Notes under the pieces: generated by a model
Database searches by the model: none
The model's input: the letters and a program-made list of their open reading frames with translations, nothing else
Told to the model about the DNA's origin: nothing
Source: Agarophyton chilense
Taxonomy: Eukaryota; Rhodophyta; Florideophyceae; Gracilariales; Gracilariaceae
Reading direction: 5' to 3'
Assembly: GCA_030374765.1 (NCBI GenBank)
Contig: JARGXX010000115.1
Span: 1,465,501 to 1,529,500, forward strand
DNA length: 64,000 bases
Part shown: positions 1-64,000 of the stretch, piece by piece
How positions within the stretch are numbered: position 1 is the stretch's first letter
Layout of the letters: every line of letters begins with the position of its first letter
Made by a program: the position numbers and the translations under genes

Positions 1-3000
1 AAGGTCGGTGTGTTCCAAACGGCTTTGTCGAAATTGATCTTGCAGCGCCGTTGGGCTTTGGTTAGTACAGCTCTCGCCTATTGGATAATGCGGTCGATGC
101 GTCGGCGCGAGTAGCGCTTCGCCTGGGTAGGAGTCATACCTTCGGTTATGTCCTGGGGTATGATAGACTTTTGAAGGTCAACAGCTATCGGTGGCGGCGC
201 TTTTGTTAACGTTAAGTCGAACGGTGTTGTCCCTGTGGAAGCGTGCACCTGCGTGTTGGAGGCACAAAACAATGGCTCAGCGTAGTCGTCCCAGTCCAAT
301 TAGTGCTCCGATATGTAGTGTTCCAATCGGTCCGGAAGGGTGCGGTTGAAGCCTTCGGCGTGGCCATTTGTCTGCGGGTGGTACGCCTTGGTGGTCACAT
401 GTTTGATTCCTGAGTTAGCACAAATGTGTAAGAAGAATTTGGATACAAACTGTCTGCCGTTATCCGTAAGGAGGTAGAGTGTCATGCCATATGGTTATAC
501 ACAGTGGGACAAGATGGCCGTGAAGACATCCGTGGCCGTTGGTTTTCTTAAGGGTAGGGCTCGGATAAGTTTGGTAATCCTATCGGTGATAACCAAAACA
601 AACCGTTTCCCATGGGACGACCTAGGCAAACGCCCAAGTATATCCATCGCGACAAGTTCCATCGGACCTGCGGCGGGGAAGAGCTTCAACTTGGCCTGAT
701 GGTTGGCGCGAGACCCTCTGATCTGTGCGCACGATGCGCAGTTCCGTGCGGTTGGTATTTCATAGGTTCTGCGCCATTAGTGGCCGGTAGAAGAACTTCC
801 TTAGGATCTGGTACATTCCTCGCCCTCCAGGATGGCCAGCCAAGCGGGGGAAATGGGCGAAGTAGAGGAATCGAGCCCTTAGCGAAGTTGGTATGACCCG
901 TTGGAGTGCGCCATCCAGCGATAAGCGGCGACATAGTAGTCCAAATCGGTCATAGTCGAACACGTATCCAGGGGTTCCTACCAATAGGGCTGTTTCCTTG
1001 CAGTATTCGTCTTCGACCTGCGCCTGTAGAAGTTCTTCAATAATTATAGGGAGGAGTTCTTTTTCCTCCGGGGCTATCGCATTAAAATGAGGTGGTGCCG
1101 AATTGGGCGGTACTGTTTCCCAGTCCAATAGATACACTTCGTTCTCCTTTACCTCAGGATCCTCCAGGTACACCTTACCCATAAAGTCATCTGTCTCCGT
1201 GTAGTTTTGAGGTCCATCATCTGTGAAGAGGGTGGGAATCAGGTCGTCCAAAGGGGTGTCATCAGTTCCGTCGGTTATGATTCGCAAGAGGGCATCTGCT
1301 GCCTGGTGCTTGATGCCTGGTCTATAGGTTATCTCGCAGTCATATTCAGGGAGCCTGAGGCGCCACCAAGCGAGGCGACTGGATGCATCGGTCATATTGA
1401 GTATCCAGCGGAGTGAATCATGGTCTGTCCCACTGGTAAAGCTGGTTCCCTCGAGGTACGGACGAAGTGTCAATATAGACCATACGATGGGTAGACATTC
1501 CTTTTCGGTCGTACTGTAGTTTCGCTCCGCGCTGGTGAGCGTCCTCCTCCAGTAGCCAATAGGTCGATAGTCCTTCGGTGATTTCTGTTCCTGTAGCAGT
1601 GCACAACCCACTTGTACATCAGAGGCATCTGTGTACAGAACGAAAGGACTATTGGGCGTTGGTAAAGCCAATATGGGTGTGCTCAGCAATTTGTCCTTTA
1701 GTGTCTGAAATGCCTCGTACTGGTCGTCGGTAAGGGCCTCGAACTCCGAAGGTGTTCCCTTCTTCAGCATCGCGTTGAGAGGGGCCGAGATCTTGGCAGA
1801 ACCTTGGACGAACCGTCGATAAACGTTGCACAAGCCCACGAAGGATCGTAATTCAGTGTGGGTCCTAGGAGGCTTAGCCTGCCGAATCGCATTTTGTGGT
1901 CCGTGTGGCCACCTTTAGCTTTCCTGGGAGGACGATGTGACCGAGATAGCCCACCAAAGCCTAGAAGAAGGCGCATTTTCGGAGTTCAAGTGTTACTCCA
2001 GCGTCCCATAGGATTGTTAGCACCTTCTTCACGTGGCAAAGGTGTTCCTGTACGGTCAATAAGAAGATTATAACGTCATTCAAATAGACCAGAGCGAACT
2101 TTCATTGGACTCTGGACAGAATAATATCCATTACTCGTTGGAAAGTGGCTGGTGCATTCTTCAAACCAAAGGGCACGCGATTAAATCTGAACAGACCTTC
2201 ATGGGGGTTACAGGTTGTCAGCGCTCTCGCGTCTCCGGCCAAAGGGATTTTCCAATATCCCGAGTTAGCGTCCAGTGTGGTAAATAAAACAGCTTCGCCT
2301 AATGAATCCAGACAGTCTTCAATGCAGGGTATCGGGTATGAGTCCCTCTTCGTTACTGCGTTCAGCTTCCTGTAGTCGACACAGAACCTGACGGAGCCAT
2401 CTATCTTCGCCACGAGGACAAGGAGACTTCCCCATTCGAATTGGTTTGAAGGCGCCGGCTCTATGACTTGAGCTTTGCGCTTCTTGTCCATCTGGTCGGA
2501 AACAATTTCCCTACCTTTAAGGGCGGTGCGGTATGGGTGCTGGAACTGTGTTCTAGCATCATCCTGAAGGGCAATGCGGTGTGTAGTGGCTCTGATTGCG
2601 CCCAATCTGCCTGACTACATGACCTGGTATTCTCTGAGGAGATCAAATACCTGGGGCCTATAGGATTCGAATTCTGCGCCGATAGCGACCGTTTCCTCAC
2701 AAGAGTGGATGTCCTCGTCGGGAGTTGTCGTCACAAGGTTATCCATTTGGGCCTCCACAATGGCCACCGGCGCGGGTAGAGTGATACCAATCACAATATT
2801 TTAAGGTAGCTGCACGGGTTTATCTCAGGAGTCGCTGATTATGACCAAAAAGGACCTGTTGGGGAGGATGTCCATTACTCCATTGGCCATCAAGGTAAGT
2901 TGTTTGAGAAACGTTTTCGGGTGGTTTTGAACCGTTACAAGACTTGGGAACTGGGAATGGACCGATACAGCGATTTCGGTCCTCGAGGGTATCGCTATGG

Positions 3001-3373
3001 CCTTTGACAGGCGAACCTTATTGAACTGCGTGATTTCGGAGACAATCGCTCGTTTGCAGTTAGCGTCTGGCCCTGGGGCGGAACCAGTTACGGAGATGGA
3101 AGGTGTGCTGTAGAATGCAACTTCGCCAAGCCCTGGATAAGTGGCCTTAATGTATCCATCGATACAGGAGGTCTCTAGGATTGGCTCAGCGCCATGGTTA
3201 GAACATACAAGGAACCACGTGCGGCCTTTGAATTGTCCTAACTGGAGGTAAAGTGGTACTATATCTTAAATATCCGTTGGTCTACGTGACGCATCGGTAA
3301 TCCTCGGGGTCTTTCTTGCCTGAACGAAATCTTGCTACCCCAGTGGGGGCAGCTTAAGATGGACCAAGTTGGG
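1..3373 (-). mobile_element. Ty3/gypsy chromovirus, family I copy 1, pol half (fossil)
   Basis: This is an old minus-strand gypsy element that runs off the left edge of the window. Reading down from 3373 it holds the protease edge, reverse transcriptase (about 2600-2100), RNase H (about 1650-1300) and integrase (about 1000-1). Recognisable stretches include FCVDYRKLNAVTKRDSYPIP of the RT and VLYTDASDVQVGCALLQ of RNase H. It is broken, with roughly ten or more breaks. It stops at 3373 exactly where element B begins, inside the protease active-site region. The matching gag half is not beyond B but at 22709-25674 in the opposite orientation, which points to an inversion. A second copy at 60085-64000 is uninterrupted across the same point. 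Its 3' LTR would lie left of the window. Confidence 0.9.
3369..3373. repeat. Target-site duplication TTGGG left of element B
   Basis: The five bases TTGGG abut the TG start of B's left LTR. They do not match the five bases right of B (AAGGC). They match the reverse complement of the five bases left of element C (CCCAA, 25670-25674). In family I copy 2, near 63017, the uninterrupted sequence runs straight through TTGGGACCAGCGCC, so this is the original insertion point. Confidence 0.9.
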
Positions 3374-4040
3374 TGTATTATTCTACTATGTCGGGGAATC
3401 CGATAGGATGATTTTTCGCGAAGTCGCGGTTGGAACTCATAAGTGAGTGATGTCATCAAACATGTGTTATGAAACGGAACACCGCGTAGAATGCCAGGAG
3501 GCAGGGTACATTAGTGGAACACGTGGCATCACGAGTGGAGTGGCTTGCAACGGCGCATGTAGTGGCGATCCACGTGGCAGGTTTTACTACCCTTTGTAGC
3601 TAGACGTCCATTAGGGACCATACCCATACCGTGGTTTGGCTAAGTAGCTGACCACTGGGTATTATTTATATATTAATTTGGGCACTCACCCTGGCACACA
3701 GTATATAGTGCACCAGAGGTGAGCGCCGACTCCAAGGAAAGGAGACAACATGGGCATCATGACTTTTCTGTTCCTCGCTTAGGATTCCTTAACCGGAGAT
3801 CCGGACGAGCTATAATAGATAGTGAGCCCCCAACCACTTCACGAGCCGTCTCGAACCTACGTTTCATCAACGTTTTACAGTTGCACTGCTCACCCTCGCT
3901 GGCGAGTAGTGGCCTTACACCCCACTTCCAGCTCGCTGGTGTTGTAGCTCTACCACCCCTTTTCCTTCGCCGCAAGCGACCCCTCGGCAGTCCAAACGCT
4001 GTCGCAGGTGTCTGCTCTCTCCGTAAGAGCGGATACTACA
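3374..4040 (+). repeat. 5' LTR of element B
   Basis: 667 bp, beginning TGTATTATTC and ending GCGGATACTACA. An AT-rich box (TTATTTATATATTA, about 3663-3676) and a TATATAG at 3702-3708 are candidate core-promoter signals, so transcripts probably start near 3730. It pairs with 13393-14059. The first half (U3) is clearly closer to that LTR than to the LTRs of element C. Confidence 0.95.
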
Positions 4041-4060
4041 AGTTGTCTCCCGACTTAGAA
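4041..4060 (+). other. Primer-binding site of element B
   Basis: Directly after the 5' LTR lies AGTTGTCTCCCGACTTAGAA. The same place in element C reads AGTGGTCTCCCGACTTAGAA, which contains TGG followed by a tRNA-like 3'-end complement. A tRNA ending ...TCGGGAGACCA would be the primer. I cannot name the amino acid. Confidence 0.6.
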
Positions 4061-4255
4061 CCACTGTGGTCAGCTGCACTGAACAATTCGCTCCTGGAAC
4101 GTGGAATCGATATCGATACTTGGAAGAAGTGGAATCACTACAGTTATTGTTTATCAAACCACCTCCGGCAATTGCGGAATTCATCGTGGTTGAACACGTG
4201 GTCGAGAAGTCGAAGACAACATCTGGTTCGCACCTGTACTCAAGTTTGGTCTAGG

Positions 4256-6408
4256 ATGCCGAAGACCCAAAGCCAGTCGAGTACTGGTCGCCCCGGTCCT
4301 GCGGAACCACCCCCGAAACCGAGGCTCGCCTCATCTGTTGAAGCCGGAGAGCGGCTGTATCGTCAAGCGATGTCGCGCTCACGCTCCGTGAATGATGAAC
4401 GAGATCTCTCGGATGTACCGGCCCCTGTGGCAGCGGCAGTCACGCCCACCACAGAAGCCGTAGTTGACCCTGAGGTCGTCGGACCTCATGAAGAGGATGA
4501 TTTGCGGAAGGAAGTGCATCGTCTCAAGTCTGAGTCAAGCGCTTCGCGTGTGCGCATGGTTGCGTTGGAATCGCAGATCGCTGCTCTTATCGCTGATGTC
4601 GAACAATTACGCTGTTCGCACCAAGCATTCGTTTGTCAAGACGATGGGAAGCAAGTCTCTGCATCAGTGAAAACACTACCTGAGGATTTGAACCATCTAC
4701 TGGTGAGGTACGGGAATACGCCCGATGCGCTACCCGGCTTAACCGTAGATGTAGAGGAAGTTCTCAATCGATTTAACCCTCGTTTAGAACGCCTGGAGGC
4801 GGCAGTTTATGCGCAAACTGCTGCTAAAACAGTCGTACTGGAAGAGGAAGGAGCTCCTTTGAAGGGAGCTCGTTCGAAGAAGTCGAAGTCACGACGTAAG
4901 AAGCGGAAGTCCGCACGTGATTCGAGTGATGAATCGTCAAATACGGAGGGCTTCAGATCCAGTACTGATGATTCTGATGATTCAGATACGTCAGATGACG
5001 ACGACAGTGATGATGGTCATCGAAGGTCCCGATTTCGGAAGAAAAACACGTCTTCGTGGTTGATGAGAAAAGAAGGCTCACATTACAGAGGATTGAAGGT
5101 GCTCCAGTGCACGAATCCGCTTTATCGGAAGGTCCTGAATTACAGGTACTACCGTCTGAAGGTGAAGAGCAAGAAGCGCTCAGGACGCGAAACCACGAAG
5201 GTGAAGGATCACATCAAACGATTGAAGATCGGCCTTAATGATTTAGTATTTGACGGGAAACCCCCTATTCTCGTTATCGAGTTTCTCACTCGATTCGTTG
5301 CCCAAGCAGACACTCTAGAGATGAGTGAACCACAGGCATTTCTGTCTTTCCCACACTTCCTGAAGGGTTTTGCTTTAGAGCAATATCGTTCCGTATGCGG
5401 ATCATTGACAGCCGACGAAGGCGGCGTTACCTCATGGCCAGAGGCGGGGCAGTATTTGCTGCGCAGTTACGCGACTTCAAACGCGATACGTCAGGCGATC
5501 CTGGACCTAAGGGATGTGACCCAAAAGCCTGAGGAGGGCGAAGCTGAGTACAGCTCAAGGCTTCACAAAGCTTCAGTCCGCTGTGAAAACCTCCACTCGA
5601 CGGAGGAAAAGATTACCTTATACATCGACGGGCTGGACCCGAGCATCAAGTCGTTGGTAGCTCGATATCGAGAGAAGCATGGAAGAGTCTCCTTTTTGGA
5701 GTTAGTTCAGTTTGCGAAAGCTGAAGGAGACGCGGCCAGAGTGCGTGGTAGCCCCCGTCGTTCATTGGCTTTTGGAACCTCAATGGGTAAGGAGAAGATC
5801 TCCGCCAGAGATAATCAGCGCAGCAAACTGCTACATCTATAATCTCCAGTTGACTCGCGAGACTCGTCGTTGGCACCCAAAGGGAGTGACTCGCATGAGG
5901 AGACGGTCCATTTAATGGAATATAGGGACTCTTCTGTACCTACAGTGGATCTCCCACACTCGGAGTCTCAGGACGAGGAAGCCCTAATGGCTATGGAGGG
6001 CCGTCGCCCTATGTACCGTCCCTACACGGTGCCACCACAAGGAGGTTTTAAGAAGGGGAAACCCGGATGGATGGATACTCGCACGGCATACCGTTCACAA
6101 CCTATGTTGACCAACCGTCGTGAAGGTATGATATGATATTCATGTTATGGAAAACACCATTTGAGTGCAGAATGCACGCTTCCTGCAAAGGATCTGAGTC
6201 GTATTATGACTAATTATGAAGCACTCTCAGAAGAGGAAAGGAGCCGCGTACCAGCGGGCATGTATTGGAAAGCCAGAATATGGTTTTCTCAGACACCGAT
6301 GCGCCGGACGGACAAGCCGGTTGCTCAGAATGCTGAAGTGTTACAACCCGGAACCCCGGTAGGAAGAGGCGCCATTGAGGCAAATAAGCCGGTGCAACCG
6401 GACAACTA
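4256..6408 (+). pseudogene. gag of element B (fossil)
   Basis: Structural gene of the chromovirus. I place the start at the ATG of MPKTQSQSSTGRPG, because the same start is conserved in element C and it lies beyond the LTR. The protein has a proline-rich N-terminus, a coiled-coil-like central segment, a basic Ser/Lys/Arg tract followed by an acidic Asp/Ser tract (near 4880-5010), a capsid-like domain (about 5200-5750) and a CCHC zinc knuckle (CYSCYGKHHLSAEC in copy C, matching place near 6140-6180 here). It is followed closely by the protease-coding region. It is broken by a small number of changes. Confidence 0.85.
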
Positions 6409-6450
6409 AGTGACGGAGCCCCTAGGGGGTCGGCACTAGTCGATCCCGTA

Positions 6451-7401
6451 GTGCTGACCAGGGAGAGCTCGCCTCCCAGCTCCCGCGCTTGGAAGCCCAA
6501 GATTCTCTTGAGGCCTCCCAAATTTCTGCCGTACGGAATCAATCCGCCGGACGGAAAGCGAGTACAGTTTGACTGTGAGTTACATCGTCCTTGGAGACGT
6601 TATACTTCTCCGTCAAAACGGGAAAGTTACCTCATGGTAGTGTTTAAAAGAAACTATAAGGTCTATGCCGACATCGGCTCTGACAGGAATCTGTTATCTC
6701 GTCGATTGACTATCCTGGACACAGATACTGGTCCGAAATTTATACGGGAATCGGAGCTCGCTCCTGCTGACTTAGAACGTATTCGATACGGTCCTTTACC
6801 GGACATCCGGGATGCCAACAAAAATGCTGTGAAGACACTGGGAACAGTTCGACTCGTTGTGCGTTTGAGACGCTTTGTAGTCCTAGACGATTTCATCGTT
6901 TGTAAGACGTTAGCTGCACCAGTGGTACTGGGATGTGATTATTGCGACAAGTTTGTCGAAGCCATTCGCCCGCGAAGAAAACTAGTCGAACTAGATGATG
7001 GATCAATGGTACCAATTGTTCGCAAGCCAATGCGTCGTTGCCCCGAAGCACCTCCACTTCCACCATCTATGGAATACGGGAAATCCCGAGGACGTGTCTC
7101 GCCGAGGATTCGAGTAGCGAAGAGTGCCATGCTGAAGGCGCAAACCCAAACTTGGGTTCAAGTAAGAACAGAACGACACGGACTCGTGGTAATTCAACCG
7201 AATACTCGGATGTACGAATCCCGTGGATTGCTTGTCGCTAACGGCATTTCTCAGGTTGATCCTGGTAGCCGCTTTTGGATACTGGAGAGTAACTTCACCG
7301 ATAACGATTATCATATACCGAAAAATCAGGTTGTTGCAACAGCTTTGCCTCATCCCACAGTGGTGGTCCTTACTCATATTTCTACCCCAGTAGTATTGTG
7401 A
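6451..7401 (+). pseudogene. Aspartic protease region of element B (fossil)
   Basis: An open stretch of about 316 codons between gag and RT. It contains a retropepsin-like segment (NLLSRRLTILDT at about residues 80-90), followed by a VRLVVRLRRFVVLDDFIVC strand and a VVLGCDYCDKFVEAI segment typical of retroviral-type proteases that end in a GxDxL-like motif. In the family this enzyme cuts the Gag-Pol polyprotein. It is one part of a fossil element, and the reading frame relation to pol is not examined further. Confidence 0.8.
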
Positions 7402-7455
7402 TTAACCCATGTCAGTGACACAGACGAAGAACTGCAAACTCCGTCTGGAGATCAA

Positions 7456-10128
7456 TTGCAAACGGCAAAGGACCCAGAGAGCCTGGTCGATGAGCTAGAC
7501 TTAGCACATGTGTCGGAACACTACAGAACGGAGATCAGATCTATGCTGAAGAAGTATACATCCATGTGGAGTGGAAAACTAGGAGAGATCTCCGCTACGG
7601 AACACCACATTGATTTGGTCCCAGGGTCACGACCCATCTCCCAACCACCCTACAAAGCGGGACCGCGAACTCGCCAAATCGAGGAGGAGAATGTCAGCAA
7701 AATGCTGGAAGAAGAAGTAATCGAAGCAGCTCAATCTGCTTGGGCCTCACCAGTGGTGCTGGTTCCAAAACCTGACGGTTCTTTACGATTCTGTATCGAT
7801 TATCGAAAACTGAGCGCAGTTAAAGTTCGAGATACATACCCGTTGCCTCGAATGGACGAATGTATTGACAACCTAGGAGAAGCGAACGTGTTCACCACGT
7901 TGGACGCCAACTCTGGCCATTGGCAGGTGCCTGTAGCGGAAGAAGACCAATACAAAACCGCATTTGCGTGTCACGCTGGTCTCTACCGTTTCAAAAGGAT
8001 GCCCTTTGGCTTAACGAATGCACCGGCTACTTTCCAACGTACTCTGGACATTTTGCTCTCAAGATACAAGTGGAAGACTTGTTTAGTCTATTTGGACGAT
8101 GTGATCATCTTTTCCCAGGATGTGGAAAGCCATTTACGGCATGTCGAGGAGATCCTCAAAGCACTACAGAGCGCAGGTATCACCTTGAAGTTCAAGAAAT
8201 GCGAATGGTTCGCTGGCACCGTCCGGTACTTAGGACACGTGATCAAACCGGGACAGCTTTCCATTCAAGAGGCACAAACAGCGGCTCTCCGCGAAGTACA
8301 ACCTCCGTCGACACAGAAGCAATTGCGTTCTTTTCTCGGCTTGTGCAACGTCTACCGACGATTCGTGCCGCGATACTCGCATATAGCGGCACCGCTCAAC
8401 GCAAAGCTGCGTAAAGGACAACCAGCGCAGCTGAAACAATTCAGACAAGCTGAAGTGGAAGCGTTCGACACGCTGAAGACAAAGATTATTACAGCCTCAG
8501 TCTTGGCGCTGCCCATCCCCAACCTGCCATACTCAGTGGATACCGACTCTAGCGAGTACCAAGTAGGGTGTGCCCTTTTTCAAACACACCCTGATGGTGA
8601 ACGCAAACCCATTGATTACTGGTCAAGAACGCTGAACGCAGCTGAGAAGAAGTATTCAGTTTCAGAAAATAAATGCCTTGCAGTCGTTTGGGATCTAACC
8701 ACATTGCGACCGTATCTCCAAGGAGAACTTTTTACCGTCAACACGGATCATTCGTCTCTACGATGGTTACTGTCCATTACAGACCCGTCTGGTCGTCTCA
8801 CACGATGGCGCTTACGCCTTTCTGAATTCGATTTCGAAGTGAAGTATAAGAAGGGATTGGCCAATGTCCAAGCTGACGCGCTATCGCAACTGAAAACACT
8901 GGGCGAAATCCAAGGCGAAATCGATGAAGAGATACCTTGCTTCTACATGGAGACCCATTCACCATCTTTTGAAGAGGAGGAACAAGAGACCCTTGATGAT
9001 TATTCGGATGCAGACCCGTTCCTTGCAATAGCAGACACTGACCCTTCAGTTCAACTCGAGCGCATCTCGTGCACTGAGCTCCTCAATGAGCAACACGCCG
9101 ATACGTTTTGCGCGTCGATACGCTCTCGTCTTAACGGGGGGGAGGAGCTCCCCTTTTCACTCGATTCACGAAGAATACTGTTAAGACATGTCGAAAAGCA
9201 TGATCAAATCCTGATTTCATACGTCTTGAAGAGTCAAGTACTCCATCTGGCACACTACAGCAGGCTGTCTGGTCATCCAGGAGGAACGGAGTTGTTCATG
9301 ACTCTAAGAAGAGATTTTTACTGGCCTACTTTGGCAATGGACTGTCATGCTACAGTGAGGTTGTGTACAACATGTGCGAAGAATCGGGTGAAGCTTTACA
9401 GGAAGCGGAAACCGATGAAGTTATTCCAGGCGAAAGCGCCTTTACAATACGTCAGTATCGACATCCTAGGGGAATTGATTCGCTCAAGGCGAGGTTATCG
9501 CTACCTATTGGTAATCACCGACCGCTTCTCGAAGCTAGTGCGGACTGTGCCGTTGAAGCGAATAACCGCAACCGTAATCGAACAGGCGTTTATAGAACAC
9601 TGGGTATTTATATATGGACCACCAGAAGTTCTGGTATCAGATAATGGGAAGCAATTCGCTGCGAAGTTTTTCCAGAATGTTTGCCACATTATGGGCATTC
9701 GAAACGTGTTTACCGCGACCTATAATCCGCGATGTAACGGTCAGGTGGAGCGTTTCAACCGCACGCTGATAGCAGCATTACGCCACTACATCGCGGACCA
9801 CCCGAAAGAATGGGACATGTTTACTGATACTCTGTGCTACGCGTACAATACGCAAGTGCATACCTCTACAAAGACGGCACCGTTCGATCTCGTGCTCTCA
9901 CGTAACCCTCCGGCTTTACCAGTTGCGCTCGACGACGAGACAGAATTGGACGCGCCGACCCCGGCTAAGTACCATCTGAAATGGAAGAATGACCTGAAGG
10001 CCAGAGCGAAAGAAGCCGCTAAAGATTTATCGAAAACGCAAGCTCGCTATAAGCGAAACTATGACGCCAGAAGGCGAAGAGTAAATCCGGCAATCCGAGT
10101 AGGAGGTCACGTCTTCATGCGAGTTTAA
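7456..10128 (+). pseudogene. Reverse transcriptase, RNase H and integrase of element B (fossil)
   Basis: A continuous 890-codon stretch. RT: FCIDYRKLSAVKVRDTYPLP, the template-contacting FTTLDANSG, FGLTNAPATFQ, and the catalytic YLDD near 8089-8100. RNase H follows (YSVDTDSSEYQVGCALFQ, near 8530-8580) with NTDHSSLRWLL. The integrase has the HHCC zinc domain (LSGHPGG through LCTTCAKN, about 9265-9380) and the DDE core (IDILGEL, SDNGKQF, then NGQVERFNRTL near 9740-9765). The layout is the standard Ty3/gypsy order. The stretch is long and well preserved compared with family I in this window. Confidence 0.95.
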
Positions 10129-10161
10129 AGACCGGACAAACAGGAAGAATCTCGTCATAAG

Positions 10162-11180
10162 TTGTTGCCGATAGCGGCTGGACCCTTCAAAGTGGTGGAC
10201 CTTGATGAAGACACAGTGGTCATCAAGACAGGTGAGGACGTTGAACGTGTATCGCGCGATCGCGTTGAAGTCGCGCCTGACCTGCAAGTGGAAGTCCAGG
10301 TATCTGGTAGAACGAAGGAGGCAAGTGCGACGGAACGTCAAGGCAAAAGCCCAAGTGACTCTGTGGAGAGTGAACCGCCACCAATGGCTCGAGCGGAGGA
10401 GAAAGCTCCCGATCTCCCACCGCCGGCGGTTGTGTACGCCAATAACGGACAGCTTCCGAAATATCGGGATATGCCCCGTGGCACGCACACACCCGTAAGT
10501 ACAGAAATGGAACCTGAAAGCAGGAAAGATGTTTTGGAATTTTGCCCCAAGGACTTGGAAACGAGTGCACGCGAAAACGCGCCTTTGCCGCTTCAGGCTG
10601 AACCGTCAAGTGAAGCGCCACTCGCTGTTCCGCCGATATCGGCTCCCATCCCTCGTGGGCAGGAAGAAGAAGAGGTATCGCCTCCTGTCGTGGTGCAAGC
10701 ACCATCATCCACCCAACAGCGGTCAGAATCGGATAAGCCGAAGGAAGTTCATCCACGAATGGAATTGAGAAGTAGCAAGAAATACGCTTCTATGGAACCT
10801 GGAAAACAGGATAGCTCTTTATCTGAGAAAGGTTCTCAAGGAATGAGTACACTGCCCATGCGGGCAGAACGACAGTTAGTCGACGAGCGAACGCTTAGCG
10901 ACGCGGAGACTGCTAATACAGAGACGCTTGGGTCAGCCCTAAGGCATTTCAAACCTGTTAACAGGAGTCTCGCGCCAACAGCGAAAGCATTGGGAAACGC
11001 CCAGGAATATGTTATAGATCGCATATGTGAACATGGCGAGCATGAAGATACTAGAGAATTACTGTATCGAGTCCGTTGGTCCGTTGGTACGGTTTTCCTC
11101 CGGAAGCGGATACGTGGGAACCTATAGCTCATATCCCCCGTTCGCAACTCGTGCGATATCATCGACGCATGCGATTACCA
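10162..11180 (+). pseudogene. C-terminal Pol linker and chromodomain of element B (fossil)
   Basis: After integrase comes a GPY-like segment (LPIAAGPFKVVDLDEDTVVI), then about 250 residues of acidic, proline-rich low-complexity linker, then a chromodomain starting at EYVIDRICEHGEHEDTREL (about 11008-11130). Element C has the same domain with the aromatic and acidic residues of the family (LYRFRWYGFPPEADTWEP). In chromoviruses this domain reads chromatin marks and steers integration. It ends shortly before a tandem-repeat spacer and the tail end of the antisense gene. Confidence 0.85.
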
Positions 11181-11254
11181 CTCCCCAGGGAGATCGACTC
11201 CTCGAGAGTCGGGCTCATGGGCACATCCCATTTCTAATTATGGGCTACCAAAGT

Positions 11255-11450
11255 AGTAAAAACTCGAAAAGCGAGAAGAATACAAGAAGTCATGTGGAAG
11301 AAAAGTGAGAACACGCAAGCACAGGACATTTACTGATTATCACCTAGGAAGAACTCGAGAAGCGAGAGAAGAAGGATTGAAGAACTCGATAAGCGAGAAG
11401 AGATGATTGAAGAACTCGAGAAGCGAGAAGAGATGAAGACTAGAAGATAA
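11255..11450. repeat. Tandem CTCGAGAAGCGAG-type repeat between convergent genes, element B
   Basis: Five or so imperfect units of about 27-30 bp carry ACTCGAGAAGCGAGAAG. Each unit has the small inverted repeat CTCG...CGAG and could fold into a short stem-loop. The array lies between the end of sense pol (about 11180) and the end of the antisense gene (11542), so the two genes are tail to tail across it. The same array is in element C at 28180-28335. Confidence 0.8.
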
Positions 11451-11541
11451 TAAGGTAACGTGAAAACACGAAGTCACCGGAGTTTTATTGGTATCAAGAT
11501 ATCACCGCAAGGGTGTTGACTAGGAGTCTTTTCTAGGATTA

Positions 11542-13368
11542 TCAAAGAGACGTGCGAGCACGCAGATTCTCGAGAAGCTGTGCGCGATCATCCTCAACTT
11601 GGTCAACGGGAAAGCCCGCATCTAAGAGGAACTGGCTCAGCGGATCCAAGCCTGGATCTTCGACCGGCACTGCACTCGGTTGTTGGGTAAACCCATGAGA
11701 GTACTCTTGAGCAACTCCCGTCGCGGCGGATTAATCGACGGAAGTCGATACGCCTGCCAGCTCTGGCTCGTCCTCGTAACCGAGTTCAGCCTCAGCTCCC
11801 GGCGCTTCCTCATACGGTTCCTCTCCGTTCTTGGATGGAGTAGCATCGTACACGTATTCAGTAAGCTGGTTCGGTGGCATGTCACGCGGGTTCTCCCGAA
11901 GAAAGCGAGCCTGCTCGGAGGTGATCAACTGGTGCGTCCAGGGGTCGTACCAAACGAAATCTCCAGCACTTGCTGTTCGTCCAGGAGAAGGGTCGTAGTG
12001 TCTTGCACGGGTTTCGCGAGCGGATTGATCAGCTGGCACTCCAGACCAGTCGACACCGTCGATTACACCCACAAGATGGAGGAAGTCGGCATGGTTCGCA
12101 CGGGATCCCAGGACAAGGGAAAGATCGAGTTCTCTCGCATACTTTCGCGCTGTGGGCGACATGTACCAAACTCGAAAGATATCATAAGCATCCCACAGGA
12201 GGGAGACGGCCATCTTGGCGATAAACTCGGTATAAACCACCGTCCAATATCCCGAGAACGGGTCGTTAACAAACGCGGACCCGATGTAGGAGATCGCCGG
12301 TGGGAGCTCCACAGGGCAACCAAGAGGACTCTTGATCGCCGCCCAATGCTCCGGAATACCGATGTAGCGCCCGAAGCGCGCGTTCCGCCGGATGCGGTCA
12401 ATCTCGATCATTTGATACGGCACCAAATTGCACAAACGTGATCGAGTACGACGTTCCCAACGGGGATAATCTCAATAGGGAATGTCAGGCTTTCGAAGGA
12501 AGTGGAACTCCGCACGGTGAAGAGGTTTCTGAAAGCAGAGAGCTGCATCACGCACACTGCGCACACCGCGCCAACCGCTAACATCGACTTCAACGAGTGT
12601 CTCGATATACGAGTAACCTTCACCGTCGGTACGGGCTTTCCAGGTATCTAGTTCCCAGTCCTGCGGGAGGAGAACCGTACTGGTGAATCGGTGAAGACGC
12701 TGGTAAATCAGCTTGGTGAACCGCGTACGGGCTTCGGACAAGGTTTCCGTTGAATATCGCGCAATCGCGTTGTCTGGCAAAGCAATATGGCTCGCCCAGT
12801 CGTCGCTATGAATCGCGTGTTCTGGAATACCGTCAGGGAAGTACCCACCGTGTACATACTGTTGTATCAACGCGTCATCGCGGATAGCAACTGGATCAAA
12901 CCAGGGCGCTTGAGCGAAAATTTCAACGTTGTCGAGAGGATCTCGTCCATAGAAATCCGCAGGGTGCGGGTAGCTCCGCTGAGCACGACGAGAAGTAGCT
13001 CGAATCACACCTGCAGAGGCGACGTAAGCCGCGTTCGGCATCGGAGCCACGGTTGGCTGAGGTAACGGTACCGACCGGAATCCGGTGTACGGGGTGGGGA
13101 ACGAACGGTATAGACCGAGTTGAGGAGTAGGCTGCGACGCAGAACCAGCAGTGTTTGACGGAGCCCCAGAAGGCACATCCTCAGAGGAGGGCTGAAACGG
13201 GTTGGACCCAGCGTTCGGATCCATCGCGAAAGATCGGGCTGAAGAGCGGTGAGGAGCAGAATGCTGTTCAGAACTGTAAGAGTTGGTCGGGCGGCGAGGA
13301 ATTCGTGATGACGACGAGTACCCGGAACACCGGTCCGACTGCGTATAAACGCTTCTTGCGTCCCCCAT
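11542..13368 (-). pseudogene. Antisense gene of element B (aORF, unknown function, fossil)
   Basis: A long coding region on the strand opposite to gag-pol, between the chromodomain and the 3' LTR. The N-terminal 300 codons (13368-12472) begin MGDARSVYTQSDRCSGY. A Ser/Pro-rich N-terminus is followed by a folded-looking part with YGRDPLDNVEIFAQAPWFDP, a basic ARTRFTKLIYQRLHRFTS segment, and DGEGYSYIETLVEVDVSGWR. Downstream pieces carry LVPYQMIEIDRIRRNARFGR and GDFVWYDPWTHQLITSEQAR, and end in an acidic Glu/Pro-rich tail. Element C has the same gene with very similar protein sequence. The start lies only 24 bp from the 3' LTR, so its promoter is probably inside that LTR. I see no signal peptide, membrane segment or known catalytic motif. 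It is broken by one or two changes. Confidence 0.75.
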
Positions 13369-13379
13369 GGTTCGCGCTT

Positions 13380-13392
13380 AACGAGGGGGGTA
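13380..13392 (+). other. Polypurine tract of element B
   Basis: AACGAGGGGGGTA immediately precedes the TG of the 3' LTR. A purine run at this place primes plus-strand DNA synthesis in LTR elements. Confidence 0.8.
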
Positions 13393-14059
13393 TGTAGTAT
13401 TCTACTATGTCGGGGAATCCGATAGGATGATTTTTCGCGAAGTCGCGGTTGGAACTCATAAGTGAGTGATGTCATCGAACTTGTGATATGAAACGGAACA
13501 CCGCGTAGAATGCCAGGAGGCAGGGTACATTAGTGGAACACGTGGCATCACGAGTGGAGTGGCTTGCAACGGCGCATGTAGGGGCGATCCACGTGGCAGG
13601 TTTTACTACCCTTTGTAGCTAGACGTCCATTAGGGACCATACCCATACTGTGGTTTGGCTAAGTGGCTGACCACTGGGTATTATTTATATATTTATTTGG
13701 GCACTCACCCTGGCACACAGTATATAGTGCACCAGAGGTGAGCGCGGATTCCAAGTAAAGGAGACAACATGGGCATCATGACTATTCTGGTCCTCGCTTA
13801 GGATTCCTTAACCGGAGATCCGGCCGAGCCATAATAGATAGTCAGCCCCCAAACCCTTCACGAGCCGTCTCGTACCTACGTTCCATCAACGTTTTACAGT
13901 TGCACTGTTCACCCTCGCTGGCGAGTAGTGGCCTTACACCCCACTTCCAGCTCGCTGGTGTTGTAGCTCTACCACCTCTTTTACTTCGCCGCAAGCGACC
14001 CATCGACAGTCCGAACGCTGTTGCAGGTGTCTGCTCTCTCCGTTGGAGCGGATACTACA
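13393..14059 (+). repeat. 3' LTR of element B (apparent recombinant)
   Basis: 667 bp, beginning TGTAGTATTC and ending GCGGATACTACA. The first half shares subfamily bases with the 5' LTR of B (for example GGAACACGTGGCATCACG), while both LTRs of C read GGGACACGTGGTATCACG there. In the second half, two bases (AAGT in place of AAGG near 13756, and GACTATTCTG) are shared with C's right LTR instead. The switch lies between about 13730 and 13756. Confidence 0.9.
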
Positions 14060-14064
14060 AAGGC
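14060..14064. repeat. Target-site duplication AAGGC right of element B
   Basis: AAGGC follows the TACTACA end of B's right LTR. Its partner is not at B's left but at the right of element C, where GCCTT (36003-36007) is the reverse complement. Confidence 0.9.
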
Positions 14065-14172
14065 TCATCGCATTAGGTAATTCGCAGAAATGTTACAAGG
14101 AAGGCCAATATAGAGCACCTTGGAAGAAATGCTCTAGCATTTGTCATAGATGGAAATGTCGACCATAGTTCT

Positions 14173-14857
14173 ATGGTTGACCACGAGTTTTTGAGCTATG
14201 TACCACTGGTTAGTTTCATCGAAAAAGAAAAGGGTACGTCAAATTTGTCATGTCTAAGTGCTGGAACTCTAAATAATACGCAATGGAAGGAAATTAAGAA
14301 GGAAATCGATAAATTTCACAAGCATGTATGTGGACACGCAAGCTTTACAAATTAAAAACTTCTTCTGGAAAGGAATAACCTTTTAGAATGACACAATAGC
14401 CTCGTATGTTGCAAGAACCATAAAAGAGTGCACATCTTGTCGTTCCACTGTTGTATTGCAACCTAATAGGAAGGTCTCGATCAGCTCTTTATCAAAGAGT
14501 TTCAAGGAGGTCCTGTGCGTGAATCACTTCAATCTGGATGAAATTCTCCTCATGCATTGCATGGATCTCGTTTCGAAATATTCAAAGGCATACATTGTTT
14601 CTTCTGCCAAGCTTTATGATGCAGTACTTGGATTTGAGGCCAGTTGGGACAGTCAGTTCTGGTATCCTGATTCAATTCAAGCGGACAAGGCTTTCCAAAT
14701 GGGCGAGTTCAAAGTTTACGCTGACAATATGGGTATTCAGATTCGTTCAGTTCTCCCTGGACGACACTCAAAGAACCCAATCGAGTCTAAAAACAGCATA
14801 ATTCGCAGTAAATTTCTGCGTCTGAAGGAAGCTGCTGGCTCAGAATTTGACTCATAG
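14173..14857 (+). pseudogene. Integrase region of copia element I (fossil)
   Basis: The N-terminal piece ends in an HKHVCGHAS segment of the zinc-binding GAG-pre-integrase type. The core piece has HFNLDEILLMHCMDLVSKYS with the first catalytic Asp context, then SIQADKAFQMGEFKVYADN, and ENKNSIIRSKF-like residues around the Glu position. In copia the integrase precedes RT, as here. It is a fossil in several pieces. Confidence 0.8.
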
Positions 14858-15126
14858 TGCTGCACACAAGGCAGTTTCTATATCAAATGATTTGTATGAT
14901 AATGACACTATGTCTGCCTTCGAATTAGCAAAGGATTTCACCAACCTCGTTGCTTCTGGCCCCCGGATTGTATTGTAGCTGATGATGTATTAGAAGCCCG
15001 TGAAAGGATGCAAGATCGCTGTAAGTTAGCTCTTATTCTGCGATCAATCGCAGTTCAAGAGTTACCTATTTCTGTTGGTGACCTTGTTGAGGTCTTCCAG
15101 AAGAAAGAGCCCGAAAAGAAGGGCTA

Positions 15127-17259
15127 ATGGTCAGTGGCTATACCAATCCTCTCTCTTTCAATTATGATGCCCTCTCTGTCTCTGTTCCTGGAAAGGCAGG
15201 ACGCCAAATGTCTATCGCTGTCGAAGACATGAGCCCTGCCATACCAAATAAGAGCCTTGCGCAATATGTGCAAGATGGTATTGACGAATTAGATGAGCTC
15301 CTTCACGAAAGATATTATGGTGTCACGGACCCTGATGTAAATGGCGCTGTAGAATCTTCTTATGAGGTTGAAAAACCTGCTGACGATGATTTTTCAACAG
15401 AGATCTCGAAGTCAAAACCTGCACTTGGTGACAGAATCTCTGTTTTTTGACCAATGGATGATCATTTCTACGATAGTATCGTGCACTCTACAGCAGACGA
15501 TGGACACCTAGAGATCCATTATGATGATGGTGACACAGAATGTTTAGATATGTCAAAGGAACATTGGAAATTTGCAAGTGCACTTCCTGCAAATGCTGGT
15601 AAAGTTCCAAGTGGTTTGGAGATTACTATTATTGAAAGCTCTGTGCTATTATCGATGCTAAACCGCTTTGGTAACAAACCATTTCTCATTCACCAGGCAC
15701 AAGGATTTGATCAGTTTCCTCTTGTCAATGCTTACAGAACGGAGGAGGAGACATTCCCGAACACTGTGCGACCTCTGCCTAAGAGTAAGGTTCCATCTGC
15801 GTTTAATATTATAAACAGTCATAAACTATACAATTTGAAAAAGAATGATGATGGTTCATTGAAGCTTAAAGCTAGCATAGCACCTCACGGTAATGAAGAC
15901 GATTTAAAGGACTCTCTACGCAAAGACTGTAGCACATGACTTCCTACAGGACTACGGATCCCCGAATTTATAGCTTCTCTCTTTGGGTGTACTCTGTACA
16001 AAGCTGACGTCAAGGCAGCATTTCTACAGACTGGCACAGCTCAGCGTGACGTGTACGTCATACCACCGAGGAAGAGTGAGATGACGGCCTCTCACCTTTG
16101 GCTTCTCTTAACTACGGCGTATGGATTGGTTAATGCTAACGCCAAGTGGCAAAATCAGTCTGACCAAGTTCTGTGTGATATTGGACTCACGCAATCCACC
16201 CATATTCCCGAGCTATTTTCCAAAAGGAAAATGGAATGCTTGTGCTAGTCGTCGCGAAGATTTTCGACGACTTGAAGGCAGAACGTGAAGGTAACCGGGC
16301 TATGGTTTTTCTAGAAAAGTTCAACAAAAAGTTTAAGTTTGGTGATGTTAACAGTGGACCTGGAAAACTTTGCTTCTTTGGTATTCATACAACCCAAAAC
16401 AATGACTTCACCATAGAAACTGATGAAAGTGATAAGCTTGATGGTGTAATCGAATATCCCCTCCCTAGACATCGCCGAAAGAAGTATGAATAGCCACTGA
16501 ATAAGATAGAGATGTCAGCACTTTCGTCTATCAACAGCTCGCTTGGACGGATAGGCACAGCTGCCTCTCCGTTTTGTTGATTCTACTCTAGCTATCTTCA
16601 GCAAAAGGCACCGGAAACTAAAGTGTGCCATTTGGTTGAGCAGGTTAACATTCTTAGAAAGCCCAAAAAGCTTGGCACCACAATTTCATATCCAAGACCA
16701 ACGGACGAAATGGAGCGAGAACTTTCTGTTCTTGTATTTTCTGATGCGTCAAGGATAGATGATGTTTGTCAATTAGGAGTTCTTACTGGTCTTTTGGTAG
16801 TAGAGATGATGAGTAACGCAATTTATCATCCTATCTCTTGGATTTCTCAGAAGTCTAAGAGACCAGTTTACGAGTGTGCCTACCGCCGAGATATTAACTT
16901 TTGGAGAGGAAATTGACGAAGGGAAGGTGATTGCCAATGCTTACTCTCAGTTGCTGGACATGTATATCCGTATGAGATTATGCGTAGATTCCAAGGATTT
17001 ATTTACTTCGATGTCAACTCAGAAAAACTCTATCGATATGTCTATCAGAGGTGACGTTAGTTGTATCAGGTATGAGTTTCAGACTGGTGTTGTAGAGAAG
17101 ATAGCCTGGATACTTGGAAACCCTAATCTGTCCGACCGTCTGACAAAGAAAGACAGTAGTCTTACGGATGCCCTGGAACGGACACTCTTCACAGATCGAC
17201 TCTCCATCGACGTAGACAGTGTCTCGGAAACAAAAAGTTCAGAGAAGAAATTTGGCTGA
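15127..17259 (+). pseudogene. RT and RNase H region of copia element I (fossil)
   Basis: Pieces in order: an acidic inter-domain linker (15127-15939), an RT segment with LYKADVKAAFLQTGTAQRD (about 15990-16050), a segment with IFDDLKAE at the catalytic aspartates (about 16258-16280), FFGIHTTQN, and an RNase H part (about 16640-17200) with VLVFSDASR and LTKKDSS near the end. The order integrase then RT is diagnostic of copia. It is broken many times. Confidence 0.8.
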
Positions 17260-17270
17260 AAGGGGAGGAA
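17259..17270 (+). other. Polypurine tract of copia element I
   Basis: AAAGGGGAGGAA directly precedes the TATTAA start of the 3' LTR, which fixes the LTR boundary. Confidence 0.8.
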
Positions 17271-17568
17271 TATTAAAACGATGACCGGTCATATTTGAAT
17301 TGCTCTGTAGTTTTTGTATTCGGGTTGCTTAATGATGCAACCTTCTGGTCGTCTTAATATCTTACATGGCAACCGTTTATGTCTCCTGGGGTGCTGTAGT
17401 TTGCATGTCTATGCTTCGTATGCATTGTTGTTTGCTACTTAATGTCTATCTGAGTCTTGATTGTAAAACCACGGGACAACGCTATCTCGGGCTTGGGTGT
17501 ACTTTGTTCTACACATTTTTTGTGTTATCGCCGTGTATCGATATCAGGTTACAGTCCAACTATTCTTA
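17271..17568 (+). repeat. 3' LTR of copia element I
   Basis: 298 bp, from TATTAAAACGATGACC to ...ACTATTCTTA. It pairs with 37255-37552, which is also 298 bp. Unusually, the ends are TATTAA...TTCTTA rather than TG...CA. The boundaries are supported by the polypurine tract and by the outer GAGAT duplication. Confidence 0.9.
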
Positions 17569-17573
17569 GAGAT
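17569..17573. repeat. Target-site duplication GAGAT of copia element I
   Basis: GAGAT follows the 3' LTR. Its complement ATCTC (37553-37557) borders the 5' LTR some 20 kb away in the opposite orientation. Confidence 0.85.
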
Positions 17574-19875
17574 AGCCTTGTTACTATTTAGTATAGATGA
17601 CTACAGTCAACTCCCTACTTTAGCAGAAGTAAACTACATATAAAAATACAGAAACTAACCAGAAGTGCTGGGCGCACACGTATAAACCTCGTATACTCGA
17701 CCAGTCCGTCGGCCAATGATTTATCCTTTTCGAAAGCGGACAAGCGTAGGATTAAGAGTTAAATATGCTATTATACGATTTCTTGAAAAAAAAATGCCAC
17801 AAATCTACGTTAAAGTGCTAAACGCTTTACAATATGATGCCAAGTGAAACATGAAAATATGTTTCACACTACAAAAAAGAGCAAAAGATTCTTTTTAAAG
17901 AGCGTAATAGAACTTGTCGTATGTATTCTTGCGCTAAACAGGCCTATCAGAAATTTTACCGAACAAAGTTAGTTTTCGCACAAATACACAGTCATCATAA
18001 ATGAATAAAATTGCTTCAAATTTCTTTTGCAAATCTTTTGAAAAAGAATGATGAGCTTTTCATAGAGGCATTTTGGTGAGGCATCTGCAATGTTTTGGAA
18101 TGGTATAACTAAAGAAGAAGCAATTGAAATTGCGTTTATTGAGACTAAAATGGAATCAAAACAGCATGCTGAAGTTTCAGAAAATTATTTGTAACGTTTT
18201 GCCTAGTGTATGTATGGAGTGAATGATGTTTTTCGGCAAAAATATACGCTTGTACGAAGTGTGTAGCCGTCGGGCAAATAAAAAGCCCTCTGAGGGGGGG
18301 GGGGGGGTGGTGGTTCGTAGCTATTGTTAGAGAACTTCGTTTGGGTTGAGGAAAGCAGGGCGGGTTGTGCTTTACGATGGAACATGCTGAGGATTCAGAT
18401 GGTGAGAGAGAAAAGCTAACAAAGAAGGAACGTGCTACTCTAAATACGAAGTCAGCCGGAAGTTGTGTTTGTTCGTCCAAAAAGTTAGTTGTGAAAGGAG
18501 GGCTGTGCTTACAGCATGTGTCCGGTAGATAACTGTTCGAACGCACGAAATGGACGTAAGCTGCAAGGACAGACAGGTCGTGCGTTGCTGGAAATATGCT
18601 TCAAAGTGAAATATTATGAAACAGTAGATATATGGTTCAAATAAAACTGTTATGGATTGACCATCAAACAATTCTGATCAAAAACCGAATGAACACGTTT
18701 AAGGAGTGTTTTATTAAATGGTGTATGCGCAAGTGGGACAATTGAGTACATTTTTAGTGTTGACGAATTGTATCATGATTTGTTGGCACAACATTAGCTC
18801 AAATACTTCTCTTCTGTTTATTAAATAAATGCCAAGACGCAATATAAGTGTCATTCAGAATAAAGGAGCCAACATAAACTAGTGAAAGCTTTTTAGAGAG
18901 TATAAATGATTAAGAGATATGTTTTTGAAACTTGGAATTCTTGTTGTGTTGTTTTGCTCAGGTGTTCTGCAGTCGAAAAGGGAATTTATGAAAATTCTGT
19001 GCAAGGGGCATGTTTTTTAAACAGAATTTATATATGTATATTGCATGGTTGTATGCAAAGAGAGTTGGAGACGATGATGGATTACAGAACTAACTCTTTT
19101 TCCAACCAAGCACAACGATTTTCATAGTTGGTTTCTTGCTATCTCTTCTCAATCAGTTCATGATGAATCCCAAAAATACACTTCTTTTTCCGATGTAATA
19201 CTTACTTTTTATTGTTCTAAATCACCAAATATACATGTTAAAGTCCAACAAAAGATGGTTAAGATGACCACCTACACATATTTAAATATCCTTTAGAATA
19301 GTCAACACTATCTGTTAACAGAATGAAGGTAACCAGGATGATTATCTATACAACTATTAAAAATATTCGAAAATGGTGGTTGGCGATTTTGGTGTCTGTC
19401 TTTAAAGAATATGCCCACTATTACTCCAACCATGAAAACTTTGTGCAATTAAAACGTGTGTCAATCACTGTTCAGCCGAATAGTTTCCTCTTGAACAATC
19501 GGGCATGGATTAAATTATGGTATCGTTATTTATTAATGTGGATACCAAATTCTGACACTACTTTGGAACAAATTTATATGAACTCAAACGGTAAATCTAT
19601 CGTATTCGAAATTATCGTGGAATCATTTGCTTCTCTCCAGAAATGACCCTGAAAACAGCGAGAAAAGTGGTATGGTATGTCAAAATGTTCTATTTCTTTG
19701 AGATGAGGTGAAATTCACTTCAACATCTTTTACTTTACAAACAGGAAAACCAAACGAAAACAAAGCACTTAAATGCCTCTAAAAAAGAAAACATAAAAAT
19801 GTTTATTAAGTAAAAATCACATAAATCATTCAAGGTATGCACCTCAGTTCCTTCTTAATCTTACCTTAACCAATC
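17574..19875. other. AT-rich stretch, no gene recognised
   Basis: The base composition drops well below that of the surrounding elements. Reading frames here are short or low in complexity. A 107-codon plus-strand frame at 19323-19646 has no family resemblance that I can see. A run of 14 G lies at 18294-18307. This is probably original flanking DNA into which copia I inserted. Confidence 0.6.
18294..18307 (+). repeat. Homopolymer run of 14 G
   Basis: Fourteen consecutive G followed by TGGTGG. Such a run is prone to length errors and could form a G-rich fold. No gene context is evident. Confidence 0.9.
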
Positions 19876-20808
19876 TTAGCCCACTTGGACATGAGAAATA
19901 CTGTTACGCCTGGCATAGTTGTCGTCCGGAGCCTTCCAATCGACATAAAGTACGCTGCTTCCGTCTTCGAAGTCTATAACAGTTTGCTGAGGTATGTGGG
20001 TTTTGTCTTTGAAAGGAAGCCTCATGTTATTAAATGACTTCATTGTATCAGAAGAACATCGCCTAATACTCCTCGAAGATTTTTCAAACCCAGTAGTTCT
20101 AAGATGGTACTTTTTCATTGGATCAAAGTACTTAGAGAGCCACAGTTTGTGAAGAATTCGAGCATCATTCATTGATGAGAGCCAATCTACAACCATATCA
20201 AAAACATTTACATTACCTATGACTTGAGTAAGGATATCATTTCCCCTTACGCCGGAGGGCAACAATATTGCCATAGAGACAAATTGCACTATCGGGTCCG
20301 TATCATTCCACTTTTTTTTTAACACAATGGAAAAAATTCTCCAGGCTGCAGCACTAAAGTTGAAGACAATAGATCATCTTCTTCAGAAGATTGACTCTCT
20401 TCTGCTTCGAAGTCTTCTTCATCATCAATGCGACGTTTCGAAACAATCTGAGCGCGAGTAGAACATTTTTTTGTTCAAAAAGACTGCCATCAAATCATCT
20501 GCTTCCCAAAAAATTTTCAGTAATCATTTTATTGATTTCATAAGTAGTTAGGATCATAGCAGAATGGGTTTTTCTAGCTTTAAACTTCTTATCCTATTTA
20601 AACTTGACTGAACGGCTGCTGCGTGAAACAGCTGAAAAACGAGATCTATTTTTTGCACTTCCGATGCACTTTCGACACCTGTTAAGTCTCCAAAACCAAA
20701 CATCTGATGATTTCTCCGATCTGCTTCTGCCTCGCTGGTTATTTGAGTTTTTTTTGGGTGTGGAGCCATCTGTTGTGTAATGAAATGAGGGATGCTCTCG
20801 TCGAACAA
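19876..20808 (-). pseudogene. Unrecognised protein-coding remnant
   Basis: Two minus-strand frames (20808-20554 and 20325-19876), separated by a short stretch encoding an acidic Glu/Asp/Ser run. The upstream piece has HFITQQMAPHPKKTQITSEA and NHQMFGFGDLTGVESASEVQ. The downstream piece has VRGNDILTQVIGNVNVFDMV, LHKLWLSKYFDPMKKYHLRT, and ends DFEDGSSVLYVDWKAPDD. The residue use and hydrophobic spacing look like genuine protein rather than a chance frame. I do not recognise the family. It may be a DNA-transposon gene or a broken host gene. The frame changes between the pieces, and an intron or frameshift could explain that. Confidence 0.5.
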
Positions 20809-22328
20809 GAAGGCCAGTCTAAAGAGTTCCTAATTTAAAGTTGTTTAAATCCCCAAATTCAGTAACAATGGATCCTTTAACACAGCTCTCGTGTAAAATG
20901 GGCTGCGACCAGTGCTGTTGAATTAGAACCAATGATACAAAAAAAGTTTGATTGAGTTCTTTAGGCACACAAAAAATGCAATCCCTAAACATCTCATATT
21001 TGCATGGCCGTTTTCATATTCAATGCACTGTTCATTTCATTTTGCGGATGTACAGAACTCTGACATGTATTAATCTGAGAAACGATCCATGCCAGCATAA
21101 GGCATGAATGAAATTGAGAATATGTCCGAAAGATCACAAAGAGATCATGTTGCGGAATATATTGACGTTTCGAAAGATAGCGCGCTTCCCGCAAAAATCT
21201 TAACATATATGCGATATCTGTAAATTTTCTGACAAATAAGGACGTCAATTATATTTTCACACATAGATCTGAAGGACAAAATTCATGCCTACTCCTTATA
21301 AAGAATTGTTTCTTTGAAAAGAAGCCACATGAAGTTGTGCAGAAGCCATAAAAACTTGACATTCATATCTATTCTGCCAGAAATAGCAATATGTGGTACA
21401 TTCTAGCGGTCTCAATCGTTTAAAAATATTAGGGATTCAACGGTTTTAGATTCACCTTTTTTTCTGTATTTATATTCCATTATTTTTGTTTTCCGTTCTA
21501 AACTGTAGTCATGCGAACGTTCAAGAGAGGTTATAGCGTACCCTGAACATTTCGAAAGACTATGTCAACATGTTCAGATGCTGAAGAGCTTTGCTTTGAT
21601 ATATTTACTGTTACTTTATATGAAAGGAATACAGCCTATCTTCATTCTGAACTTCAATTCATGGTTTCTTTGAAACCACCCTGTTGCCTGCTATTTGTAA
21701 AGTTTTCATAACTACATGCCAATTAAACAAAAGACTAAGATCTCTTCGTTCAATCTAAAATTTTGCGATTACTGGGCAAATGTTTTTCTTGAATTTGTTG
21801 GAATTCAAAATATAACTTGCTTTCGAATCTCGAGAATAGAATGAAAAACTTTAAGAAAAGCAGTTTTACAATCCAATACAATCGTATCTAACACAACGGA
21901 CCGAAAAAGTGCAAAAAAAGCGACCTTTTAAGGGGAAATTGTGTGCAAAACAAGCGTATTCGAAAGTGGGAAAGCTCCACAAAGACCACAGGATTTTGCT
22001 CATTTGTTGGCGTCACATATTCAACTTGCACTCATCTTTGGAATTTTTTACGTAGTGTATTTTCACAAGCAGAAAGGCCGCAGAATATGCTTTGGGCTTT
22101 GCATTTTCTAAGGTAATACTTTTCTGGGCATGTTCATAGTTCCTCAACAGTGGGGAACGAAAAATTACGAAAATGTGTGATATGCTGCCATGACAAAGCG
22201 CAACCCTTTACGTGTACAGTTGTTTAGTCAATGCACAGCACAATATGGCGTACTGGCGTTAACTGCGGAAGAAGATGTCGTAGACAACTTCTACTTCCAA
22301 AGTATTTCTCAAAGGTCGTGTTAGTTTA
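20809..22328. other. AT-rich stretch, no gene recognised
   Basis: A few short frames (for example 84 codons at 21248-20994, minus) show no family resemblance. I see no repeats, RNA genes or terminal structures here. Confidence 0.5.
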
Positions 22329-22708
22329 TTAAACAACAACTGGAAACAAAAGAATGTCGTCTTTTATGGTTAACTGCGTAAGATTGACAATTAAATTGAA
22401 ACAAATGAAATGCAGATTCAGACGATGGCGCAAACGATTTCCCAGAATAAGATATTGTTTGAAGCGACGATTAACAGTTTCGTGTCTTGCGCGAATGACG
22501 TACTGCACTCTGCCGTCTGAATCTTGCAATCCTGATTGAGTACAACATTTTGCGTTCGCAAAGCCACCATCGGCTACTATTCGTTCGCCTTTTATAATGG
22601 CAATCTTAAGACTTAACTGAAAGATCTTCAGGTCTGGTTGGGATCCACATAGAAAAAATCCCTGAATCCATACGATATCTCTCGTCGCAATTGCTAGGGC
22701 TACCTCAA
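22329..22708 (-). pseudogene. PIF/Harbinger-like (DDE_Tnp4 type) transposase, C-terminal part
   Basis: Minus-strand coding that ends at the TAA at 22329-22331. Order: VALAIATRDIVWIQGFFLCG, then GERIVADGGFANAKC with the second catalytic Asp, then RARHETVNRRFKQYLILGNR carrying the catalytic Glu, then LHFICFNLIVNLTQLTI. This is the classic tail of an IS5/Harbinger-type transposase. The N-terminal part with the first Asp is missing, because the LTR of family I copy 1 begins at 22709 inside the gene. The reading frame is open to the break point. No terminal inverted repeat was found. Above-average confidence rests on the ADGG and RHETVN motifs. Confidence 0.8.
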
Positions 22709-23154
22709 TGTGAAAGAACGATTATAACGGTTGAGCTCTGTAAGCCGCCGGGCCCTGAAATTTCATACAGACGACACGTGGACGGGTCGACTTCTGGTTG
22801 ACTCATGTAGATAAATAATTTATTTTAATTAGTGTATTAGATTAGTATTATATTGCAAGGGCGATCCCAGCGCCTCTCCAGCACTATTTACATGGCTCGA
22901 GTGACGCTTTTCCCTTAGAGTACGGCAGGCCCCGTTAGGATACTAAATAAACCTCTTTGGTCTATTGATTCCACTCGTTGATATTCAAGCCGTCGTTATC
23001 GTAGTTTCAACCTGTAGTACTACGCAGTAAACGTCAGCCCATTGCACCAAGTACTCTAAGAGTGCCGCCGTCAACGATTCCAACCTTAGGACCCGCTCTA
23101 CCACGCTACCACCGGTCGAGACCTGTACGCTGACCCACTAGAAACTGCATTATA
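22709..23154 (+). repeat. 5' LTR of family I copy 1
   Basis: 446 bp, from TGTGAAAGAACG to ...CTGCATTATA. The LTR at 44064-44509 (minus) is also 446 bp and matches end to end with perhaps four-fifths identity. The left edge coincides with the interruption of the transposase gene. Confidence 0.85.
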
Positions 23155-23174
23155 TTTTGGTGTTCCGATTTAAC
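23155..23174 (+). other. Primer-binding site of family I copy 1
   Basis: TTTTGGTGTTCCGATTTAAC follows the LTR. TGGTGTTCCGATTT would pair with a tRNA 3' end reading ...GGAACACCA. The tRNA is not identified. Confidence 0.55.
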
Positions 23175-23356
23175 ATCCTTTGAAATATTTTAACGTACCA
23201 ATAGGACGAAGAACTATCTGGGTTTTAACCTTTGGTTTATTTTCTCAAAGGATCAGAAGTAGAGAAGCAAACGCCATTATGGATGTAGGAAACACACCCA
23301 ACTGACCAGACCATAAGAATTCTACTGCGAGGCAAAGTGCGTCTACAACGCCGGCG

Positions 23357-25260
23357 ATGTCGCCTAACCCTCAGGTTGATACCGCTAGCGACCGCAGAAG
23401 CACAAGGAGCCAACCACAAGAAGTATTGACCCACCTGGATAACCCTGAAAAGATTCGCCGAGAACCCACGGTGGCAGCACATTTACGAGAACCCCTCACC
23501 AGGGCCTCCTGTCGGCCGGAGACACTTCAAGGAGAAACCCACCAGACCAAAGAAATTAGAGAAAACATGCCGGCAGGTCTTGCTGACTTTCTCTGGCCCC
23601 GTCTCTGAGAGCCTCGCTTAACCCATGTGGATTCCATTATGGACGTGCGACTCGCTACGGAAATCGCTGACCATACGGATTACCTCATCGCGCGAATCAT
23701 AGCTAAGATAATGGAGTCTGACTTATTCGTAGACTCCCTCCTACAGGCTGTTCAAGGAGCTGTCACCCGCGAGGCAGGCATATTTGTCCCTAGGACCACC
23801 ACACCACAAATTAACAATCCGGTCTCCATATGGCAACCCCCAACCGAACCCCTAGGAGGGGCGGCATTATCCCCCCCTCGCCGAGAATACCATCGGGAAT
23901 CCCCAGTGGTGGGACAATCTAGGAGGAGAAGAGAAGCTCCGCATCTAGAAGAGAAACCGGTTGCCCCACCCGACAGATTATATGAGGTACAGTGACCTCA
24001 GGGCTCCATCGGATCTAATAGAGGGATCGATCCTTTAAATACATATCCGCTCTAAGGAAAAGAAGCAACCGCAGGAGAAAGAAGAACAGAAGGAGTAAAT
24101 GAAGAGAACATTCGGATACGGGTGATTCCGAATCGTCCTCGACCGATACGACCGACTCCACAATGGATGAGATTGCCGTTCAAAGCCTCAGACTACTGAC
24201 AAGAACCAACGAAGTTTTCCTCAAGGTTCTAGACTCCCGGAATTACCAGCTGGCTGACACGTCTGCGAAATATTCCGGTTCGGTGGCTCGCAGAATCGTC
24301 AACTGGGCCAAACATATTCAACTGACCCTCACAAACAAGTTCTCGGGCTCCGATCCCATTGCTGTTCTTAGGTTTCTCAGATTTTCCCGTACGGCCTGCG
24401 ACCAGCACGGTGTCCACGAGGGCGCGGCTCTGTACCTTTTCCAATTCTTCCTTACAGGACAGGCGCCTGACCGAGTGGTTTCGAAGATATCTGGAACAAC
24501 TGACCTCGTGGATGCCCAGGAACGTGAGCTCCGCAGGTCATACCCTCAGGTTATTCATTACCTCCTGGAATCTTACTCCACGGATGACGTTATAATGGAT
24601 TCCCACCAGGAAGTAATATCCTTTAGGCAGAGCTCCAACATGACGGATTCGGCTTTCGCAGACGACCTATGGCAGAAGGCTTACCAATGTGGAAACGTGT
24701 TCTCCGATGGGCAGCTTAAACGCCACTTCATCACGAGATTGCTCCCTGTCATGCGGACACATGTCCGCAATTACCACACGGAAAACCCTTAATACTCCTT
24801 CCGAAGGCTCGTTACCTACGCCGAGGGTTATGGATAAACCTACAAGACCTCCAGGCGCAACGCTGATGTAACCAGAAGACACGCAAATCCATTGCGTAAA
24901 CCCAACCAATCCCATTTGGTTAGCTCCACGGAGTCGGACATGGATGCTTCACTCCATTACGCCGATTCGGGAGACGTCCTCGCGGTCAATTTCAGTGCGC
25001 TTCCGTCCGGGCCCCCATCATACACCTCCAACGAAACTACAGCGACCATTGGACAACCTACAAGTAAGTATTCTCCCTTTCCGCCCCGCAAGGACGTTTC
25101 TCTTCGCTCCCCAAGGGCCTGCTTCCTCCGCTTGTCACTGACCCAATCTTGTGACTGTACAAGGTATCTGCCTGAGGGCGCACAGAAAACCCTCCTAGCC
25201 CTAAGGGAAGAGAATTACCGGGGGGCAGAGATCCGAAGGAATGTATAACAGGGCACAGAA
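23357..25260 (+). pseudogene. gag of family I copy 1 (fossil)
   Basis: Several plus-strand pieces. The best preserved (24163-24792) is a capsid-like domain: IVNWAKHIQLTLTNKFSGSD, VLRFLRFSRTACDQHGVHEG, ALYLFQFFLTGQAPDRVVSK, FADDLWQKAYQCGNVFSDGQ. The same protein segment recurs in family I copy 2 (63989-63549, minus), which shares RHFITRLLP-like and VSSTESDMDASLHY-like stretches. The N-terminal frames at 23357-23995 are charged and less clear. Broken in many places. Confidence 0.75.
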
Positions 25261-25639
25261 ACGAACCACAGGGACCCCTGAAAGCTCACACTATGCCACG
25301 CCTCCGGACACTCCGATCAAATCCTCACAGGTTCACGCCATTGTAGATCCAACGGACGACCCCGTGGAAGAGTCCCATCATCAGGAAGAAACGGAAACCC
25401 CATCGGAAAACTTCTAGAGGGACGACTCGAGGCAAATCCTCCCTCTTTAAGCCCTTGCATCAACCAATTGGACGGTCATGAGCCAAAGAGCTCCTCACCT
25501 CCCAATACGAACCACCCACAATAGACTACTCAGGATGAACCACAATCGGAACACAATATCGAACCCTTTGGTATCCTCAGGAAAGAGAACTATAAATCTC
25601 GAGTAAACGTAGAACCTCGTTCCAACAACTCTCGAGTGA

Positions 25640-25674
25640 CCACAGCTGTATTGGACACAGGCGCTGGTCCCAAT
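25640..25674 (+). pseudogene. Start of protease, family I copy 1 (fossil, cut by element C)
   Basis: TTAVLDTGAGPN encodes the retropepsin active-site motif DTGA. Element C begins directly after it. The rest of the protease is at the 3373 end of the other half. Confidence 0.8.
25670..25674. repeat. Target-site duplication CCCAA left of element C
   Basis: CCCAA is the reverse complement of the TTGGG left of element B, and does not match GCCTT right of C. Confidence 0.9.
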
Positions 25675-26337
25675 GTAGTATCCGCTCTAACGGAAAGAGC
25701 AGACACCTGCGACAGCGTTCGGAATGCCGATGGGTTGCTTGCGGCGAAGTAAAAGAGGTGGTAGAGCTACAACACCAGCGAGCTGGAAGTGGGGTGTAAG
25801 GCCACTACTCGCCAGCGAAGGTGAACAGTTCAACAGTAAAACGTTGATGGAACGTAGGTACGAGACGGCTCGTGAAGTTGTTGGGGGCTGACTATCTATT
25901 ATAGCTCGTCCGGATCTCCGGTTAAGGAATCCTAAGCGAGGAACAGAAAAGTCATGATGCCCATGTTGTCTCCTTTCCTTGAAGTCGGCGCACCTCTGGT
26001 ACACTATATACTGTGTGCCAGGGTGGGTGCACAAATAATACGTAAATAATACCCAGTGGTCAGCCACTTAGCCAAACCACTGTATGGGTATGGTCCCTAA
26101 TAGACGTCTAGCTACAAAGGGTAGTAAAACCAGCCACGTGGATCGCCACTACATGCGCCGTTGCAAGCCACTCCACTCGTGATACCACGTGTCCCAACAC
26201 TGTACCCTGCCTCCTGGCATCCTACGCGGTGTGCCGTTTCATATCACAAGTTTGATGACATCACTCACTTATGAGTTCCGACCGCGACTGCGCGAAAAAC
26301 AAACCCATCGGATTCCCCGACATAGTAGAATACTACA
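25675..26337 (-). repeat. 3' LTR of element C (apparent recombinant)
   Basis: 663 bp, seen on the plus strand as TGTAGTATCC...GAATACTACA. The U3 part groups with C's other LTR. Just past a switch between 25977 and 26001 it shares AAGGAAAGG and GACTTTTCTG with the left LTR of B. Confidence 0.9.
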
Positions 26338-26361
26338 TACCCCCCTCGTTAAGCGCGAACC

Positions 26362-28079
26362 ATGGGGGACGCAAGAAGCGTTTACACGCAGTCGGACCGG
26401 TGTTCCGGGTACTCATCGTCATCACGAATTCCTCGCCGCACGACCAACTCTTATAGCTCTCAACAGCATTCTGTTCCTCACCGCTCTTCAGCTCGATCTC
26501 TCGCGACGGATCCGAACGCCGGGTCCAACCCGTTTCAGCCCTCCTCTGAGGATGTGCCCTCTGGGGCTCCGTCCAACACTGCTGGTTACGCGTCGCAGCT
26601 TACTGCTCAACTCGGTCCATACCGTTCGTTCCCCACACCGTACACCGGATTCCGGTCGGTACTGTTACTTCAGCCAACCCTGGCTCCAATGCTGAACGCG
26701 GCTTACGTCGCCTCTGCGGGTGTGATTAGAGCTCCTTCTCGTCGTGCTCAGCGGAGCTACCCGCACCCTACGGATTTCTATGGACGAGATCCTCTCGGCA
26801 ACGTTGAACTTTTCGCGCAAGCGGCCTGGTTTGATCCAGTTGCTATCCGCAATAACGCGTTGACACGGCAGTATGTACACGGTGGGTACTTCCCTGACGG
26901 TATTCCGGAACACACGATTTATAGCGACGACTGGGCGAGCCATATTGCTTTGCCAGACAACGCGAGTGCGCGATATTCAACGGAAACCTTTTCCGAAGCC
27001 CGTACGCGGTTCACCAAGCTGATTTACCAGCGTCTTCACCGATTCATCAGTACGGTTCTCCTCCCACAGGAGTGGGAACTAGATACCTGGAAAGCCCGTA
27101 CCGACGGTGAAGGTTACTCGTATATCGAGACACTCTTTGAAGTCGATGTTAGCGGGTGGCGCGGTGTGCGCAGTGTGCGTGATGCAGCTCTTTGCTTTCA
27201 GCAACCTCATCTCCGTGCGGAGTTCCGCTTCCTTGGAAAGCGTGACATTCCCTATTGGGATTATTCCCGCTGGGAACGTCGTACTCGATCACGTTTGGGC
27301 TATTTGGTGCCGTATCAAATGATCGAGATTGACCGCATCCGGCGGGACGCGCGCTTCGGGCGCTACATCGGTATTCCGGAGCATTGGGCGGCGATCGAGA
27401 GTCTTCGTGGTTACCCTGTGGAGCTCCCACCGGCGATCTCCTACATCGTGTTTGGTACATGTCGCCCACAGCGCGAAAGTGTGCGAGAGAACTCGACCTT
27501 TCCCTTGTCCTGGGATCCCGTGCGAACCATGCCGACTTCCTCCATCTTGTGGATTTGATCGACATTGTCGATTGGTCTGGAGTGCCAGCTGATCAATCTG
27601 CTCGCGGAACCCGTGCAAGACACTACGACCCTTCTCCTGGACCAACAGCAAGTCCTGGAGATTTCGTTTGGTACGACCCCTGGACGTGCCAGTTGATTAC
27701 CTCCGAGCAGGCTCGCTTTCTTCGGGAGAACCCACGTGACATGCCAGCGAACCAGCTTACTGGATACGTGTACGATGGTACTCCATCCGAGAACGGAGAA
27801 GAACCGTATGAGGAAGCGCCGGGAGCTGAGGCTGAACTCGGTTACGAGGACGACCCAGAGCTGGCAGGCGTAGCGACTTCCGTCGATCAATCCGCAGCTG
27901 CGGGAGTTGCCCAAGAGTACGTTCATGGGTTTACCCAACAACCGAGTGCAGTGCCGGTCGAAGATCCAGGCTTGGATCCGCTGAGGCAGTTCCTCTTAGA
28001 CGCGGGCTTTCCCGTGGACCAAGTTGAGGGTGATCGCCCACAACCTCTTGCGAACCTGCGTGCTCGCACGTTTTTTTGA
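26362..28079 (+). pseudogene. Antisense gene of element C (aORF, unknown function, fossil)
   Basis: The counterpart of the antisense gene of element B, on the plus strand, opposite to this element's gag-pol. It starts MGDARSVYTQSDRCSGY 24 bp inside the 3' LTR. A 398-codon stretch (26362-27558) covers the Ser/Pro-rich N-terminus and the folded-looking part (YIETLFEVDVSGWRGVRSVR, FRFLGKRDIPYWDYSRWERR, RDARFGRYIGIPEHWAAIES). A second stretch (27384-28079) has LDLSLVLGSRANHADFLHLV, GDFVWYDPWTCQLITSEQAR and an acidic C-terminus ending ANLRARTFF. It is broken about once. The near-identical protein in B shows that this is a regular part of the family. The function is unknown, and no membrane segment is visible. 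Confidence 0.8.
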
Positions 28080-28179
28080 TGATCCAAGAAAAGACTCCTA
28101 GTCAACACCCTTGCGGTGATATCTTGATATCAATAAAACTCCGGTGACTTCGTGTCTTCACGTTCCCTTCTTATCTTCT

Positions 28180-28335
28180 AGTCTTCATCTCTTCTCGCTT
28201 CTGGAGTTCTTAACTTCTTCTTCTCGCTTCTCGAGTTTGTCCTAGGTGAAAATCAGTAAATGTCCTTTGCTTGCGTGTCTTCACGTTTCTTGTTCATGAT
28301 TTCTTGTTTTCTTCTCGCCTTTCGAGTTTTTACTA
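28180..28335. repeat. Tandem CTTCTCGCTTCTCGAGTT-type repeat, element C
   Basis: The complement of the array in element B, with units carrying CTTCTCGCTTCTCGAG between the tail of the antisense gene and the tail of pol. The array is shorter and more degraded than in B. Confidence 0.75.
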
Positions 28336-28351
28336 CCTTTGTAGCTCATAC

Positions 28352-29794
28352 TTAGAAATGGGATGTGCCCATGAGCCCGACTATCGAGGAGTCGATCTCC
28401 CTAGGGAGTGGTATTCGCATGCGTCGATGATATCGCATGAGTTGCGAACGGGGGATATGAGCTATAGGTTCCCACGTATCCGCTTCCGGAGGAAAACCGT
28501 ACCAACGGAATCGATACAGTAATTCTCTAGTATCTTCATGCTCGCCATGTTCACATATGCGATCCATAACATATTCCTGGGCGTTTCCCAATGCTTTCGC
28601 TGTTGGCGCGAGACTCCTGTTAACAGGTTTGAAATGCCTTAGGGCTGACCCAAGCGTCTCTGTGTGAGCAGTCTCCGTGTCGCTAAGCGTTCGCTCGTCG
28701 ACGAACTGTCGATCTGCCCGCAGGGGCAGTGCACTCATTCTTTGAGAACCTTTCTCAGATAAAGGGCTATCTTGTTTTCCAGGTTCCATAGAAGCGTACT
28801 TCGTGCTACTTCTCAATTCCATTCGTGGATGAACTTTCTTCGGTTTATCCGATTCTGACCGCTGTTCGGTGGACGATGGTGCTTGCACCACGACAGGAGG
28901 CAATACCTCTTCTTCTTCCTGCCCACGAGGGATGGGAGCCGATATCAACGGAACAGCGAGTGGCGCTTCACCTGACGGTTCAGCTTGAAGCGGCAAAGGC
29001 GCGTTTTCGCGTGCACTCGTTTCCAAGTCCTTGGGGCCAAATTCCAAAACATCTTTTCTGCTTTCAGTTTCCATTTCTGTACTTACGGGTGTGCGCGTGC
29101 CACGGGCCATATCCCGATATTTCGGAAGCTGTCCGTGATTGGCGTACGCAACCGTCGGAGGTGGGAGATCAGGAGCTTTCTCTCCCGCTCGGGCCATTGG
29201 TGGCGGTTCACTCTCCCCACAGTCACTTGGGCTTTTGCCTTGACGTTCCGTCGCACTTGCCTTGATGACCACTGTGTCTTCATCAAGGTACATCACTTTG
29301 AAGGGTCCAGCCGCTATCGGCAATAACTTATGACGATATTCTTCCTGTTTGTCCGGTCTTTCAACTCGCACGAAGACGTGACCTCCTACTCGGATTGCCT
29401 GATTTCCTCTTCGCCTTCTGGCGTCATTGTCTCTCTTATAGTGAGCTTGCGTCTTTGATAACTCCTTAGCGGCTTCTTCCGCTCTGGCCTTCAGGTCATT
29501 CCTCCATTTCAGATGGTACTTAGCCGGGGTCGGCGCGTACAATTCTGTCTCGTCGTCGAGTGCAACCGGTAAAGCCGGAGGGTTACGTGAGAGCACGAGG
29601 TCGAACGGTGCCGTCTTTGTAGAGGTATGCACTTGCGTATTGTACGCGTAGCACAGAGTATCTGTAAACGTGTCCAATTCTTTCGGGTGGTCCGCGATGT
29701 AGTGTCGTAATGCTGCTATCAGCGTGCGGTTGAAACGCTCCTCCTGACCGTTACATTGCGGATGATAGGTCGTGGTAAACACGTTTCGAATGCT
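28352..29794 (-). pseudogene. C-terminal Pol: integrase end, linker and chromodomain, element C (fossil)
   Basis: Reading down from 29794: the end of integrase (NGQEERFNRTLIAALRHYIA), a GPF segment (LLPIAAGPFKVMYLDEDTVV), a long acidic proline-rich linker, then the chromodomain (about 28590-28430) with EYVMDRICEHGEHEDTREL and YGFPPEADTWEPIAHIP. The aromatic and acidic residues of the family are visible. This domain marks the element as a chromovirus. Confidence 0.9.
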
Positions 29795-32094
29795 CATAGT
29801 GCGGCAAACATTCTGAAAAAGCTTCGCAACGAATTGCTTCCCATTATCTGATAACAGAACTTCTGGTGGTCCGTATATAAATACCCAATGTTTGAGCGAA
29901 TCAATTCCCCGAGGATGTCGATAATGAGGAATTGTAAAGGCGCTCTCGCCTGGAATAACGTCATCGGTTTCCGCTTCCTGTAAAGCTTCACCCGATTCTT
30001 CGCACATGTTGTACACAACCTCACTGTAGTATGGCAGTCCATTGCCAAAGTAGGCCAGTAAAAATCTCTTTTTAGAGTCATGAACAACTTCGTTCCTCCT
30101 GGATGACCAGACAGCCTTCTGTAGTGTGCCAGATGGAGTACTCGACTTTTCAAGACGTGTGGAATCACGATTTGATCATGCTTTTCGACATGTCTTAACA
30201 GTATTCCTCGTGAATCGAGTGAAAAGGGGAGCTCCTCCCCCCCGTTAAGACGAGAGCGTATCGACGCGCAAAACGTATCGGCGTGTTGCTCATTGAGGAG
30301 CTCAGTGCACGAGATGCGCTCGAGTTGAACTGAAGGTTCAGTGTCTGCTATTGCAAGGAACGGGCCTGCATCCGAATAATCATCAAGGGTCTCTTGTTCC
30401 TCTTCTTCAAAAGATGGTGAATGGGTCTCCATGTAGAAGCAAGGTATCTCTTCATCGATTTCGCCTTGGGTTTCGCCCAGTGTTTTGAGTTGCGATAGCG
30501 CGTCAGCGTGGACATTGGCCAATCCCTTCTTATACTTCACTTCGAAGTAGAATTCAGAAAGTCGTAAGCGCCATCGTGTGAGACGACCAGACGGGTCTGT
30601 AATGGACAGTAACCATCGTAGACACGAATGATCCGTGTTGACGGTAAAACGTTCTCCTTGGAGATACGGTCGCAATGTGGTTAGAGCCCAAACGACTGCA
30701 AGGCATTCCTTTTCTGCAACTGAATACTTCTTCTCAGCTGCGTTCAGCGATCTTGACCAGTAACCAATCGGTTTGCGTTCACCATCAGGGTGTGTTTGAA
30801 AAAGGGCACACCCTACTTGGTACTCACTAGAGTCGGTATCCACTGAGTATGGCAGGTTGGGGATGGGCAGCGCCAAGACTGGGGTTGTAATAATCTTTGT
30901 CTTCAGCGTGTCGAACGCTTCCACTTCAGCTTGTCTGAATTGTTCCAGCTGCACTGGTTGTCCTTTACGCAGATTTGCGTTGAGCGGTGCCGCTATATGC
31001 GAGTATCGTGGCACGAATCGTCGGTAGACGTTGCACAAGCCGAGAAAAGAACGCAATTGCTTCTGTGTCGACGGAGGTTGTACTTCGCGGAGAGCCGCTG
31101 TTTGTGCCTCTTGAATGGAAAGCTGTCCCGGTTTGATCACGTGTCCTAGGTACCGGACGGTGCCAGCGAACCATTTGCATTTCTTGAACTTCAAGGTGAT
31201 ACCTGCGCTCTGTAGTGCTTTGAGGATCTCCTCGACATGCCGTAAATGGCTTTCCACATCCTGGGAAAAGATGATCACATCGTCCAAATAGACTAAACAA
31301 GTCTTAGACTTGTATCTTGAGAGCAAGATGTCCAGAGTACGTTGGAAAGTAGCCGGTGCATTCGTTAAGCCAAAGGGCATCCTTTTGAAACGGTAGAGAC
31401 CGGTGTGACACGCAAATGCGGTTTTGTCTTGGTCTTCTTCCGCTACAGGCACCCGCCAATAGCCAGAGTTGGCGTCCAACGTGGTGAACACGTTTGCTTC
31501 TCCTAGGTTGTCAATACATTCGTCCATTCGAGGCAACGGGTATGTATCTCGAACTGTAACTGCGCTCAGTTTTCGATAATCGATACAGAATCGTAAAGAA
31601 CCGTCAGGTTTTGGAACCAGCACCACTGGTGAGGCCCAAGCAGATTGAGCTGCTTCGATTACTCCTTCTTCCAGCATTTTGCTGACATTCTCCTCCACGA
31701 TTTGGCGAGTTCGCGGTCCCGCTCTGTAGGGTGGTTGGGAGATGGGTCGTGACCCTGGGACTAAATCAATGTGGTGTTCCGTAGCGGAGATCTCTCCTAG
31801 TTTTTCACTCCACATGGATGTATACTTCTTCAGCATAGACCTGATCTTCGTTCTGTAGTGTTTCGACACATGTGCTAAGTCTAGCTCATCTACCAGGCTC
31901 TCTGGATCCTTTGCCGTTTGCAATTGATCTCCAAACGAAGTTTGCAGTTCTTCGTCTGAGTCACGGACATGGGTTAATCCCAATACTTCTGCAGTAGAAA
32001 TATGAGTAGGGACCACCACTGTGTGATGAGGCAAAGCTGTTGCAACAACCTGATTCTTCGGTATCTGATAATCGTTATCGGTGAAGTTACTCAC
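29794..32094 (-). pseudogene. Reverse transcriptase, RNase H and integrase of element C (fossil)
   Basis: A 766-codon stretch closely similar to 7456-10128. RT has FCIDYRKLSAVTVRDTYPLP, FTTLDANSGYWRVPVA and YLDDVIIFS. RNase H has VDTDSSEYQVGCALF and NTDHSCLRWLL. The integrase zinc domain has RLSGHPGGTKLFMTLKRDF and LCTTCAKN. Layout and spacing follow the Ty3/gypsy plan. Confidence 0.95.
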
Positions 32095-32229
32095 TAGTAT
32101 TCAAAAGGGGCTACCAGGATCAACCTGAGCAATGCCGTTAGTGACTAGCAGTCCCCGGGATTCGTACATCCGAGTATTCGGTTGAACTACCACGAGTCCG
32201 TGTCGTTCGGTTCTTACTTGAACCCAAGT

Positions 32230-32928
32230 TTAGGTTTGCGCCTTCAGCATGGCATTCTTCGCTACTCGAATTTTCTGCGAGACACGTCCTCGGGATTTCC
32301 CGTATTCCATAGATGGTGGAAGTGGAGGTGCTTCGGGGCAACGACACATTGGCTTGCGAACAATTGGTACCATTGATCCATCATCTAGTTCGACTAGTTT
32401 TCTTCGCGGGCGAATGGCTTCGACAAACTTGTCGCAATAATCACATCCCAGTACCACTGGTGCAGCTAACGATTCACAGACGATGAAGTCGACTAGGACT
32501 ACAAAGCGTCCCAAACGCACCACGAGTCGAACTGTTCCCAGTGTCTTCACAGCATTTTTGTTGGCACCCCGGATGTCCGGTAAAGCACCGTATCGAATAC
32601 GTTCTAAGTCAGCAGGAGCGAACTCCGATTCCCGTATAAATTTCGGACCAGCACCTGTGTCCAGGATAGTCAATCGACGAGGTAACAGATTCCTATCAAA
32701 GCCGATGTCGGCATAGACCTTATAGTTTCTTTTAGACACTACCATGAGGTAACTTTCCCGTTTTGACGGACGAGTATAACGTCTCCAAGGACGATGTAAC
32801 TCACAGTCAAACTGTACTCGCTTTCCGTGTGGCGGATTGATTCCGTACGGCGGAAATTTGGGAGGCCTCAAGAGAATCTTGGGCTTCCAAGCGCGGGAGC
32901 TGGGAGGCGAGCTCTCCCTGGTCAGCAC
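32230..32928 (-). pseudogene. Aspartic protease region of element C (fossil)
   Basis: 232 codons containing LTILDTGAGPKFIRESEF, the DTGA active-site motif of retropepsins, followed by VVLGCDYCDKFVEAIRP. It lies between gag and RT, as in element B. Confidence 0.85.
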
Positions 32929-32969
32929 TACGAGATCGACTAGTGCCGACCCCCTAGGGGCTCCCTCAC

Positions 32970-35123
32970 TTAGTTTTCCGGTTGCACCGGCTTATTCGCC
33001 TCAACGTCGCCTCTTCCTACCGGGGTTCCGGGTTGTAACACTTCAGCATTCTGAGCAACCGGCTTGTCCGTCCGGCGCATCGGTGTCTGAGAAAACCATA
33101 TTCTGGCTTTCCAATACATGCCCGCTGGTACGCGGCTCCTTTCCTCTTCTGAGAGTGCTTCATAATTAGTCATGATACGACTCAGATCCTTTGCAGGAAG
33201 CGTGCATTCTGCACTCAAATGGTGTTTTCCATAACATGAATAACATATCAAACCATCACGACGGTTGGTCAACATAGGTTGTGAACGGTATGCCGTGCGA
33301 GTATCCACCCATCCGGGTTTCTCGTTCTTAGAACCTCCTTGTGGTGGCACCGTGTAAGGACGGTACATAGGGCGACGGCCCTCCATAGCCATTAGGGCTT
33401 CCTCGTCCTGAGACTCCCAGCGTGGGAGATCCCCTGTAGGTACAGAAGAGTCCGTATATTCCATTAAATGGACCGCCTCCTCATGCAAGTCACTATCTTT
33501 GGGTGCCAAGGACGAATCTCGCGAGTCAACTGGAGATTCCAGATGTAGCAGTTTGCTGCGCTGATTAACACTTGCGGAGACCTTCTCCTTACCCATTGAG
33601 GTTCCAAAAGCCATTGAACGACGGGCGCTACCACGCGCACTGGCCGCGTCTCCTTCAGCTTTCGCAAACTGAACTAACTACAAAAATGAGACTCTTCTAT
33701 GCTTCTCTCGATATCGAGCTACCAACGACTTGATGCTCGGGCCCAGCCCGTCGATGTACAAGGTAATCTTGTCCTCCGTCGAGTGGACGTTTGCACAGCG
33801 GACTGAAGCTTTGTTAAGCCTTGAGCTGTACTCAGCTTCGCCCTCCACAGGTTTCTGGGCCACATCCCTTAGGTCCAGGATCGCCTGACGTATCGCGTTT
33901 GAAGTCGCCTAACTGCACAGCAAATACTGCACTGCCTCTGGCCATGAGGTAACGCCGCCTTCGTCGGCTGTCAATGATCCGCATACGAAACGATATTGCT
34001 CTAAAGCAAAACCCTTCAGAAAGTGTGGTAAGGAGACAAATCGATGTGGTTCACTCATCTCTAGAGTGTCTGCTTCGGCAACGAATCGAGTGAGAAACTC
34101 GATAACGAGAATGGAGGTTTACCCATAAAATGTTAAATCATTAAGGCCGATCTTCAATCATTTGATCTGATCCTTCACCTTCGCGGTTTCGCGTCCTGAG
34201 CGCTTCTTGCTCTTCAACTTCAGACGGTAGTACCTGTAATTCAGAACCTTCCGATAAAGCGGATTCGTGCACGGGAGTACCTTCAATCCTCTGTAAGGTG
34301 AGCCTTTTTTTCTCATTAACCACGAAGACGTGTTTTTCTTCCGAAATCGGGACCTTCGATGACCATCATCACTGTCGTCGTCATCTGACGTATCTGAATC
34401 ATCAGAATCATCAGTACTGGATCTGAAGCCCTCCGTATTTGACGATTCATCACTCGAATCACGTGCGGACTTCCGCTTCTTACGTCGTGACTTCGACTTC
34501 TTCGAACGAACTTCTTTCAAAAAAGCTCCTTCCTCTTCCAGCACGACTGGTTTAGCAGCAGTCTGCGCATAAACTGCGGCCTCCAGGCGTTCTAAACGAG
34601 GGTTAACTCGAGTGAGGACTTTCTCTACATCCATGGTTAAGCCGGTTAGCGCATCGGGCGTGTTCCCGTACCTCTACCGTAGATGGTTCAAATCCTCACG
34701 TAGTGTTTTCACTGATGCAGAGACCTGCTTCCCATCGTCTTGAAAAACGAGTGCTTGATGCGCACTGCGTAATTGTTCGACATCAGCGACAAGAGCAGCG
34801 ACCTGCGATTCCACCGCAACCATGCGCACACGCGAAGCGCTTGACTCAGACTTGAGACGACGCACTTCCCTGCGCAAATCATCCTCTTCCTGAGGTCCGA
34901 CGACCTCAGGGTCAACTACGTCTTCTGTGGTGGGCGTGACTGCCACTGCCACAGGGGCCGGTACATCCGAGAGATCTCGTTCATCATTCACGGAGCGTGA
35001 GCGCGACATCGCTTGACGATACAGCCGCTCTCCGGCTTCAACAGATGAGGCGAGCCTCGGTTTCGGGGGTGGTCCCGCAGGACCGGGGCGACCAGTACTC
35101 GACTGGCTTCGGGTCTTCGGCAT
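32970..35123 (-). pseudogene. gag of element C (fossil)
   Basis: Starts at the ATG of MPKTRSQSSTGRPGPAGPPP (35123), matching element B. Parts in order: coiled-coil-like segment, basic and acidic low-complexity tracts, capsid-like domain (about 34150-33660), and a CCHC zinc knuckle CYSCYGKHHLSAEC (about 33250-33205). It is broken in several places. The zinc knuckle is the clearest of the two copies. Confidence 0.85.
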
Positions 35124-35318
35124 TCTAGACCCAACCTGAGTCCAAATGCGAACCAAATGGTGTCTTCGACTTCTCGACCACGTCTTCAACCACGATGAGT
35201 TCCGCAATTACCGGAGGTGGTTAGATAAACAATAACTGTAGTGATTCCACTTCTTCCAAGTATCGATATCGATTCCACGTTCCAGGAACGAATTGTTCAG
35301 TCCAGCTGACCACAGTGA

Positions 35319-35338
35319 TTCTAAGTCGGGAGACCACT
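35319..35338 (-). other. Primer-binding site of element C
   Basis: On the minus strand, AGTGGTCTCCCGACTTAGAA directly follows the 5' LTR. It contains TGGTCTCCCGA, a plausible complement to a tRNA 3' end ...TCGGGAGACCA. Confidence 0.65.
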
Positions 35339-36002
35339 TGTAGTAACCGCTCTAACGGAGAGAGCAGACACCTGCGACAGCGTTCGGACTGCCGATGGGT
35401 CGCTTGCGGCGAAGTAAAAGGGGTGGTAGAGCTACAACACCAGCGAGCTGGAAGTGGGGTGTAAGGCCACTACTCGCCAGCGATAGTGAACAGTGCAACT
35501 GTAAAACGTTGATGGAACGTAGGTACGGGACGGCTCGTGAAGTGGATGGGGGCTGACTATCTATTATAGCTCGTCCGGATCTCCGGTTAAGGAATCCTAA
35601 GCGAGGAACAGAATAGTCATGATGGCCATGTTGTCTCCTTTACTTGGAGTCGGCGCACCTCTGGTACACTATATACTGCGTGCCAGGATGAGTGCCCAAA
35701 TAATACGTAAATAATACCCAGTGGTCAGCCACTTAGCCAAACCACTGTATGAGTATGGTCCCTAATGGACTTACATATACAAAGGGTAGTAAAAGCAGCC
35801 ACGTGGATCGCCACTACATGCGCCGTTGCAAGCCACTCCACTCGTGATACCACGTGTCCCACTAAGACATTCGGCCTCTAGGCATCCTACGCGGTGTGCC
35901 GTTTCATATCACAAGTTTGATGACATCACTCACTTATGAGTTCCAACCGCTACTTCGCGAAAAAGCAACTTATCGGATTCCCCGACATAATAGAATACTA
36001 CA
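35339..36002 (-). repeat. 5' LTR of element C
   Basis: 664 bp, plus-strand ends TGTAGTAACC...AGAATACTACA. It pairs with 25675-26337. It carries the most private changes of the four family II LTRs. Confidence 0.9.
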
Positions 36003-36007
36003 GCCTT
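36003..36007. repeat. Target-site duplication GCCTT right of element C
   Basis: Reverse complement of AAGGC at 14060-14064. It is the partner for the family II element that entered copia I. Confidence 0.9.
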
Positions 36008-36009
36008 CA

Positions 36010-37199
36010 AGGATTAGATGTGTTATGTTGACAGAACGTCCACTGTCAGAATTTTCTGTAAGCACAGTGGATCCTAAAATGCGACGAGCTGGACTGGCAT
36101 GTTTTCCTGTACCATGATGCCAGTGTGTGTGACCATTGAGGGCCTTAGGTGTTTTATCCACCTTCCTATTAGTCTGCAGTCCAGCATTTTCGGTGGGAAG
36201 GTTCATTTCGACCTGTACAATTTCCGAGTAAGGTGCTCCGTCATCAACTAACGGGCTAGGTTGACCTAATGCACGCAATGATGCTTAAAATCCGGAAACT
36301 GTAGCCATGTTAAAAGAAATGATTTTCTTTTTACCCTTATCGTAACCGGTAGATGCATAGTCCAAGGTCGATGAATATCCGTCACGAGCATTTCGTGAGT
36401 TTCCGTTCTGAGGTGCGTCAAACGACTTCACGTGTGATGGTAAGGATCCGTCAGGTTTATGGTTCCTTTTCCAATGACCATATTTTTCACACTTATGACA
36501 AGGAAACTTCATTGTGATATTGTTTCCATTGTAGCTCCCTTTCCCATGACTGGTAGTTCCAGCAAAACTATCAGTGAGGGCATACATAGAACTTATTGCA
36601 GGTGCAGACTTGTCAAAGTGCTTGATTACAGACGAGACAGACTGGTATGTTATTGCACTCAGGAATTCATCATTAGATGACTGTTCATATAGGTTCTAAG
36701 CAGCTGCTGCAGCTGCTGCTAGTACTGACTCTCGCTGTGAGTCATCAATTGAAGAATGAGATAGCAGCATGAGAGCAGTCATACATTACAAAAGCTTCGT
36801 CGTTGTGGAAATGGAATTGAATTTTGCAACCTGCGCAGAGAACCTAGACTCAAAGTTCTTCATACTTTCAGTGTTTCCACGACAGGTATTCCAGAGAGCG
36901 TTGAAAGCACGATATGCTTCACCAACAAGAGTCAAGGAATCTCTTTGATAGACATTTCCAACTAACAATTGTACAGCTCCATCGGCAGTCAACTGCTGGT
37001 CCGTAATTCCAGAAAAAAGGTCTTTGGCACGTCCGAACAGTTGAGCAGTTGAGACTTTAGACAAATGGTTTGAAGAGTAGTAGGAATTTATTGCTGTTGG
37101 AGTCGGGTAGTACATTCTGGAATATTTGCCATAAACGAGCAGCATCTCAAAATTCTTCTTGTTCACCTTTGCCGTCGGCCCAAGGTGGTGATTTGGCAT
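36010..37199 (-). pseudogene. gag and protease start of copia element I (fossil)
   Basis: The first piece (37199-36786) begins MPNHHLGPTAKVNKKNFEML and looks like a copia Gag (UBN2-like) domain. The second (36587-36285) has the zinc knuckle CHKCEKYGHWKRNH. Next comes a piece with SPLVDDGAPYSEI (about 36262-36225), the copia protease active-site region with Asp-Asp-Gly-Ala. It is broken in a few places and cut by element C. Confidence 0.8.
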
Positions 37200-37254
37200 C
37201 TCAAGAGAATTTAGGCCTTGACGGCAGGTTTGACTGAGGCGCAGGGCCCAAAAC

Positions 37255-37552
37255 TAAGATTACTTGAACTGTAACCTGAAATTGATACACGTCGATAACA
37301 CAAACAAGGTGTAGAACAAAGTACACCCAAGCTCGAGATAGCGTTTTCCCGTGGTTTTACAATCAAGACTCAGATAGACAATAAATAGCAAACAACAATG
37401 CATACGAAGCATAGACATGCAAACTACAGCACCCCTAGAGACATAAACGGGTGCAATGTAAGATAGTAAGACGACCAGAACGTTGCATCATTAAGCAACC
37501 CGAAGACAAGAAATACAGAGCAATTCAAATATGACCGGTCGTCATATTAATA
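37255..37552 (-). repeat. 5' LTR of copia element I
   Basis: 298 bp on the minus strand, from TATTAATATGACGACC to ...AGTAATCTTA. Same length as 17271-17568 and closely similar. ATCTC at 37553-37557 is the outer duplication. Confidence 0.9.
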
Positions 37553-37557
37553 ATCTC

Positions 37558-39180
37558 GCCTTGCAGTTCAGGAAATCCTCCCAATCGGGTTATTTTGTTC
37601 TAATTCTTTTCCACTTGCGCGATGTACGACTCTCTTCAGAGGTTGAACCATCTTATCTACATAAAATTTATCCAACTCGGGCATCCAATAGACATATTAC
37701 CGCCGTGGGCGTTTGTTATTTATTGCTTAAGTATTCTCGTCCCTTAATTAGGTTGCTCCATTTCATTTCCATTGGCTCTCTTGCCCTCTGCCTCACTCGC
37801 CCTATTTGTTGATCCCCTTTTCCTATTTGAAACTCTCTTGGCCGACTATCCTTTTTGCACCAGTACCATTTGGTTTACTCCTTTCATTCCACACTCCCGG
37901 CTTGTCGTTCCGTTTATCCTCAAGCTTGCCTTCCGATTGCTTCGTTCATTCCCGGAGAGGCTCCGTTGCAGTGCTATCTATCACAGGGGAAGATAAAGAA
38001 AGTCTTCGTGTTGCTCGGTTTCCGGACCGTGCACCACTCTAGCTGGGATCATGCCTTGGTGGTCCCAACAAATAATTTGGAGCTTTTCTTGGCGAGAAAC
38101 AGGCGATACAAGGATCATAATAGAGCTCTATATATTGTAAATAATTTGTTATCGAAACATTCATTATCACTTCAACAATTTATTTATTGAACAATGGGCT
38201 CCACTGTATATTAAATGCCGTTTTCAGCGATGTTTTCCGACTGTTGATGTATTTTAAATAAATTTTTTGTGTAGACTTTGCCAAAATGTCTCTGGTGGGT
38301 AGACAGGACGGATTTTTTATGCGTACCCAAAATATGGGAGTTATTTCTCTTTCTCTAAATAATTAATCTTTCCACTTGATTTGTTCAGAGACACGGCTTC
38401 GGAAGAAAAGTGTATTTGAACAGCAATTTTGAAATACCCGTAGAAAGAAGAATCAATATAGCCAAGTCGAACTTTTCTATTCCCCGTTGAAGAGGAACTC
38501 GTCTTAACCTCAATTCGAGAAGAACAGAGTATCTGCTACCAACTTTGGGCTGCATCTGTGACCTTTGCATCGTAGTACTCAGTCTTAGTCGTACCATAGA
38601 GTTGGAAAAGACTTCTTTGTGCATAGAAAAAAAGGAGAAGATAATAAAACAATCTAGACATATATTCCGGAGATCTGGACTCCCAGTACTCAGCTGAGTA
38701 CCAGAACATGAAAGATAGGGCTTTTTGACAGTTAAAAGATTAAACATCGAGCCAAATCCCTTCATATTGCCTTTAAATAAGTCAAACGCTTTTATATGTC
38801 TTTCGCTAGGCTAGTTTGTGGTAAGAGTCAAAGTAGGGTGGACGGTAGATGCACGCTAGTGTCGCAGAGACACCTGTCATATTTAGGGAAAGCAAGCATT
38901 CCAGGGACTCAATTATATCTTCTTTCTGGGCCTGGCGATCAACATCAGAGCCGAACAGCCGTAGCCATTATTGTTCCTGTCCTCCTCGAACATCGATCTC
39001 TGCGAACTCACAGTAGTGCTGGCACGTGCGGCTCCCTCCTTCACTGAGACAAACGCTCTTGTAGTAAGCATGAAACGATATGCCCCCGCTCGCCCGCGAC
39101 CAGCTGAAAAAGACATCAAAGCTGTCTGCACAGCCAACAACGCATAGTGAATGATAGCAGTTTTGTTCAAGGTTATTTGC
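37558..39180. other. Intergenic stretch, no gene recognised
   Basis: Short frames only. A GC-richer patch at about 38930-39150 can be read on the plus strand as VVLARAAPSFTETNALVVSM and similar, which might be an eroded coding fragment, but I cannot assign it. This is the other flank of the copia I insertion. Confidence 0.5.
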
Positions 39181-39184
39181 ATTT

Positions 39185-39417
39185 AAGTGAGATCCGAGGT
39201 CTTACTATTTGTAGTTAAGGCTGCCCTTTAAAAGCAGCAAATTTAACCTCCAGCTTCAAATTACTGGGCACAGGCTTTTAAAACTTTATATGTAGTTCCT
39301 ATCATTTCGGTTACAAACTCTAAGTATCGGAGACGCTATTCCGATACAGTCCCTAAAAATCATATATGGAAATACTTTAACCACTTGTTATCGATTATAA
39401 CGATAAATTCTTCAACA
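39185..39417 (-). repeat. Probable 3' LTR of copia element II (left end undefined)
   Basis: Starts on the minus strand at 39417 with TGTTGAAGAATTTATCG after the AGAGGGAGTG tract. No second copy is in the window, so its length is a guess. Confidence 0.4.
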
Positions 39418-41502
39418 CACTCCCTCTTTTCAATCTACTGACCATAATAACAAACTTATTGCAAGTTAGCATGTGCTTCTTTTGTAACGCTTTTTTGAAG
39501 ACATCAGCTACTATTTGCGCAGTATTATATTACTTCAAACAAACGTACCCATCCTGAAAATCCTTGCGCACACAATGATTCCTCACATCAATATGTTTGC
39601 TCGTCTCGTTGATTTTCACTTTCTGGCTGAATTTCAGCATTCTTCCGTTTTCACCGACTATGTTCAAAGATGTTTCTACCATGCCCGAGATGTCAGCCAA
39701 AACTATTCGAAGCTATAAACATTCACGCCATGCAAAATAAATCGCAACATATTTTCATTCAAGTGTGGGCTGGACGACTAGAGTCTATTTATTTTAGCGC
39801 CGTGCCATGGGTCCACCAAAGAACGTGAAAACTTCCCCACTAGAATACTTTCAGTATGACCGATCGGCAGCAAAATCTGCATCCGACCATCCTACCAATC
39901 CTCCTTTTCTCTTCTTGTATAAAATATCTGCGTCAACTGTTGTTAGCAAGTACTTTAACATATTATTGGCCACATTTCAGTGCTCTCGATTGTATGTCTG
40001 CATAAAATGGACAAGTACGAAACAGAAATTTAAATTTCAGGTCGAACTGTGCTGGACAAGGGCATCAGTGACCCCACTAGTTTCTTGTAGGGTGGAGCTT
40101 CTTCACCTTCTGTTTTCGTCGACAGCAATTTAGTGTATTGCAAAGAGACGTAGACATCGACCACATAAGACGTTCTGAAGCGCTTTAAGAGCTCCACGAT
40201 CATGCCCTTGTTATAAATGTGAATGTAGTTGTTCGTCGCCTCTCGTTTGAGAATCACACCAAGAAAGTTTTGGGATACTGGGAGATTCTTAGCTTGACGA
40301 ACAGTTGAATCTTTTTCACAAACTGCTGGATGTCATTTCTGTCGTTTCTAGGTACCAAACCATAATCTACATACATTACAAGACATACTATTCTCTGTTT
40401 TTTTCCATAGAAGAACAAAATCGGATCGTTTCGTGATTGAGTACATCCGATTTAGTCCATGCCAGAAACAAACTTCTTCCTCCAAGCACATGACGCTTAT
40501 TTTGTGCCGATGATTGTCTTCAGAAAGCGTAGCACATGACCCTCTTTTCAGTGGATGCCAAACCCCTTCGGCTGCCTCATGTACAAATCTTCTTCTAGAT
40601 CGCCGTATATGAATACAATTTGGACGTTAAACTGTATCATCAAAACATCTTCTTGTACGACATTGACCCATTGTAAGCGAATGATATAATACTTGGCTTC
40701 TGGTGCAATCAACTATCCGTGGTCAAATCCTTTTTGCTTATAGAAACCGCGCGCGACAAAGGGAGCCCTGTGTTTGGTCACCTGACGGTTCCCATTATGT
40801 TTCTTAAAGAATATCTATCGGCTGTGCATCACACCACAGTTTGTTGGGCGCAAAGCAAGTTTCGATACTTCTCGTTTCTTCAAATTTTCCATATATTATT
40901 CCATGGATTTAACCCAGTTCTGTACATCCAGAACACGCATAGCCTCTTCATGAATGCTTGAATAATGAACCGTTGAGTCACTCAAAACGATCTGCGCAAT
41001 CAAGGAACCACAGTTTCCGGCTTTTACGCCACGTCCATTCTCGAGTTCTGGGGGATCGTCGAAGCCCTGCATGATAGTGAATGACGTTCTCCGGATCATA
41101 AGTAATGAATTGTTCAACATCAACCAAAACATCCTTTTCTGTGTCCTCTTGGTTCTCATGCTTATGTGCAGGGCCCTTTCAGTTGTCCACAAGTATCACT
41201 TCATCGGCGCGCTGCACTTTTGTCTCAGAACCTGTGATTTTCTTCTTTATTGGAATCAATTCTTCAATGATAGTTCCGGTTGTAAACAAGTCAGGCTCTT
41301 GACAGTTCATCGCCTTCTTGTCCCAACCTATAAAAGATTTATTGACTAATACATCTTTTGATAAAATGACCTTCGCTTTCTTTGGAAGATACACGCGGTA
41401 AAGCTTCTTTTCTTTTAGGACACCAGCACTTCTCTCAAGAAACGAGTACTGTATTTTTCAATTCTTGTTCTTTTCTCCTTGGGTCTATTTGCAAAACATT
41501 CT
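39185..41502 (-). mobile_element. Copia element II, fragment (fossil)
   Basis: A badly broken minus-strand copia piece. From the right: an integrase tail-like segment (YLPKKAKVILSKDVLV, about 41394-41340), an RT segment with IYGDLEEDLYMRQPKGFGIH (about 40605-40545), a later RT piece with NNYIHIYNKGMIVELLKRF (about 40235-40180), and a polypurine tract AGAGGGAGTG at 39427-39418 followed by an LTR beginning TGTTGAAGAATTTATCG (39417 downward). The other LTR end is not defined. At 41503 it is interrupted by a DNA transposon whose far part is off this stretch. It is a different copia family from element I (TGTTGA LTR start). Confidence 0.8.
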
Positions 41503-41522
41503 CGTCTGTGTTCTCGGGATGC
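41503..41522 (+). repeat. Terminal inverted repeat of KDZ copy 1
   Basis: CGTCTGTGTTCTCGGGATGC, followed by TAGTT. It shares the CGTCTGTG start and spacing with the two ends of copy 2. Confidence 0.7.
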
Positions 41523-42479
41523 TAGTTAAGGCGCCATAAACGGAAGTAATAGAATGGATAGAAAATCCATGGTTTTTTCCGTTTTTGCAGTTTCATATTT
41601 TCTCAAAATAACTTCACTCATTCAAAGTTGCTAGTTTTTAGGGAAACCGAATTAGGACAAAACTGCATAACCCGAAGTTCGTACGAGCCCCAATCACGGG
41701 GGCATACTAGAACATTGTGCATGCATTTCGAAACTTCGCTAACCTCACCGATGTTGGCGTATTAGTACCTGAAGCCTGGCAATAGCAATAAATATCCAAA
41801 TAGGAATACAAATATTGTACATCGGCGCCACACAATCAAACTTTCTTTTTCAAAATGCGGGCACTGACATCTGCCTAGTGGTAAGTTCTCACTACGAAGG
41901 TGTCCGTGCCCGTAGTCCGTCTCGACTCCTCCCTATAGCCCTGCATTACGTGAACTGCATGCCAGAAAACTCTTCCCATATAATCATAACCGCAGTACAT
42001 GTCCCATAACCTTTACACCCCCCTGCTTCTCTTCCCTTCTTCCTCCTCAGCGCGCCTCTCGCTTTCAATGCCATGCCTCGCTATTGCCTCTCCTGTTGCC
42101 TTTTTTTCGCTCATACCACCCATGCTCCAGAGCGTCAATAACACAGTTGTTTTCACCGGCTATCCTCCACAAAAACAGAAGCCCCTACCAGCCATAACCT
42201 ACTCAATCCCACGCATAAAGCGTCACAAGTCCACTCCTCAACTCAACGCCCTTCCGACAACTTCCTCCTCGCAGACGAGGACCCCTAGCACCACGAGCAA
42301 CATGCACTCTTCCTCCACACCGCAGATGCACACCATACCGCTGGCACTCCTCTCTGCTTCGTCTCATTCTCCGCCCCCTTCCCAACCCCCCCTTCATCTC
42401 CATCTTCCAAGACCCATCTGTAAAGCATCTGGTTTTCTACACCTACTCCATCGCATCCAACCTCGGCCCCCAAGAAGTA

Positions 42480-44063
42480 AACGAGCTTATTGCCATTCTC
42501 AACGACCAAAGCTACTCCAAGTCAACGTTCCCGCAAACAATCTCCTCCGCCCGCCAATGAATCGACCTCCAGAAACCCCTCTCCAAGCACTGCATCGCTT
42601 TTTTCGGATTCTTCCCACCCTCCACCACCGACATTCTTAACCTCTTTTCCACAACAGTCTACATTACAAACCCAATCGATGTCTTCAAGCATCAGCTCTC
42701 CCTCGCACACCACCGCAACACCTTCTACCACCCTATCGGCCAAAAGTCACAATCCGGTTCTCCCTCCTTTGCTCTCTCTATCTCCGCCTTCCTCGGACAC
42801 GAAGCCTTCCCCGAACTCATATCCGCCATCATGCAGTCCAAGAACAACAAAATCATATATCGCTTCCCCCACACGACCGGAATAGACTCCTTAATTGGCT
42901 TCATTCAGTTGTTGTCAGACAAGTCCCCCACCTATCTCAAAGCCTCCTATGTCAGCTCCTACCCCTTCCAAATCACCTTCTTCAACTTCTCGGACTTCTT
43001 CGGACAAAAATGTAGCTCTCAAAAAATCACCCTCGTCAGTTACCTCCCAACCTCCTTCCAACCCACCGCTCCTGCCCCTGAGGCAGATGCTATTCCCGCT
43101 CGTCCGAAGATATCCATTGCAAAACAAGAATGAAAGTCACACAAGCCTCCATCAAAATAATCCTCCAGCCCCTTCTCTCTTCCGGTCTCTTCAGCTTCCA
43201 CTTCTGCGACTCTCACGAATTCCTCCGCCAATGTCACCCAGTTTTCGCAAGCTATTCCGCAGATATCTTCGAGGCAGAGAAAATCCTCGCCATTTCCCAC
43301 GCAACACGCCCCAAAAGAGCCTGCAACCGATGTCTCGTCACTCGTTCCCTCCTCCACGAACCAATTCACAACGCTCCCTCTTGCACCCTCCCTCACACCT
43401 CCAACAGTAGAAAGCTGCACTGCTCTCTCCTCCATGACTCCAAACAGGCACTCGTCTCCCGAAAACCAAGAGTCGCCAGCACCAAGAAAAAGAAAGCACC
43501 CCCAGCCCTCCGAGAATCATCTCTTGCGAAATACAGCTCCATTCTCGAATCTGACCCACTCCATTCCATCTCCCAGGATCTCACCTTCTACATTATCTTT
43601 GCATTCGAACCCCTCTACAACTTGCACCTCGAAATCCCAAAGCTCATCAAACTCACAGCCTTCGAAAGGCTTAAGTCCGAATCTCTCTTCAACCCCATCG
43701 GCCACTCCAACACCTCCCGCTTCTACATGTTCATCCTCACCTCCATAGTTAACCAGTCACACTCTATTCTCGCCGCGATCGAAGCTCATTCCCCAGCCTA
43801 AGGCCTCCTCATTAGCTTCTCCACCTTTGACAGCGCTCGTTACCTCAAGAGATTCTCCACTCCAAAAGGCATACGCGGTATGCTCGAAGCCGAAGACTAT
43901 TGCGCTCTCCACATGGTCTTTCCCTTCATCGGCACTTTTTTCGACAGATGCTGCAACGAAGTACAAACCGTCTCCATCACTACCGTGTTTACCAAATACA
44001 TTGACCCTCTCTTCATAACCATGCGCTACAACACCGTCCCAGAACGAACAGAAGATACACTTC
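42480..44063 (+). pseudogene. KDZ/Plavaka-like transposase, copy 1 (truncated)
   Basis: Plus-strand coding in pieces that change frame. The first recognisable parts are NELIAILNDQSYSKSTFPQT (about 42486) and HRNTFYHPIGQKSQSGSPSF. A segment YPFQITFFNFSDFFGQ then YLPTSFQP (about 42960-43060) matches the family's 'YP..ltiGN...ILVGYLP' region. CHPVFASYSADIFEAEKIL followed by CNRCL (about 43233-43340) is the conserved zinc-binding block, and EPLYNLHLEIPKLIKL (about 43608-43655) the DxxH-like block. GMLEAEDYCALHMVFPFIG and FFDRCC (about 43878-43955) match copy 2 closely. The C-terminal third is missing, because family I copy 2 inserted at 44064. Some frame changes could be introns. Confidence 0.75.
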
Positions 44064-44509
44064 TGTAACGCAATGACCGGTGGGTCAGCGTAAGGGTCTC
44101 AACCGAGGGTAGCGTGGTAGAGCGGGTTTCAAAGTTCGTATCCTTGACGGCGGCACTCCCAGAGTACATGGTGCATTGAGCTGGCGTTTACGGAGTAGTC
44201 CTACGGGTTGGAGCTACGGAAACGATGGCTTGAAGACCAATTGGTGGAACTAATGTACCAAAGGGGGTAATTTAGTACCTTAACGGAGACCACCTTACTC
44301 TAACGGAGAAGCGTGACTCGAGCCAAGTAAATAGCAATGGAGAGGCGTTGTGAGCTACCTGGCACTGTGATTCTAATATATTACTGTGCATAAAATGGAA
44401 TAAAAATCTTAATGAGCCCAGCTGAAGTCAGCCCGTCCACGTCTCGTCTGTAAGATACCTCAGGCCCCGGTGGCTTACAGAACTCAACCGTTATCGTTGC
44501 TCCTTCACA
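44064..44509 (-). repeat. 3' LTR of family I copy 2
   Basis: 446 bp. On the minus strand it runs from TGTGAAGGAGCAACG to ...CATTGCGTTACA. It matches 22709-23154 along its full length. The edge at 44064 cuts the transposase reading frame of KDZ copy 1. Confidence 0.85.
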
Positions 44510-44522
44510 TATCTCCCTCTTG
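44510..44522 (-). other. Polypurine tract of family I copy 2
   Basis: On the minus strand CAAGAGGGAGATA lies directly before the TG of the 3' LTR, supporting the LTR boundary. Confidence 0.7.
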
Positions 44523-44782
44523 AAGATTCGACCGTCACGGGGGATGCGGGGAAGCGTGAGCTGACCATTGGCACCGAAGGGCAATTAATTGGCCTAAGGA
44601 CTGAAACTCCAGCGCACCGCGAGCGCTGGCCATAGGTGCATCACCGGCGTATTCCTCGCGTCGCGTTGCCGAGATGGTCCATTGACTTATTCTTCTCCAA
44701 TGGTCATTGGCGCCTTCCTTAGTCTCCGTTCTTCCTTTAGCGACCCTCCGCGCTTCGGCTACCGTGGTTTACGCCTGTCAGT

Positions 44783-47010
44783 TTGCTTTCGTCAATTTCG
44801 TCACCTCATCCTCCCTTCGTGGTACTTTTCCATTGGTCGGGCGCAATGTCGAACTTGCCTTATAAGCCCGTTGGACACGCTATTCTCCCTCCGGAATATG
44901 TCGCTTCCGTCAGCCTTCTTATCAATTGCCCGGCGGACCAGCCTGTGGACAACGGCACTGTGGCTTCGAACAACCAAGCCGAGAGCTCCTCGGGATACCA
45001 AGTGGCTTACGAATGTCCCGGGGACCCCTATGACCATACCATCGGACTAAACCCGCGGGCAGTACGTCATGTCATTCATCCATCCTTTGTGGAAGAATAC
45101 CAAAGGTTCTGTCATATTTTTCTCGACGCCCGGAGGTTTGCGAAGATACCCGAAGGTTTGCGAAGATACCCGCTTTCTGGAGGGGCAGCAAGAACGCGCG
45201 CAGCGTCTCTTGATATAACCGATGGTTGAATTGTCCTGGGGATCTGCGTTCGGCGACGCCCTGTCGCACACTCATCCAAGCGGACATGCCGTACGCCCGC
45301 TGCGAATAGCGAGCAGAATACCAGTTCCGGGTGAAAAACTCCTTTCGGTCCTATACAAGGACTTCATCTCGCCTCATGTGAGATTTCCTCCGACGGGTCA
45401 CAACCTTTTGGCGCTCATGTGCTCTTGTTCACCGTATGACCGCCTGTTGTGGATGTGCAAGTGGTTCTATTGGAACGAAACGCACGAGCTCGATGGTCGT
45501 TTATGTCCATCCCTGGAGTTCTTCCTCTGCTGGCACCAGGTGGAGTTTCACGACATGAGCTCCAAGAAGCGTCCAACGTTAGGTCTCTCGTTTCCCCGTG
45601 CGGATGAGAACGAATAGGCCATATACTGGCGCGTCTCGCCGCTTCTTTTGGTCCCAACGCCGTCCGTGGTGCCGTACCATTCGTCCAAACTTATGGGTGA
45701 GGACCATGGTTGTCCTGGCAGGTACTATTCGTTGAGTTCGGCGTGATTTCCCTTATGGCCTTCCTGGATACCGCAAAATACGGCGTATGTGGTAATGTCC
45801 GTTTGGAGGATTGGAGGGTAAGACAGGACGAGAACATACCCAGTCTTCGAGTTCGTTTAATATCGCTTCCGGAACTCATGATCCGTTTCTGAAGGAACCT
45901 GGGCAACCAAAATATCGTCCGTGGGACCCAGTTTGACGTTGAGGAGGACGACGCTCTTATAGATCATGCCCAACAGGTCGAGTGGGGCAAAACTCCCGGG
46001 TTCTTTTGGTATGACCATAATACCGACTCGTTCACGCCGATTCCACTACATCCGCAGGGTCGGGACGACGCTCGTGTCTATCCCGCCAAGCCTTAGAGGA
46101 ATCAACCATCGGAAATTCCGAGGCGTCATGGACCCGACTATTACCCGAATGCCAGTTGTTTCGATCCCCTGAGATTCGAGCCTGATATTGAAGCCACGCC
46201 GTTGGTTCCGGCTGGTATTCCTGATGGAGAATCCTTCGGAGAAGATCCCTTCGTAGTGCCCATAAAGGGCGTCAGTTCTCCGTTCTAGTCCACTGTTGTG
46301 TTGCCGACCGCCTCCCTTGCTTCAGGTCTTCCAGACGCTGCTCTTCAGGATAAGCTCTCATATGAGCCGCCCGTCGCCCATGTGGATATCCCTTCTGCCG
46401 AGGTTACTGTCGAAGCCCAAAGACCTGTAAGTGATGTGCTATCTCAAACGTTTACTGGGGGCGTCCAAATCGCTCTGTCCACTCCGTTTTTACAGTCTCC
46501 TGCTTCCACCACGGCTGCAAATTCGGATCTCCGTCATGTTTGCCGTACAATTGGTATTACGCCGTCGATGGAAATTGAGACAGTCATGAGAGAACCTTTC
46601 CCCTGGGCGCGTCGCTCGGCGCGCTAGGACGCGGTTGTCAAACAGGGTCCGGATCTGAAGACCGCTATGATCAACATGTTGCAGCTGAATGCCCAAGCGA
46701 TGTCCCAGAGGAGTACTGCCGAATTCCATGCCCGGCATAATGTAAATTTGAACGACCTGGAGGCTTCCGATGGTGACAATAGCTTCTCAGGTGAACCTCC
46801 ACTGAAGAAGCTTTCTGGGCTCGCTGAAACCGGTTCCAGTGTACAATAGGCTTCTCAAGTGACCCTAGTCCCGGTTTTGCTTCTGCAGGCTCCAATGAAA
46901 ACGACGTGGTTACTCCTGAGCCGCCCCGCGTGAGTCCTGTTGGTGTTTGGAGCGCTTCCGCGAACCTTGAGGTCATGGAAAGGGCTGTCAAGTCTCTATT
47001 AGTTAGTTAA
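44783..47010 (+). pseudogene. Antisense gene of family I copy 2 (fossil)
   Basis: Plus-strand coding opposite to the element's pol, between its chromodomain and 3' LTR, the same place as the antisense gene of family II. Pieces include MSNLPYKPVGHAILPPEYVA (from 44846), HNLLALMCSCSPYDRLLWMC, GKTPGFFWYDHNTDSFTPIP (about 45985-46045), and a Ser/Thr/Pro-rich C-terminal part. The GKTPGFFWYDHNTDSF stretch resembles SPGDFVWYDPWTCQLIT of the family II gene and lies at a similar distance before a low-complexity tail. The rest is too diverged for me to align by eye. Broken in several places. Function unknown. Confidence 0.55.
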
Positions 47011-47269
47011 ACAAAGTGTTGCTTGTTATTTTCCAAGGCCGCTCCTGTATCTCAAATTTGCGTGCCCCGGGACGTTGACCAACCTTCAGAGAGGCTCAGG
47101 TCTTCCTGAGGTGTCGCCTAAGAACAAAATTTGTTCCCTGAAGCGGGAGCTACGTTGAACCGTGGCGCTACCGCGAACCGTCGTGTCGGGAGGCTTTTTG
47201 GTATTTTTCGGGCCAACCGTTGCTCTCTCCTGATCGCTGCGCTCCTTGCTGTGGACTCTAGCCCAAAAG

Positions 47270-47425
47270 CGGGCAAAAAATATTAGCCGGAATGGTTTGA
47301 GGTTCTCTCCAAGTGTCTTCCTCAGGTGTGTAGCCGAATTAACAAACGCGATAAAGCATAGTTCCATCTTGTCCTCGACCTGTGGAGATGATGCGTTCAA
47401 TCACGTATTCCGGTTGGTGTGCATT
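47270..47425 (-). pseudogene. Chromodomain of family I copy 2 (fossil)
   Basis: On the minus strand, HQPEYVIERIISTGRGQDGT followed by FGYTPEEDTWRE gives the recognisable start and the YxPEEDTWE block of a retroelement chromodomain. It lies downstream of integrase, so family I is also a chromovirus. Confidence 0.8.
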
Positions 47426-47639
47426 CTCCAGAAGGAGAGTGTAGTCCAGACGGGCGAATCCATCGGAGTCGGCTGGAAGAGATGGGTCATATTCATAGGT
47501 ATTTACCATCGGGTCGACGGGGCTAGTAAGGTCCGCAGGAACAGCCTTAGAGGTTGTGAGGACTTGAGCGTCGATCTGAGGTCGTAGTGATTTCGATGGG
47601 CCAAAAGGCTGGGACTTTGGTGATTCGGAAGAGCTGGGG

Positions 47640-48289
47640 GCTCATGTCACCAGATTAATAGTTACAGTGTTTTTAAGACCGTCAATTATTATCATGATGG
47701 TGTGTTCATGTGCCTTAAGGACTTTGTATGGTCTCGTTGAGAGGGGTAACAGCTTTCGCGTAGTGTCCTCGAGTTCATCACTGTCTTTCGCTGGCCGGTC
47801 CAGGTAAACAAATTCTCTTTTCCCAAGCTTAGTTGTGTTCCAGATGGCTTTGTCGTTATTGACCTTGTAGCGCCGTTGGGCTCTTGTCAATATAGTTCTA
47901 GCCGATTTTATAATGCGGTCGATGCGTCAGCGCGAGTAGCGCTTCGCCTCGGTAGGAATAATTCCTTGTGTTATGTCCTGGAGTATCATAGACTCATGAA
48001 GGTCAACAGCTATCGGCGGTGGCGATCTCGTTAGTGTTGAATTGAAAGGTTTTGTCTCCTTGGAAGCGTGCCCTTGCGTCTTGTAGGCATAAACCAGTGG
48101 CTCAACGTATTCGTGCCAGTCCAATTGCTGTTCCGATACGTAGTGTGCCTATTGGTCTAGAAGGGTGCGGTTTAATCATTCGGCTTGGCCATTGATTTGC
48201 GGGTGGTACGCCGTGGTGGTCACATGTTTGATACCTAAGGTAGCAGAAACGTGTGAGAAGAATTTGGATACAAACCAGCTGCCGTTATC
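47640..48289 (-). pseudogene. Integrase C-terminal region of family I copy 2 (fossil)
   Basis: Homologous to the first 480 bases of the window. Pieces include YVEPLVYAYKTQGHASKETK (integrase end, about 48112-48050), a coiled basic segment, and LSTRPYKVLKAHEHTIMIII, the GPY/F-like module. It is cut at 48289 by the DNA transposon, with the preceding integrase core resuming at 60085. Confidence 0.85.
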
Positions 48290-48316
48290 CGTCTGTGCTC
48301 TCGGAAAGCTAGTATT
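48290..48316 (+). repeat. Left terminal inverted repeat of KDZ copy 2
   Basis: Starts CGTCTGTGCTCTCGG and continues AAAGCTAGTATT. The right end in reverse complement starts CGTCTGTGTTTTCGA and continues AAAGCTAGTATT. Confidence 0.85.
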
Positions 48317-48834
48317 AGCAGCTAGTTTAGTATGCGGCAAGATATCCGGCAAAAATTCTGCAAAAAATGACGGATGGCGTATGCAGATGCATTTTTTTTA
48401 ATTTCTTAGAGTGCCAGCTAGACTTTGCTTCCATTTCTAGGACAAACCCTTTTCAATTATGAATGGAAAACGAATGCGCAAGACACCGCTAGTTTACTTT
48501 GGATGTTTTGATGACAGACGGTAGATGTGAATAACAGGGGTGTGGCTCCAACCCCCCGCACATCAACTGATATCACAACGAAACCTCCTACAACAACGAT
48601 CATATGAGCGAAGGTGGAGTTTCCTTTTCCGAAAATGACAACTCGTAGATTTCTTCCAGTACACTCCCTTCTCTATTCTTCAACCTTTTTCACCCACGTC
48701 CACAACGAATGTTGGACGTGCGTAAGGAAATGTTGATGAGGAAGAAAAAGAGGGAAAGGAAAGAGTTTTTGAAAGGTACTAAGAAACGTGGGAAGTCGTT
48801 TGAAGTGGGTGATAACGCTGCGTCCGCAATTTAC
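48317..48834. other. Subterminal region of KDZ copy 2, no gene recognised
   Basis: Noncoding-looking sequence with a T-rich patch near 48390-48400. A basic frame from 48709 leads in-frame into the FabI fragment but is itself not FabI-like. Confidence 0.5.
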
Positions 48835-49206
48835 CCCGCTGCATCCATCATCACACTTCCCTGCCTGGGCTCGGAAAAGGCTATGTCCAATTATAACAAT
48901 ATAGACATGGCAAAGGCCGACCTCGAGTTATCCGTGCGCTATATAGCTGCAGAGCTCGGTCCGCAGAACACTCGTTGAAACGCAATCTCTGCAGGTCCTA
49001 TCCACACGCTGGCCACCTCCGCCATCTGCGGCAGTCTCAAAATGATCAAGCATGTCGAAAACACCGCCCCGCTGCAAGGCACCGTCACCAAGGCCGAGGT
49101 TGGCAACGACGCCGCCTTCTTTCTCTCCACGGCCTCTTACGGCATCACCGGGCATGTGTTATACGTCGACTCGAACTACCAGACCATAGGAGAGCTCGAA
49201 ATGTAG
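48835..49206 (+). pseudogene. fabI: Captured fragment of enoyl-ACP reductase (FabI), C-terminal third
   Basis: FabI reduces trans-2-enoyl-ACP in type II fatty acid synthesis, which in algae takes place in the plastid. The fragment begins near ASIITLPCLGSEKAMSNYNN, with the catalytic Tyr-x6-Lys as YNNIDMAK. It continues ELSVRYIAAELGPQN, then NAISAGPIHTLATSAI, TAPLQGTVTKAEVGNDAAFF, and ends ITGHVLYVDSNYQTIG with a TAG stop at 49204-49206. The sequence resembles the cyanobacterial type rather than the plant type. One in-frame TGA at 48976-48978 replaces the usual Val of RVNAISAGP. Otherwise the frame is open. The N-terminal Rossmann part with the NADH-binding glycines is absent. It lies inside the inverted-repeat-bounded transposon, so capture of a host gene is likely. 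Sure of the family; capture is inference. Confidence 0.85.
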
Positions 49207-49987
49207 CCGCTTGTTAACTTTTTGCCTTCTAAGACTTGACTTTACGTCTTACATTTTTTGCCCTTCCAGTGAGCGCCAATGCACCCCCCATTTCTCGCAT
49301 TATCACTACCTTTGTAACTGCTTTGAGTGTTACTCGTCCACAGTCGTGTTATGTGCGCGCTTTCTCACTGTAAGTTCACCGTTGCGTGAGAATTTCGCCG
49401 AAATGTTAAACGCAGCACTATAATCCTTTGACGGTGAGTTACAAGGTGTTCGGGTGGCAAAGCAGACTTGTTTTCTAAAAGCTCAAAGCTTTCCCGAAAA
49501 TTCGCGTAACCAATTTCAAAACCGCCTAGTCCAATCAGAACCAAGTATTTTCCAATATCGCGTAACCGCGCTACCAAACCAATGCACATCATGAATATAG
49601 TGCATTCTTTCATGAATGATCCGGACGAGTCCCCATATCTCCTTGGTTGATGAGTGGAAAGCAGGTTCTTTCTTCGTCTTTCTCAATGCTTCTGACGGAA
49701 TCGTGTCAGTTGCATCGTGCGGCTCTCAAATAATGCAACTGAAAAGCAGTCTCGGGAGCAAAAGTTCAAAAGCTGTGCCTTTTGTTGTACAATTCCCAAT
49801 TCAACGCCGAAAGACCTTTACCATGGCTTCTCGAAAAGCTGCGTCGAGTTCTTATTAGGGATGTCTCGTATTCCGTTTCTAATCGTCATCCTCTTTTCCC
49901 ATGGACTTACGCAGTGCGCGGCTGATTCCGTCCAGTTCGTTTAACATTGGCGATCGCTGCACTTGCTCCCTTCACTCCTGAGTATCT
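49207..49987. other. No gene recognised, within KDZ copy 2
   Basis: A minus-strand frame at 49613-49365 (RLRDIGKYLVLIGLGGFEIG) and a plus-strand frame ending in a hydrophobic stretch (IPFLIVILFSHGL, about 49870-49910) are visible, but neither matches a family that I know. Confidence 0.4.
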
Positions 49988-51055
49988 TTGCCATGTGTGC
50001 GGTCGCGTTGCATCTTGCGACACCACGTCAACTCCAAATGGTCGCCCTCATCCCTTCGCTTCCCTCCCGCCTTGCCCAAGTCGCGAGAAAGCCCTTGTGA
50101 AAAGACAACTTTCGAGCTGGGAACACCGTGCCGAACCTGTTCACAGCTGCGCCTTGCGAAACTATGCGACCATTTCCATTTTGGAAGCCTCCATTCGCAG
50201 CTCGGTTTCATGCAGCTGGTTACCTCCAGTAGCGAGCTCAACCTCACTCCCTCCCCGGCTTTCATTTCAGAGCTATATCTGCGTTCTCCCCACATGGGGA
50301 GGGTCTACGTCTCACTTCGAGACGCCTCCATTCCCATATGGCCCCCCTCGTCTTCGTCCTCCTCATCTTCCTCTGATAGTCCACACCCTTTACCGCACTC
50401 CTCCGTTCCTGAGCTTCTTGCCGACGCGAGTGAGGAGCCTAAAACTTGCGCTGTGGAAGTTGCACCGCCGTCGGATGACCAGCTTGGAATACGGTCGCTT
50501 GTTGCTGTGGCTATCGATGAAATCTTTGATTTCGTCAAACCGCTGGCGTTGGCGCTTGGAAAGGTGCCCGATGTTTCTAATGTTCACGGTTATGAACTCC
50601 CCCAAGTTGCTACTGCTCTGGCACACGCTTTTAACTTACATCGTGCATCTGGCGCTGCACGTGCTTTATGCATTGTTCCGGGCACTGCTTCAGGCGCTGA
50701 AGTGTGGCAGAAAGAGCTCATTTGCGATCTTGACGAGGGCTCAGTCTCTACTTTGCGGAATGCGTGCGCGTCACGAATCGCTTGTCTCAACTCCTTGCGC
50801 ATAGAGCAATCACCTAGGGTTGTGACCCTCGCAGATATACCCTTGAAAGACACATGCAGTTGGAATGAGATTCAACAAGCGATCAGAGAAAACAAAGATG
50901 TCAACAAGTGGTATATTGTTATATCAGAATCTCGAGGAGGCCATACTGCTTTAAATCTTTATCATTCTCCTTTTCGTTTGGTGGCTGATAGGAAAGCTCG
51001 GCCGGGCCTGTTAGTCATGTCCTCCGACGATACTGTTCGCTTACGCAGGGAATAG
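49988..51055 (+). CDS. Unrecognised protein, 355 codons, within KDZ copy 2
   Basis: A single open frame. The first ~130 residues are Ser/Pro-rich with a run of nine Ser and look like linker or untranslated sequence. From about residue 150 it looks like a folded domain: DDQLGIRSLVAVAIDEIFDF, VHGYELPQVATALAHAFNLH, ARALCIVPGTASGAEVWQKE, SPRVVTLADIPLKDTCSWNE, KWYIVISESRGGHTALNLYH. I cannot assign it. It may be an accessory gene of the transposon or another captured host fragment. The true start is unclear. There are several internal Met codons, and the frame may begin downstream of 49988. Confidence 0.45.
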   Translation: MPCVRSRCILRHHVNSKWSPSSLRFPPALPKSRESPCEKTTFELGTPCRTCSQLRLAKLCDHFHFGSLHSQLGFMQLVTSSSELNLTPSPAFISELYLRSPHMGRVYVSLRDASIPIWPPSSSSSSSSSDSPHPLPHSSVPELLADASEEPKTCAVEVAPPSDDQLGIRSLVAVAIDEIFDFVKPLALALGKVPDVSNVHGYELPQVATALAHAFNLHRASGAARALCIVPGTASGAEVWQKELICDLDEGSVSTLRNACASRIACLNSLRIEQSPRVVTLADIPLKDTCSWNEIQQAIRENKDVNKWYIVISESRGGHTALNLYHSPFRLVADRKARPGLLVMSSDDTVRLRRE

Positions 51056-51142
51056 TTTTCACGACACACTGTTCGCGAGTGGACCACTCTTCCAGCAGGA
51101 AAATAGCAAATCAACTCACGTCAAACGAGAATACAGTCGAAA

Positions 51143-51600
51143 CACCGAATTGAAAACAAGGAAACGAGGATCACCCTTTCAAGATGTATCTACGTTACGA
51201 TCACGGTTTTCTCGAACCGAAAGACGACCATCGTTCAGCGATGCGCGATCAAATTGGAGCTATAGAGAACGCTCCGTGAGCGATGTGGAACTCTTGGATA
51301 GTGAGGAATCGGAAGAAAAATGGCATACGCCACTAAGTCAGCTGGTTGTGCCCCCTTTTTTTCGGACAGTGAAGGGAACAGAAACGATTCGAATAATGGA
51401 AAATGTAAGATTGCATTTACGATGCAAATCAACTCGAGAATAAGCCCGAGTCAGAATATCACAAGCCGAACCTCAAGTTGCAATGCTCGACTCTCGAGTG
51501 ACCGCAGTATGCAAAACAGAACTCCTCGGGGCTCTGAACTCACTTTTTCCAATTTCTCGACGGTAAATCCATCGCCTCCACTGGTTTCCGGCCTCGATAG
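51143..51600 (+). other. Low-complexity coding-like stretch in KDZ copy 2
   Basis: Overlapping plus-strand frames rich in Ser, Arg and Glu (for example SYRERSVSDVELLDSEESEE). No domain recognised. Confidence 0.3.
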
Positions 51601-51609
51601 AACGGAAAC

Positions 51610-51790
51610 GCATCCCACGCTGTGCGTTCTTGAGAGCGAAGAGAGTAAAGTATATGCGGTCAAGGAGTACGAGAGGCAAAGAATGAGCCGTAAAAACATG
51701 TTGCGAATGCAAAGGCCTTCAACAGAGAGGTTGTTCCGAAAGAGAGCAGATCTTCATAGCTCATTGACGGCTGAGAAGTGGCTTGGTACA
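51610..51790 (+). pseudogene. Possible protein-kinase N-lobe fragment
   Basis: Within an open frame (51320-51949), the stretch PTLCVLESEESKVYAVKEY followed by ERQRMSRKNMLRMQRPS resembles kinase subdomains I-II, with the ATP-anchoring Lys in AVKEY and a basic insert as in SNF1-activating or CaMKK-type kinases. The glycine loop before it is not clear, and no HRD or DFG motifs follow. If real, it is a short captured exon. A chance likeness is possible. Confidence 0.35.
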
Positions 51791-51945
51791 GAGGAGACAA
51801 CAACTCCTATTACCTTCCCGAATGAAATTTCACAACAGCGCGAACGCGGTCGCATCGCTTTACCTCGACGAAATGACGGAATTGAAACACCAAATGTGGG
51901 TCGGAACATATCATTCGTTGAGATGCACATGTTACTGTCATTGAT

Positions 51946-52200
51946 ATAGTGATTAGGCAGGCACTTTATGACGCCAAGCTATTCCAAACAGATTTAGACG
52001 CTGTTGCAGCTACTATGGGACCCGGATTAGATATTTGTCTCTGCGTTGTATATCGAGCAGCTCGCCAAATAGTGCAGCAGCTAAAAACGATATTTTCTCA
52101 TTCATTCATCTTGAGGCACATGTTCTTGTTGCACGGCTCGAGTCGCACACGCCTTTTCCGTTACGTACGCTGCATGTACCGGGTATGAAAAGTGTGGTCG
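51946..52200 (+). pseudogene. Captured fragment of TsaD/Qri7-family tRNA threonylcarbamoyltransferase
   Basis: This family makes the t6A modification on tRNAs reading ANN codons. The first piece reads IRQALYDAKLFQTDLDAVAA then TMGPGLDICLCVVYRAARQI, the GPGL block where the family has LRVG. The second piece, in another frame, has FIHLEAHVLVARLESHTPFP, the metal-binding H-x-E-x-H block (HLEAH). The two blocks are spaced as in the organellar (Qri7/OSGEPL1) proteins. A frame change between them (about 52090) and the absence of the N- and C-terminal parts show that it is a fragment. It is the second host-type fragment inside this transposon. Confidence 0.7.
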
Positions 52201-52466
52201 CAGACCTTTCTACCCGACAGAAACATATCCCGATCACGAACCCGAAAAAAAGCGATTCGTTTGGACATGAAAAGGATTTAAAGCAGTGTTCATTCCTTTT
52301 CTCTGCACGCATTTCTGATCTCTATCGTCGGCGAGAGTTCAAACGAGCCCGTGAGCCTTATCGAATGGCTAGGTAGCCAAGGAGGGTTCATTAACGTTGT
52401 CAGCGCGCCCTGCTTCTTGTGACGGTCAGCGAGAGGTTCCGTGGCGCTTTTCGCAAAGTTCACGTG

Positions 52467-53486
52467 ATGCGGCGCAAAAACGCAAACACAGAGAACAGGA
52501 GGCTCATTCGGAGGTCTCAAAAATCTAAGCCGCCTGTTACGGCATCTAGCAGGAACGATGCGATACCTACAACACATAGCAGTGTAACACGGGCGAAGAA
52601 GGTAGGAAACCCCTCATCAAAGCCGAAACCTGACGAGAAGGTGACTCTGTTGGTGACCACGCCGAATGGTGAAAAGAAGGTCGCGCCGAAGTCATTTGTA
52701 AGGGGTGCGGTTGATGCGACGGGGTGGCTTAAGGGAGATTCGGAGAGAGATTTGCATGGTCACAAACTGGTCGGCAAGGCCAAGGAGAAACCCGTAGTGG
52801 TATGGAAGGTGTTGATTCAAGATGAGAAAGATATTGATTACCCTTATCCGTTCCGAACTACAGATACCGTAACGAACAGCCTGGGAGACATGGATAGCAA
52901 CTCTTTATATTGCTGGGACGTGAACATGATGAAAGGTTATGGTGGTGAAGCAGAGAATCTTCCATTGACACCGTGCTCCGCTCCGTCTGCACCTCCAGCC
53001 AAGAAGCCCTCCGCTAGGACGGTGAAGGAAAAGGAGCAAGAAAGAGGTTCGTCGTCTGCGACGGAAGGTACAGTGAGCCAGGTGGTGAGGAGGAACGAAA
53101 GAAAGCTGGGAGGTACGGTGACTCGTAATCAGGCCGTTCACGACGTTGCAACCTTAGCTATTGAGGAAGAGGAGGAGACCGAGAGAGAAGCGAAGAGGCG
53201 ACGGTTTAGTGGTTCCCATGGTGGTAGCTTCCATGACAAAGGCGACGGTAATGAGGCAAAGGGGGATAATTTAGGAATGAATGAGGTACGCAGAGGCACT
53301 GCTGTCTCAAAGAAACACGTCTTTGACGAAGAAAAGAACCAAATACTTCCAGGTGGGATTGGGGGACGGAAGAAGGGCCAAGTTCGTTTTCCAAGGGCCG
53401 TACCAAGAGTGAATGGGGAGGAACTTGTAGGGACGGAGCCTAAGGGAAAGGGAGTCTTTGTTGGAAGGAAGGGGGTGCAGATTTGA
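52467..53486 (+). CDS. Unrecognised basic protein of KDZ copy 2, about 339 codons
   Basis: An open frame. I take the ATG of MRRKNANTENRR at 52467, because the upstream extension has only a GTG. A basic N-terminus is followed by a region with EKVTLLVTTPNGEKKVAPKS, VVWKVLIQDEKDIDYPYPFR and SLGDMDSNSLYCWDVNMMKG, then a Lys/Glu-rich C-terminal half with a basic REAKRRRF cluster that could be a nuclear signal. It points toward the transposase gene. It may be an accessory protein of the transposon. I do not recognise the fold. Confidence 0.5.
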   Translation: MRRKNANTENRRLIRRSQKSKPPVTASSRNDAIPTTHSSVTRAKKVGNPSSKPKPDEKVTLLVTTPNGEKKVAPKSFVRGAVDATGWLKGDSERDLHGHKLVGKAKEKPVVVWKVLIQDEKDIDYPYPFRTTDTVTNSLGDMDSNSLYCWDVNMMKGYGGEAENLPLTPCSAPSAPPAKKPSARTVKEKEQERGSSSATEGTVSQVVRRNERKLGGTVTRNQAVHDVATLAIEEEEETEREAKRRRFSGSHGGSFHDKGDGNEAKGDNLGMNEVRRGTAVSKKHVFDEEKNQILPGGIGGRKKGQVRFPRAVPRVNGEELVGTEPKGKGVFVGRKGVQI

Positions 53487-55210
53487 AGAGTCCCGGAACG
53501 CAGATTCGCAGAGTTCCGGAACGCAGATTAGTTCAACGGTCTTCTTATCGGCAAACTCCGGATCATGCAGTGAATAGTATTAAACATGGGAACGCTGAAA
53601 GTTCAAACGACCAAGTGGGCGCGGGGAGACCTCCGAAAAACCAGAGTGTGAGGTAGTGGAGGAAGGGGGTGGGGGGGTTGAAAAAGAAGAGGGACTCTGG
53701 GGTGGGGATGAAGAGAAAGAGGAGTAGGATGCAACTCGCCCGGGTACGGAAGGCGAACATAAGGGAATTAAGTTTAAAGAAACGAAATTTATGATGTGGA
53801 ATCAATTGTTGGCCAAGCTTGGAGAGATGAAAGGGGGGTTGAAAAGGGCAAGGGATAAAAACGCAAGTTTGCAACTAAGCTTGAAACTCGCACACAGAGA
53901 TATGAAGAGACAGGAGGGCGAAGATAGGAAAGAGGAAGTGCTGCTGACTCTTCGTGGTATAACAGGGCAGATGGGTGGCGAAGAAGGGAAGGGGGCTCGA
54001 AAACGGTATGGAATTGAAGTGGATATACGATTTATTGGAGTAGCTGCGAGAGTGTACGAGGACATATTGCGTTATAAGAAAGAAGAGACGAGTGATTTGT
54101 GCTTCGGAAGGAGAGAACCGGAGCAAATCTTGCCGAACCAGGCAGAAGAAGTGAGGGCGGGAAGGAATCAGATTATTCCGATTACAAATGAAAAAAAGAT
54201 GGTGCCTTTAGATCCTATGGAGCTGGAAACAGGAAGAAAGTCCTGGGGAAGGAAGGCCTACACTCCGTCATTTCAGGGAGGGAGTGATTAGATGTTGGTA
54301 CATGTGGTGCTGGTGGAGTTGGGGAATCCGATATGGAGAAAAATATCGAGGATGGGGATGAAAAAGCAGTGTGAAGAGGAGTTGAGGAGGGATACGTGTT
54401 TGAGGAGGCGGATGAAATAGGGGCTCAGTGATGCTGTGAGGGTGTGGAAAAGGAATGCGAGAGATAGGTTAATCTTTGGTCTGGGGTATAGTCTACTTGC
54501 TAGGAAACCTCTTAACGATTATGATGAAGAACTGAATGTGTTGTATGAAGGGCAGAAGGTGGAGGCTCGGGTGAAGTTGATGCCGAAAGACCCGAATAGG
54601 TAGCCCGTCATATCTGCGTGGAGGTTGGACAAGCTGGAAAACCTATGTTTTTCAGGGTACGATATGACCTTGAAAAAGTATGGGGTTGAACTTGATGACT
54701 TTTACTTCAAGAACGGATTGAGTGTAGAGGTGATGAGAGAGGTTATGGGGTACGATGTGGAGCAACCGTGTGGGAAAGGGGAGACACAGTATGTGGATGG
54801 AAGCGTGATGCATCTGGTCCGCTTGGATGCGTGGATTGCACCTGTGGTAGAAGCGTTGGATGACGAGATGGGTAGAGGAGGGAAGCGACAGATGCTGTTA
54901 TCAAAACTGTATGCAAAGCATCTGCCGTTTGCTGTAGAGGATATCCTACGGACGGCGAGAAGGAAAGTGGAAGAGAGGTAAGGAGAGGAGCTTGTAAACC
55001 ATGGTGTGAACGTTGACGACCCGAATAAAGTGCTGAAAAATGAAGATCGTAAAGGGACCGTTGCGTTTGGGATGCCGTTGAACCAACTGGTCGATCCGTG
55101 TGTTCGGGACGAGGTGTTTTTGGCGAAGATGACGACTTTTTTCGTATGTCTTTGATTGCTACGTCGGACGTTGTATGCCTGAAGAACGCGAGTTTAGAGA
55201 GTTGCTAGCG
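53487..55210 (+). pseudogene. Further plus-strand coding of KDZ copy 2, unrecognised
   Basis: Coding-like pieces: 53791-54291 (MMWNQLLAKLGEMKGGLKRA, a likely coiled coil, then RKRYGIEVDIRFIGVAARVY) and 54625-54981 (LDKLENLCFSGYDMTLKKYG, DGSVMHLVRLDAWIAPVVEA, AKHLPFAVEDILRTARRKVE). They share one overall direction and similar Lys/Glu/Gly-rich composition with 52467-53486, and may be later exons of the same gene or a second broken gene. In-frame stops separate them. It converges with the transposase. Confidence 0.45.
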
Positions 55211-55331
55211 GATGAGAAAACAATGTGAGAGGCGAAAGAGGAAGGGGAGAAGAGAGAGGGAGAGGGGGTGGAAGGCGAAGGTTAACAAGATATTGTTGAT
55301 GAGTTATAACTTTATTATCAGAAGATGGGTG

Positions 55332-57906
55332 TCATTTGCTTAAGGTTGATTCTGTCGTAGAGAAACAAGCTCTCGCTCGTGGGTTGCGGTAGAATCTGTT
55401 GATGTAGAAGCGATGTTGACGCCAGGATAGGGGCGGGAAGAAAGGGCGTGCTGCGTAGTTTTGGCGAACCAGATGGACGGAACTGAGGATGGTGGAGAAG
55501 GGAACGAAACCGAACCAGGGTGCGACATAGGAGCCAGAGCTTTGGAATCTGTTTCCATCGGGGAGGATGGTGTGGTCCTGCTCACCGTTTGTTGCCCAAC
55601 GGAGGGTGATGCACTTCAGGGTTTCATCCACGTAGTCGAGGGGAGTTGTGATTTCGAAGAAGCGGGCGAAAGCGTAATGGCGTTCGTCAGGATCTTCATC
55701 TTTTTTCGGGAAGCGAAGCAGGGCGAGGAACCTGCAAACCGAAACAGTGCCGAAGTTGCATTTAGGCGGTGGTGTACCGGAAACGAGAATGTGGGACAAC
55801 TTTGGAACTTTGGAAGGACCGAAGGCGGGGGTGGTAAATATGCGCTGTATGACGGGGACTGGTGGTTCTCTGAAGCTGATGCAGTTGAATGTCTGGTTGA
55901 CGTCTTGCAAAGCGGTGGTGAACCCTCTGTACATGAAAGCGGAATTGACGAGGGAGAAGGTAAGAGAGAAGAGATACACGGAAGAGGAAGAGAGTCCGAT
56001 AGATTCGAGGCACAGGCTATGAAAGGGTGAAATGGAGTCGCGTGAGATTTGAGTGATGAAGGAAAGGGTGGAAGAGGTGTAGATATTTGAGAGAGAAGAA
56101 TTGGAGCAGTTTTAGTTTCCACGGAGGTACTTCTTTGCAGTGATGATGTCGCGGAAGAGTACGGTGGTACCGTCGCGGACCATGGAAAGCCGTCGACCAC
56201 GACGAAAAGAGGAGTTTGAGGAGAATGAAATGTGGTGGGGAATGACGGTTGAGTTTCTGAAGCCTTCTGTGAGTTGGCTTGAGTCGATCGTGTTTCTGTG
56301 AACGGTTGAAGATCTTTGGGATGTGCGTCGATAGTGGTTTATGAAGAGGAGGTGTGCGTGTTTTTAGATGCCGGCGTTAGTGAATTAAAGACTTCCGTAT
56401 AGATCAATGTCAGCAATGACGTGTTCCAGAAGGTGGAACTTCAGTGTTCCGAAGTGAGAAGCCTGGAAAGGGGCGAGGACGGAGACGCAGTGAGACTTGA
56501 AATGCTTCAGGCGTTCTTGGAGGGCGCAAAGTAGATGTTCTTTCCATTCTGAGGTTGTGTTGTGTTGGAGTGCGGCAATGAAGAGGTCTGCGTATGCCGT
56601 GAAAATGGAGGTGATGGGAGCTGTGTCAACGTCACCGCAACAACGGTCGAAGAAGGCACCTATGAAAGAGAATAACATGTCTAGAGCGCCGTAGTCTTTT
56701 TCCTTGAGCATGCCTTTAATGCCGTCCGTTGTGAAGAACCCGTTTAGGTATGTACTCTTTTCTGGTGTAGAAAAGTCGATGTGCAGTCCGGGTGCGGAGA
56801 AGTTAGCTTCGATATCTGCGAGGATGTTGTTTGCGTGGGTGAGCAAGGAGCTTCAGATGGATTTCAAGGATTCCGAGGAGCCGTTGGAGGACGTGACGGT
56901 GGTGAAGAGGCTGTTGGACTTCAAGCAATCGATGGTTGATAGTTTGACGAGCTTGAAGATACCCAGATCGAAGTTGTGAAGGGGTTCCAAGGAGAAGATA
57001 GATTAAGAGGTAAGGAGTGGGGATATGTTAAGAAGGGGGTATGTTTCGAAGAAAGAGTAGTACGTGGAGAGGGGTATGCGGAGGAGAGATGTTGCTTGGT
57101 CTCTGAGAGTTCTTGGTACACTCGGTCGGCGAAGTTGTTCGGCGTCGTTGGCATTCTTGAGAAGAGCGTCGTGCGCGGATCTGGTTTGAGATGTGTGGGA
57201 AACGGTTCGAAGGTATGAGGAAGTAAGGTAGGGCTTGAGATCGGAGCGAGGTGTTAGGCATCTGTGGCAGGGCTTGGATGGGTTTGTGCCGTGAAGGATG
57301 GCGAAGATGTTTTTTGCTTCTGAGATATCTGCAGCATAGCTTGCGATGACTGGGTGGCACCATCGGATGACCTGGTCTTCATCACTGAAAGGGAAACACT
57401 TGAGGGCGACTGAGCTTCACAGGTGGAAGAGGGCTGGGAAAAGGGGAGTGAAGAGAAGCGTGGACAATGTGGGCGGCATCTGCAGAGTGTATGGCCAGAG
57501 CGAGCTGGCTGGAATGGTAGTCGTCCTCTTCTACCAGCGGAACGTTATTGGAAAGGCAGTTTGAGATTCGGACAGAGCGGGTGTCTGCAATCTGGATGTG
57601 TGAGCGCTTCGCGCGCGGTGGGAACTGAGTGCCATCCTTCGGGGTGGTAAGCAGCAAGGAGTTGCGGGTAATGCGGTAGCGACATCGGCGCTGGTGTTGG
57701 ACAAGGGAGATGTGGCCTTTTGTCTGGAAGGTGCACCTTGGAAAGTGACAAGGCTGCATGTGGTGGAGGGTGCCTGCGTGCGATCTGGGAAAATAAATTG
57801 GGGAGGTGAAAAACACGTAGGACGAGGTGAGAGGGGGAGAGTTTATACAAGCTGGAGGTGAAGAAGATGCAGGGCGTGGACTGTGGAGAGAGTTTAAACT
57901 TATCAC
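55332..57906 (-). CDS. KDZ/Plavaka-like transposase, copy 2
   Basis: The DDE-type transposase that moves the element. In order on the minus strand: a CHFPRCTFQTKGHISLVQH zinc-finger-like block (about 57750-57680), CHPVIASYAADISEAKNIF then CHRCL (57359-57254), EPLHNFDLGIFKLVKL (about 57000-56950), GMLKEKDYGALDMLFSFIG and FFDRCCGDVDTAPIT, FGTLKFHLLEHVIADIDLYG (about 56440-56390), KHAHLLFINHYRRTSQR (about 56375-56300), and a C-terminal domain with RHYAFARFFEITTPLDYVDE. These blocks match the fungal Plavaka/KDZ layout. The coding is split into frames with stops between some blocks, so it is either interrupted by introns or broken. I cannot tell by eye. Start not fixed. Confidence 0.7.
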
Positions 57907-58199
57907 GCGTACTCACCAAGGTCAAGTGATGCGCCAGAGATGCGCCAGAGACACCCACAAGTCGTGCAGCAAGTCAGACATGGCGCGTATGTGGCTTGGA
58001 AAGTGGGTTGAAATGAAATATTCAAAGTTGTATTTTTTTGAGCGGCGGCGTGTACTTGTGTTGATTGTGAATGGTGGCCGTATGAGTGGTTGTGGGATTT
58101 TTAGATCCTGTGATATGATGTCGTCGGGAAATGGTGGACCTTCCGCGTTTTCTAGGTGCGTGAGAAGCGGTATTTTGTACGTTACCGCGTGCGTTTCAG

Positions 58200-58640
58200 A
58201 AGTGCTGACTCTTTTTCTATTTGTGCGCGAGCGGGCGGAGCACGACTGTGGCGTTAAGTGATGCGGCGTGGGGTCGAGGGTGAGATGGTGACCAGCTTGC
58301 GATTTGGTGGTACGTAGTCTACGTTGACTCCGTGCGACGAATCTGTTTTTGGTCATGCGCGAGCGAGCTGAGCGCGAGTGAAGCGATAGGTGTTGCGGCA
58401 TGGGGTCGAGTGAGAGGGGGGTTATTGGCTGGCAACTAGTGGATACGTGATGTGCTACGCTGATTCGGTGCGTTGGCTCTGTTCCTGGTCATGCACGAGC
58501 GAGCAGAGCGCGAGTCGAGCCTTACGTGATGTTACGTGAAGGAGGAGGGTATGAGCGGATTGAGATTTGGGGTACGGTTCGCGCTATGTTGACCTGGGCC
58601 TTGACTGTCTTTCTGGTTGCGAGCATGGGAAAACCTATGT
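58200..58640. repeat. Degenerate repeats of about 135 bp near the right end of KDZ copy 2
   Basis: GCGCGAGCGNGCNGAGC-type cores recur near 58224, 58357 and 58493, with TGATGNGGCNTGGGGTCGAG-like sequence after two of them. Period about 133-136 bp. Confidence 0.65.
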
Positions 58641-58779
58641 CAGCGGCCCTCAAAATGAGGGACAGCTGAGTTTACTACTTCATCTGCTTTGGAATATGAA
58701 CGGAGAGACCTTACATTTTTTGGTTATTGATGAAGAGCGACAGAAGATTGGAATGGAGGAGACGGAGTGGTTGTTGTAG

Positions 58780-59400
58780 AGGTGAATGCGAGTGCCACTG
58801 GGGTTCGGTATTGATTTAGGAAGGAGATCTGAAAATTTTTTGTTTGCTGCTCACTAGCTACAGAGAGAGAATACTACGTGAGGAGGTAAACCTCCTCGAA
58901 GAAGTGGTGCAAGCGAGTTGCTTAAGAGGTGAGTGCGTCGCTGAAGCAATTTGGTTTCTTTTTTTGATGGAGATCTGACTTGTATTTGTTTATTGTTACG
59001 ACAGTGCGGCCGAAGTTGTATGAATAGGAAATGATGGTAGAACTGGTAAGTGCGATTTCTAATTGTATCTGGTATTGGTTAGGGGGGGAGATTTTATTTG
59101 CCGTTCTTTGCTGCTGCTAGTGGACAAGGAGGCAAGATTAAGATTGGACGACGAGTGGAAGAATTGATTTCTGCTGAGGTGAATGTAATGCTGATGCAGT
59201 TTTGTTTTGTTTTTAACGGAGATCTAACTAGTTTTTTTTTATTGATGCGAATGGAGAATCGTGGGGGCGAAAAAACGAGCAGAAGTTTGGGACAAGTAAG
59301 TTCGATGCTGTGGAAGGCAATTTACATGAAGCGAGGAATAGGGTTCAAATTTTTTGTGTCATTTGCGTGCTGTCTATCTAATTATGTAGGGAAATGTCAT
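58780..59400. repeat. Second degenerate repeat array, similar period
   Basis: GGAGATCTGA plus a T-rich run recurs near 58824, 58970 and 59218, and GGTATTGNTTAGG near 58808 and 59073. The units lie about 130-150 bp apart. Subterminal repeats of this kind are often transposase-binding sites in large DNA transposons (inference). Confidence 0.55.
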
Positions 59401-60057
59401 GAACGAAGAGGAAGGGATTTGAATGGTTCTTGTCGAGATCCCTACGAACAGCGTTCATGCCTGAACCGTCGGTTCCCGTAGAATAGAAGCGCAGATCAGT
59501 TTGCGTCGCGCATTGTAAGACGCGAAGTGATGCACGACGATCGGTTGAGGCGCAGTGATCGGCAATTGGGCGAACGACAGGACTGGAAACCTGTCTCCGG
59601 ATATGAAACGGGGTCTTCATATATCACATCCAAATACCCGCTTACGGTCGAGTCGCCCGAGCATTCAAAGTGCTGGCGCTATCGCTATATACTCGCGCGG
59701 ACGATTAGTATGATTAGAGGGCATTAAATTAAATGGGCAGTGCATTTGAACGGTTCAAACTAGCCATGATACCTCTGCAATATGAAAGATCTGGTGCTAC
59801 CTAACATTCGGTTTTCCTTTCAATGTCCGTCGAATTCGTGATCTAGGATGAATGATTACTGAAAGATATCGCCCAAATTCCCTTTCATTATTGATAGTAT
59901 TCCGATGCTATTATGGACGTTTGCTAGTTTTCTAGATTCAACTCAACATTTACTTGAACCAGTATTTTGCGCTAGATATTCTAGCATCGAAATTGTGCGA
60001 ATTTTTGAGTGCTAACCATATGCAGTTTAGAACACCCAAACTAGAAATGTAGCATAC
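59401..60057. other. Right subterminal region of KDZ copy 2, no gene recognised
   Basis: No coding or repeat structure recognised. The last 27 bases form the terminal inverted repeat. Confidence 0.5.
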
Positions 60058-60084
60058 AATACTAGCTTTTCGAAAACACAGACG
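60058..60084 (-). repeat. Right terminal inverted repeat of KDZ copy 2
   Basis: AATACTAGCTTTTCGAAAAC then ACAGACG. Its reverse complement matches the left end at 24 of 27 positions. Confidence 0.85.
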
Positions 60085-63079
60085 TCGGTGAAGAGGTAGA
60101 GCAGCATGCCATATGGATATACCCAGTGGGACAAGAAGGCCGTGGCGAACTCCATGGCTGTTGTCTTCCCTCGGGGTAGGGCTCAGATAAGTGTGGTAAA
60201 CCTATTGGTAATGACCAAAACAAACCCTTTCCAATAGGACGACTTAGGCAAAGGCCCAAGTATATTCATTGCGACAATTTCCATCGGACCTTCGGCGGGG
60301 AAGAGCTTCGATTTGGCCTGATGATTGGCGCGAAACCCCCGGATTTATGGGCGCGATGTACAATTCCGTTAGGTTCGCCATAGGTCCTGCCCAATTAGTG
60401 GCCAGTAGAAGAACTTGCTTAGGGTCTGGTACATTCTTCGACCTCCACGGTGACCTGCCAAGCGAGGGAAGTGGGCAAGATATACGAGTTGAACCCTTAG
60501 AGATCTTGGTACTACCCGTTGGAGAGCGCCATCCAGCGGTTAGCGGCGACACAAAAGTCCATATCAATCATAGTCAAATAGGCATCCAGGGGTTTATACC
60601 CATTGAGCTGTTTCCTAACAGTACTCGTCTTTGAACTGCGCCTGTAAGAGTTCCTCAATATTTATTGGGAGGAGCTCTTATTCCTCCGGGGCTGTCGCAC
60701 CAACCTGAGGTGGTGCCGAATTAGGTGGTACTGCCTCCCAGTCCAATAGGTATACATCATTCTCCTTTATCTCAGGATCCTCTTATTGCACTTTACCCAT
60801 AAGGTCATCCGTTGCCGTATAGTCTTGAGTTCGTTCTTTTTTATTAACCAACAGTATTCTAATCATTATCTGTAAAGGGGGTAGGAATTAGGTCGTGCAG
60901 TGGAGTTTCATCAGTTCCGTCTGTAATGATTCGCGAGAGAGCATCGGCTACCTGGTGCATGATGCCGGGCCTATAGTTTATCTCGTAGTATATTCTGACA
61001 GACTGAGGCGTCCCCCAGCGAGGCGACTTGATGCATCGGTCATATTGAGTAACCAGCAGAGTGAATCGTGGTCTGTCATATGGTAAAACTAGATCCCTCG
61101 AGATATGGACGGAGTGTAAATACGGAGCATAAGTTGGCTAGACATTCCTTTTCGGTATTACAGTAGTTTCGCTCCGCGCTGGGGAGCGTTCCGCTTCAGT
61201 ATCCAATAGGTGGATAGTCCTTCTGCAACTACTATTCCTGTAGCAATGCACATCCCACTTTGACATCAGAGGTATCTGTATCCAGGAAAAAAGGCCTATT
61301 GGGTTTTGGTAACGCCAATATATGTGGGATCAGCAATTTGTATTTTAGGGTCTGAACTGCCTCGTATTGGTCGTCGGTAAGGGCGTCAAACTCCGACGGT
61401 GTTCCCTTCCTCAGCATTGCGTTGAGAGGGGACGAGATTTTAGCAAACCCTGGGACGAAATCGTCGGTAAACGTTGCAGAAGCCCACGAAGGATCGTAGT
61501 TCTGTGTGGGTTCTGGGAGGTTTAGCCTGGCGGATAGCATTCGTGGTCCGTGTGGCTACCTTTAGCTTTCCTGGAAGGACGACGTGACCGAGGTACTTCA
61601 CCGAGCCTGGAAGAAAGCGCATTTGCGGATTTCCAGTCTTACTCCAGCGTCCTGTAGGATTCTCAGCACCTTCCTTGCGTGGCGAAGGTGTTTTTTCACG
61701 GTTCGTGAGAAGATTATCACGTCATCCAAATAGACCAAGGCGAACTTTTATTTGATGCTGGACAATATGATGTTCATTACTTGTTAGAAGTTTGCTGGCG
61801 CATTCTCTAAATCAAAGACCATACGAGTTAATCTGAACAGACATTCATGGGTGGTGAAGGTTTTCAACGCTTTCGCATCTTCGGCCGAAAGCATTTGCAA
61901 ATATCCAGAGTTAGTGTCCAGTGTATTAAATACAACAGCTTCGCCTAAGGAATCAAGACAATCATCCATGCGGGGTATCGGGTATGAGTCCCTCTTGGTT
62001 ACTGCATTCAGCGTCCTGTAGTCGTCAGAGAACCTGAAGAAGCCATCTTTCCTCTCCACAAGAACAAGGGGACTTGCCCATTCGGATTGGTTCGGAGGCG
62101 CTGGCTCTATGACTTGAGCTTTGCGAATCTTGTTCATTTTGTCGGCGACAATTTCCCTACCCTTCAGACTTGTACGGTATGGGTGCTGGGACTGTGTTTA
62201 AGCATCATCCTGAAGGTCAATGTGGTGTGCAGTTGCTCTGTTTTTGCGAAATCTACCTGACCACATGGCCTAGTATTCCGTGAAGAGATCAAGTACCTGG
62301 GGCCTATAGGATCCGAATTCTGCCCCAATAGCGACTGTCTCCACCCAAGAGTCGACGTCCTCGTCGGGAGTTCGTGTTGGAACCTTATCCATTTGGGCCT
62401 CCATGATGACCACGGGCACGGATAGAGTGATGCCAATCACTGTACTTTTAGGTAACCGTACGGGTTTATCTCTGAAGTTGCTGATTGTGACCAAGAACGG
62501 CCTAATCGGATGGATGTCCATTACTCCATTGGCCATGAAGGAAAGGTGTTTTAGAACGGTGTTCAGGAAATTCTGAATCGCTACGAGACCTGAGGACTGG
62601 AAATGGACCGATACAGTGATTTAGGTCATTGGGGGTATCGTTATGGCCTTTCAAAAGCGAACCTTATTGGACCTCGTGTTTTCAAAGATAAACGCTAGTT
62701 TGAGGTTAGCTTCTGGCCCTGGGGCGGAACCAGTTATGGAAATGGAAGGTGCACGGTAGAATGCGCCTTTCCTAAGGCCTAGGTGAATGGACATAATGTA
62801 TCCATCGATAAAGGAGGTCCCTATGATTGCCTCAGCGCCCAAGTTAGAACATACAAGGAACCACGTGCGGACTTTGAAGTGTATTAAGTGGAGGAGAAGT
62901 GGTACTATCCGTTTAATGCCCATTGCTCTACGTGATGCGTGCGGAATTCTGGTAGTCTTCCTCGCCTGAACGAAATATTGCCAACCAATTGGGAGTAGCT
63001 TAGGATGGACCAAGTTGGGACCAGCGCCTGCTTTCAAATACTCTGTTGCCACTCGAGAGTTATCGGAACGAAGTCCCAT
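60085..63079 (-). pseudogene. Protease to integrase of family I copy 2 (fossil)
   Basis: Pieces: protease (63079-62651, GAGPNLVHPKLL then FLVCSNLGAEAIIGTSFIDG), RT (62137-61784, LNAVTKRDSYPIPRMDDCLD), RNase H (about 61290-61230, FFLDTDTSDVKVGCALLQE), and integrase remnants from 60567 down. The order is that of Ty3/gypsy. Confidence 0.8.
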
Positions 63080-63239
63080 GGTTACTTGAACTTTTCAACT
63101 CTCTTTCTTGAGGACACTAACAGGGTCGTTACTGTGTTCCAATTATGGTTGATCCTGAGTGGTCCGTTTTGGGTGGTTTGTATTGGGAGGTGAGAAGCTG
63201 CTTGGATCATAACCGTCCAATTGATTGAGGCAGGGGCTG

Positions 63240-64000
63240 AAAGAGGGAGGATTTAGTTCGCGTTGACCCTTCAAGAGTTTTCCGATGGGGTTTTCGTTTC
63301 TTTCTGAGGATAAGATTCGTCTTCGGGGTCGTCCGTTGGATCGACAATGGAGTGGACCTTTGGGGCTTTGATTGGAGTATCCGGAGGCGTGGCATATCGT
63401 GAGCTTCCAGGGGTCCCTTTGACTCGTTGTTATGCGCTGTTAAACATTCCTTCCGATCGCCGCACTGGGTAATTCTCTTCCCTTAAGGCTAGGAGGTTTT
63501 CGCGTGCGTATTTAGGCAGATACCTCGTGTAGTCCCAAGGTATGACCATTAAAAGGCAGACGAAGCATGCCCTCGGGAAGTGAACAAAAATTTCCTTGCG
63601 GGGCGGAAAGGGAGAATACTTGGGCGTGGGTGGTCCAGTGGTCGCTGTAATTCCGTGGGAGGTACATAAGGGGGGCCCGGGCGGAGGAGTACTGACCTAA
63701 ACCGCCGGACATCTTCCGAATCCCCGTAATGGAATGATACATCCATGTCTGATTCCATGGAGCTAACCAAATGGGCTCGGTTGGGTTTAAGCAATGGAAC
63801 TGCGTGGCCTATGGATATATCAGCGTTGAGCCTGGAAGTCCTGTAGGCTTTGCCGTAACCCTCGGCGTATGTGGCGAGCCTTCCGAACGAGTATTGTGGG
63901 TGTTCCGCGTGGTAATTGTGGACGTATGTCCAAATAGCTGGGAGTAATCCAGTGATGAAGTGACGTTTGAGCCATCCGTAAGAAAACACGTTTCCACATC
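63240..64000 (-). pseudogene. gag C-terminal part of family I copy 2 (fossil)
   Basis: A 146-codon frame (63989-63549) with LKRHFITGLLPAIWTYVHNY, SFGRLATYAEGYGKAYRTSR and LVSSMESDMDVSFHYGDSED, matching the gag of family I copy 1. It is followed by an eroded stretch toward protease. The rest is beyond the window. Confidence 0.8.

Follow-up and report, generated by a model that had tools for sequence, protein, structure and literature searches.

The window, by which we mean the whole stretch of 64,000 nucleotides analysed here, sits in contig C115 of an Agarophyton chilense assembly of 79.76 Mb in 135 contigs. A published PacBio assembly of G. chilensis is reported to comprise 76.07 Mb, 138 contigs and 66.2% repeats (PMC10388701). 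Two copies of the same chromovirus-type Ty3/gypsy family, denoted B (3374–14059, plus strand) and C (25674–36002, minus strand), lie in the window in mutually inverted orientation, with arms of more than 10 kb at approximately 92–95% identity. The 5′ and 3′ long terminal repeats (LTRs) of B are referred to as B5 and B3, and the inner and outer LTRs of C as Cl and Cr, respectively. Each of the two is inserted in, and separates the parts of, other retroelements, namely a family I copy and a copia copy (copia I). The features are listed below, where elements 1 and 2 denote the ancestral insertions proposed further on, TSD is a target-site duplication and LTR columns are those of the alignment described in the text.

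1–3373, minus strand: split family I (Ty3/gypsy), outer piece, with RT and RNase H ORFs on the minus strand
3369–3373, plus strand: TTGGG, left TSD copy of putative ancestral element 1 (flank comparison; single in the uninterrupted paralogue, 63015–63019)
3374–4040, plus strand: B 5′ LTR (B5), 667 bp (LTR alignment)
4041–13392, plus strand: B internal region with gag, RT, RNase H and integrase (Pfam, four B ORFs scanned)
13393–14059, plus strand: B 3′ LTR (B3), chimeric, columns 1–349 assigned to element 1 and columns from 364 presumably from element 2
13741–13756, no strand: probable left crossover interval, LTR columns 349–364 (arithmetic from the LTR alignment)
14060–14064, plus strand: AAGGC, displaced TSD copy of putative ancestral element 2 (flank comparison)
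14060–17568, plus strand: split copia I, pol-side part, with an LTR at ~17256–17568 (RVT_2 in 15940–16248)
17569–17573, plus strand: GAGAT, outer TSD of copia I
24687–25673, plus strand: split family I (Ty3/gypsy) piece within the inverted segment (coding sense deduced from the outer piece; paralogue adjacency)
25669–25673, minus strand: CCCAA, displaced TSD copy of putative ancestral element 1 (flank comparison)
25674–26337, minus strand: C 3′ LTR, inner (Cl), chimeric, U3 side assigned to element 2 and U5 side to element 1
25977–25992, no strand: probable right crossover interval (arithmetic from the LTR alignment)
26338–35338, minus strand: C internal region with RT, RNase H, integrase and chromodomain (Pfam)
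35339–36002, minus strand: C 5′ LTR, outer (Cr)
36003–36007, minus strand: GCCTT, right TSD copy of putative ancestral element 2
36003–37552, minus strand: split copia I, gag-side part, with an LTR at ~37254–37552 (zinc knuckle, E 0.02)
37553–37557, plus strand: ATCTC, outer TSD of copia I
60085–64000, minus strand: family I copy 2, with no interruption at the position corresponding to the first target site (strand deduced from its resemblance to copy 1)

RT, RNase H and integrase were identified in both B and C by Pfam, and gag was found in B. A chromodomain (Chromo, PF00385, E 3.4e-6) was located in 28352–30175 of C, while the four B ORFs scanned gave no match to this domain. The family is assigned to the Ty3/gypsy chromoviruses on the basis of its domain order, the chromodomain following integrase, LTRs of the TG...CA type and 5-bp TSDs. 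The 908-aa pol ORF of B has its best match in an unnamed Agarophyton chilense product, at 85% identity over 73%. A search with the LTR gave the best 40 matches of 1297 candidates, and the family is consequently larger than this set.

The 5-bp flanks of B are TTGGG on the left and AAGGC on the right, and those of C are CCCAA and GCCTT. The flanks of the two elements match each other only crosswise, in reverse complement, and do so exactly, as the sequence-only reading of this locus had proposed. Homologous copies that are inverted relative to each other thus occupy the two breakpoints and have exchanged their TSDs. The absence of matching flanks is in itself not rare in the family: among the complete elements in hand, 10 of 18 have TSDs that match at 5 bp and 8, including B and C, do not (6 of 16 when B and C are left aside). 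The elements of this census were recognised by eye among the 40 LTR matches closest to B5 and the regions surrounding them, and form as such a non-random sample. It omits LTRs with a missing partner or broken ends (C10, C34:485503, C114, C115:4454, C115:41171-51700, C68:3656839, C68:4655990 and C88:387283), three short fragments (C115:40954, C34:496077 and C4:1439739) and 10 solo LTRs, whose flanks match in 6 cases, agree at four of five bases in 1 and differ in 3; a discordant C71 element also stands outside the count. With 8 of the 18 complete elements mismatched, discordant TSDs are by themselves nothing unusual in this genome, and the case for an inversion is carried by the crosswise match and the split host elements rather than by the bare mismatch.

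Family I copy 1 consists of positions 1–3373 and, in inverted orientation, 24687–25673. When the two pieces were mapped on family I copy 2 they were found to overlap at 63015–63019, where TTGGG occurs once. The same relationship was observed throughout the genome in searches with 800 bp from each side of the break, which returned 39 other matches each (best 40 of 565 and 559 candidates). Pairing of half-matches located within 20 kb on one strand yielded 11 pairs, and in all of these paired copies from the best-40 lists the halves adjoin with an overlap of exactly 5 bp. Copia I is likewise split, at 14060 and 36003. Its LTRs (~17256–17568 and ~37254–37552) are mutually inverted and 91% identical, and its outer flanks are GAGAT at 17569 and ATCTC at 37553. 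Among the 10 closest other rows for each half (of 47 and 45 other rows), the copia halves overlap by exactly 5 bp in all eight copies with at least 90% identity; a ninth copy, at 73–74% identity, displayed a 1-bp overlap extrapolated from a partial alignment. The 5-bp overlap in the paralogues indicates that the half-sites were contiguous before insertion in both hosts, and that the 5 bp are TSDs.

These observations agree with the sequence-only reading in that family I copy 1 is split at one base and copy 2 is uninterrupted there, and in that the outer GAGAT duplications of copia I match. Its description of copia I as split between integrase and gag stands in part: an RVT_2 domain (PF07727, E 7.9e-8), by which the element is assigned to Ty1/copia, lies in 15940–16248 and a weak zinc knuckle (E 0.02) in 36285–36695, but integrase gave no match in the ORFs scanned. 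In combination, the flanks and the hosts also bear on the simplest alternative, i.e. that B and C are independent insertions with flanks alike by chance and that no inversion took place. The other complete family elements that lack matching TSDs are in line with such an origin. However, the chance of two specified 5-mers matching exactly is approximately 1 in 10^6, and both hosts are split at the very bases at which they are contiguous elsewhere, so that the probability of this alternative is vanishingly small.

The position of the exchange was studied by aligning the four LTRs in the sense of the element and comparing their states with those of 51 other LTRs; the alignment comprised 55 of 60 LTR matches, five partial ones having been dropped. 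In columns 1–349 all nine informative events, with adjacent columns merged, group B5 with B3 against Cl with Cr. These include 105A, common to B5 and B3, and a deletion at 348–349, common to Cl and Cr, both of which occur in none of the 51 other LTRs. From column 364 no site pairs B5 and B3 against Cl and Cr; here B5 and Cl have 364G (0/51 other LTRs) and 392T (1/51) in common. Within-element events are accordingly enriched before column 350 (9/48 versus 0/34, Fisher p 0.009). In four-taxon AU tests both other pairings were rejected for columns 1–349 (0.0038 and 0.0035), and for columns 350–667 the pairing of B5 with Cl was best, with values of 0.0076 for B5 with B3 and 0.277 for B5 with Cr. 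Of 1467 between-element LTR pairs, 7, B5–Cl among them, have in common at least two U5 states that no more than one further LTR carries. Of the other six, two belong to an inverted duplication in C68, one to near-identical copies in C88 and one to C24/C93, both of which carry the same 8-bp flanks, while B5–C109 and C71–C68 have rare U5 states in common without a separate explanation.

Both copies are thus chimeric with a common switch point, the U5 side of which consists of two rare sites, with one site in conflict: two sites pair B5 with Cl, none pairs B3 with Cr, and site 585 pairs B3 with Cl. When U5 was considered alone (columns 350–667) the KH and SH tests gave 0.15 and 0.17, so that neither test rejects the uncrossed tree or any other pairing there. 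A shuffle test for one breakpoint, counted against the LTR interval stated here, gave a p of 0.038. The distances over columns 364–667 (B5–Cl 0.055, B3–Cr 0.051, Cl–Cr 0.051 and B5–Cr 0.055) do not favour the crossed pairs. Under a stricter cut, where a state may occur in no other LTR, B5 and Cl share one U5 state, at least one is shared in 22 of 1467 between-element pairs, and B5 and the unrelated C109 LTR have two in common. Among the 10 elements with matched TSDs, rare states were common to both LTRs in both halves in six, in one half in three and in none in one. Sharing that is absent from one LTR half is consequently not diagnostic, because these matched controls show the same. For the same reason LTR mosaicism was set aside as a stand-alone test for other elements. 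Dating from LTR pairs was also abandoned, and ages are withheld, since the halves are unequal in divergence under either pairing.

An exchange between the inner 3′ LTRs would be expected to make the pairing of the LTRs switch, as it does between columns 349 and 364. On this comparison of states the crossover probably took place near 13741–13756 and 25977–25992. Two other accounts of the LTR pattern were considered. Two cDNAs could have been integrated at two staggered cuts with their ends crossed, in which case the inversion arose at integration. This would provide the crosswise TSDs in a single step, and the within-element pairings seen in U3 (B5–B3 and Cl–Cr) fit. A single pairing would then be expected over the whole LTR, yet U5 contains no site uniting B5 with B3, and the two rare U5 states common to B5 and Cl, a modest signal, also speak against such an event, which we regard as very improbable. 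Alternatively, the crossover may have occurred elsewhere in the arms, with the switch in the LTRs due to a separate gene conversion. Other clustered conversion-like changes are present in LTRs of the family (columns 123–141 and 226–232), and unrelated LTRs do have rare states in common. This account requires an extra event, however, and if the crossover had fallen in the internal region B5 and B3 would derive from different elements, contrary to their common U3 state absent from the 51 other LTRs; we consider it quite unlikely.

It could also be argued that the assembler flipped the segment between the inverted repeats of ~10 kb and that the organism retains the ancestral order. Inverted arms of this length and identity are a known risk, and a flip would likewise swap the TSDs and yield mosaic LTRs. 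Against this, exact runs between B3 and Cl do not exceed 4 bp inside the crossover interval or 27 bp next to it, whereas eight exact runs of 107–192 bp occur elsewhere between B and C. As an assembler would sooner switch in the longer runs, a flip within so short a stretch appears improbable, and an artefact of this kind is on the whole unlikely. A search for an allele in ancestral order with the segment 18000–21500 revealed none in the same assembly (best 40 of 148 candidates): the segment matched itself at 100% and otherwise reached at most 79% identity, with no second close copy among the matches listed.

It is very probable that an exchange between B and C gave rise to an inversion, and the TSDs and host elements in the sequence argue strongly for it. 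In the order of events that would account for the swapped duplications, the split hosts, the undisturbed paralogous sites and the changing LTR pairing, element 1 would have inserted into a family I gypsy copy with generation of the TSD TTGGG, and element 2, of the same family and in opposite orientation, into a copia copy with the TSD GCCTT. A reciprocal exchange between the inner 3′ LTRs, within ~15 bp at columns 349–364, would then have inverted the ~12.2 kb between the elements, making both of them chimeric, swapping their TSDs and splitting both hosts. The exchange was presumably homologous recombination and would have followed both insertions, and the U5 half of B3 would derive from element 2. 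The sequence-only reading had proposed both an LTR–LTR crossover and an inversion of ~12.2 kb; the latter is borne out by the TSDs, the split hosts and the crossover coordinates, and the former by the switch in pairing, two sites of which represent the U5 side.

The remaining mismatched elements of the family were inspected as possible products of further exchanges. In those on C1 and C98 rare states are common to the two LTRs in both halves, which speaks against exchange there. Sharing was confined to one LTR half in C88:2757152 and C96, and was seen in neither half in C68:4683390 and C88:370129. A partial search for a second reciprocal pair, with one flank pattern from one element (C1), found none. 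The C71 element, located by one exact match to the C1 left flank GTTTC, was rejected as reciprocal partner, its left flank being GGGAC and not ATAGT. No further crosswise pairs were noticed by eye among the LTR flanks in hand. It is conceivable, albeit doubtful, that copies of this chromovirus family exchange their flanks time and again, so that the family would preserve a natural record, at base resolution, of crossovers between non-allelic sites; on such a reading B and C would tentatively be the only reciprocal pair yet encountered in complete form.

Discordant TSDs on copies of LTR retrotransposons or HERVs are taken as marks of inter-element recombination. The B/C case differs from such copies in that the window contains both exchange products and the recombination partner is known. 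For inversion 2z3 of Drosophila buzzatii, exchanged TSDs and chimeric copies of the transposon Galileo are reported, from which ectopic recombination was deduced (PMC2775673). Like B and C, the two Galileo copies at the breakpoints face in opposite directions, have exchanged their TSDs and are both chimeric. The systems differ in that Galileo belongs to the P superfamily with 7-bp TSDs, whereas B and C are Ty3/gypsy elements with 5-bp TSDs. In addition, the Galileo target occurs once in non-inverted chromosomes, while for B and C the uninterrupted sites are known from paralogues. Since this signature of exchanged TSDs and chimeric copies is a published diagnostic, the novelty had been overrated in the sequence-only reading, and B and C are better described as an unusually legible instance of a known mechanism. 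Tandem insertions of transposable elements mediating chromosomal inversions are, by title, a further related case (PMC12368964). The accessible parts of three other papers (PMC3026039, PMC12502185 and PMC10085805) contain no case of swapped TSDs, and a limited look at titles on recombination and LTR elements or retrotransposons gave none from red algae.

For B and C, a single red-algal assembly displays the two insertion sites, the two products of recombination and the likely point of crossover. For elements of this kind, dating by LTR divergence may compare LTRs that do not belong together, and where TSDs are mismatched a crosswise partner is needed before a rearrangement is called.

Several further copies of family II, the chromovirus-type Ty3/gypsy family of elements B and C, were located on the contig holding the window (C115) and on other contigs of the same assembly:
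C88:380091-380757 (minus strand) and C88:387283-387949 (plus strand), two 5' LTRs (loci L013, L026)
C115:51034, C115:4454, C114:4720 and C34:485503, 3' LTRs with right flank TTTCCATC (loci L024, L025, L068, L029)
C68:4655990-4666608 (minus strand) and C68:4683390-4693991 (plus strand), inverted duplicate pair of an element (loci L064, L070, L050, L015)
C24:33674-44367, full element, and C93:498335-498999, solo LTR (loci L010, L017, L061)

The C88 5' LTRs lie head to head, spaced 6.5 kb apart, and are 99.5% identical; their internal sequences agree at 99% over 1.5 kb, as compared with ~92-97% for five other copies, and their left flanks mismatch. On C68, the inverted duplication runs beyond the 3' LTR and ends close to the 5' LTR start, the two copies being 97% identical in the 5' stretch compared and 99% in the 3' stretch.

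The right flank common to the four 3' LTRs, one of which is close to a contig end, suggests duplicated segments. The C24 element (on a 62-kb contig) and the C93 solo LTR have identical 8-bp flanks, and look like a single insertion present once as a full element and once as a solo LTR.

Within the window, blocks of strong GC skew were observed at 42000-44000 and 52000-60000 (-0.50, then +0.24 to +0.43). In the LTRs of element C, aligned in element sense with those of B and compared with 51 others, changes cluster at columns 123-141 and at columns 226-232, in the window at about 35771-35880 and 26197-26200; these clusters look like small conversion patches.
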